Part shown: piece by piece, positions 1 to 31,259 of the stretch
How the letters are laid out: each line of letters begins with the position of its first letter
Numbering within the stretch: position 1 is the stretch's first letter
From: a virus
Virus record (IMG/VR): IMGVR_UViG_3300020183_003577
Coordinates: 1-31,259 of that record
Direction: 5' to 3' (one strand)
DNA length: 31,259 nucleotides
Notes under the pieces: generated by a model
Told to the model about the DNA's origin: nothing
What the model saw: only the letters and a program-made list of their open reading frames with translations
Databases searched by the model: none
Position numbers and translations under genes: made by a program

Positions 1-186
1 ACTGCAAGTGGAGGAACACCAGTAGCTAATATAGGAACTAACCAAACTTGGTGGATTGGGTCAATTGGGGGGAATTCATATCAAATGGATGCTAATTTAG
101 GAGAATTAAAAGTATATAAATCAATACGATCTGCTTCCAATATTTTAGATGAATATAATAATACAAAATCAAGATACGGATTATAG
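1..186 (+). CDS. C-terminal end of a LamG/concanavalin-like structural protein (partial)
   Basis: An open frame runs from base 1 to a TAG stop at 184-186 and gives the last 61 residues of a protein that begins outside the window. The sequence is rich in Gly, Asn and Thr. It ends in a stretch GELKVYKSIRSASNILDEYN followed by a TKSRYGL-type end. Laminin-G-like/concanavalin-like jelly-roll domains on phage and bacterial surface proteins commonly end this way (a last beta-strand, then an 'xxxILxxYNxTKxRxG' tail). The likely role is a virion surface, fibre or decoration protein that binds glycans, but only the tail of the domain is visible. The next gene starts 13 bases after its stop, so the two are probably co-transcribed. 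Confidence 0.7.
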   Translation, partial: TASGGTPVANIGTNQTWWIGSIGGNSYQMDANLGELKVYKSIRSASNILDEYNNTKSRYGL

Positions 187-199
187 AATATTTATACCT

Positions 200-2422
200 A
201 TGAATTATAAAAACTTAATAGAAGAATTAATTTTTGAACTATCTTATAGAGTTGGTATTCCTGATGTAAAAAATAAAGAACACCAATCAATAATATCTGA
301 AATTCTTACCGATTGGGGAGAAATTGAAGCAAAATATATTATAATGGATTTTTTAAATGAAGAGAAAACAATAGAAGATGAAAAATATACTTCAATTGGT
401 TACGGATACTTTGTTAAAAAAGGTGAAGAGGAAAAAGAAGACGCTCAGAAATTTAAAAAAGATGAAACTGGTAAATATATACCAATAGCTCAAAACAAAT
501 ACGATTCTGATAAACAAAAACAGGGTGATGCAGGTGAAAAAGCAGCTGAACCACAAAATAAAACAAAAGAAAAAGATGGTGGTATAAATAGTGAATCAAA
601 ACCTGAAGAACCAACATCAAATATATTTGATAAAGAAACTTTAGATAGATATAAAGATGAAGAAACGGGTGGTGATGGTGAAAGCACAACCGATACAATT
701 AATACCGCAATTACTGCATTTCAATCCGATACCGATAATATCATTTCCGGTAAAAAGAATCCTCCAGGAACTGGTGGTTCTGCAGTTGGTGAAATGTATG
801 GTGGTATTTCTTTAAAAGAATTACATGCTAACTCCGAATTATCAGAAAAAGAGTTTGTTGATTCAAAATTTGAAGAAGTAAGAAATTCACCAATTAGCGA
901 AGGTATGAGTGATAATGATATTAAAAAATGGTTAAAGGTATCATATAGGACAGGAGCAAGTGAATTAAATGAATTAAGCACAAATCCAAAGTACAGATAT
1001 AAATCACCACAAACTCAACCATTTCCAATTCCAGTAATGGATCCAGTAAATGAAAAAGGCTCTGCAAAGAAAGAACTTTTAAAATTAATGGAAGCAAAAC
1101 TTAAACAAGCTCAGGATTCTGATGATGAAACTGCTATTAAACATTACGAAAGACAAATTAGATTTATTGGGCAAAGAAAAGATACTGATAGTGGTGTTTT
1201 ATATGAAACATCAGAAGGATTCGTAGGATTTAAACACACATCAAATAAAAAATCATTTTCAGATACCGTATTCAATTCCACTATAAGAGTAAGAGGTGCT
1301 ATTATGTCAGAATCTTCTAAACTTATTTCTTCAAAATATGAATTAAACGAATTAGAAGCAAAAAAAATAACTGATAATATTGAAAATATTTCTAAAAAGG
1401 CAGTAGCAATTATAGAACAAGCAGCATTAGGACCAAGTGGTACAATAAATGCAAATGTATCAGATACTTTACAATTTGCTGAAAATAATAAAGTTGGTAA
1501 ATTGTTTAGAAACTTGGATGGTGGACAAAGTGGAAGAAAAGATTATTTAGCAGAACTTCAATCCGATATGGAATCCAATAAAGGTTTAGGTAAAAAAGTA
1601 AATAAGTACTTATCTGATAAAGGATTACAATCACCATATAGTGATGAACAAATAGCAGGTGCTGTTATGGGATTATCAAAAGATGGAGATTTAACAGGTG
1701 ATGTAACTAAATTAATCAGTAAACTATCAGATAATGTTGCAAAAGTAAGAGAAATACAAAAATCATTAAGAAAAAAATATCCAAATAAAACTGAAGAAGA
1801 ATTACTTCAACTTACTAAAGAACAAATAAATAAATACAAAATCAAAAATGCAGTTCCATTTGAAGATGATGATATTAAAATAATGTTATCACCAGAAATG
1901 GATTGGATTGAAACTACTTCTGCAAGTATGAAAGATGCAATGAAAGTCTCATATAATATAATAAGTACTGAAATAGCAGAAGCAGATGAGAGATGGCAAA
2001 GAGAAAATTCACCAAAAGACCCACAACCACCGATTAACGGCCCACATACACAAGCTTATGTAAATTCTTATATGAAACAAATGCATTGGAATAGATATAT
2101 TTTGGGTGAAGAGGAAGATATTGGAGATATGAATATTGAAGGATTCACAGTTAATTCACAACATATAAGAAGTTGTTTAGCATCTCTTTCAGGTTACAAA
2201 GGTGACCTTTCTACAAAAGAAGAAAAAGAGGGATTAATGGAACATCTTCGTAAAACATTAAAAATAAATAATGATGATGAATCATTAGTATTCCAATCAG
2301 AAACAGGTACCTCTCAAATCGGTAAAGAACAATATCGTACCAAAGGGGTTGGAAATAATTCACTTTTAGGAAATTTCGGTAAAGATTTACAAAAATGCCT
2401 TAAAGACAAGGTCTTTCAATAA
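200..2422 (+). CDS. Large lysine/acid-rich phage protein of unknown function, probably structural-region
   Basis: A 740-residue protein if started at ATG 200. An in-frame ATG at 149 would extend it by 17 residues but lies inside the preceding gene. The ATG at 200 follows that gene's stop closely and gives a cleaner amphipathic N-terminus (MNYKNLIEELIFELSYRVG). I do not recognise the family. Residues about 1-70 look helical and globular. Residues about 85-190 are low-complexity and rich in Lys, Glu, Asp, Gly and Gln. The rest mixes helical segments with Ser/Gly/Asn-rich stretches. No enzymatic motif, signal peptide or membrane segment is visible. Its place after a LamG-tail gene and before the early-type genes suggests a late structural or virion-associated protein, by context only. 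Confidence 0.75.
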   Translation: MNYKNLIEELIFELSYRVGIPDVKNKEHQSIISEILTDWGEIEAKYIIMDFLNEEKTIEDEKYTSIGYGYFVKKGEEEKEDAQKFKKDETGKYIPIAQNKYDSDKQKQGDAGEKAAEPQNKTKEKDGGINSESKPEEPTSNIFDKETLDRYKDEETGGDGESTTDTINTAITAFQSDTDNIISGKKNPPGTGGSAVGEMYGGISLKELHANSELSEKEFVDSKFEEVRNSPISEGMSDNDIKKWLKVSYRTGASELNELSTNPKYRYKSPQTQPFPIPVMDPVNEKGSAKKELLKLMEAKLKQAQDSDDETAIKHYERQIRFIGQRKDTDSGVLYETSEGFVGFKHTSNKKSFSDTVFNSTIRVRGAIMSESSKLISSKYELNELEAKKITDNIENISKKAVAIIEQAALGPSGTINANVSDTLQFAENNKVGKLFRNLDGGQSGRKDYLAELQSDMESNKGLGKKVNKYLSDKGLQSPYSDEQIAGAVMGLSKDGDLTGDVTKLISKLSDNVAKVREIQKSLRKKYPNKTEEELLQLTKEQINKYKIKNAVPFEDDDIKIMLSPEMDWIETTSASMKDAMKVSYNIISTEIAEADERWQRENSPKDPQPPINGPHTQAYVNSYMKQMHWNRYILGEEEDIGDMNIEGFTVNSQHIRSCLASLSGYKGDLSTKEEKEGLMEHLRKTLKINNDDESLVFQSETGTSQIGKEQYRTKGVGNNSLLGNFGKDLQKCLKDKVFQ

Positions 2423-2465
2423 TTAAAGTTTCAATTTAAAAATTTATATTTATTGATAAAGAATT

Positions 2466-2473
2466 AAGGAGAG
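2466..2473 (+). promoter_or_regulatory. Strong Shine-Dalgarno sequence (AAGGAGAG)
   Basis: AAGGAGAG lies 4 bases before ATG 2478. Most starts in this window have no such element and instead follow A/T-rich leaders ending in ATATG or AAATG. This classic ribosome-binding site therefore stands out and supports 2478 as the start. An out-of-frame ATG at 2474 opens only a very short frame. A TATATTTA sequence at 2445-2452 resembles a -7 box but has no matching TTG 20 bases upstream. Confidence 0.7.
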
Positions 2474-2477
2474 ATGA

Positions 2478-2867
2478 ATGGAAACACAATTGTTGTGCAC
2501 TTTTTCAACTAAAGAAAACTATAAAATTACAATTGAGGAAATAAAAAATAGCTACAAACTGATTTATAATTATATATATGTGTTACAAAGTAAATCCAAT
2601 TTAGAAGAATTATTTATTACCTATAATGTAGATACTACATATAAAACAAAACCACTAAAAGATACCATTTTAGTACATAGAAAAAAACAGTACAATACTT
2701 TATATACAATTAATGCATTAAATGAATTGGTAAAAGAACTTAATAATGGTATTTTAGATAAAAACTTTGTTATAAATTGGGATGATTATAAAAATTGTAT
2801 AATTGTAACTAATTCAGAAGGTACAAAGAAAATATCTACAAGAGTATTCGAAATAATACAATTTTAA
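2478..2867 (+). CDS. Conserved-looking small phage protein of unknown function
   Basis: A 129-residue protein with a strong Shine-Dalgarno and a strong terminator 22 bases after its stop, so it ends a transcription unit. The first half is helical (KITIEEIKNSYKLIYNYIYVLQS) and contains a pattern of hydrophobic residues around LEELFITYNVDT. The second half is a basic alpha/beta-like region with a short helix (INALNELVKELN) and ends in IIQF. There are no Cys clusters, nucleotide-binding loops or membrane segments. The frame is intact and the codon use matches its neighbours. It lies between structural and early genes, so it may be a late, highly translated small virion or assembly protein, but nothing in the sequence shows that directly. 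Confidence 0.75.
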   Translation: METQLLCTFSTKENYKITIEEIKNSYKLIYNYIYVLQSKSNLEELFITYNVDTTYKTKPLKDTILVHRKKQYNTLYTINALNELVKELNNGILDKNFVINWDDYKNCIIVTNSEGTKKISTRVFEIIQF

Positions 2868-2889
2868 TCTATTGATTTTCAACACTTTA

Positions 2890-2921
2890 TAACCCATTGA
2901 TTTTTAATGGGTTATTTTTTT
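2890..2921 (+). terminator. Rho-independent terminator
   Basis: A perfect 9-bp stem (TAACCCATT at 2890-2898 and AATGGGTTA at 2906-2914) closes a 7-base loop and is followed directly by seven T at 2915-2921. It is the clearest terminator in the window. It sits 22 bases after the stop at 2867 and 22 bases before the next promoter, so it separates the upstream unit from the accessory operon. Confidence 0.88.
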
Positions 2922-2943
2922 GTCTAAAAAACATCAAAAAGAC

Positions 2944-2974
2944 TTGTTTAATTGGAAAAAAAGTCGTATATTTA
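2944..2974 (+). promoter_or_regulatory. Bacteroidota-type promoter P1
   Basis: TTG at 2944-2946, a 20-base spacer ending in GTCG, and TATATTTA at 2967-2974 fit the Bacteroidota -33/-7 promoter pattern (TTG and TAnnTTTG). The -7 box ends in A instead of G. Spacer length and the TCG before the -7 box match five other sites in the window. The start site would lie a few bases further on, which places the first usable ATG at 3018. Confidence 0.7.
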
Positions 2975-3017
2975 CTATGTAAATAAGATTAAAATAAAAC
3001 ATAAAACTCCCCTTAAT

Positions 3018-3377
3018 ATGGAAAATTTAGTTGGACAGATGGTTGAAGTAAGAGTTTCAAAGAACGGTAAGATGGGTTCTAAAACTATTAAAGTTTGTAA
3101 GGTAAAATCAAGTTCTGTACTTTTCATTGAAGTAGATAAACCAAATCGTAAAAACATCTTTTGGAAAGTAGATAGAAAAAACATAGGAGAAGTAGGAGAA
3201 AAGACAAATGGTGAACCTTTTATATTAATGATAGATGGTATCCTCCTTTCTGATAATAAGTGGGAAAGTAGTTGGGATAGTATCGGACAACCAACAACGC
3301 CTTTTCCACATAAGCCAGGCTATGGTAGAATAACTTTCAGTAATCATTCAAAGGGATTGGCTCCAAAATTGCCTTAA
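3018..3377 (+). CDS. Small basic phage protein of unknown function
   Basis: A 119-residue protein starting at ATG 3018. A longer frame opens at 2952 but its first codons lie inside promoter P1, upstream of the expected transcription start, so they cannot belong to this transcript. The N-terminal half (VGQMVEVRVSKNG... TIKVCKVKSSSVLFIEVD) alternates charged and hydrophobic residues as in a small beta-barrel, with many Lys. The C-terminal part is Gly/Pro/Ser-rich (about residues 80-119) and looks extended. I recognise no family. It is the first gene of a P1-driven unit that continues with zinc-binding and metallopeptidase-like genes, so an early accessory role is plausible but unproven. Confidence 0.72.
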   Translation: MENLVGQMVEVRVSKNGKMGSKTIKVCKVKSSSVLFIEVDKPNRKNIFWKVDRKNIGEVGEKTNGEPFILMIDGILLSDNKWESSWDSIGQPTTPFPHKPGYGRITFSNHSKGLAPKLP

Positions 3378-3429
3378 ACCACAAATAATCCAGTGAGTGG
3401 TTTTCCAATGATATAATAAAACTTAATAT

Positions 3430-3672
3430 ATGAAACTTAAAATGATTAATTGTATTAAATGTGGTGGTAAAATGCCAGAATTGAGATATGTGAAATATGG
3501 TTATCGTAATTGTGTAAGTTGTAGTTCGGTAGAGAGAGTAGGTGGTGTACCCATTACCAACCACAAAACCGGTAACACTATTCAAATTGTTCCCAAAGAA
3601 GTAGCAGAAAACATTATACGTCTTTCCCAAAGACAAGGATATGGCGTATGTAAAGGTATGAAACATAATTAA
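3430..3672 (+). CDS. Four-cysteine zinc-finger mini-protein (DksA/TraR-like finger)
   Basis: An 80-residue protein. Cys8-x2-Cys11 and Cys28-x2-Cys31 form a typical four-cysteine zinc site. Spacing and surrounding residues (C-x-x-C-G-G-x-x-P-E-x-R ... N-C-V-S-C) resemble the zinc finger of DksA/TraR-type RNA-polymerase-binding proteins, but the long coiled-coil with acidic tip that defines DksA is absent. The rest (about residues 32-80) is basic with a short helix (KEVAENIIRLSQRQ). It may bind nucleic acid or host RNA polymerase; this is inference. ATG 3430 is chosen after a TTAATAT leader; a second ATG at 3442 is possible. The next gene starts 1 base after its stop. Confidence 0.78.
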   Translation: MKLKMINCIKCGGKMPELRYVKYGYRNCVSCSSVERVGGVPITNHKTGNTIQIVPKEVAENIIRLSQRQGYGVCKGMKHN

Positions 3673-3673
3673 T

Positions 3674-4003
3674 ATGAAAATAAATTCATTACTACCACCA
3701 GTATCATTTCAATCAGTAACCGATGGTAATTTCTATATTGTAACTACTGATAAAAAATTAGGTTGGATTAAAGTTAATAGAAAATATACTTGGAAAGAAT
3801 TGGAAAAAATGTGGGTAAGACCTAAATCAAATTTTGTTAAAAATGAACTTATAAAGTCAAAATCATATTCTGTTGTTGGTAGTAGTGGTAAAATTTATAA
3901 AGTTGTAAATAATGGAAGTAGTTGGAATTGTAGTTGTCCTGCGTTTGGTTGGGGTAGAGGAAAAGAATGTAAACATATAAAATCTGTAAAAAATGAAAAG
4001 TAA
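3674..4003 (+). CDS. SWIM-type zinc-finger protein
   Basis: A 109-residue protein with a SWIM zinc-finger signature near the C-terminus: Cys86-x-Cys88 ... Cys99-x-His101 in the context NCSCPAFGWGRGKECKHIK. SWIM fingers (CxCx(n)CxH) bind DNA or proteins and occur in transposases, SWI2/SNF2 ATPases and recombination accessory proteins. The N-terminal part (about residues 10-85) is a basic beta-rich region without a recognised domain; a segment YSVVGSSGKIYKVVNNG forms the hairpin that leads into the finger. The frame overlaps the next gene by 11 bases, which indicates translational coupling. A DNA- or protein-binding accessory role is the most that can be said. Confidence 0.82.
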   Translation: MKINSLLPPVSFQSVTDGNFYIVTTDKKLGWIKVNRKYTWKELEKMWVRPKSNFVKNELIKSKSYSVVGSSGKIYKVVNNGSSWNCSCPAFGWGRGKECKHIKSVKNEK

Positions 4004-4376
4004 AACTTTTTTTAGTGAGTTTGGAAATGGACAAAATAAAGATATAGCGGTTGGTATCATTTGTAAAGATGATAGTCGATATGAGTTTTTAAAATCCCAA
4101 TTTGAACTATATGGATATGGGTTTACTGATACAAAAATTGGTTGTATTTTTATAGATGGAGAAGCTGGATTAAGTGAAGCTGAACTTAAATGGGTTGAAG
4201 CTCATGAAGCAGCTCATATAAATTTGAAACATAAAATGGGTGATAGAAATGAGGAAGATGAATTTGAAGCTGACCTTTTTGCAAAATTATATTTGTGGAG
4301 ACGTGGATATTATGAATCAGCGGAATTAGTTGATAAACATCTAAAAGAAAGACATGGAGATAAATTACAAAATTAA
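3993..4376 (+). CDS. HExxH zinc metallopeptidase-like protein (ImmA/IrrE-like)
   Basis: A 127-residue protein. HEAAH at residues 71-75 provides two zinc ligands and a catalytic Glu. The downstream E-A-D-L-F-A segment (Glu92) sits where ImmA/IrrE-type gluzincin peptidases keep their third ligand (ExxHE..., then E-x-A-D/N-x-F-A). The protein is shorter than full ImmA proteins and has no fused HTH. ImmA/IrrE proteins cleave repressors in mobile elements and stress responses; a phage copy could remove a host or competing-prophage regulator, but the target is unknown. It overlaps the SWIM gene by 11 bases and the next gene by 23 bases, so the three are translated together. Confidence 0.78.
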   Translation: MKSKTFFSEFGNGQNKDIAVGIICKDDSRYEFLKSQFELYGYGFTDTKIGCIFIDGEAGLSEAELKWVEAHEAAHINLKHKMGDRNEEDEFEADLFAKLYLWRRGYYESAELVDKHLKERHGDKLQN

Positions 4377-5016
4377 AGAAGTTAAACCACATATTTTTTC
4401 AGTAGTAATTAAAAACAATTACGATAGGGCTATGACCTTTTGTAGGGTACAAGAATATTATGAATCACCCAACCCAAAATTTAAAGGAAAACCTTTTAAT
4501 ATGTGGGATTATATTAAATGGTATAGTAAGAAATATGGTAAAGGATTTACTTACGCTTCTGATTGGAGTGGTTTTAATATACCATTAGAAATTGCATATA
4601 ATTGTTATGATAAAAATTATGATATGTACACCCCTTATGATGAAGTTATGGAAAAAATTACCCATCAAATTTATGAAATGAACGGTGATGATTGTAATGG
4701 GTATATTATAGGTTCTGAAAATACGAAAGGAGATACTTTTCAACATGAAGTTTGTCATGGATTATATCATACCAATAAAGAGTATAGAAAATTGGCTAAG
4801 AAAAACATTAAACTTCTAAAAAAAGAACATTACGAACAATTTAAGAAAAACCTTTTAGATATGGGTTATACTAATAAGGTAATTGATGATGAAATTCAAG
4901 CATATTTTATGTTTGGTTGGAATTACGATAAGTTTGGTAAAGGTGTTAGTTTGGAGACGAGAGAAATGTATAATGATTTCTTTTGGGAGGATTTAGGAAA
5001 ATTTGTGGAAAACTAA
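4354..5016 (+). CDS. Second HExxH metallopeptidase-like protein
   Basis: A 220-residue protein. HEVCH at residues 131-135, in the context DTFQHEVCHGLYH, gives a canonical HExxH zinc site, and D-D-E-I-Q-A-Y at about 178-184 supplies a candidate third ligand (Glu180). Between them lies a Lys-rich helix, which fits a gluzincin-like layout. The N-terminal 120 residues are rich in Tyr, Lys and Asn and contain no recognised domain. There is no signal peptide or membrane segment, so it is expected to act in the cytoplasm. It is unrelated in length and flanking sequence to the metallopeptidase-like protein just upstream. The start ATG 4354 lies inside the preceding gene (23-base overlap). It ends immediately before promoter P2, so it closes the P1 unit. 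Confidence 0.76.
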   Translation: MEINYKIKEVKPHIFSVVIKNNYDRAMTFCRVQEYYESPNPKFKGKPFNMWDYIKWYSKKYGKGFTYASDWSGFNIPLEIAYNCYDKNYDMYTPYDEVMEKITHQIYEMNGDDCNGYIIGSENTKGDTFQHEVCHGLYHTNKEYRKLAKKNIKLLKKEHYEQFKKNLLDMGYTNKVIDDEIQAYFMFGWNYDKFGKGVSLETREMYNDFFWEDLGKFVEN

Positions 5017-5048
5017 TTTGGAAAATTCAAAAAAAAGTCGTATATTTG
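5017..5048 (+). promoter_or_regulatory. Bacteroidota-type promoter P2
   Basis: TTTG at 5017-5020 (TTG 5018-5020), a 20-base spacer ending in GTCG, and a perfect TAnnTTTG box (TATATTTG, 5041-5048). It begins at the base after the stop of the upstream gene and lies 29 bases before ATG 5078. It fits the Bacteroidota consensus and the shared spacer pattern of this phage. Confidence 0.85.
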
Positions 5049-5077
5049 TATAGTTAAACTAAATAAAATTTAAAGTT

Positions 5078-5560
5078 ATGGGATTAGACATGTATTTGTA
5101 CAAAAAAACCTATGTAAAACGCTGGGAGAACATGGGTGAAGAAAACTACCAAATTCAGATTACTAAAAATGGTAAAGAGGTAGATGAAATAAAACCTGAA
5201 AGAATTTCCTTCATTCAGGAAGAAGTTGGATATTGGAGAAAGGCAAACCAAATCCACAAATGGTTTGTAGATAATGTTCAACAAGGAGAAGACAATTATG
5301 GTGAATATTATGTTGAAATAAGTGACCTTATGAATTTATTAAACATTTGTAAGGAGATTAAAGAAAATCCAGCAAAGGCTGAATTACTTTTACCCACACA
5401 AAGTGGATTCTTTTTTGGTGATACCAATTATGATGAGTACTACTTTCAAAATATTCAAAAAACAATTGAAATGATTGAGGCTTTATTAAAAGAACAGTCT
5501 TTTGATAAAAATGGTAGAGCATATTTTTTGGGTGATTTCTACTACACTTCATCTTGGTAA
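5078..5560 (+). CDS. Conserved phage hypothetical protein (MGLDMYLY family)
   Basis: A 160-residue protein beginning MGLDMYLYKKTY. It has a central YWRKANQIHKWFVDNVQ segment and a C-terminal LPTQSGFFFGDTNYDEYYFQ segment. I recognise this combination of motifs as one that recurs in many phage and bacterial genomes without an assigned function. The many aromatic residues, the conserved Trp-Arg-Lys and the Gly-Asp-Tyr-rich end suggest a compact globular cytoplasmic protein. No catalytic motif is evident. It is the first gene of the P2 unit and starts 29 bases after the -7 box, which supports the ATG at 5078 (preceded by AAAGTT). Confidence 0.82.
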   Translation: MGLDMYLYKKTYVKRWENMGEENYQIQITKNGKEVDEIKPERISFIQEEVGYWRKANQIHKWFVDNVQQGEDNYGEYYVEISDLMNLLNICKEIKENPAKAELLLPTQSGFFFGDTNYDEYYFQNIQKTIEMIEALLKEQSFDKNGRAYFLGDFYYTSSW

Positions 5561-5584
5561 AATAATTCAAATAAATAATATAAT

Positions 5585-5854
5585 ATGAAAGGGTTTAGAG
5601 ATTTAGCATTTGAACCACATCCATACCACACTGGTGGTGTCCTCGCCCGTATAGATTTTGATAATGGGTATGGTGTAAGTGTAGTGAAAAGTATATATAC
5701 CTATGGTGGTGATAGGGGATTGTATGAATTGGCGGTATTTAAAGATGGCGAAATTCATTACGATAATCCAGTTGCACAAGGTGATGTTGTTGGTTATTTA
5801 AGAGAAGAAGATGTTACCGATGCTATGTTAGTAATTCAAAAATTTAAATTATGA
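5585..5854 (+). CDS. Small phage protein of unknown function
   Basis: An 89-residue protein with a Gly/His/Tyr-rich N-terminus (FEPHPYHTGGVLARIDFDNGYG) and a beta-rich middle, ending in a short acidic helix (REEDVTDAMLVIQKFK). The start follows a Shine-Dalgarno-less AATAATATAATATG leader. The Asp/Gly/Tyr turns are compatible with a small beta-sheet fold. No family is recognised and no catalytic residues stand out. Its stop overlaps the start of the next gene (ATGA at 5851-5854), so translation is coupled. Confidence 0.72.
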   Translation: MKGFRDLAFEPHPYHTGGVLARIDFDNGYGVSVVKSIYTYGGDRGLYELAVFKDGEIHYDNPVAQGDVVGYLREEDVTDAMLVIQKFKL

Positions 5855-6153
5855 GTATATTTAAACAACCCAAATTATATTTGGTACTAATTTTTCTAGC
5901 TTTTCTAACTTCTACTGTTTTGTATCTAAAACAAAAAGAAGAACTTATTAAATGTCAGACTGATAAATACCATATCGATGGTGGTGATATTGAAAAGGCA
6001 AGATTAGAATATCAAAGGGATAGTTTGCAAGCTGAATTATTTGTGAAATCTATTGAATTAGGAAGGTATGAAGATGCATTTTCAATCTTTACAGAAAAAA
6101 ATCCAAAAGCATCGGAACAATTTAGTGATATAATTTTAAAAGAAACTGAATAA
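5851..6153 (+). CDS. Single-pass membrane protein with coiled-coil region
   Basis: A 100-residue protein. After five or six polar residues a hydrophobic stretch at about 9-26 (LYLVLIFLAFLTSTVLYL) forms one transmembrane helix or signal anchor. It is followed by Lys/Glu-rich sequence that is probably helical up to residue 100 (EKARLEYQRDSLQAELFVKS), with a single Cys at 34. The layout (N-terminal anchor, then periplasmic or cytoplasmic helix) resembles i-spanins and small phage inner-membrane proteins, but no lysis genes lie nearby and there is no lipoprotein partner, so a lysis role is only one possibility. It overlaps the upstream gene by 4 bases and is followed by the next gene after 3 bases. 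Confidence 0.72.
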   Translation: MSIFKQPKLYLVLIFLAFLTSTVLYLKQKEELIKCQTDKYHIDGGDIEKARLEYQRDSLQAELFVKSIELGRYEDAFSIFTEKNPKASEQFSDIILKETE

Positions 6154-6156
6154 AAA

Positions 6157-6588
6157 ATGGAAAGAAAAATCCTAAAACAAGAGCCTAAAAAGGAAATACA
6201 CATGAATGTATTACCTAAAGAAGATGAAATAAGGGCAATTCAATATGATGATCCTCGATTGATTAGAGAAATTGAAGAAATGTATCCTGAAATGACTGAT
6301 GAATTTAAACGAATTATGTTTACACAATACGAATTATTTTGTAAGAAACAATCAAATTATGGGCCATCAAATATTTCAGTAGGAACTTCATTAGAAAATG
6401 AAGATGATATAAAACTATCTTTGACTGGTCTTTGGTTTAGAATTAATGATAAAATTCAGAGATTAAAACAGTTGGTTATTTTAAACAAAAAAGATAGTGT
6501 AAATGAATCAATTGATGATACATTTATGGATTTATCAGTATATGGTATTATTGCTCAAATTGTTAAAAATGGAAAGTGGGCAAAATAA
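6157..6588 (+). CDS. DUF1599/Nmad1-like protein (nucleotide-modification-associated)
   Basis: A 143-residue protein. The segment from about residue 63 carries K-Q-x-N-Y-G-P, then a Gly/Leu-rich link, then GLWFRINDKIQRLKQL, and later ESIDDTFMDLSVYGIIA. This pattern (YG ... R-x-x-DK-x-x-R-L ... DT-x-x-D-x-x-x-Y) matches the DUF1599 family, later named nucleotide modification associated domain 1. That family is helical and is proposed to act on modified nucleotides, with features like MazG/dUTPase-type pyrophosphatases. The acidic and basic residues expected to bind metal and phosphate (Asp in DK, Glu/Asp in SIDDTFMD) are present. It ends the P2 unit and lies just before the gp32 operon. A role in nucleotide pool or modified-base metabolism is inferred from the family. 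Confidence 0.7.
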   Translation: MERKILKQEPKKEIHMNVLPKEDEIRAIQYDDPRLIREIEEMYPEMTDEFKRIMFTQYELFCKKQSNYGPSNISVGTSLENEDDIKLSLTGLWFRINDKIQRLKQLVILNKKDSVNESIDDTFMDLSVYGIIAQIVKNGKWAK

Positions 6589-6614
6589 GTTTTTGAGTAA
6601 AAAAATCTACAAAA

Positions 6615-6660
6615 TTTCGGTGTGATTTTTGAGATTTTTTATATTTATAAGTACACACCG
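6615..6660 (+). promoter_or_regulatory. Candidate promoter P7 flanked by an inverted repeat, upstream of gene 32
   Basis: TATATTTA at 6640-6647 resembles the -7 box, and TTTCG at 6615-6619 lies at the -33 position with the same 20-base spacing as the other promoters (C instead of T in TTG). A perfect 7-bp inverted repeat brackets this region: CGGTGTG at 6618-6624 and CACACCG at 6654-6660, 29 bases apart. The left arm overlaps the -33 end and the right arm the expected start site, which is a classical operator arrangement. If transcription began further upstream, the repeat could instead fold as an RNA stem. Confidence 0.5.
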
Positions 6661-6677
6661 CGAGTAGGAAAGACTCG
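6661..6677 (+). other. Small hairpin in the gene 32 leader
   Basis: CGAGT (6661-6665) and ACTCG (6673-6677) can pair around the 7-base loop AGGAAAG, 51 bases before the gp32 start. The stem is short and could be chance. It lies in an unusually long leader for this phage, and in T4 the gene 32 leader carries an autoregulatory RNA structure. Confidence 0.35.
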
Positions 6678-6728
6678 TAAATAAAACCATAAAACAACTT
6701 AATTATTAACATTTAAAACGAAAAGAAA

Positions 6729-7547
6729 ATGGCATTAGACATTACCGCAATTAGAGCAAGGCTCGGAAAATTGCAAAACACTCAAAAGAAAACCGAAGCG
6801 TTGTGGAAACCCACACCCGGTAAACATCAAGTTCGTATTGTTCCCTACAAATTTAACAAAGACAATCCATTCATCGAACTTTATTTTCATTACAATATTA
6901 ACAACAAAACTTATCTATCACCCGTTTCATTTGGTAGACCCGACCCAATCGTTGAGTTTGCTGATAAATTGAAACGTATGGGAGATAAAGAAGATTGGAA
7001 GGCAGCTAAGGCTATGGAGCCAAAGTTGAGAACTTTCGTACCTATTATTGTTAGGGGTGAAGAAGGAGATGGTGTACGTTTTTGGGGATTCGGTAAAACT
7101 GTGTATCAAGAAATTTTAGGATACATAGCAGATCCAGATTATGGAGATATAACCGACCCAACTGCGGGAAGAGATTTGACTGTGGAATATGTATCTGCTG
7201 AAGATGCAGGAACATCATATCCAACTACAACATTAAGAGTAAAACCAAACCAGACACCACTTTCAGAAAATACTGAAAAGGCCAAATCTTTTATAGAAGA
7301 CCAAACAGCAATTACTGAATTGTATCAAGAACTTTCTTACGATGAATTGAAAACCGTATTAGAAAGTTGGTTAGACCCAACAAAATCAGCACAATCTACA
7401 CAAACTGAAAAATCAGTAGCAGAAGAAACATTAAGTACCAAATCTGTTTCACATGATTTAGGAGGTCCTGTTGAGAAAGAAACTAAAAAAGTTTCAAAAA
7501 CAACTTCTGATGTAGAGGCTGCGTTTGATGATTTATTTAACTCTTAA
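6729..7547 (+). CDS. 32: gp32-like single-stranded DNA-binding protein
   Basis: A 272-residue protein (T4 gp32: 301). The N-terminus MALDITAIRARLGKLQ matches the basic cooperativity region of gp32. An OB-fold core follows, with segments HQVRIVPYKFNKDNPFIELYFHYN and FVPIIVRGEEGDGVRFWGFGKTVYQEILGYIADPDYGDITDP. The C-terminus is a Ser/Thr/Glu-rich linker ending in the acidic-aromatic tail AAFDDLFNS that in gp32 recruits partner proteins. It coats ssDNA during replication, recombination and repair. There are no Cys residues at all, so the zinc site of T4 gp32 is missing. It is followed 13 bases later by uvsX. The 140-base leader holds a candidate promoter, an inverted repeat and a hairpin, consistent with tight control. 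Confidence 0.93.
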   Translation: MALDITAIRARLGKLQNTQKKTEALWKPTPGKHQVRIVPYKFNKDNPFIELYFHYNINNKTYLSPVSFGRPDPIVEFADKLKRMGDKEDWKAAKAMEPKLRTFVPIIVRGEEGDGVRFWGFGKTVYQEILGYIADPDYGDITDPTAGRDLTVEYVSAEDAGTSYPTTTLRVKPNQTPLSENTEKAKSFIEDQTAITELYQELSYDELKTVLESWLDPTKSAQSTQTEKSVAEETLSTKSVSHDLGGPVEKETKKVSKTTSDVEAAFDDLFNS

Positions 7548-7560
7548 TTAATTCCTTTTT

Positions 7561-8682
7561 ATGGCAAAAAAACAAGCTGTCGATTTGGCAGACATCCTTG
7601 CGGATGAACTCAATAAACAATCAAAAGACCAAAAAGTAGCATTTTTTTTAAATGATGATGCAACTCCAACTAACGTTGAGGGTTGGGTATCAACAGGCTG
7701 TGCTATGTTAGATGTTGCGATTTCAAATCGTCCATACGGTGGTTTGCCTGTTGGTAGAATTGTTGAAATCACTGGATTAGAACAAAGTGGTAAATCTCTT
7801 TTATCAGCCCACTTACTTGCAGAAACTCAAAAACAAGGTGGTGTTGCTGTTTTAATTGATACTGAAACTGCGGTTAGTAGAGATTTTTTAGAAGCAATCG
7901 GTGTGGATATTTCTAAACTTCTTTATGTATCTGCGGATTCAGTAGAACAAATTTTTGATTTTACTGAAACAATAATTGAAAAAGTAAGACAAACTGATAA
8001 AGATAGATTGGTAACTATTGTAACCGATTCAGTAGCAGCGGCTTCAACAAAAACTGAACTTGCAGCTGATTATGGTAAAGATGGTTACGCTACTGATAAA
8101 GCAATTATCATCTCAAAGGCAATGAGGAAGATTACCAATATGATTGGTAGACAAAAAATTCTCCTTGTTTACACAAATCAACTTCGCCAAAAGTTAAATG
8201 CAATGGCATTTTCTGACCCTTGGACAACATCTGGTGGTAAAGCACTTGCTTTCCACGCATCTGTAAGATTACGTTTGAAAGGTATGGGTCAAATTAAAAG
8301 TAAAGTAGGTGGACAAGATAAAATTGTTGGTATGAAAGTTCGAGCACAGGTTATCAAAAACCGAATGGGCCCACCATTAAGAGCTGCTGATTTTGATATC
8401 TTCTTTGATAGAGGTATTGATAACTATGGTAGTTGGTTAGGCGTAATGAAAGAATATAAAATTGTAAAACAGGCTGGAGCTTGGTATGAATATACTGATA
8501 CAGATAGTGGAGAAATTATCAAATTCCAATCAAAAGATTTTATAGGATTGATGGGAGAAAGAAGTGATGTAAAAGAACAAATTTATAAATCTATTTGTGA
8601 AAATACTATTCTTCAATATAAATCAGATACTATGGATATTGAAAGTCTTGAAGTTGATGGTGAAATGGTTGGAGAAGATTAA
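7561..8682 (+). CDS. uvsX: UvsX-like RecA/RAD51-family recombinase
   Basis: A 373-residue protein (T4 UvsX: 391). Walker A GLEQSGKS is at residues 72-79. The catalytic-Glu region IDTET is at 99-103, and the Walker B strand VTIVTDS ends at Asp156. LLVYTNQLRQK fits the region before the DNA-binding loop, and SDPWTTSGGKALAFHASVRLRL is the typical RecA/UvsX segment after loop 2. The C-terminus is acidic (DGEMVGED). It forms filaments on ssDNA and catalyses strand exchange, which in T4-type phages drives recombination-dependent replication together with gp32, encoded just upstream. ATG 7561 follows a TTCCTTTTT leader without a Shine-Dalgarno. No UvsY or gp59 is seen next to it. Confidence 0.95.
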   Translation: MAKKQAVDLADILADELNKQSKDQKVAFFLNDDATPTNVEGWVSTGCAMLDVAISNRPYGGLPVGRIVEITGLEQSGKSLLSAHLLAETQKQGGVAVLIDTETAVSRDFLEAIGVDISKLLYVSADSVEQIFDFTETIIEKVRQTDKDRLVTIVTDSVAAASTKTELAADYGKDGYATDKAIIISKAMRKITNMIGRQKILLVYTNQLRQKLNAMAFSDPWTTSGGKALAFHASVRLRLKGMGQIKSKVGGQDKIVGMKVRAQVIKNRMGPPLRAADFDIFFDRGIDNYGSWLGVMKEYKIVKQAGAWYEYTDTDSGEIIKFQSKDFIGLMGERSDVKEQIYKSICENTILQYKSDTMDIESLEVDGEMVGED

Positions 8683-8693
8683 AAAACAAATAT

Positions 8694-8903
8694 ATGAGTA
8701 AATTATATGAAATGTTAAAAGCAACTGCAATTGCTGATAAAACTAAAGCATTATTAACTTTGGAATTATTAGAATATAAAGCTGTGGGAATAGGTGACCA
8801 TTCAACCGAAGATTTTTATAAAAATGCGGAAGATGCACTAAAAATGTTAGTCGATGCAAATGATAGATTAGAAGCTTTAGAAAAATATTTTCCACTACAA
8901 TAA
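8694..8903 (+). CDS. Small conserved T4-type phage protein of unknown function
   Basis: A 69-residue, mostly helical acidic protein (MSKLYEMLKATAIADKTKALLTLELL ... GIGDHSTEDFYKNAEDALKMLVDANDRLEALEKYF). The GIG-D-H-S-T-x-D-F-Y turn between helices and the regular heptad-like Leu/Ala spacing suggest a small helical bundle. Proteins of this appearance occur next to recombination genes in T4-type marine phages, from memory; no function is assigned. It lies 11 bases after uvsX, and its stop overlaps the next start (TAATG at 8901-8905), so it is co-translated with the nuclease. Confidence 0.78.
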   Translation: MSKLYEMLKATAIADKTKALLTLELLEYKAVGIGDHSTEDFYKNAEDALKMLVDANDRLEALEKYFPLQ

Positions 8904-9958
8904 TGAAAGAACTTTACAAAGACATACTTAATTCGGTAGAGAAAGAACACAATGAAAATATCGATAAACATAAAAACACCAGAGTTCTTATTATCGATGG
9001 TTTGAATACATTTATTAGGTGCTGGTCATCTATTCCTACAATGAATGATGATGGTGACCATGTTGGTGGTGTAGTTGGTGTTCTTAAATCAATTGGTTAC
9101 GCAATTAGAATGACTCAACCGACAAGATGTATTGTAGTGTTTGATGGTAAAGGTGGTTCTCAAAAGAGAAAAAAAAGATTTGATGGATATAAATCCCAAA
9201 GAGATTCCAATAAACTCCGAGTAAACCGTCAGTATGCAGATTTGATGAATGATGAAGATGAGAAAGAATCAATGAAACGCCAATTCGTTTGGCTAATAAA
9301 AATTCTTGAATATCTTCCAGTCACAACAATGATATATGATGGTGTAGAGGCTGATGATGTAATTGCATATATTTCAACTCAACTTCTTAAAGAGAATGAA
9401 CAGGCGGTGGTAATGTCTACTGATAAAGATTTCCTCCAATTAGTAGATGATAAAACCATCGTCTGGTCACCTACCAAAAAGAAAATTTATAATAAAAAAA
9501 GTGTTAAAGAAGAATATGGAATTGAATCTCAAAATTTAATACTATATAGAATATTAGATGGTGATACATCTGATAATATTCCTGGTGTATATGGGTGTGG
9601 TATAAAAACTTTAATCAAAAGATTACCAGAAATTACAGATACAAAAAAGCTTTCAGTTAATGATCTCTTTACACTTTGTGAAGAAAAAAAGATTGAGACA
9701 AAAAATAAAATTAAATTATACGGAGAAATATTAGAATCTAAAGAGCAAATTCTAATGAATAGGGAATTAATGCAATTAGATAATCCCGATATTAGTGGTA
9801 TAATTAAAATGCAAATTTTAGAAAAATTTAATGAAGAATTAAATCCATTGAATAAAATTGATTTTATTAAAATACTTTTAAAGTATAAAGTTATCAATAA
9901 TTTTGGTGATATAAATGATTGGTTAAAAACAACATTCAATAATTTTGTAATTGAATAA
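8903..9958 (+). CDS. rnh: FEN/RNase H-like 5'-3' exonuclease (T4 Rnh type)
   Basis: A 351-residue protein (T4 RNase H: 305) of the flap endonuclease superfamily. Metal-binding acids are in the expected order: LIIDGLN (Asp32), VVFDGKGG (Asp81), EADDV (Glu149, Asp151, Asp152), STDKDF (Asp174, Asp176) and DGDTSDNIPG (Asp219-Asp224), followed by the helix-hairpin-helix segment GVYGCGIKTLIKRLP. Basic residues QKRKKRFDGYKSQR follow Asp81 as in other phage members and contact DNA. It removes RNA primers and flaps on the lagging strand. The C-terminal part (about 250-351) is Asn/Ile/Lys-rich and helical, as in T4 Rnh where it contacts gp32. The start overlaps the upstream stop. Confidence 0.93.
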   Translation: MKELYKDILNSVEKEHNENIDKHKNTRVLIIDGLNTFIRCWSSIPTMNDDGDHVGGVVGVLKSIGYAIRMTQPTRCIVVFDGKGGSQKRKKRFDGYKSQRDSNKLRVNRQYADLMNDEDEKESMKRQFVWLIKILEYLPVTTMIYDGVEADDVIAYISTQLLKENEQAVVMSTDKDFLQLVDDKTIVWSPTKKKIYNKKSVKEEYGIESQNLILYRILDGDTSDNIPGVYGCGIKTLIKRLPEITDTKKLSVNDLFTLCEEKKIETKNKIKLYGEILESKEQILMNRELMQLDNPDISGIIKMQILEKFNEELNPLNKIDFIKILLKYKVINNFGDINDWLKTTFNNFVIE

Positions 9959-9961
9959 TAT

Positions 9962-11005
9962 ATGATAATAGATTTTAATCGATTTGTAATATTTTATTCA
10001 AATAATTGTTGGATTCTTACCAAAGAAAAAGTTGCATCTTCATATCTGAAGGATAGATTTGAAACTGAATGGTTGGAAGTTGATATAAATAATTTTTCTT
10101 TAGAGATTCATCATATTAATTTTGAACATACACAAAATGCACAAATTTCTAAACAAAATTATGCTGAGATACAAGAAAAATTCGAATCTGATTGGAATGA
10201 CCTGATTTCCAATAACAACAAATCTAATAAATTTATTTTTTTGCTGAGAAATCCAATTAATAAATTCATAACTGGATGGGTACAAGATTCTATATTACGA
10301 AAATTAAATGATGGGTATCGTCAACGAGAATATGAAAGACTTGAGACTATATTCACAAATGATGAAGTTAAATCATTTTCAAATTATATAACCAATAGGA
10401 TAACTAAAGAACAACAATTAGGCCAAATTTATTTTCCAGATGTTGAAGATTTACCATTAAAATATAAAGATATTTTTGAAGAATTTTGTTTTCCAAAAAA
10501 TAATGATTTTTTTAAAAATGACATTCAAACTTATTTAGATTTAACAACAGCAGGACATCCTTCTGAAAATTTATATCTGATATGGAGATTGTGTTTTGGT
10601 AAATCTATAAATTTTGATTGTAGTGATATTCATATAATTGATATAGATTTACAACATTTAGAATTAAGTTTAGGTGAAAAATTTGACATTCGCTTTGTTG
10701 AAAAAAATGTAAATTACAACAAAAGAGGTGAATATTTAAAGAATAGAGCATATAGTTATTTAGCTAAAAATCACAAATGTGTTAATAGTATTTTACAAAT
10801 AGAGATATTATTTTGGTATGAAATTATAAACAAAATATATCCAAAAGAACGATACGATTCAAATATATCTTCATTGTTAAAACCAATAACATTATATAAA
10901 AAAACCTACTTCATACCAGAACATTTAGATTTTTATAATTTTCAAACTCATATGAATTGGTTTACATATGAACCAAAAGTGGTTCATTTAACTTATACGA
11001 ATTAG
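9962..11005 (+). CDS. Sulfotransferase-like protein
   Basis: A 347-residue protein. Near the N-terminus WILTKEKVASSYLKDRF (residues 17-33) resembles the 5'-phosphosulfate-binding loop of PAPS sulfotransferases (K-x-A/G-S-S/T). FIFLLRNPINKFITGWVQD (91-109) resembles the 3'-phosphate-binding segment (R-x-P-x-x-R-x-x-S-x-W), with Lys and Thr where Arg and Ser are usual. The remainder is Asn/Lys/Ile/Tyr-rich and has no other recognised domain. It could transfer a sulfuryl group to a carbohydrate, small molecule or protein, but the acceptor is unknown and activity is uncertain because of the substitutions. It starts 3 bases after rnh, and its TAG overlaps the GTG start of methyltransferase A. Confidence 0.68.
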   Translation: MIIDFNRFVIFYSNNCWILTKEKVASSYLKDRFETEWLEVDINNFSLEIHHINFEHTQNAQISKQNYAEIQEKFESDWNDLISNNNKSNKFIFLLRNPINKFITGWVQDSILRKLNDGYRQREYERLETIFTNDEVKSFSNYITNRITKEQQLGQIYFPDVEDLPLKYKDIFEEFCFPKNNDFFKNDIQTYLDLTTAGHPSENLYLIWRLCFGKSINFDCSDIHIIDIDLQHLELSLGEKFDIRFVEKNVNYNKRGEYLKNRAYSYLAKNHKCVNSILQIEILFWYEIINKIYPKERYDSNISSLLKPITLYKKTYFIPEHLDFYNFQTHMNWFTYEPKVVHLTYTN

Positions 11006-12225
11006 TGGAAAATATTAAAGATTATTTTAAGAAGTTTTATGGAATGACACCATATCTTCGAATTGAAGAAGAAGAGTGGCAGTATATTCTAAAAACATAT
11101 GATAAAGATGAGATTGTAGAAACTCTATCTGAAGTATGTCATACATATCCATTACCCATACCTGTTTATACAAATGTTGAGGTATTAGAGGATTATAAAA
11201 AACTAAAAGGAACTTGGTGGCATGATATTTTAATTGAAGGAGATTGGTTTCCAAGAAATGGTAGAGAAAGTAAATATCCACTTACGTTTGATGGTAAGTT
11301 TATGTACTTTAAAAAGTATACCGTTGGCAATAAAGCATCTAATAAATTCCACGTAGAAAATCGATATAAAGTTGATTGGGTAAGAGGCCCATCCGGTTGG
11401 AGAACGTGGCAGACGGTTGATGGTATTAAAACAATTGTAAGAGCATTCTTTACATTGGATAAGGTACTCACCGATGTAAACATTAATAGTTTAAAAATGG
11501 CAATGAATTTAAGAAAATACGTTGCATCTCAATTTAAACCTAATGTTGCTAAAGCGTTATATGATTATTTTAAATCAGAAAATGTTTTAGATTTTTCTGC
11601 AGGATGGGGTGATAGATTTGCAGGATTCTATACGGCAGAAACTACTAAACATTATGTAGGTATAGACCCTAACTTAAATAATCATCCAAACTATCTTTTG
11701 CAAGAAGAATATTATAAAAAAAATCAAACTTTCTTTGAAGAACCAAAAAAGGCAACATTTATTCCACACCCGGCAGAAGATGTAGATTATTCACAATATG
11801 AAAATTATTTTGACACAATTTTTACATCACCTCCTTATTTTAATACTGAAAGATATTCAGATCATGATACTCAATCTTATTTGAGATATAAAAAAATTGA
11901 TGATTGGAATACTAATTTTTTACATAAGGCATTAAATAAAATGATACCAACTCTTAAAAAAGGTGGAATATTGGCAGTTAATATTTCTGATGTGTATTCT
12001 GCAGTAGATGGGGGTTATGTAGACATAACAAATTCTATGAATGATTTCCTCCATTCTAGGGGTTTAAAATACAGAGGGTGTATTGGTATGGAAATGACAA
12101 AAAGACATAATAGTGGGGGTGCAGGAACGGCCGTATCCGATTATTTTACAGAGGAATCGAAGAAACAAGCTGAAGAAGGTAAAAATCAAGCATTTGGAGA
12201 ACCAATATGGATATGGGAAAGATAA
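11005..12225 (+). CDS. SPPY-motif methyltransferase A (DNA-methylase-like)
   Basis: A 406-residue protein with a GTG start that overlaps the upstream TAG. The start is supported by alignment with methyltransferase C, whose N-terminus matches (DYFKKFYGM against QYFDKFYGM). Motif I (SAM-binding) is VLDFSAGWGDR at 194-204, followed by YVGIDPN. The catalytic motif IV is TSPPYF at 274-279, followed by YSDHDTQSY and a Trp-containing helix. The SPPY class methylates exocyclic amino groups of bases (N4-cytosine or N6-adenine). The roughly 190-residue N-terminal domain precedes motif I, and there is no room for a recognition domain after motif IV, so the target-recognition part is probably N-terminal. 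There is no nearby restriction nuclease. It lies just upstream of the helicase gene. Confidence 0.78.
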   Translation: MENIKDYFKKFYGMTPYLRIEEEEWQYILKTYDKDEIVETLSEVCHTYPLPIPVYTNVEVLEDYKKLKGTWWHDILIEGDWFPRNGRESKYPLTFDGKFMYFKKYTVGNKASNKFHVENRYKVDWVRGPSGWRTWQTVDGIKTIVRAFFTLDKVLTDVNINSLKMAMNLRKYVASQFKPNVAKALYDYFKSENVLDFSAGWGDRFAGFYTAETTKHYVGIDPNLNNHPNYLLQEEYYKKNQTFFEEPKKATFIPHPAEDVDYSQYENYFDTIFTSPPYFNTERYSDHDTQSYLRYKKIDDWNTNFLHKALNKMIPTLKKGGILAVNISDVYSAVDGGYVDITNSMNDFLHSRGLKYRGCIGMEMTKRHNSGGAGTAVSDYFTEESKKQAEEGKNQAFGEPIWIWER

Positions 12226-12257
12226 TTTGGATAATTAAAAAATTATTCGTATCTTTG
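12226..12257 (+). promoter_or_regulatory. Bacteroidota-type promoter P3
   Basis: TTG at 12227-12229, a 20-base spacer ending in TTCG, and TATCTTTG at 12250-12257 (perfect TAnnTTTG). A 6-bp dyad ATAATT/AATTAT (12231-12236, 12241-12246) lies within the spacer, at the same place as in P5. It begins right after the stop of methyltransferase A and leads to the helicase start 17 bases after the box. Confidence 0.87.
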
Positions 12258-12274
12258 TAAAAAATTATAAATAA

Positions 12275-13633
12275 ATGCAAGAAGTAGATACATTACAGCG
12301 ATATGGTCAATCCTTTCAATCAAAGGTAGTATCGGCCCTTATAACTGATAATAAATTTTTAGATACTATATCTGAAATTACTACTACACGTTTTTTTGAA
12401 AGTGAGGCGAACAAGTGGATTGTTGGTGAAATAATTGATTATCACAAAGAATATAGAAAACCACCTACGTTAGATGTATTCAAAGTTAAATTATCCAAAA
12501 TGGATAATGAGATTTTGAAAAAAACTGTAATTGAACAACTTAAACATATTTTTACCCAAGTTGGTAATGTTGATTTGGATTATATCAAAAATGAGTTTAC
12601 TGATTTTTGTAAAAACCAAAACCTAAAAAATGTTATTTTACAATCGGTTGATTTATTAAAGGCAGGTTCTTATGATAGAATTAAGGATTTGGTAGATAAG
12701 GCAATGAAAGTTGGTATTGAAAATGATTTAGGTCACGACTATCTTTTAGATTTTGAAGAAAGAGCATCTGATGTAAAAAGAAATACTGTACTTACTGATT
12801 GGAAACCAATTAATGATTTAATGGACGGAGGATTGGGGCCAGGTGAATTGGCTGTTGTAGTTGCCCCATCGGGTGTTGGTAAGACATGGATACTTACGGC
12901 TTTAGGTGCATCTGCTGTTAGACAAGGACTATCAGTTGTACACTATACAATGGAACTTTCTGAACATTATGTTGGTGCAAGATATGATACTGTATTTACA
13001 CATATTGCATCTTCTCAATTAAAGCAAAAAGTAGAAGAGGTAAAACAAAAGATTAAATCATTAAGAGGTAAACTCCTTATCAAATATTATCCACCTAAAG
13101 GTATAACTGTTAAAAAATTACAATCACATATTGAAAAGATGATTGCATCAGGAAATAAACCTGATTTGATTATTGTGGATTACGCTGACCTTTTACTTTC
13201 ACATTCCAATAAAACTGATTCTACTTACGCAGAACAAGGAGGAGTGTATATTGACCTTCGTGGTATGGGTGGTGAATTAGAAATACCTGTTTGGACTGCA
13301 TCACAAACAAATCGTTCAGCGATAGATTCAGAAGTTATTGAAGCTGATAAGATTGCAGATTCATACGCTAAAGTAATGAATGCCGATTTCATTATGAGTT
13401 GGAGTAGAAAATCAAAAGATAAATTAAACAACACCGCCCGTTGTCATATTATGAAGAATCGATTCGGACAAGATGGTATTACATTTCCTTGTAAAATGGA
13501 TACCAACAATGGGTTTATTGAAGTATATGAAGGAAATACACCTGATGGAATTTTAGCTACGAAAGAATCAGCAAGTGGACAATTGGTACAAAAACAGCTA
13601 CTTATGAAAAAGTATGTTGAAAATATGGGATAA
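12275..13633 (+). CDS. 41: gp41-like replicative DNA helicase (DnaB family)
   Basis: A 452-residue protein (T4 gp41: 475). An N-terminal helical domain (about 1-165) is followed by a RecA-like ATPase core. Walker A APSGVGKT is at 197-204, the catalytic Glu is in TMELSE (Glu227), Walker B LIIVDYADLL has Asp302, and the Gln/Asn sensor motif is VWTASQTNR. A later segment INADFIMSWSRKSKDK-like leads to the H4-type region with KNRFGQDGITF. It is the hexameric 5'-3' helicase that unwinds DNA at the fork and partners the primase. No primase or helicase loader lies adjacent in this window. It is driven by P3 and is followed directly by methyltransferase B (TAATG overlap). Confidence 0.94.
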   Translation: MQEVDTLQRYGQSFQSKVVSALITDNKFLDTISEITTTRFFESEANKWIVGEIIDYHKEYRKPPTLDVFKVKLSKMDNEILKKTVIEQLKHIFTQVGNVDLDYIKNEFTDFCKNQNLKNVILQSVDLLKAGSYDRIKDLVDKAMKVGIENDLGHDYLLDFEERASDVKRNTVLTDWKPINDLMDGGLGPGELAVVVAPSGVGKTWILTALGASAVRQGLSVVHYTMELSEHYVGARYDTVFTHIASSQLKQKVEEVKQKIKSLRGKLLIKYYPPKGITVKKLQSHIEKMIASGNKPDLIIVDYADLLLSHSNKTDSTYAEQGGVYIDLRGMGGELEIPVWTASQTNRSAIDSEVIEADKIADSYAKVMNADFIMSWSRKSKDKLNNTARCHIMKNRFGQDGITFPCKMDTNNGFIEVYEGNTPDGILATKESASGQLVQKQLLMKKYVENMG

Positions 13634-14688
13634 TGCTAAATTATGATTCTTTAACTAAATTTATTGATATTGATCTAATTGATGGGTTGTATGATTATGT
13701 CACAAAAAATATAAGAAAAATTGAAGATATAGATTTTGCAGTTAATACAATATTTCAATATCATAGAAAAAAAGGATTTCCACATTATAATGTTCCAAAA
13801 CATAAACGATTAGAACAACTCAAATCGTTAAAAAGATTTGATGAAAAAACAATTTTAAAAGATGGTAAGTTAGACCAAACAATGCATGGATTATCTCTTG
13901 CATGGTCATACTTTCCACACTGGGTGGAAGTAGAGTGTGGTGGTAGTAAGATGAGACCAATAGATTATTGGAATGATGATGATAAGTTTAAAGAGATAAT
14001 AAAAAAAACTTGGAAGTGGCAATTAAAACATGGAAATGATACATTTACCCTTAATAGATTAAGACAAAACTTTAAAATCTATGGAGGTAATCAATCAGTA
14101 TCAAACTTTCGGCCATCGGTTGCAAAATGGATATATAACACATTTGCTGATAATGGTGTAATATGGGATATGAGTTGTGGATGGGGTGGTAGATTATTGG
14201 GATTTATTTCATCTAATGCAAAAAAATATATTGGAACTGAGCCTTCGACAAAAACATACGAAGGTTTATTACAATTAAATAAAGAACTAAACTTTAATAA
14301 TAAAGAAGTAGAGATTCATAAATTAGGATCTGAAGTTTTTAGACCAGAAAAAGAATCATTAGATTTATGTTTTACATCGCCTCCGTATTTTGATACCGAA
14401 AAGTATTCAGATGAAGAAACTCAATCATATAAAAAATATCCAAATGAAACCGATTGGATTAATGGGTTTTTAAAACAGACAATTAGTAATTGTTATTTTG
14501 GATTAAAGCCTGGTAAAAAAATGCTAATTAATATAGCAAATACTACCAAATATAAAAACATTGAAAGTGAAACAATAAATGTTTCAGAACAAATTGGATT
14601 TAAACACATAGATACTTTATATTTGATTTTATCATCAGTATCAGGTAATGGAAAGAAGTTAGAACCAATTTTTGTGTTTGAAAAATGA
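13633..14688 (+). CDS. SPPY-motif methyltransferase B (DNA-methylase-like)
   Basis: A 351-residue protein whose ATG overlaps the helicase stop (TAATG). Motif I IWDMSCGWGGR lies at about 177-187, and the acidic residue after strand 2 is in YIGTEPS. Motif IV TSPPYF is at 248-253, followed by DTEKYSDEETQSYKKY. A later strand MLINIANTTK matches the N-I-A/S-D strand of its paralogues. The conserved NFRPSVAKWIYN segment before motif I corresponds to QFKPNVAKALYD in A. The N-terminal domain (about 1-155) differs completely from A and C, as expected if it sets substrate choice. It has the same motif order as A. No cognate restriction gene is nearby. Base amino-methylation is inferred from the motif. 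Confidence 0.77.
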   Translation: MLNYDSLTKFIDIDLIDGLYDYVTKNIRKIEDIDFAVNTIFQYHRKKGFPHYNVPKHKRLEQLKSLKRFDEKTILKDGKLDQTMHGLSLAWSYFPHWVEVECGGSKMRPIDYWNDDDKFKEIIKKTWKWQLKHGNDTFTLNRLRQNFKIYGGNQSVSNFRPSVAKWIYNTFADNGVIWDMSCGWGGRLLGFISSNAKKYIGTEPSTKTYEGLLQLNKELNFNNKEVEIHKLGSEVFRPEKESLDLCFTSPPYFDTEKYSDEETQSYKKYPNETDWINGFLKQTISNCYFGLKPGKKMLINIANTTKYKNIESETINVSEQIGFKHIDTLYLILSSVSGNGKKLEPIFVFEK

Positions 14689-14811
14689 AAGTAATATATC
14701 AAAAAATTATTATATACATGAGCATAAATTAGGAAAATATGTAACAATCAAAAGATAAAAAAAAATTTACAAAAAACGATTTTGTTTTTTAATATATACA
14801 ATAGTTATACT

Positions 14812-14835
14812 CACCAACACACTCCTCCGTTGGTG
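14812..14835 (+). other. Leader hairpin upstream of the histone-like gene
   Basis: CACCAAC (14812-14818) and GTTGGTG (14829-14835) form a perfect 7-bp GC-containing stem with a 10-base loop, 29 bases before ATG 14865. No T-tract follows, so it is not a terminator. It may stabilise or regulate the mRNA of the histone/NrdB unit. The upstream part of this 176-base gap (14689-14811) holds no gene. No clear TTG/TAnnTTTG promoter was found in it. Confidence 0.5.
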
Positions 14836-14864
14836 TACAAACAAAACTTAAAAAGGATTAATTT

Positions 14865-15035
14865 ATGGCAAATTCACAAGAACTTTTCGAACAGATGAAA
14901 GAATTGTTTGAGCAATTCGAAAAAGAACACAATGGTAGTACAAAGGCTTCAAAATCAAGAGCACGTAAGGCAATTGGAGAGTTAAAAAAATTAGTAACAG
15001 AATACAGAAAAGTATCAGTAGAAGAATCAAAATAA
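14865..15035 (+). CDS. Histone-H1-like small basic protein (Hc1-type)
   Basis: A 56-residue protein. The N-terminal half is an acidic-amphipathic helix (MANSQELFEQMKELFEQFEKEH). It is followed by a short polar turn NGSTKASKSRARKAIGELKKL and a second helix ending EYRKVSVEESK. This two-helix layout, with K-A-S-K-S-R-A-R-K-A at the turn, matches the short histone-H1-like (Hc1) proteins common in Bacteroidota, which bind DNA and may compact it. A weak Shine-Dalgarno (AAAGGA) precedes the ATG. It has its own leader with a stable hairpin and is followed 11 bases later by nrdB. It could coat phage or host DNA, but DNA binding is inferred from the family. Confidence 0.75.
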   Translation: MANSQELFEQMKELFEQFEKEHNGSTKASKSRARKAIGELKKLVTEYRKVSVEESK

Positions 15036-15046
15036 ATTAGTAAGTT

Positions 15047-16042
15047 ATGAGTAAATTATTTACCGAAAGAATTCCTTTCAAACCTTTTGAATATTCCATA
15101 TACTATAATGAAGGTTGGTTGAAACAAGCACAGGCTTTTTGGCTTCATACTGAAATTCCAATGCAAATGGATGTAAAAGATTGGAACGAAAACCTTCAAC
15201 CGCATGAAAAGAATTTGGTAGGTAATATCCTTTTAGGATTTGCTCAAACCGAATGTGCTGTATCTGATTATTGGACTGGAATGGTGACTAAATGGTTTCC
15301 AAAACACGAAATCCGTCAGATGGCAATGATGTTCGGTTCACAAGAAACGATTCACGCTACCGCCTATTCTTATTTAAATGAAACATTAGGGTTAGATAAC
15401 TTTTCCGCTTTTTTGCACGAACCTGCAGTAGCGGAAAAGTTTCAACTATTAACTGAAACATCTGCTGATTGGACACCTGAAGATTTAAAAAATAATTCAA
15501 AGGCAAGAGTAGAGGTTGGTAAAAGTTTGGCAATATTTTCTGCATTTTCTGAAGGAGTCTCTCTTTATTCATCATTTGCAGTTCTTTACTCATTTCAAAT
15601 GAGAAATCTATTGAAAGGTATTGGACAACAAATGAAATGGAGTGTTAGAGATGAATCACTTCATAGTAGAATGGGTTGTCAATTATTCCGTCACATTTGC
15701 GAAGAATATCCTGATTTACTAAAAGAAGCTAAAAAACCAATTTACGAAGCAGCAAAATTAATCATTGAATTAGAACATAAATTCATAGATAAAATGTTTG
15801 AAGAAGGGGATTTAGAAAATCTAAAAAAAGATGATTTAAAACATTTTATAATCCAAAGAGTAAATGAAAAATTAGTAGAATTGGGTTATGAAGGAAATTT
15901 TGAATACAATAAAAAGAAAGCAGAACAATTAGAATGGTTCTATCATCTTACTGGAGGACATACGCATACTGATTTCTTTGCAATAAGACCAACCGATTAT
16001 TCCAAAGCGAATGAAGGAGAAGATTGGTCTAATTTATTTTAA
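15047..16042 (+). CDS. nrdB: Class I ribonucleotide reductase, small (radical-generating) subunit NrdB
   Basis: A 331-residue ferritin-like helical protein. Metal ligands found by spacing are Glu69 (QTEC; Asp84 in E. coli), Glu100 and His103 (QETIH), Glu169 (FSEG), and Glu203 and His206 (DESLH). The radical Tyr is kept at 107 (HATAY). The first ligand is Glu instead of the E. coli Asp, as in Chlamydia-type subunits, yet the Tyr is present, so the subclass is uncertain. The C-terminal tail (GEDWSNLF) fits the peptide that docks into NrdA. With NrdA, encoded two genes downstream, it reduces ribonucleotides to deoxyribonucleotides for phage DNA synthesis. The frame is complete. Confidence 0.95.
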   Translation: MSKLFTERIPFKPFEYSIYYNEGWLKQAQAFWLHTEIPMQMDVKDWNENLQPHEKNLVGNILLGFAQTECAVSDYWTGMVTKWFPKHEIRQMAMMFGSQETIHATAYSYLNETLGLDNFSAFLHEPAVAEKFQLLTETSADWTPEDLKNNSKARVEVGKSLAIFSAFSEGVSLYSSFAVLYSFQMRNLLKGIGQQMKWSVRDESLHSRMGCQLFRHICEEYPDLLKEAKKPIYEAAKLIIELEHKFIDKMFEEGDLENLKKDDLKHFIIQRVNEKLVELGYEGNFEYNKKKAEQLEWFYHLTGGHTHTDFFAIRPTDYSKANEGEDWSNLF

Positions 16043-16059
16043 AATCAAAGTTATATAAA

Positions 16060-16392
16060 ATGGAAAAAGAATTAAAATTATTTCAGACAACCATATCATT
16101 TGATATATTAATTGAAAATGTAGTAGGTTGGGCAAAAGACAAAGATATTTTAAAAAAAGAAAATGCACCTAAACAATTATTGAAGGTATTGGAAGAAGTG
16201 GGTGAAACTGCTGGGGCATTACTAAAATCAAAAAACAATGAGGTTAAAGATGGTATCGGTGATTCATTTGTAACACTTATTATATTAGCTAAACAATTGG
16301 GATTAGAACCAGCAGAATGTTTAGAAGAGGCTTGGAACGAAATTAAAAATAGAAAAGGAAAAACAGTTAATGGGGTATTCGTAAAAAATTAA
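16060..16392 (+). CDS. MazG-like nucleotide pyrophosphohydrolase
   Basis: A 110-residue all-helical protein. The motif E-E-V-G-E-T (Glu45, Glu46, Glu49) followed by E-V-K-D-G-I-G-D (Asp64, Asp68) is the metal-binding signature of the MazG/all-alpha NTP pyrophosphatase family. The helix FVTLIILAKQLGL and the C-terminal AWNEIKNRKGKTVNGVFVK are typical of short phage MazG-like proteins. Members hydrolyse (d)NTPs to monophosphates or lower ppGpp-like alarmones; the substrate here cannot be read. It lies between nrdB and nrdA, 17 bases after one and 4 before the other, so it belongs to the nucleotide-supply operon. Confidence 0.85.
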   Translation: MEKELKLFQTTISFDILIENVVGWAKDKDILKKENAPKQLLKVLEEVGETAGALLKSKNNEVKDGIGDSFVTLIILAKQLGLEPAECLEEAWNEIKNRKGKTVNGVFVKN

Positions 16393-16396
16393 TAAT

Positions 16397-18181
16397 ATGG
16401 CAGTAAAAAATTATGGTGAAGAATTAGGATGGGAATTAGATGTTGATTTTCCATCTTGGGGTAATACGGAGATTTATGTAAAAACAATCTCAAAAGGATA
16501 CCTACTGCCAGGAGAAAAACCGAAAGATGCATATTGGAGAGTTGCCACTAAAGTTGCTCAACGATTAAACAAACCACAAATTGCAACTAAATTCTTTGAT
16601 TATATTTGGAAAGGCTGGTTAAATCTTGCAACACCTGTATTATCAAATACCGGTACTGATAGGGGTTTACCAATTTCTTGTTTTGGTATCGATGTTGCCG
16701 ATTCAATTTTTGATATTGGTAATAAGAATTTAGAATTAATGTTGCTTGCAAAACATGGTGGTGGTGTTGGTATCGGAATAAATCAAATTAGACCGGCGGG
16801 TACACCAATTACGATGAATGGTACATCTGATGGGGTAGTTCCTTTTTGTAAAATATATGATTCTACAATCCTAGCAACTAATCAGGGTTCGGTTAGAAGA
16901 GGAGCTGCCTCCGTAAATTTAAACATTGAACATAAAGATTTTGAAGATTGGTTGGAAATTAGAGAACCAAAAGGTGATGTGAATCGTCAATCACTTAATT
17001 TACACCAATGTGCAATCGTTGGTGATAAGTTTATGAGAAAACTACAAGATGGTGATGAAGTTGCTCGAAGAAAATGGGGTAAATTACTTCAGAAAAGAAA
17101 AGCAACAGGTGAACCATATATTTTGTATAAAGGTAATGTAAATAAACAAAATCCACCGATGTATAAACAAAATGGATTGAAAGTGTTTATGACTAATATT
17201 TGTTCTGAAATTACTTTACATACTGATGAATCACATTCATTTGTATGTTGTCTCTCTTCATTGAATTTAGCTAAATACGATGAGTGGAAAGATACTGATT
17301 TAATTTACACATCTATAATTTTTTTAGATGGGGTTCTTTCTGAATTCATTCAAAGAGGTAAAAATTTAAAAGGTTTTGAAAACGCAATACGTTCTGCAGA
17401 AAAAGGTAGAGCATTGGGATTGGGTGTATTGGGTTGGCATACTTATCTACAACAAAGAGGTATTCCATTTGAAGGAATGCAGGCTCAATTTGAAACTCGT
17501 AAAATATTTTCTCAACTGAAGATTGAATCTGAAAGAGCATCAAGAGACTTGGCATCAGAATATGGAGAACCACTGTGGTGCAGAGATAGTGGATTCCGAA
17601 ATACTCACTTACGAGCAATTGCCCCAACAGTATCAAACTCTAAATTAAGTGGTGATGTATCTGCAGGTATTGAACCTTGGGCAGCAAATATATTCACCGA
17701 ACAAACTGCAAAAGGTACATTTATCAGAAAAAATTATGAATTAGAAAAAGTGTTTCGTAAAATAGGAATCAATACAAAAGAAACTTGGGATAGAGTTTTA
17801 GCAGACGGTGGTTCTATACAAGGAATAGACGAATTAAACAATTGGTGTTTTTTATCTGGTAAAATTGTAGAGTGTAGTGAAGTACTAAAAGAAGATTTAC
17901 CAAAAACTTTTGCGGTAAAAGATGTATTCAAAACATTTAAAGAAATTAACCAATTGGATTTGGTAAGACAGGCAGGTATTAGACAACAATATATAGACCA
18001 ATCGGTTTCATTAAATTTGGCGTTCCCTGCAACGGCAGAACCAAAGTGGATAAACCAAGTGACAATGGAAGCTTGGAAACAAGGAATAAAAACTTTATAT
18101 TATATGAGAACAGAATCTGTATTAAGAGGTGATATTGCATCAAAAGCTATGGATCCTGATTGTGTTTCTTGTGATGGTTAA
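16397..18181 (+). CDS. nrdA: Class I ribonucleotide reductase, large (catalytic) subunit NrdA
   Basis: A 594-residue protein, shorter than E. coli NrdA (761) because it lacks the N-terminal ATP-cone, so activity-site feedback by dATP is probably missing. Active-site residues are visible: Cys95 in LPISCFG, Asn267, Cys269 and Glu271 in TNICSEI, and CCLSSLNL (Cys284/Cys285) for the second redox Cys. LYYMRTES near the C-terminus carries the Tyr pair of the radical pathway, and the C-terminal DCVSCDG provides the CxxC that is re-reduced by thioredoxin or glutaredoxin. The frame is uninterrupted, with no intein or intron. A thioredoxin gene follows 21 bases later, a fitting reductant. Confidence 0.95.
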   Translation: MAVKNYGEELGWELDVDFPSWGNTEIYVKTISKGYLLPGEKPKDAYWRVATKVAQRLNKPQIATKFFDYIWKGWLNLATPVLSNTGTDRGLPISCFGIDVADSIFDIGNKNLELMLLAKHGGGVGIGINQIRPAGTPITMNGTSDGVVPFCKIYDSTILATNQGSVRRGAASVNLNIEHKDFEDWLEIREPKGDVNRQSLNLHQCAIVGDKFMRKLQDGDEVARRKWGKLLQKRKATGEPYILYKGNVNKQNPPMYKQNGLKVFMTNICSEITLHTDESHSFVCCLSSLNLAKYDEWKDTDLIYTSIIFLDGVLSEFIQRGKNLKGFENAIRSAEKGRALGLGVLGWHTYLQQRGIPFEGMQAQFETRKIFSQLKIESERASRDLASEYGEPLWCRDSGFRNTHLRAIAPTVSNSKLSGDVSAGIEPWAANIFTEQTAKGTFIRKNYELEKVFRKIGINTKETWDRVLADGGSIQGIDELNNWCFLSGKIVECSEVLKEDLPKTFAVKDVFKTFKEINQLDLVRQAGIRQQYIDQSVSLNLAFPATAEPKWINQVTMEAWKQGIKTLYYMRTESVLRGDIASKAMDPDCVSCDG

Positions 18182-18202
18182 ATTTATAAATTGGAGAAAA
18201 AA

Positions 18203-18469
18203 ATGATTGAAGTAAAAAAATTTCATGCGATTTGGTGTGGCCCATGTAGGGCACTTTTACCAGTTTTCGAAAGTATTAAGAAAAAATTTGGTAGTGTAAA
18301 ATTCGAAGACATCGATGTAGATGAAAACTATCAACAGGCAGAAAAATATTTTATTCGTTCTGTCCCCACTGTGGTTATAGTAAAAGATGGTGTAGAAGTT
18401 GATAGATTCACAGGTCTTCAATCAGAAATATCCTATGTAAATGCTATCAATGAATCTTTAAATTCTTAA
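18203..18469 (+). CDS. Thioredoxin-like protein
   Basis: An 88-residue protein starting at ATG 18203. An in-frame TTG at 18191 would add four residues, but GGAG at 18193-18196 then looks like the ribosome-binding site for the ATG. The active site WCGPC (Cys12, Cys15) and the cis-Pro segment RSVPTVVI are present, and the rest follows the thioredoxin fold (strand KFEDIDVDEN, then helix). It is shorter than E. coli thioredoxin (108) and lacks the N-terminal helix, as phage versions often do. The position directly after nrdA suggests it reduces the C-terminal CxxC of NrdA. Confidence 0.93.
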   Translation: MIEVKKFHAIWCGPCRALLPVFESIKKKFGSVKFEDIDVDENYQQAEKYFIRSVPTVVIVKDGVEVDRFTGLQSEISYVNAINESLNS

Positions 18470-18470
18470 T

Positions 18471-19391
18471 ATGGTTTTTTTCCATTTTGATTCTGATAAT
18501 AAATCTGCAAGTTCTCAACTACTTTCAAATGAAAATTTTCATAAAGCAAAAAAAGTACTGATAGCTGCAGGTGATAGCTGGACGAATCAACTTAAAGAAA
18601 CTTATGGAAATGATAGAAGTTGGGTTCCTGAATTTGCTAAATTTAGAGAATATGATTTTATTATTATATCAGCCGCTAGAGGAAGTTCTGGAACTCAAAT
18701 TTTTTCAAATTTAGTAAATTTAATGACCGGTGCAAATCTATCAGAAGATAGTTTTTTTAACGGGTTTTCAGATAGTTGGTTAAACTATTATTTTTTTAAA
18801 GAAAAAAAAGTAGATGTAATTGTTCAATGGACATCTATTATTAGGGATTATTCTGAATTTTCAGCATGGTATAAACCATATACTTTCGCATCTTTACCTG
18901 ATTTATCAAATGATACATTTAAAAAACAAATGTACGATGAATATATTTTTGAAATTCTTAATGAAAAGTATTATTCATATAAACTTCAAATTTATAGTTG
19001 GCAACTTCAAAAGTATTTTGAAAAATGGAATATACCTTACTACTTTTGGATGGGGTTTTGTGATTTAGTTCCAGAAGATATTGAAGAAACTGATATGGAT
19101 ATAAGAAAATTTTTAAATAAAGATAGGTGGTTTAATTTATATGAAAAACCAAATAATATGGCTGATTATCTTTATTATACTGAAAAAAATACTTTACCTA
19201 AAAGATTAAAAGGGGTATTAACAGAAGGTGGGCCTGTGGGATTATTAAAAAACTTTTCAAATTCCTTACTCAATCTTTTTAAACAAAATGAAAAAAATAC
19301 TTCATTAGAACATACTTTATTTTGTAATGATTTACATCCTTCTGTTGAAGGAAATAAAATAATTGCAAATTTACTTAATGAAAAATTTTGA
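18471..19391 (+). CDS. SGNH/GDSL-hydrolase-like protein
   Basis: A 306-residue protein. Block I is AAGDSWT (Gly34-Asp35-Ser36, nucleophile Ser36) and block II Gly is in SAARGSSG (Gly71). Block III is replaced by VIVQWTSIIRDYSEF (Trp120, Arg125), a variant often seen in phage-encoded SGNH proteins. Block V is NDLHPSVEGNK (Asp287, His289). The spacing is that of a full SGNH domain. Such enzymes remove acyl groups from carbohydrates or lipids. The substrate is unknown; candidates are cell-surface glycans or a phage component. No signal peptide is visible, so it acts in the cytoplasm or in the virion. It starts 1 base after the thioredoxin stop, and its end overlaps promoter P6. Confidence 0.78.
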   Translation: MVFFHFDSDNKSASSQLLSNENFHKAKKVLIAAGDSWTNQLKETYGNDRSWVPEFAKFREYDFIIISAARGSSGTQIFSNLVNLMTGANLSEDSFFNGFSDSWLNYYFFKEKKVDVIVQWTSIIRDYSEFSAWYKPYTFASLPDLSNDTFKKQMYDEYIFEILNEKYYSYKLQIYSWQLQKYFEKWNIPYYFWMGFCDLVPEDIEETDMDIRKFLNKDRWFNLYEKPNNMADYLYYTEKNTLPKRLKGVLTEGGPVGLLKNFSNSLLNLFKQNEKNTSLEHTLFCNDLHPSVEGNKIIANLLNEKF

Positions 19392-19417
19392 AATATCAAT
19401 TTTTTTTCGTAAATTTG
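19387..19417 (+). promoter_or_regulatory. Bacteroidota-type promoter P6
   Basis: TTTG at 19387-19390 and TAAATTTG at 19410-19417 fit the TTG/TAnnTTTG pattern with a 19- to 20-base spacer ending in TTCG. It overlaps the stop of the SGNH gene and leads to methyltransferase C 15 bases after the box. Confidence 0.75.
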
Positions 19418-19432
19418 TTTGAATAAACGGTT

Positions 19433-20665
19433 ATGTATTTACAATATTTTGATAAATTTTATGGAATGAAACCATATCTTTATATTGATAATAAAGAATG
19501 GGAGTATATTAAAAACAATTTTAATAGAGATGATGTAAAAGAATCTTTAGCAAAGGTTGCAATGACGTATAATATACCATATGCGGACATAACTGAAAAA
19601 GAAGCAAGAGATGAATATTTAAAACTTAAAGGTATCCGTTGGAATGAATTATTTACCGAAGGAGAGTGGTTTCCAAGAAAGGCCAGCGAATCAAAATATC
19701 AGCTTACCTTTCAAGGTAAGCAACAATATATAAGAAGATTAAATACTGGAAATATTGCATCAAATTTCTTCCAACAAGCAAATCGTTGGAGTGTTGATGG
19801 CACAGTTTCACCTGGACCTAAAAGAACATGGGAAACATACGATTTTATGGTAACATTGATGGGTGGATTATACACACTTAAAATGGAAGATGTTAGTAAA
19901 AATTCTTTAAGAGTATGTTTAAGTTTAAGAAAATACATCTGTTCTCAATTTAAACCTAATGTTGCAAAAGTACTTTATGATTATGTAAAGGCTCAAAATG
20001 TTTTGGACATATCTGCAGGTTGGGGAGATCGTTTATGTGGTTTTTTTGCAAGTGAAAACGGCCAACATTTTGTTGGTGTTGACCCTCGTAAAGAAAATCA
20101 TCCAATTTATAGACAACAAGCAGATTTTTATACTAAACACAATGGTTGGTTTGAAACTGAAAAGAAAGCAACTTTTTATTGTTCACCCGCAGAAGATTTA
20201 GATTTTTCAGAATACAAAGATTATTTTGATATTGTATTTAGTTCACCTCCGTATTTTAATGTTGAACGATATTCGTATGATGATACACAGAGTTGGGTAC
20301 GATATAAAAATATAGATAAGTGGAATGAGTTATTTTTACATAAAACCATTTCTAATGTTTGGCCTACTATTCGTAAAGGTGGGTATTTAGCTATAAACAT
20401 TGCTGATGTTTACGCGACTTCGAAGGGAGAGGGAAGAAGTTATCAAGAAATTACAAATCCTATGAATGATTACATTAAATCATTGGGTGATTCTAAATAT
20501 GTTGGGTGTTTGGGAATGGAGATGGCTAAAAGACCTGGTTCTGCTGGAGCTGGTATGATAATAGAAGGTGATGAAGAAAGATATACTGATGAAGCAAAAA
20601 TAAAAGCTGAAGAGGCAGAAGGTAAAACCTTTTGTGAACCTGTATGGGTATGGCAAAAAATATAA
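19433..20665 (+). CDS. SPPY-motif methyltransferase C (paralogue of A)
   Basis: A 410-residue protein colinear with methyltransferase A over the whole length (for example FYGMKPYLYI against FYGMTPYLRI, EGEWFPRKASESKY against EGDWFPRNGRESKY, SQFKPNVAKVLYDY against SQFKPNVAKALYDY). Motif I VLDISAGWGDR is at 190-200, with VGVDPR after strand 2. Motif IV SSPPYF is at 270-275, followed by YSYDDTQSWVRYKN. The strand YLAINIADVY and the end KRPGSAGAG are also shared. The N-terminal middle region (about 95-150) is the least conserved, so it may recognise a different target. Amino-methylation of a base is inferred from the SPPY motif. It is P6-driven, and its end overlaps a small HTH gene. Confidence 0.8.
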   Translation: MYLQYFDKFYGMKPYLYIDNKEWEYIKNNFNRDDVKESLAKVAMTYNIPYADITEKEARDEYLKLKGIRWNELFTEGEWFPRKASESKYQLTFQGKQQYIRRLNTGNIASNFFQQANRWSVDGTVSPGPKRTWETYDFMVTLMGGLYTLKMEDVSKNSLRVCLSLRKYICSQFKPNVAKVLYDYVKAQNVLDISAGWGDRLCGFFASENGQHFVGVDPRKENHPIYRQQADFYTKHNGWFETEKKATFYCSPAEDLDFSEYKDYFDIVFSSPPYFNVERYSYDDTQSWVRYKNIDKWNELFLHKTISNVWPTIRKGGYLAINIADVYATSKGEGRSYQEITNPMNDYIKSLGDSKYVGCLGMEMAKRPGSAGAGMIIEGDEERYTDEAKIKAEEAEGKTFCEPVWVWQKI

Positions 20666-20832
20666 GAAGAGGAGAAAATCACCCTAATGCTAAACTTACA
20701 AACGAGCAAGTTAGACAAATTAGGGATTTATATTCAAAAGGATTTTCTACTAATGTAATAGCTCGTAATTTTAAGGTTAGTAAGTGGAATATTGAGGAGA
20801 TAGTAAAAAACCGAATATGGACACATATTTAA
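20650..20832 (+). CDS. Small HTH protein resembling the C-terminal domain of homing endonucleases
   Basis: A protein of 60 residues from ATG 20650, or 62 from ATG 20644. Both starts lie inside the end of methyltransferase C (out of frame), with a 16- to 22-base overlap. The sequence GENHPNAKLTNEQVRQIRDLYSKG, then TNVIARNFKVSKWNIEEIV and KNRIW, is the helix-turn-helix segment (LT-x-x-x-V-x-x-I-R ... IA-x-x-F-x-V-S) that ends many phage HNH endonucleases. No HNH nuclease domain is present, so it is either a free DNA-binding protein or a remnant of a homing endonuclease. It may regulate or recognise DNA for the neighbouring genes; this is inference. Confidence 0.72.
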   Translation: MAKNIRRGENHPNAKLTNEQVRQIRDLYSKGFSTNVIARNFKVSKWNIEEIVKNRIWTHI

Positions 20833-20966
20833 ACAATTATTTGGTAAATCCAAAAAATCAAAACGATTATAAAGAACTTGAACACACCGAACATTTTAAT
20901 TTTAAAGAATTAATTAGAGCGGTAAAGTTTAATAGAAATGCACTTAAGAAATTAAAAAGAAAATAA
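20817..20966 (+). CDS. Short lysine-rich ORF, possible small protein
   Basis: A 49-residue frame that starts inside the end of the HTH gene (16-base overlap) and stops 8 bases before methyltransferase D. It has an Asn/Tyr/Glu-rich first half and a basic end (AVKFNRNALKKLKRK). The tight overlaps on one side and short spacing on the other are typical of real phage genes and leave no other explanation for the gap. No family is recognised, and the length alone cannot exclude chance. Confidence 0.5.
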   Translation: MDTYLNNYLVNPKNQNDYKELEHTEHFNFKELIRAVKFNRNALKKLKRK

Positions 20967-20974
20967 TTATAATT

Positions 20975-21898
20975 GTGAGCAATCCAACAGCAAAATTTGG
21001 TAATAAAACGCATACGCAAGTATTACCAACACATTTAGATATACCAATTAAAGAGCAATTCGGATTTTTTCCAACATCCGTAATTAAACCTACAAATGAA
21101 AGCAAAAAGAAGTGGAAAGATGTAGCATATTTTAACGATGGCGAGATTGATGTTAGAAAAACCAGTTCAGGAAATGATGCAAGTGGTGTACAAAAAATGT
21201 CAGAGTTCCACGCAGGTCTTTGTGAAAATATCGTAAAGTATTGGTCAATGAATGGTAGTCGTATTGTAGACCCATTCGCTGGTAGAGTAACTAGAGCAAC
21301 TGTCTCATCTATGTTAGGTAGAGAATATTACGGATACGAAATAACAACAAATACTTATAATAGAGCATTGGAGCATTTTAAAAAACACAACATAAATCCA
21401 ACATTGTATAATGGTGATGGTACATTGTTAAGTGAAACCAATGATGAATTTGCAGACTTGGTTATGACTTGTCCACCTTATTTTAATATTGAAAAATATG
21501 AAAGTTGTGATGGACAGTTAAGTGACATAAATGATTATAGTAAATTTATGGAAATGATGAACACTACTATTGAAAATTGTTTTAGAGTATTAAAACCAGG
21601 CGCGTTTTGTGTATGGGTAGTAGCAGATTTTAGAAAGAATATGCAACTCATTCCATTCCAGTCCGACCTTACTCAAATGTTTATGAAAAATGGTTTTATT
21701 AATTACGATTTAGTAGTTATGGAAAATATTTCACCATGGGCTAGTATGGCAATCGCACAGGCGGCCTACAAACGATACACATTTAAAGTACATGAATATG
21801 TGATGGTATTTAAAAAACCAGGTGAATACATAGTGCCCGATTATTGTAGTATGGATAAACCAGAAGTGAAATCGGTACAAAACTTTTTTTCCTTTTAA
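20975..21898 (+). CDS. PPY-motif methyltransferase D (divergent subfamily)
   Basis: A 307-residue protein with a GTG start; the first in-frame ATG lies near residue 75, just before motif I, so GTG is preferred. Motif I is IVDPFAGRVTRA (about 97-108), the common D-P-F-x-G form, unlike the DxSxGWGxR of A, B, C and E. YYGYEIT carries the acidic residue after strand 2. Motif IV is TCPPYF (165-170), with Cys in place of Ser, followed by NIEKYES. The strand VWVVADFRK and the C-terminal HEYVMVFKKPG complete a standard amino-MTase fold. It probably methylates an exocyclic amino group of DNA. Only about 95 residues precede motif I, so its recognition region must differ from the other four. It ends the P6 unit. 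Confidence 0.78.
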   Translation: MSNPTAKFGNKTHTQVLPTHLDIPIKEQFGFFPTSVIKPTNESKKKWKDVAYFNDGEIDVRKTSSGNDASGVQKMSEFHAGLCENIVKYWSMNGSRIVDPFAGRVTRATVSSMLGREYYGYEITTNTYNRALEHFKKHNINPTLYNGDGTLLSETNDEFADLVMTCPPYFNIEKYESCDGQLSDINDYSKFMEMMNTTIENCFRVLKPGAFCVWVVADFRKNMQLIPFQSDLTQMFMKNGFINYDLVVMENISPWASMAIAQAAYKRYTFKVHEYVMVFKKPGEYIVPDYCSMDKPEVKSVQNFFSF

Positions 21899-21927
21899 AA
21901 AATTTATATATGACAAAAAAACAATTA

Positions 21928-21959
21928 TTTGGTAAATTCAAATTTTTTTCGTATCTTTG
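21928..21959 (+). promoter_or_regulatory. Bacteroidota-type promoter P4
   Basis: TTTG at 21928-21931, a 20-base spacer ending in TTCG, and TATCTTTG at 21952-21959. It lies 14 bases before ATG 21974, so the transcript leader must be very short. It drives the unit that ends with DNA polymerase. Confidence 0.86.
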
Positions 21960-21973
21960 TATAAAATAATTAT

Positions 21974-22216
21974 ATGGCAGTATCAATCAAATTCGTAGAC
22001 AAAACTGATAAAATACCTGAAATAAAAGGTGTTCCAAAAGTACCAAAAGAATTTTCAAAAAAAATGATTAGTAAAGATGGAAAGACAGTAGTTTACTATG
22101 TAGAAAAACAATATGGATGGGAAAGTAAATTATGGCCAAAAATGCTGATGTCTTCTGTACACCCTACTGATAAAAATTTTGTTGAAATTACAATTCCAAT
22201 ACAAAGAATAGATTAA
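21974..22216 (+). CDS. Small basic protein of unknown function
   Basis: An 80-residue, Lys-rich protein (10 or more Lys in the first 45 residues) with a beta-like middle (TVVYYVEKQYGW) and a C-terminal strand FVEITIPIQRID. It has no Cys, nucleotide-binding loop or membrane segment, and no recognised family. It is the first gene of the P4 unit, immediately behind the promoter, and is followed 11 bases later by the HD-domain gene, so it is likely expressed early and well. Confidence 0.7.
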   Translation: MAVSIKFVDKTDKIPEIKGVPKVPKEFSKKMISKDGKTVVYYVEKQYGWESKLWPKMLMSSVHPTDKNFVEITIPIQRID

Positions 22217-22227
22217 ATTTTAAAACT

Positions 22228-22887
22228 ATGATAAATCGTTACAATGAAGTTGAGTTACAATCAAACTATAATAAGTTTATTGAAGCTCTGAAAAAATCGT
22301 TAAGTGGAGAGCGATTGGAAAAATTACTCCAAATGTACTCAATGGATGAGTTGGGGCCTAATTTAATGTTATCTCCTGCAAGTGGAAATATTAATTATCA
22401 CAACGCATATGAAGGCGGATATATTGACCACGTTTTAAACGTAGCAAGAAATTCACTTCGTATGATGAAGTTATATCAAGAAGCAGGTGGTGTTGTTGAT
22501 TTTACACAAGAGGAATTGCTTTTTTCTGCATTCCATCATGATTTAGGAAAATTGGGAAGTAAAGGAAAATTGCATTATGTAGAAAACCCATCAGATTGGC
22601 ACGTTAAGAATCAAGGAAAAATATATATTAGTAATCCTGAATTAACATATTTTACTCATACTGATAGAACATTTTTTACTTTGCAAGAATATGGTATTCA
22701 ATATTCTGAAAAAGAATATTTTGGTATTAAACTTACCGATGGTTTATACGATGAAGATAATGAAAAATATTATAAAGTTTTTGATACATCTAAATTTCTA
22801 AAATCAAATATACAATTTTTACTTCATTGGGCAGACCACATGAGTACTTGTATTGAAAGAGATAAGGAAATGAAAGCTCCATTTTAA
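22228..22887 (+). CDS. HD-domain phosphohydrolase
   Basis: A 219-residue helical protein. The HD metal site is visible as His68 in GGYIDHVLNVA, His104-Asp105 in AFHHDLGKLG, and Asp203 in LLHWADHMST, in the order H...HD...D of the superfamily. A segment of about 55 residues between the HD motif and the last Asp (including YVENPSDWHV and YFTHTDRTFF) lengthens the domain compared with short HD nucleotidases. HD proteins hydrolyse phosphoesters, for example dNTPs, nucleoside monophosphates or cyclic nucleotides; the substrate cannot be told. It lies 3 bases before the asparagine-synthetase-like gene and shares its transcript with DNA polymerase, so nucleotide or signal metabolism is plausible. 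Confidence 0.85.
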   Translation: MINRYNEVELQSNYNKFIEALKKSLSGERLEKLLQMYSMDELGPNLMLSPASGNINYHNAYEGGYIDHVLNVARNSLRMMKLYQEAGGVVDFTQEELLFSAFHHDLGKLGSKGKLHYVENPSDWHVKNQGKIYISNPELTYFTHTDRTFFTLQEYGIQYSEKEYFGIKLTDGLYDEDNEKYYKVFDTSKFLKSNIQFLLHWADHMSTCIERDKEMKAPF

Positions 22888-22890
22888 TTT

Positions 22891-24345
22891 ATGTGTGGAA
22901 TAATTGGTGGAAATAATTATAATTCTGAAACCATAGAATCTGGTTTAAAAAAAATAATTCATAGAGGTAGAGATAATTCAACAATTGAAAAAGTTGGAGA
23001 TTTCTACTTTGCTCATAATAGATTATCTATTCAAGATTTATCAGATTCAGCTAATCAACCATTTTGGAACGAAGAAAAAAACGTTTGTTTAGTTTATAAT
23101 GGTGAATTGTGGGGTAGTAATCTTACATCTGAATTAAAAACTAAAATCAATATTCCATTTAGAACATCATCTGATACTGAAATAATTCTTAATGCTTATT
23201 TAGAGTTTGGTATTGAATCGTTTAAAGATTTAGATGGAATGTTTTCTTTTTGTATTATTGATACTAGAATATCAAAAGTTTATTTAGTGAGAGATTATAT
23301 TGGTGAACTTCCATTTTGGTATTCAATTGATAAAATGACAAATAAAATATCATTTTGTTCAGAAAAGAAAGGATTACCACTTTCAGAAATATATGAAAAA
23401 AGTGTGAACACCGTTTATCCAGGAACTTATATTGAGTATGATTATGATTCATTAAATCATAAAATAAAAACGTATTATAAAATTCCAAATCAAATAATAA
23501 ATGATGATAGAGATACGATTATTAAGAATATAAGAATTTTATTAGAAAAGGCAGTAGAGGCAAAAATGATTTCAGATGTACCTATTTGTACTATTTTAAG
23601 TGGAGGTATCGATTCTGTTATATCAACATATTTGTTATCAAAGAAAGTACCAAATTTACAGGCATTCGTTGTATCTATGGGTGAGGGTGATGGTGTAAAT
23701 GATGATATTAAATATGCCAGAATTGCAGCTAAAGAGTTTGGTGTAAAATTAAATGAAATTATTCTTACCGAAAAGGATGTAATTGATTCTATTGAGGAAA
23801 CACTTTACGTTATTGAACAGGCTAGATGGCAAAATGTAGGTTCAGCAATTGCTCAAATAGCATTAGGTAAGAAGATAAATGAGATGGGATATAAAGTTGT
23901 TTTTAGTGGTGACCTTTCCGATGAAATTTGGGGAAGTTATGGTCATATTCAAGCATTTTATTACACACCAGAATCATACGATTTAGCTAGAAGAAAGTTG
24001 GTAGAAGATGTTCATAAAACAAACTTCTTAACTACCAATCAATCTATAATGTGGGGTGGTACTGTTGAAATTCGTACTCCATATAGTTGGAGACCGTTTG
24101 TAGAATACTCTCTTAATATTCCACCACTTTATCAGAAAGAAAATGGACACATGAAACCATTGTTAAGAGAAGCTTTCAACGGTGAAATTTCTGATGAACT
24201 TTTATGGAGAAAAAAAGTATTCTTTGCTCAAGGTGCTAAAACCGCTGAATTAGTTGAAAAACGAAAGAATGAAATGAAACAAAAACTTAAACAACTATTT
24301 CAATATAAAGATAGTTTGAATATAAAAAAGTTTTGGGATGCTTAA
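22891..24345 (+). CDS. asnB: Asparagine-synthetase-like glutamine amidotransferase (AsnB family)
   Basis: A 484-residue protein (E. coli AsnB: 554). The glutaminase domain has the N-terminal nucleophile Cys2 (MCGIIGG) and the expected Arg44 (NRLSIQD), NGE at 70-72 and Asp95 (SSDTE). The ATP-pyrophosphatase domain has LSGGIDS at 236-242, then SGDLSDEIWGSY and a C-terminal LLWRKKVFFAQGAK segment. All catalytic motifs are intact, so it should use glutamine ammonia and ATP to amidate a carboxylate. The true acceptor may be aspartate or another acid, such as a glycan or a base intermediate. Its stop overlaps the next gene's start by 8 bases, coupling it to a GNAT-like protein. Confidence 0.9.
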   Translation: MCGIIGGNNYNSETIESGLKKIIHRGRDNSTIEKVGDFYFAHNRLSIQDLSDSANQPFWNEEKNVCLVYNGELWGSNLTSELKTKINIPFRTSSDTEIILNAYLEFGIESFKDLDGMFSFCIIDTRISKVYLVRDYIGELPFWYSIDKMTNKISFCSEKKGLPLSEIYEKSVNTVYPGTYIEYDYDSLNHKIKTYYKIPNQIINDDRDTIIKNIRILLEKAVEAKMISDVPICTILSGGIDSVISTYLLSKKVPNLQAFVVSMGEGDGVNDDIKYARIAAKEFGVKLNEIILTEKDVIDSIEETLYVIEQARWQNVGSAIAQIALGKKINEMGYKVVFSGDLSDEIWGSYGHIQAFYYTPESYDLARRKLVEDVHKTNFLTTNQSIMWGGTVEIRTPYSWRPFVEYSLNIPPLYQKENGHMKPLLREAFNGEISDELLWRKKVFFAQGAKTAELVEKRKNEMKQKLKQLFQYKDSLNIKKFWDA

Positions 24346-24862
24346 TATTATAAAAATAAAAGAAGAAGGTGATGAAATGAATAAAGTTATAGAAGAGTCT
24401 ATGGCGATTATTAATTTATATCCTGAAATTTTTCCACATTTATATAAACAAGGATTTAAATTAGTTGGTAGAATTAAAAAAGGAAATTTGATTTTGCAAG
24501 ATGGTGTAATTATAACATTTACGCAATATACAAATGGTGGTAAACTTTCTCCTAATGCAAAAACAATAAAAAAGGCAAAAGATTTTATAATTCATCAGAT
24601 TGCTTCAGACCAATCACAAAAAGGAGCAACAAAAAAAGTTTTAGATAAGTTTGTAGAATATTGTAAATCAAAAGGTGCAGGTAATATACTCTTAACGGTT
24701 AGAGCCTTTAATGAAAAGGCTAGAAAATTTTATGAAAGATATGGGTTTGAATTTGATTCTGATATTAATTGGAACTCAAAACAAACTGGAACTATACCTG
24801 GTGTAATTTATAGATTAAAGTTAGAAAAAATTAAAAGTAAAAAATTCTTTACTTGTAGTTAA
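24338..24862 (+). CDS. GNAT-fold acyltransferase-like protein
   Basis: A 174-residue protein whose ATG 24338 overlaps the upstream stop; a second ATG at 24377 follows GGTGATGAA. The C-terminal half shows the GNAT pattern: a strand (DFIIHQIASD), the cofactor loop and helix QSQKGATKKVLDKFVEYCKSKG, then NILLTVRAFNEKARKFYERYGFEF with the typical N-x-x-A-x-x-F-Y-x-x-x-G-F. The canonical pyrophosphate loop (Q/R-x-x-G-x-G/A) is weak (QKGA). The N-terminal half is not recognised. Such proteins acylate small molecules, proteins or, in Mom of phage Mu, modify adenine in DNA. Tight coupling to the AsnB-like gene suggests a joint pathway, by inference. Confidence 0.78.
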   Translation: MLNIIKIKEEGDEMNKVIEESMAIINLYPEIFPHLYKQGFKLVGRIKKGNLILQDGVIITFTQYTNGGKLSPNAKTIKKAKDFIIHQIASDQSQKGATKKVLDKFVEYCKSKGAGNILLTVRAFNEKARKFYERYGFEFDSDINWNSKQTGTIPGVIYRLKLEKIKSKKFFTCS

Positions 24863-24865
24863 AAT

Positions 24866-27382
24866 ATGGCATATCAAAACATATATTATCAAAGAGAAAG
24901 AAATCTTATACATCTTTGGGATGATAAATTGGGCTATAGATCATATCCGTATTCACGATATGCGTACGAAAAAGCATTAAAGGGTGAATATGTTTCAATA
25001 TATGGTGATAGATTAACTAAAATTTATAAGTTCACAAAAGATGATCCTACATTATTTGAATCAGATGTTGCTGAAACTACCAGAGCATTAGTAGATGCTT
25101 ATTCAGAATCCGATGACCCATCGACTGGTCATATTATTCTTACTTACGATATTGAGTGTGAAATGATAAGTGGGTTACCTGATCCAGAAAGGGCAGAAAA
25201 TGAAATAACTTCTATAGCATTTCATGACTCAGCTACGAATCAATATTGGGTTCTTATTTTAGATAAAGACGGTGTAGTAAAACAAAAACAAACCGAAAAG
25301 GCAACAATTATTCCTTTTAAAGATGAGAGAGATTTACTATTAAAGTATTTGGATTTATACGAATATATAAATCCATCAATCGTAACAGGTTGGAATATCG
25401 ATTTTTTTGATACTCCAATGTTATATAATAGAATTAAAAGAGTATTGGGTGAAAGACATGCTAATAGATTGTCACCAATAGGTGAATGTTTTTGGTCACC
25501 ATATCGTAAGAGATATTTTATGGCAGGTGTTTCTTATTTGGATTATATAACTCTATACAAATATTATAATTATGGAGAACTTCCAAACTATCGATTAAGT
25601 ACTGTTGCTCAAATTGAATTAGGTCGAGGTAAAATAGAATATACCGGCAATTTAGACCAATTAATGAAAGATGATATTGAAAAGTTTATTGAATATAATC
25701 TTACAGATGTTGAATTAGTAGTATCATTTGATAAAAAATTAGAATTCATTGATTTATGTAGAAATATCTGTCATACTGGACACGTTCCTTATGAAGATTT
25801 TGTTTATTCATCTAAAGTATTAGAAGGTGCTCTATTAACATATCTTCGAAGAAAAGGATTGGTTGCACCAAATAAACCTGCAGATAGACAGGAAAAAATG
25901 CAAGAATTGAGAGATAATAATGAAGAAAAATTTATTGGTGCGTATGTAAAAGACCCAATTGTTGGTAAGTATGATTGGATTTATGACTTGGACTTAACAT
26001 CTCTATATCCATCAATCATTATGACTCTAAACATTTCACCTGAAACCAAAATAGGTAAAATTTTAGATTGGGATGCCAATAAATTTATGAAAGGAGAAGT
26101 GGATTATTACCAAATTGGTGAGGAAAGAATTAGTAAAGAAAACTTACGAAAGTATTTAGATGAATCACAATATAGAATTGCATCAAATGGGGTTCTTTAT
26201 TCATCAGATAAAGTTGGTTGTATTCCTGGTATATTAGATTTGTGGTTTCAAAAAAGAGTTGAATATAGGCAATTAGAAAAAAAGTATGGTAAAGATGGCG
26301 ATATGGAAAAATATGCCTTTTACGGCAAAAGGCAGTTGGTTCAAAAAATTCTACTTAACTCTCTTTATGGTGTTCTTGGTCTTCCTGCCTTTAGGTTTCA
26401 CGATATTGATAATGCTGAAGCTGTTACACTCACAGGACAAACTGTTATCAAGAGTACGGCGGAAATGGCGAACATTAAATACAACAAAGAGTTAGGTACA
26501 AAAAATGTTGATTCAAACATCTACATAGATACTGATTCGGTATTCTTTTCAGCAGTTCCTCTTATGGATAAAAGGTATCCAAATTGGAGAAATGAAGAAC
26601 AAGATACTATTGCAGGTTATGTTGATGGTATTGCCGGAGAAGTTCAAGATTATCTAAATAATTTCTACAATATACTTTCAGTAAAGGTATTTAATGTTCC
26701 AGCTGATAAACATCGTTTTGAAATTAAAAAAGAGTTTGTTGCAAAAGCTGGATTGTGGGTAGCAAAGAAAAGATATGCTCAATGGATTATTATGAATAAT
26801 GGTATTCCAATGGATAAGTTAGATGTAAAGGGATTGGATGTTAAAAGGTCATCTTTCCCAAAGGCATTTCAAGATATTATGGCAGAAGTTCTTATATCAA
26901 TTCTACGAGGCGAAACCGAACAACAAATATCAGATAAAGTTCTTGCATTCAAAAAGAAAATGACAGAATATGATGTTAAAGATGTTGCTAAAAATTCAGC
27001 AGTAAAAGAACTTACTAAATATATGGGTAAAAAAAGAGCACGATTTCAAGTTGAAAAAGGAACTCCTGCTCACGTTAAGGCAGCAATTGCGTATAATGAT
27101 TGTTTAATACATTTTGATTCTCCTTACAAGTACACACCAATGGGAAATGGTGATAAAGTAAAATGGGTGTATTTAAAAGATAATCCGTTAGGTTTAGAAG
27201 GATTGGCATTTACTGGATATCAAGATCCTCCAGAGATTGAAAATTTTATCAAAACTTATGTAGATTACAATAAGATTTTTGAAAGAGAATTGAAAGGTAA
27301 ATTACAAGATTTCTTTACCGCAGTTGGTTGGGGAGAAGTGGTATCAGAACAAAGAACAGCTGAAAAATTTTTTAGTTTTTAA
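24866..27382 (+). CDS. 43: gp43-like family-B DNA polymerase
   Basis: An 838-residue protein (T4 gp43: 898) with all proofreading and polymerase motifs. Exo I is DIECEM (Asp95, Glu97), Exo II GWNIDFFDTP (Asp179) and Exo III YNLTDVEL (Tyr277, Asp281). Motif A is DLDLTSLYPSI (Asp376), motif B KILLNSLYGVLG (Lys494) and motif C YIDTDSVF (DTDS 555-558). The C-terminus ends in ERTAEKFFSF-like sequence, fitting a short clamp-binding tail. It is the replicative polymerase and works with gp45, whose gene follows after promoter P5. The frame has no intein, intron or homing endonuclease insertion, unlike many phage polymerases. It starts 3 bases after the GNAT gene. Confidence 0.97.
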   Translation: MAYQNIYYQRERNLIHLWDDKLGYRSYPYSRYAYEKALKGEYVSIYGDRLTKIYKFTKDDPTLFESDVAETTRALVDAYSESDDPSTGHIILTYDIECEMISGLPDPERAENEITSIAFHDSATNQYWVLILDKDGVVKQKQTEKATIIPFKDERDLLLKYLDLYEYINPSIVTGWNIDFFDTPMLYNRIKRVLGERHANRLSPIGECFWSPYRKRYFMAGVSYLDYITLYKYYNYGELPNYRLSTVAQIELGRGKIEYTGNLDQLMKDDIEKFIEYNLTDVELVVSFDKKLEFIDLCRNICHTGHVPYEDFVYSSKVLEGALLTYLRRKGLVAPNKPADRQEKMQELRDNNEEKFIGAYVKDPIVGKYDWIYDLDLTSLYPSIIMTLNISPETKIGKILDWDANKFMKGEVDYYQIGEERISKENLRKYLDESQYRIASNGVLYSSDKVGCIPGILDLWFQKRVEYRQLEKKYGKDGDMEKYAFYGKRQLVQKILLNSLYGVLGLPAFRFHDIDNAEAVTLTGQTVIKSTAEMANIKYNKELGTKNVDSNIYIDTDSVFFSAVPLMDKRYPNWRNEEQDTIAGYVDGIAGEVQDYLNNFYNILSVKVFNVPADKHRFEIKKEFVAKAGLWVAKKRYAQWIIMNNGIPMDKLDVKGLDVKRSSFPKAFQDIMAEVLISILRGETEQQISDKVLAFKKKMTEYDVKDVAKNSAVKELTKYMGKKRARFQVEKGTPAHVKAAIAYNDCLIHFDSPYKYTPMGNGDKVKWVYLKDNPLGLEGLAFTGYQDPPEIENFIKTYVDYNKIFERELKGKLQDFFTAVGWGEVVSEQRTAEKFFSF

Positions 27383-27399
27383 TATGAATGATTCATATT
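27381..27399 (+). repeat. Inverted repeat in the 43-45 intergenic region
   Basis: AATATGAAT (27381-27389) and ATTCATATT (27391-27399) are perfect 9-bp arms around one base. It overlaps the polymerase stop codon and lies 32 bases upstream of promoter P5. A 7-bp hairpin with a 5-base loop is possible in RNA, but it is all AT-rich apart from one pair and has no T-run immediately after it. A protein-binding site is as likely. Confidence 0.45.
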
Positions 27400-27430
27400 T
27401 CTCAATTCGTAAAATATATTTTTAAAATAA

Positions 27431-27462
27431 TTTGGATAATTCATAAATTATTCGTATATTTG
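27431..27462 (+). promoter_or_regulatory. Bacteroidota-type promoter P5
   Basis: TTTG at 27431-27434, a 20-base spacer ending in TTCG, and TATATTTG at 27455-27462. A 6-bp dyad ATAATT/AATTAT (27436-27441, 27446-27451) sits in the spacer exactly as in P3. It drives the clamp and clamp-loader unit, starting 22 bases before ATG 27485. Confidence 0.87.
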
Positions 27463-27484
27463 TATAAATTTTAAATTAAACTGT

Positions 27485-28198
27485 ATGGAAAAACAAAAAT
27501 TAAATCGTTTCGTAAGCAAGTACAATCTTGCAGGATTAGTAGAATCCGTAAAATGGGAATCAAAGGATGGTTCATTAAACACTTCATTCATTTCTGATGA
27601 TAAGTCAGTTTTAGGTTCAGTTACACTTAAAGAGTTTGAATCAACAAATGCAATATTAGGTGTGTATGATACATCAAAACTTTCAAAAATGTTGTCTACA
27701 TTAGATGATGATATTGAATTTTCTATTCAAGAAGTGGATAAAAAATCAGTATCTTTAAAGTTCAAAGATAAATCTACATCTGTGAACTATATGCTAGCTG
27801 ACCTTTCAGTTATTCCAAATGTTCCAGATTTGAAACAACTACCAAAATTTGATATTGAAATTAAATTAGATTCTAATTTTATTAACAAATTTATTAAAGC
27901 AAAAAGTGCTTTGGCAGATGAAAACAACTTTACTTTTACTTGTAAGAGTGGTAAGGGACAAATCGTATTGGGTCATTCTAACATCAATACTAACCGAATT
28001 TCAATTGATGTTGATTGTAAGTGTAATGGTGATGTAGAACCAATTTCTTTTTCAGCAACGTATCTTAAAGAGATTCTTGTTGCAAATAAAGAGGCATCCG
28101 ATGCAACTCTTAACATTTCAACACAAGGATTATCACACATTCATTTTGAAATTGACCAATATGTTAGTGATTATTATCTTGTAGAAATCCAGTCATAA
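27485..28198 (+). CDS. 45: gp45-like sliding clamp
   Basis: A 237-residue protein (T4 gp45: 228). The sequence has the two-domain clamp pattern: FVSKYNLAGLVESVKWE opens the first domain, the central linker region is SVNYMLADLSVIPNVPDL, and the second domain runs from about residue 120 to the final strand SDYYLVEIQ. Lys residues are spread on the helices expected to line the DNA channel. It forms a trimeric ring that tethers gp43 to DNA and in T4 also activates late transcription. Identification rests on overall pattern, length and position before gp44 and gp62, since clamps lack catalytic motifs. Confidence 0.9.
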   Translation: MEKQKLNRFVSKYNLAGLVESVKWESKDGSLNTSFISDDKSVLGSVTLKEFESTNAILGVYDTSKLSKMLSTLDDDIEFSIQEVDKKSVSLKFKDKSTSVNYMLADLSVIPNVPDLKQLPKFDIEIKLDSNFINKFIKAKSALADENNFTFTCKSGKGQIVLGHSNINTNRISIDVDCKCNGDVEPISFSATYLKEILVANKEASDATLNISTQGLSHIHFEIDQYVSDYYLVEIQS

Positions 28199-28201
28199 TT
28201 A

Positions 28202-29836
28202 ATGAGTAAGTACTTTTACGAAAGAAGTAAATTTTCCGAATTTAAATCCAACACATCTTATCATCGGTTGTTAGAAATGACCGATGATGAGTTTATTGTT
28301 TGGGCTAAACTATTGCGTAAAGAAGTCACTAACCAATGGGATATTAGTGGAACTCCTCCTGTAATTGGTAAAGATGAAAAAAGTATCATTGAAAACTTCA
28401 AAAAACTTAAATCAAATCCAGCTGATTATTTGGAAAAAGATTTAAGTGGTGATGATGAATCATTGGGTATTATTCAAAACTTTAACAAAGATGCATCAGT
28501 TGTAAATCAGTTTTTTCCAACAATGTTAAAAACTAAAATAACAACTGGTAAATCTGCAGATGGTGGGTTATCAATCTACGATCATTTTGCTGACCCTAAT
28601 CTTGAAGAAACATTTGTAAAGATTATGAGAAGGGCGGTAAAAAGGGATTCAATGTATTCTTGGTCAAAATCAATTGTTGATAAAAAAGATGAAAATCCTT
28701 TTTGGAATGGACAAGGTGCGATAGATTTCATAAAAGATATACACAATGGAAATGTATTCATTGGAGAATGGTCTAATTGTCAAATTTGGATTTCAAAAGT
28801 AAACACCAGAACAATTGAAAATTATGGAACATTCAACAAAGAATATATTGGTCATGGTAATTTGTATTTAACTGCAACACAAGTACAACAACTCAAAAAT
28901 GAAGGTTTTTTAACAAAAACACAACTATCAAACATTAATAGAATAGAAGAATCACATACATCTGATACTGGAAATGTACAACATTATGTATATCAAATCA
29001 GATGGTATAATAAAACCGATGGTATTTTTCCAAAAATTCTACAAGTATTTCGTTTGAGTTGTGGACAACCCGCCGTAAACTTTCCTGCATTGACTGCTAA
29101 ATGGATTTACGAAAACTATACAAATCATATTGATCAAAAAGAACCTTTGGTAATATATGATTCTTCATCTGGATGGGGTGGTAGAATAATTGGTGCAATG
29201 AGTACTCGTAAGAAAGTACACTATGTAGGTACTGACCCGAATCCTGATAATTTTATTAATGAGTTGGGTATATCAAGATATGAATATGTTGCAAAATTCT
29301 ATAATGATAAATGTGTTGATGATTATTCAGAAAAACTTACTCAATTCTTTGAAGTTAAAAAGCAAGGAAATACATTCGAACTATTTCAGGATGGTTCGGA
29401 GTTAATATCAAATAATCCAATATTTCAGAAATATAAAGGTAAATTAGATATTTCATTTACATCACCGCCTTACTTTAATAGAGAACAATATTCACAAGAT
29501 GAAAAACAATCATTTAAGGCGTATGGTGAATATGATGATTGGAAGGATAATTTTTTACGCCCTACATTAACAACTATTTATGAATATCTTAAAAATGATA
29601 GATATATTCTTTGGAATATCGCAGATATTAAAATTGGAGAAAATACTTATTATTCATTAGAACAGGATTCAATTAATATTCTAAAAGAATTGGGGTGTGA
29701 ATATAAAGGTAAAATTAAAATGTTGATGACACGAATGGTAGGATTAGACCCTTCAAAAACTGGAATCAAAAATTCAGTTGAATATGAAGATAAAGTATAT
29801 AAATTTGAACCTATATTTGTATTTCATAAAAAATAA
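28202..29836 (+). CDS. SPPY-motif methyltransferase E, inserted between clamp and clamp loader
   Basis: A 544-residue protein, the largest of the five. Motif I YDSSSGWGGR is at about 319-328, followed by YVGTDPN. Motif IV TSPPYF is at 420-425, followed by YSQDEKQSFKAY. The strand YILWNIADIK and the end YKFEPIFVFHK match B. The conserved segment before motif I is NFPALTAKWIYENY. About 315 residues precede motif I: a helical Lys/Glu-rich N-terminus, then GEWSNCQIWISKVNTRTIENYG and a Tyr-rich stretch, with no recognised domain; this part probably recognises the target. About 90 residues separate motif I from motif IV, with an insert relative to B. It starts 3 bases after gp45 and ends 11 bases before gp44. 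Base amino-methylation is inferred. Confidence 0.78.
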   Translation: MSKYFYERSKFSEFKSNTSYHRLLEMTDDEFIVWAKLLRKEVTNQWDISGTPPVIGKDEKSIIENFKKLKSNPADYLEKDLSGDDESLGIIQNFNKDASVVNQFFPTMLKTKITTGKSADGGLSIYDHFADPNLEETFVKIMRRAVKRDSMYSWSKSIVDKKDENPFWNGQGAIDFIKDIHNGNVFIGEWSNCQIWISKVNTRTIENYGTFNKEYIGHGNLYLTATQVQQLKNEGFLTKTQLSNINRIEESHTSDTGNVQHYVYQIRWYNKTDGIFPKILQVFRLSCGQPAVNFPALTAKWIYENYTNHIDQKEPLVIYDSSSGWGGRIIGAMSTRKKVHYVGTDPNPDNFINELGISRYEYVAKFYNDKCVDDYSEKLTQFFEVKKQGNTFELFQDGSELISNNPIFQKYKGKLDISFTSPPYFNREQYSQDEKQSFKAYGEYDDWKDNFLRPTLTTIYEYLKNDRYILWNIADIKIGENTYYSLEQDSINILKELGCEYKGKIKMLMTRMVGLDPSKTGIKNSVEYEDKVYKFEPIFVFHKK

Positions 29837-29847
29837 ATTATAAAATT

Positions 29848-30798
29848 ATGGCATTCTTCGAAGAAAATAATGAAACTCAAAAAGCTGATAATTCACTTTG
29901 GGTAGAAGCATACCGTCCTAAAAAATTAGAAGATTATGTTGGTAATGAACATCTAAAAGAAAAAGTTAAAGGATATATTGAAAATAATGATGTACCACAT
30001 TTACTTTTTTATGGAAAGGCAGGAACTGGTAAAACTACACTTGCAAAATTAATTGTAAATTCAATAGATTGTGATTACATTATAATCAATGCATCCGATG
30101 AACGTAATGTTGATACCATTAGAGATAAAGTAAAGGGGTTTGCATCTACAATTGGATTTAAAAAATGGAAAATTATTGTATTAGATGAGGTTGATTATAT
30201 GAGTTATTTAGCACAACCAATGCTTCGTAATATTATGGAAACCTTTTCAAAACATTGCAGATTCATTTTGACGTGTAACTATGTAGAAAAAGTAATTGAA
30301 CCAATTCAATCACGTTGTCAAACTTTTCAAATTATACCACCAACTAAAAAAGATGTTGCTGTATCTATTTCAAAGATTTTAACATCAGAGGGAGTTAAAT
30401 TTGAACCAAAGAATTTAGTTCCAATTATTGATGCAGGATATCCTGATATTCGTAAGATTATCAATACCTGTCAATTAAATTCTCATAAAGGTGAATTGAA
30501 AGTAGATGTTCAAAATCTTTTAGAAAATGATTATAAAATGAAAATATTGGATACTCTTAAATCAAATGATGATAAACGAAATCGTTATATGAAATTAAGG
30601 CAAACCTTAATTGATAGTAGAGTGACTGATTTTAGTGAATTATTTACACTCCTATACGATAAGGTAGATGAATTTGCACCAAATAATACAGCTAATGTAA
30701 TCATTGCACTTTCACAAGGGCAATCAAATCATTTTCAATCCATAGATAAAGAGATTTCTATGGCTGCGTGTTTGATTGAAATAAATAATCTAATATAA
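29848..30798 (+). CDS. 44: gp44-like clamp-loader large subunit (AAA+ ATPase)
   Basis: A 316-residue protein (T4 gp44: 319). It starts with the clamp-loader box WVEAYRPKKLEDYVG. Walker A GKAGTGKT is at 56-63, Walker B VLDEVDYM (DEVD 113-116), sensor 1 is LTCNYVEKV, and the arginine-finger motif IQSRCQTF has SRC at 155-157. Helical lid and collar domains follow to residue 316. With gp62 it opens and loads the gp45 ring at primer ends using ATP. Its stop overlaps the start of gp62 (TAATG), as expected for subunits made in fixed ratio. Confidence 0.96.
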   Translation: MAFFEENNETQKADNSLWVEAYRPKKLEDYVGNEHLKEKVKGYIENNDVPHLLFYGKAGTGKTTLAKLIVNSIDCDYIIINASDERNVDTIRDKVKGFASTIGFKKWKIIVLDEVDYMSYLAQPMLRNIMETFSKHCRFILTCNYVEKVIEPIQSRCQTFQIIPPTKKDVAVSISKILTSEGVKFEPKNLVPIIDAGYPDIRKIINTCQLNSHKGELKVDVQNLLENDYKMKILDTLKSNDDKRNRYMKLRQTLIDSRVTDFSELFTLLYDKVDEFAPNNTANVIIALSQGQSNHFQSIDKEISMAACLIEINNLI

Positions 30799-31247
30799 TG
30801 GCAAAAAGTTTATTTGATCACATCAATGCTATTTGTAAAGACCAAAACAAAAAGTATTGGGATACATTAGACGAATCAGATAAAAAAACTTGGAGTAATT
30901 ACATGGTTTTTAGATTTTTATCTATGAATCCTGATTTTACTCCTATTGTTGCACAATTACAACCCATTCTACAAGAAGTTCCACCAAAGGCACTCTATCT
31001 TGCGTTAATTGATATTATACCAAAAGGGAGGTATTTTTTAAAATATATTAAACCAAAATCTGCAGATAAGTATGAGGAATGGTTAGTAGAATTGGTATCA
31101 AAACACTATGAAGTATCAAAATTACAGGCTGAAGATTATTTAGAAATTCTTTATGAAAGTAGAGGTGGTAGAGAAAAAGTTAAAGAATTATGTGAGGCGT
31201 ATGGTGTGGATGTTAAGCAAATTACCAAATTAAAATTGAATGTTTAA
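30798..31247 (+). CDS. 62: gp62-like clamp-loader small subunit
   Basis: A 149-residue protein (T4 gp62: 187) that directly follows gp44, as in T4. The N-terminal segment LFDHINAICKDQNKKYWDTLDESDKKTW, then YMVFRFLSMNPDF, matches the W-x-x-x-x-x-x-x-x-x-Y-x-V-x-R-F-x-S-M pattern of phage gp62 proteins. The rest is helical, with RYFLKYIKPKSADKYEEWLVELVSKHYEVS. It lacks ATPase motifs, as the small subunit should. The shorter length lies at the C-terminus and the frame is complete (TAA at 31245-31247), leaving 12 bases to the window end. Identification is by position plus motif. Confidence 0.9.
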   Translation: MAKSLFDHINAICKDQNKKYWDTLDESDKKTWSNYMVFRFLSMNPDFTPIVAQLQPILQEVPPKALYLALIDIIPKGRYFLKYIKPKSADKYEEWLVELVSKHYEVSKLQAEDYLEILYESRGGREKVKELCEAYGVDVKQITKLKLNV

Positions 31248-31259
31248 AAAAACTTATTA

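Follow-up and report, generated by a model that had tools for sequence, protein, structure and literature searches.

Three SPPYF genes of this virus (C, E and A, the paralogue of C), together with an asparagine-synthase-type amide synthase (ASN), a GNAT acyltransferase and perhaps an HD-type protein, may form a DNA-hypermodification cassette that lacks the known handle-making enzymes; we give this reading a slightly better than even chance. The window (the whole analysed stretch of 31,259 nucleotides) carries two further genes of this kind, B and D. Several of the five probably contribute to making an unusual DNA base, not to setting five separate methyl marks, since distant viruses and bacterial genomes pair these genes with amide-forming and amino-acid-handling enzymes, the kinds that decorate phage DNA. 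The most likely purpose is to hide the phage DNA from host nucleases. The genes concerned are the following.

11005..12225, + strand: A, SPPYF SAM-dependent DNA-methylase-like protein, 406 aa, paralogue of C; GTG start
13633..14688, + strand: B, SPPYF DNA-methylase-like protein, 351 aa, separate lineage
19433..20665, + strand: C, SPPYF protein, 410 aa, class-I SAM fold
20975..21898, + strand: D, PF01555 DNA methylase with TCPPYF, outside the A/B/C/E family; GTG start
22228..22887, + strand: HD-type metal-dependent phosphohydrolase-like protein, which adjoins ASN/PLP in relatives
22891..24345, + strand: ASN, asparagine-synthase-type amide synthase with GATase domain and PP-loop
24338..24862, + strand: GNAT acyltransferase, overlapping the end of ASN by 8 bases
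28202..29836, + strand: E, SPPYF protein, 544 aa, with a large, conserved N-terminal region

The genes lie in a T4-like replisome block, as the first-pass annotation had proposed, and seven replication proteins were identified in it: a gp32-like SSB, a 5'-3' exonuclease, a DnaB-type helicase, a family-B polymerase, the sliding clamp, an AAA clamp-loader and a phage clamp-loader A subunit. All five ORFs A–E are open and intact where that annotation had placed them, and the motif scan bears out its SAM motif I and [ST][SC]PPYF motif in each. The latter occurs once per gene in A–E, and the window's other called genes lack it; a DNA-level scan gave four SPPYF-type sites, against none for the reversed-pattern control. 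A, B, C and E have in common a class-I SAM-enzyme core with (S/T)SPPYF. N4C/N6A DNA methyltransferases are marked by a class-I SAM fold with SAM motif I and an (S/D/N)PP(Y/F) motif IV, a combination present here. In the F-x-P-x-x-A-K segment reported earlier for A, B, C and E, the four proteins all agree in F, A, K and Y but not in the P (E has F-P-A-L-T-A-K).

A core profile recovers its own members with E-values between 1e-94 and 1e-118, and D with 5e-12; having been built from A, B, C and E, it gives an independent score for D only. With a Pfam cut-off of 26.7 for PF01555, D (69.6) and A (28.2) score above it and B (24.5) just under it, and C and E have no PF01555 match. All five match phrog_12517. 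A and C are ~50% identical over their full length and are paralogues. The common core is real, but it does not carry four different N-terminal domains: A and C are alike throughout, which leaves three N-terminal architectures among A, B, C and E. In the tree, A/C, B and E form old, separate lineages, ruling out a recent family burst within this phage, and large relatives usually have a single C and a single E, while B or A varies. Inside the replication block there is indeed a SAM-dependent family, DNA-methylase-like and with a common core; its description as an expanded family is weakened by the old lineages and by the usual set of one C and one E.

Diverse viruses share conserved N-terminal regions both in C/A and in E (residues 1-160). 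This makes them unlike target-recognition domains, which a restriction arms race would make vary, and, with one C and one E as the usual set, it weakens the proposal of several sequence-specific marks against many restriction systems. It also bears on a less likely but serious alternative, in which each of the five is an ordinary DNA methyltransferase for N4-cytosine or N6-adenine with its own target, serving anti-restriction, and ASN, GNAT and PLP are chance metabolic neighbours. The PF01555 and PHROG DNA-methylase matches, the SPPYF motif IV, weak matches to Type II methylases and the lack of special partners for B and D are consistent with this alternative. Against it, C and E keep one enzyme set across unrelated contexts, down to ~35% identity, in addition to their conserved N-terminal regions and usual single copies.

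The linkage of ASN to these genes is recurrent. The asparagine-synthase gene is single copy in relatives and nearly always near C or E: the window and large relatives make up 15 records, of which 12 carry one copy, within ~1-6 kb of a C or E gene. No asparagine synthase was found in G009 and G022, and G023 (170 kb) has core methylases, with neither asparagine synthase nor PALP found. Among 63 distinct ASN proteins of >400 aa, a GNAT lies within three genes in 36, a PLP enzyme in 27 and both in none. A core methylase is within three genes of ASN in 39 of 42 complete contexts, and loci retrieved by ASN alone have the order ASN-GNAT-C in 18 of 19, C usually being two genes downstream of the synthase in relatives; most of these linkage counts are inflated by synteny within one virus lineage. 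The window has no TS-like, PLP or CmoA gene, and GNAT takes the place of the PALP gene (the phrog_7093 PLP enzyme).

Away from the replisome block, the order E-TSlike-ASN-PLP-HD occurs at 12 phage loci, where 'TSlike' calls of 152-169 aa are ASN fragments and were discounted. E adjoins ASN/PLP only in these islands and in bacterial genomes; over all complete contexts it lies within three genes of ASN/PLP in 21%, similar to background genes (8-57%). B, at 11% linkage to ASN/GNAT/PLP, is not above the same background and was ruled out as a cassette member. B is probably a plain DNA methyltransferase, and an ordinary DNA methylase is still the simplest and best reading of D as well as of B. For the other genes, the unusual base that the first-pass annotation had mentioned in passing fits better than several marks, because AsnB, GNAT, PLP, TS-like and radical-SAM enzymes are linked to them.

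Ignavibacteria/Kapabacteria-type genomes encode E with a similar enzyme set at ~35% identity. The order is ParB-like-E-TSlike-PP-loop ligase-radical SAM in L375, E-FemAB-like-PLP-Dam in L374 and L379, E-FemAB-like-PLP in L335 and E-PLP-Dam in L336; 'ParB-like' in L335 and L375 is a label given by eye, with no Pfam match. L335, L374 and L379 each combine a GNAT/FemAB-like protein with PLP, so the two are not strict alternatives everywhere. By eye, B-like proteins in L323/L328 seemed to carry a ParB fusion, which Pfam did not confirm. E-like queries from L336 and L335 had no matches in the viral contigs searched.

The structure of C was predicted by AF2 with a pLDDT of 90.7 and has a class-I SAM fold. 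Its top structural matches are tRNA/rRNA methyltransferases and small-molecule O-methyltransferases, not DNA methyltransferases. C and E resemble many class-I SAM enzymes with low whole-model TM-scores, and no DNA methyltransferases are among the matches listed. This ranking, and the TS-like and HD proteins as nucleotide enzymes, would suit a cassette acting on free nucleotides or RNA (e.g. host tRNA), with C and E as RNA- or nucleotide-directed SAM enzymes. We regard this as very unlikely, as the sequence relatives are DNA methylases and bacterial E is accompanied by ParB-like genes (named by eye) and Dam methylases. The class-I fold ranking is also unspecific: the absence of DNA methyltransferases from the listed matches excludes nothing, and the fold was dropped as a judge of substrate.

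The window ASN retains its nucleophilic Cys2 and SGGIDS, corresponding to the N-terminal Cys of the GATase domain and the PP-loop SGGxDS. It resembles asparagine synthetase B (PF00733 with GATase_7; 1ct9) in these intact motifs and in full-length homology (1e-43), and differs in a shorter, divergent C-terminal part. In the alignment, GNAT-type ASN versions have SGDLSDE where the PLP-type and TurkishDelight versions included have SGEGSDE. That ASN and GNAT make a surface or virion glycan unrelated to the methylases is highly improbable. The asparagine synthase of cyanophage S-SCSM1 lies inside a glycosyltransferase cluster, and in relatives glycosyltransferases sit farther downstream, but none adjoins ASN in these viruses, its neighbours being C, GNAT/PLP, TS-like, polymerase and clamp genes.

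In the hypermodification cassette, C and/or E would put a small handle onto a base of the phage DNA, the amide synthase would convert the handle's carboxylate to an amide with ammonia from glutamine, and GNAT would then acylate an amine. The role of GNAT may be taken elsewhere, in other viruses, by a PLP enzyme together with a thymidylate-synthase-like protein. We infer DNA as the substrate, as well as the order of the steps and the product. As a counterpoint, the catalytic motifs of C and E are also those of the plain-methylase-like B and hold no pointer to a non-methyl donor. A specific but doubtful version is that C and E load an exocyclic amine of DNA not with methyl but with an amino-acid-bearing part of SAM, such as 3-amino-3-carboxypropyl, or with some other group that bears a carboxylate, a single handle giving both the carboxylate for ASN and the amine for GNAT/PLP.

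If the cassette is real, widespread aquatic phages, probably of Bacteroidota, hypermodify their DNA with amino-type SPPY enzymes and an amide synthase, bypassing the handle-making enzymes of both known amide/amino-acid pathways. This would be new chemistry for phage DNA with a concrete, testable gene set, and would account for phage asparagine synthases, GNATs and PLP enzymes adjoining DNA polymerase. The single handle of the doubtful version would be a third route for amino-acid chemistry on DNA, after hydroxymethyl-pyrophosphate and Cx-SAM. With such a cassette, an SPPY gene would not always mean a methylation mark.

Our search found no literature on flavobacterial T4-like phages or on this set of enzymes. 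Like N4C/N6A DNA methyltransferases (PF01555; phrog_12517), the window proteins have a motif X-like segment, SAM motif I and an S/T-SPPYF motif IV; unlike them, they have an I-then-IV motif order, a G-W-G motif I and large N-terminal extensions, and C and E are missed by PF01555. Thymidine hypermodification in Pseudomonas phage M6 uses a hydroxymethylase, a kinase, aGPT-PPlase, radical SAM and PLP enzymes. Many relatives have the homologous PLP enzyme (phrog_7093); among 50,697 phage records it matched the hypermodification PLP enzyme of M6-like phages and nothing else. They also share a TS-family enzyme, the TS-like protein matching CMP 5-hydroxymethylase, as well as an HD protein and, in the L375 operon, radical SAM. 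The amide synthase and SPPY enzymes stand here in place of aGPT-PPlase (PF18724) and HMUDK_hel (PF18723), both absent from 15 records (the window and 14 relatives) and detected in the M6 control, so the hmU/aGPT-PPlase route was rejected.

The window ASN is also homologous to the amide ligases of the 2025 CmoA/CmoX/CmoY DNA pathway, which makes 5-carboxymethylcytosine in Synechococcus phage S-B43 (PMC12783734). Its best phage match is TurkishDelight gp124, flanked by a C5-methylase and a CmoA homologue, and the asparagine synthase of the CmoY phage, S-B43, is matched by a ligase variant without GATase (c202). CmoA (Cx-SAM synthase) was found in none of 16 records, the window and relatives of up to 289 kb, some of which may be fragments, and CmoA-dependent carboxymethylation was set aside. 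The CmoX-type SPPC motif does not occur in A–E, which have SPPYF/CPPYF instead, and a preliminary search by the pathway's authors gave no CmoA-associated N6 or N4 carboxymethyltransferase candidates (PMC12783734). The systems differ in that an SPPY amino-type methylase replaces the SPPC C5-methylase, and in the GNAT or PLP partners here. They are alike in a phage SAM-type DNA enzyme adjoining an asparagine-synthetase-type amide ligase, in ParB-domain proteins in the vicinity and in the glutamine-amidase domain that the window ASN shares with the pathway's second ligase cluster (PMC12783734).

The first-pass annotation had described five intact methyltransferase-like genes, and all five are confirmed in the window, a complete IMG/VR record consisting of a linear fragment of 31,259 bases:

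11005-12225, methylase A
13633-14688, methylase B
19433-20665, methylase C
20975-21898, methylase D
28202-29836, methylase E

The [ST][SC]PPYF motif occurs once in each of them and in none of the window's remaining called genes. Motif I (D-x-S-x-G-W-G-[DG]-R) and Y-S-x4-Q-S are common to A, B, C and E, as had been reported. The F-x-P-x-x-A-K segment, also described as preceding motif I in all four, fails in E, whose segment is without the proline. The surrounding genes bear out the T4-like replication block. All five proteins match phrog_12517; A and D score above the PF01555 cut-off and B slightly below it, and C and E have no match to this family.

A and C are ~50% identical across 407 residues, while A/C, B and E have only the core in common, at ~29-34% identity. 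A tree of 40 core domains places E in a single group (97/93) and A with C in one joint group (98/97), with D outside (98/96) and B-like rows dispersed at the base with one main clade. Relatives carry one to four core copies per record, a few weak matches counted in, and one C plus one E form the core set in several large contigs (G010, G013, G016, G021, G025). Mean conservation is 0.63 over the N-terminal 150 residues of C/A, near the core's 0.66-0.73, and 0.75 over residues 1-160 of E; by this coarse test, these regions are unlike variable target-recognition domains. A B-like methylase with a long N-terminal extension adjoins terminase-like genes in Ignavibacteria MAGs (L323, L328), and these loci are probably prophages.

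The AlphaFold2 models are confident for C (pLDDT 90.7, pTM 0.89) and fair for E (pLDDT 78.0, pTM 0.69), and both have a class-I SAM fold. Whole-model TM-scores against the PDB are ~0.3 (C) and ~0.2 (E), and C has a VIA Z of ~15 across ~190 residues. The top PDB neighbours are tRNA/rRNA and small-molecule methyltransferases, with CmoB ranked lower. The predicted fold settles neither substrate nor donor.

Three partner genes lie between D and E:

22228-22887, HD-type phosphohydrolase-like protein, directly downstream of C and D
22891-24345, asparagine synthase with a GATase domain (ASN; PF00733, 4e-44; E. coli AsnB, 1e-43)
24338-24862, GNAT, overlapping the end of ASN

Polymerase, clamp and E follow GNAT. 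ASN is probably active, since Cys2, the NGE motif and SGGIDS are all intact. GNAT-type asparagine synthases, including that of the window, carry SGDLSDE, versus SGEGSDE in PLP-type ones and phage TurkishDelight, a difference that may mark a changed substrate. By eye, a 347-aa protein (9962-11005) is sulfotransferase-like and another (18471-19391) is SGNH/GDSL-hydrolase-like, with look-alikes after C in three relatives (L009, L012, L104); neither has a Pfam or PHROG match.

Gene calls at loci found with methylase queries show ASN adjoining C, then GNAT or a PLP enzyme. GNAT lies within three genes of 36 of 63 distinct ASN proteins and PLP within three genes of 27, never both, and a core methylase (A/B/C/E-type) is within three genes of ASN in 39 of 42 complete contexts. 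To avoid sampling bias from the methylase queries, loci were fetched with ASN alone, and C lies two genes after ASN in 18 of these 19. At loci fetched with the PLP protein, a thymidylate-synthase-like (TS-like) gene comes first, followed by ASN (or a GATase-less variant of it) and PLP; most of these loci have C or E nearby. Twelve of 15 records have a single asparagine-synthase gene, each ~1-6 kb from a C or E gene. PF00303 was detected in PLP-type records only, and the GNAT-type records G000, G010, G020 and G025 lack the PALP family. D-2-hydroxyacid-dehydrogenase-like genes (PF02826) lie between the ASN/TS-like and PLP genes at L006, L131 and L177.

C lies within three genes of the partners in 75% of contexts, A in 40%, E in 21% and B in 11%. 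Background genes (clamp, thioredoxin and others) are equally close in up to 46-57% of contexts, so linkage inside the replisome block may be mere shared synteny. In 38 related loci there is a gene for a SusC/TonB-dependent receptor (~900 aa, with plug and barrel domains in Pfam), often near viral E or clamp-loader genes (e.g. L164, L165, L170, L190, L196, L221, L229), an outer-membrane receptor encoded within a phage replication block.

The order E-TSlike-ASN-PLP(-HD) recurs at twelve loci far from replisome genes. Bacterial genomes encode E-like proteins with ~35% identity to E. L375 (2109-7739, minus strand) is an operon of ParB-like, E, TS-like (scoring 266 bits with the phage TS-like profile), PP-loop ligase (32% identity to the phage variant) and radical SAM (1e-15) genes; 'ParB-like' at such loci is a by-eye name with no Pfam match. 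This operon is a compact form of the cassette that lends itself to expression. Other orders are E-FemAB-like-PLP-Dam (L374; L379, with E split into two frames), E-FemAB-like-PLP (L335) and E-PLP-Dam (L336). The bacterial loci have little in common with the phage block beyond the enzyme set, and these unrelated contexts, together with the twelve E-TSlike loci, are stronger evidence of linkage than the replisome block.

Most likely, C and/or E would attach a handle to a base in DNA, the synthase would amidate a carboxylate on the handle, and GNAT or the PLP enzyme would act on an amine. Linkage and enzyme families are observed; we infer DNA as the substrate, the nature of the handle and the order of steps. 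In the boldest version, C/E would transfer an aminocarboxypropyl group from SAM, which would account for amide, acyl and PLP chemistry occurring side by side here; the active-site motifs give no sign of it. The main rival, plain methylation by all five genes, is a lesser though real prospect.

The PLP enzyme, phrog_7093, matches only M6-like phages among 50,697 phage records. According to the SN1 paper (PMC9476957), phages of this group carry rSAM, PLP and aGPT-Pplase genes. The match corresponds to the PLP gene in their thymidine-hypermodification cassette; in M6 it has the aGPT-PPlase locus on one side and a 'photolyase' annotation on the other. The TS-like protein matches CMP 5-hydroxymethylase (4e-6) and PF00303. 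Neither aGPT-PPlase nor HMUDK_hel was found in the window and 14 relatives, some of which may be fragments, so that absence is no proof; both were detected in M6 as a control.

CmoY of phage S-B43, an asparagine-synthase family member, ligates glycine to 5-carboxymethylcytosine in DNA, and a second cluster of such ligases, with a glutamine-amidase domain, is a predicted ammonia user (PMC12783734). The GATase-less variant matches the S-B43 synthase (2e-5). The best cultured-phage match of the window's ASN is gp124 of TurkishDelight, flanked by a dcm-type methylase and a CmoA-like protein. In this Streptomyces phage, gp121-gp125 (L369) comprise two ParB genes, the dcm-type methylase, the GATase-type asparagine synthase and the CmoA-like gene. 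TurkishDelight, a cultured phage, likely carries the CmoY variant that uses ammonia. Achromobacter phage Motura has a related synthase inside a 7-deazaguanine cluster, and S-SCSM1 has one among glycosyltransferases; therefore, not all phage asparagine synthases need act on DNA. Searches for CmoA in the window and 15 relatives found none; some of these records may be fragments, so that absence is no proof. A preliminary search by Yang et al. gave no N6/N4-type candidates associated with CmoA (PMC12783734). No description of this cassette was found in the literature searched, and an earlier one is possible in subscription papers, most of which lay outside the search. The cassette is similar to both the CmoX/CmoY and the M6 systems, yet it fails one defining feature of each and is therefore assigned to neither.
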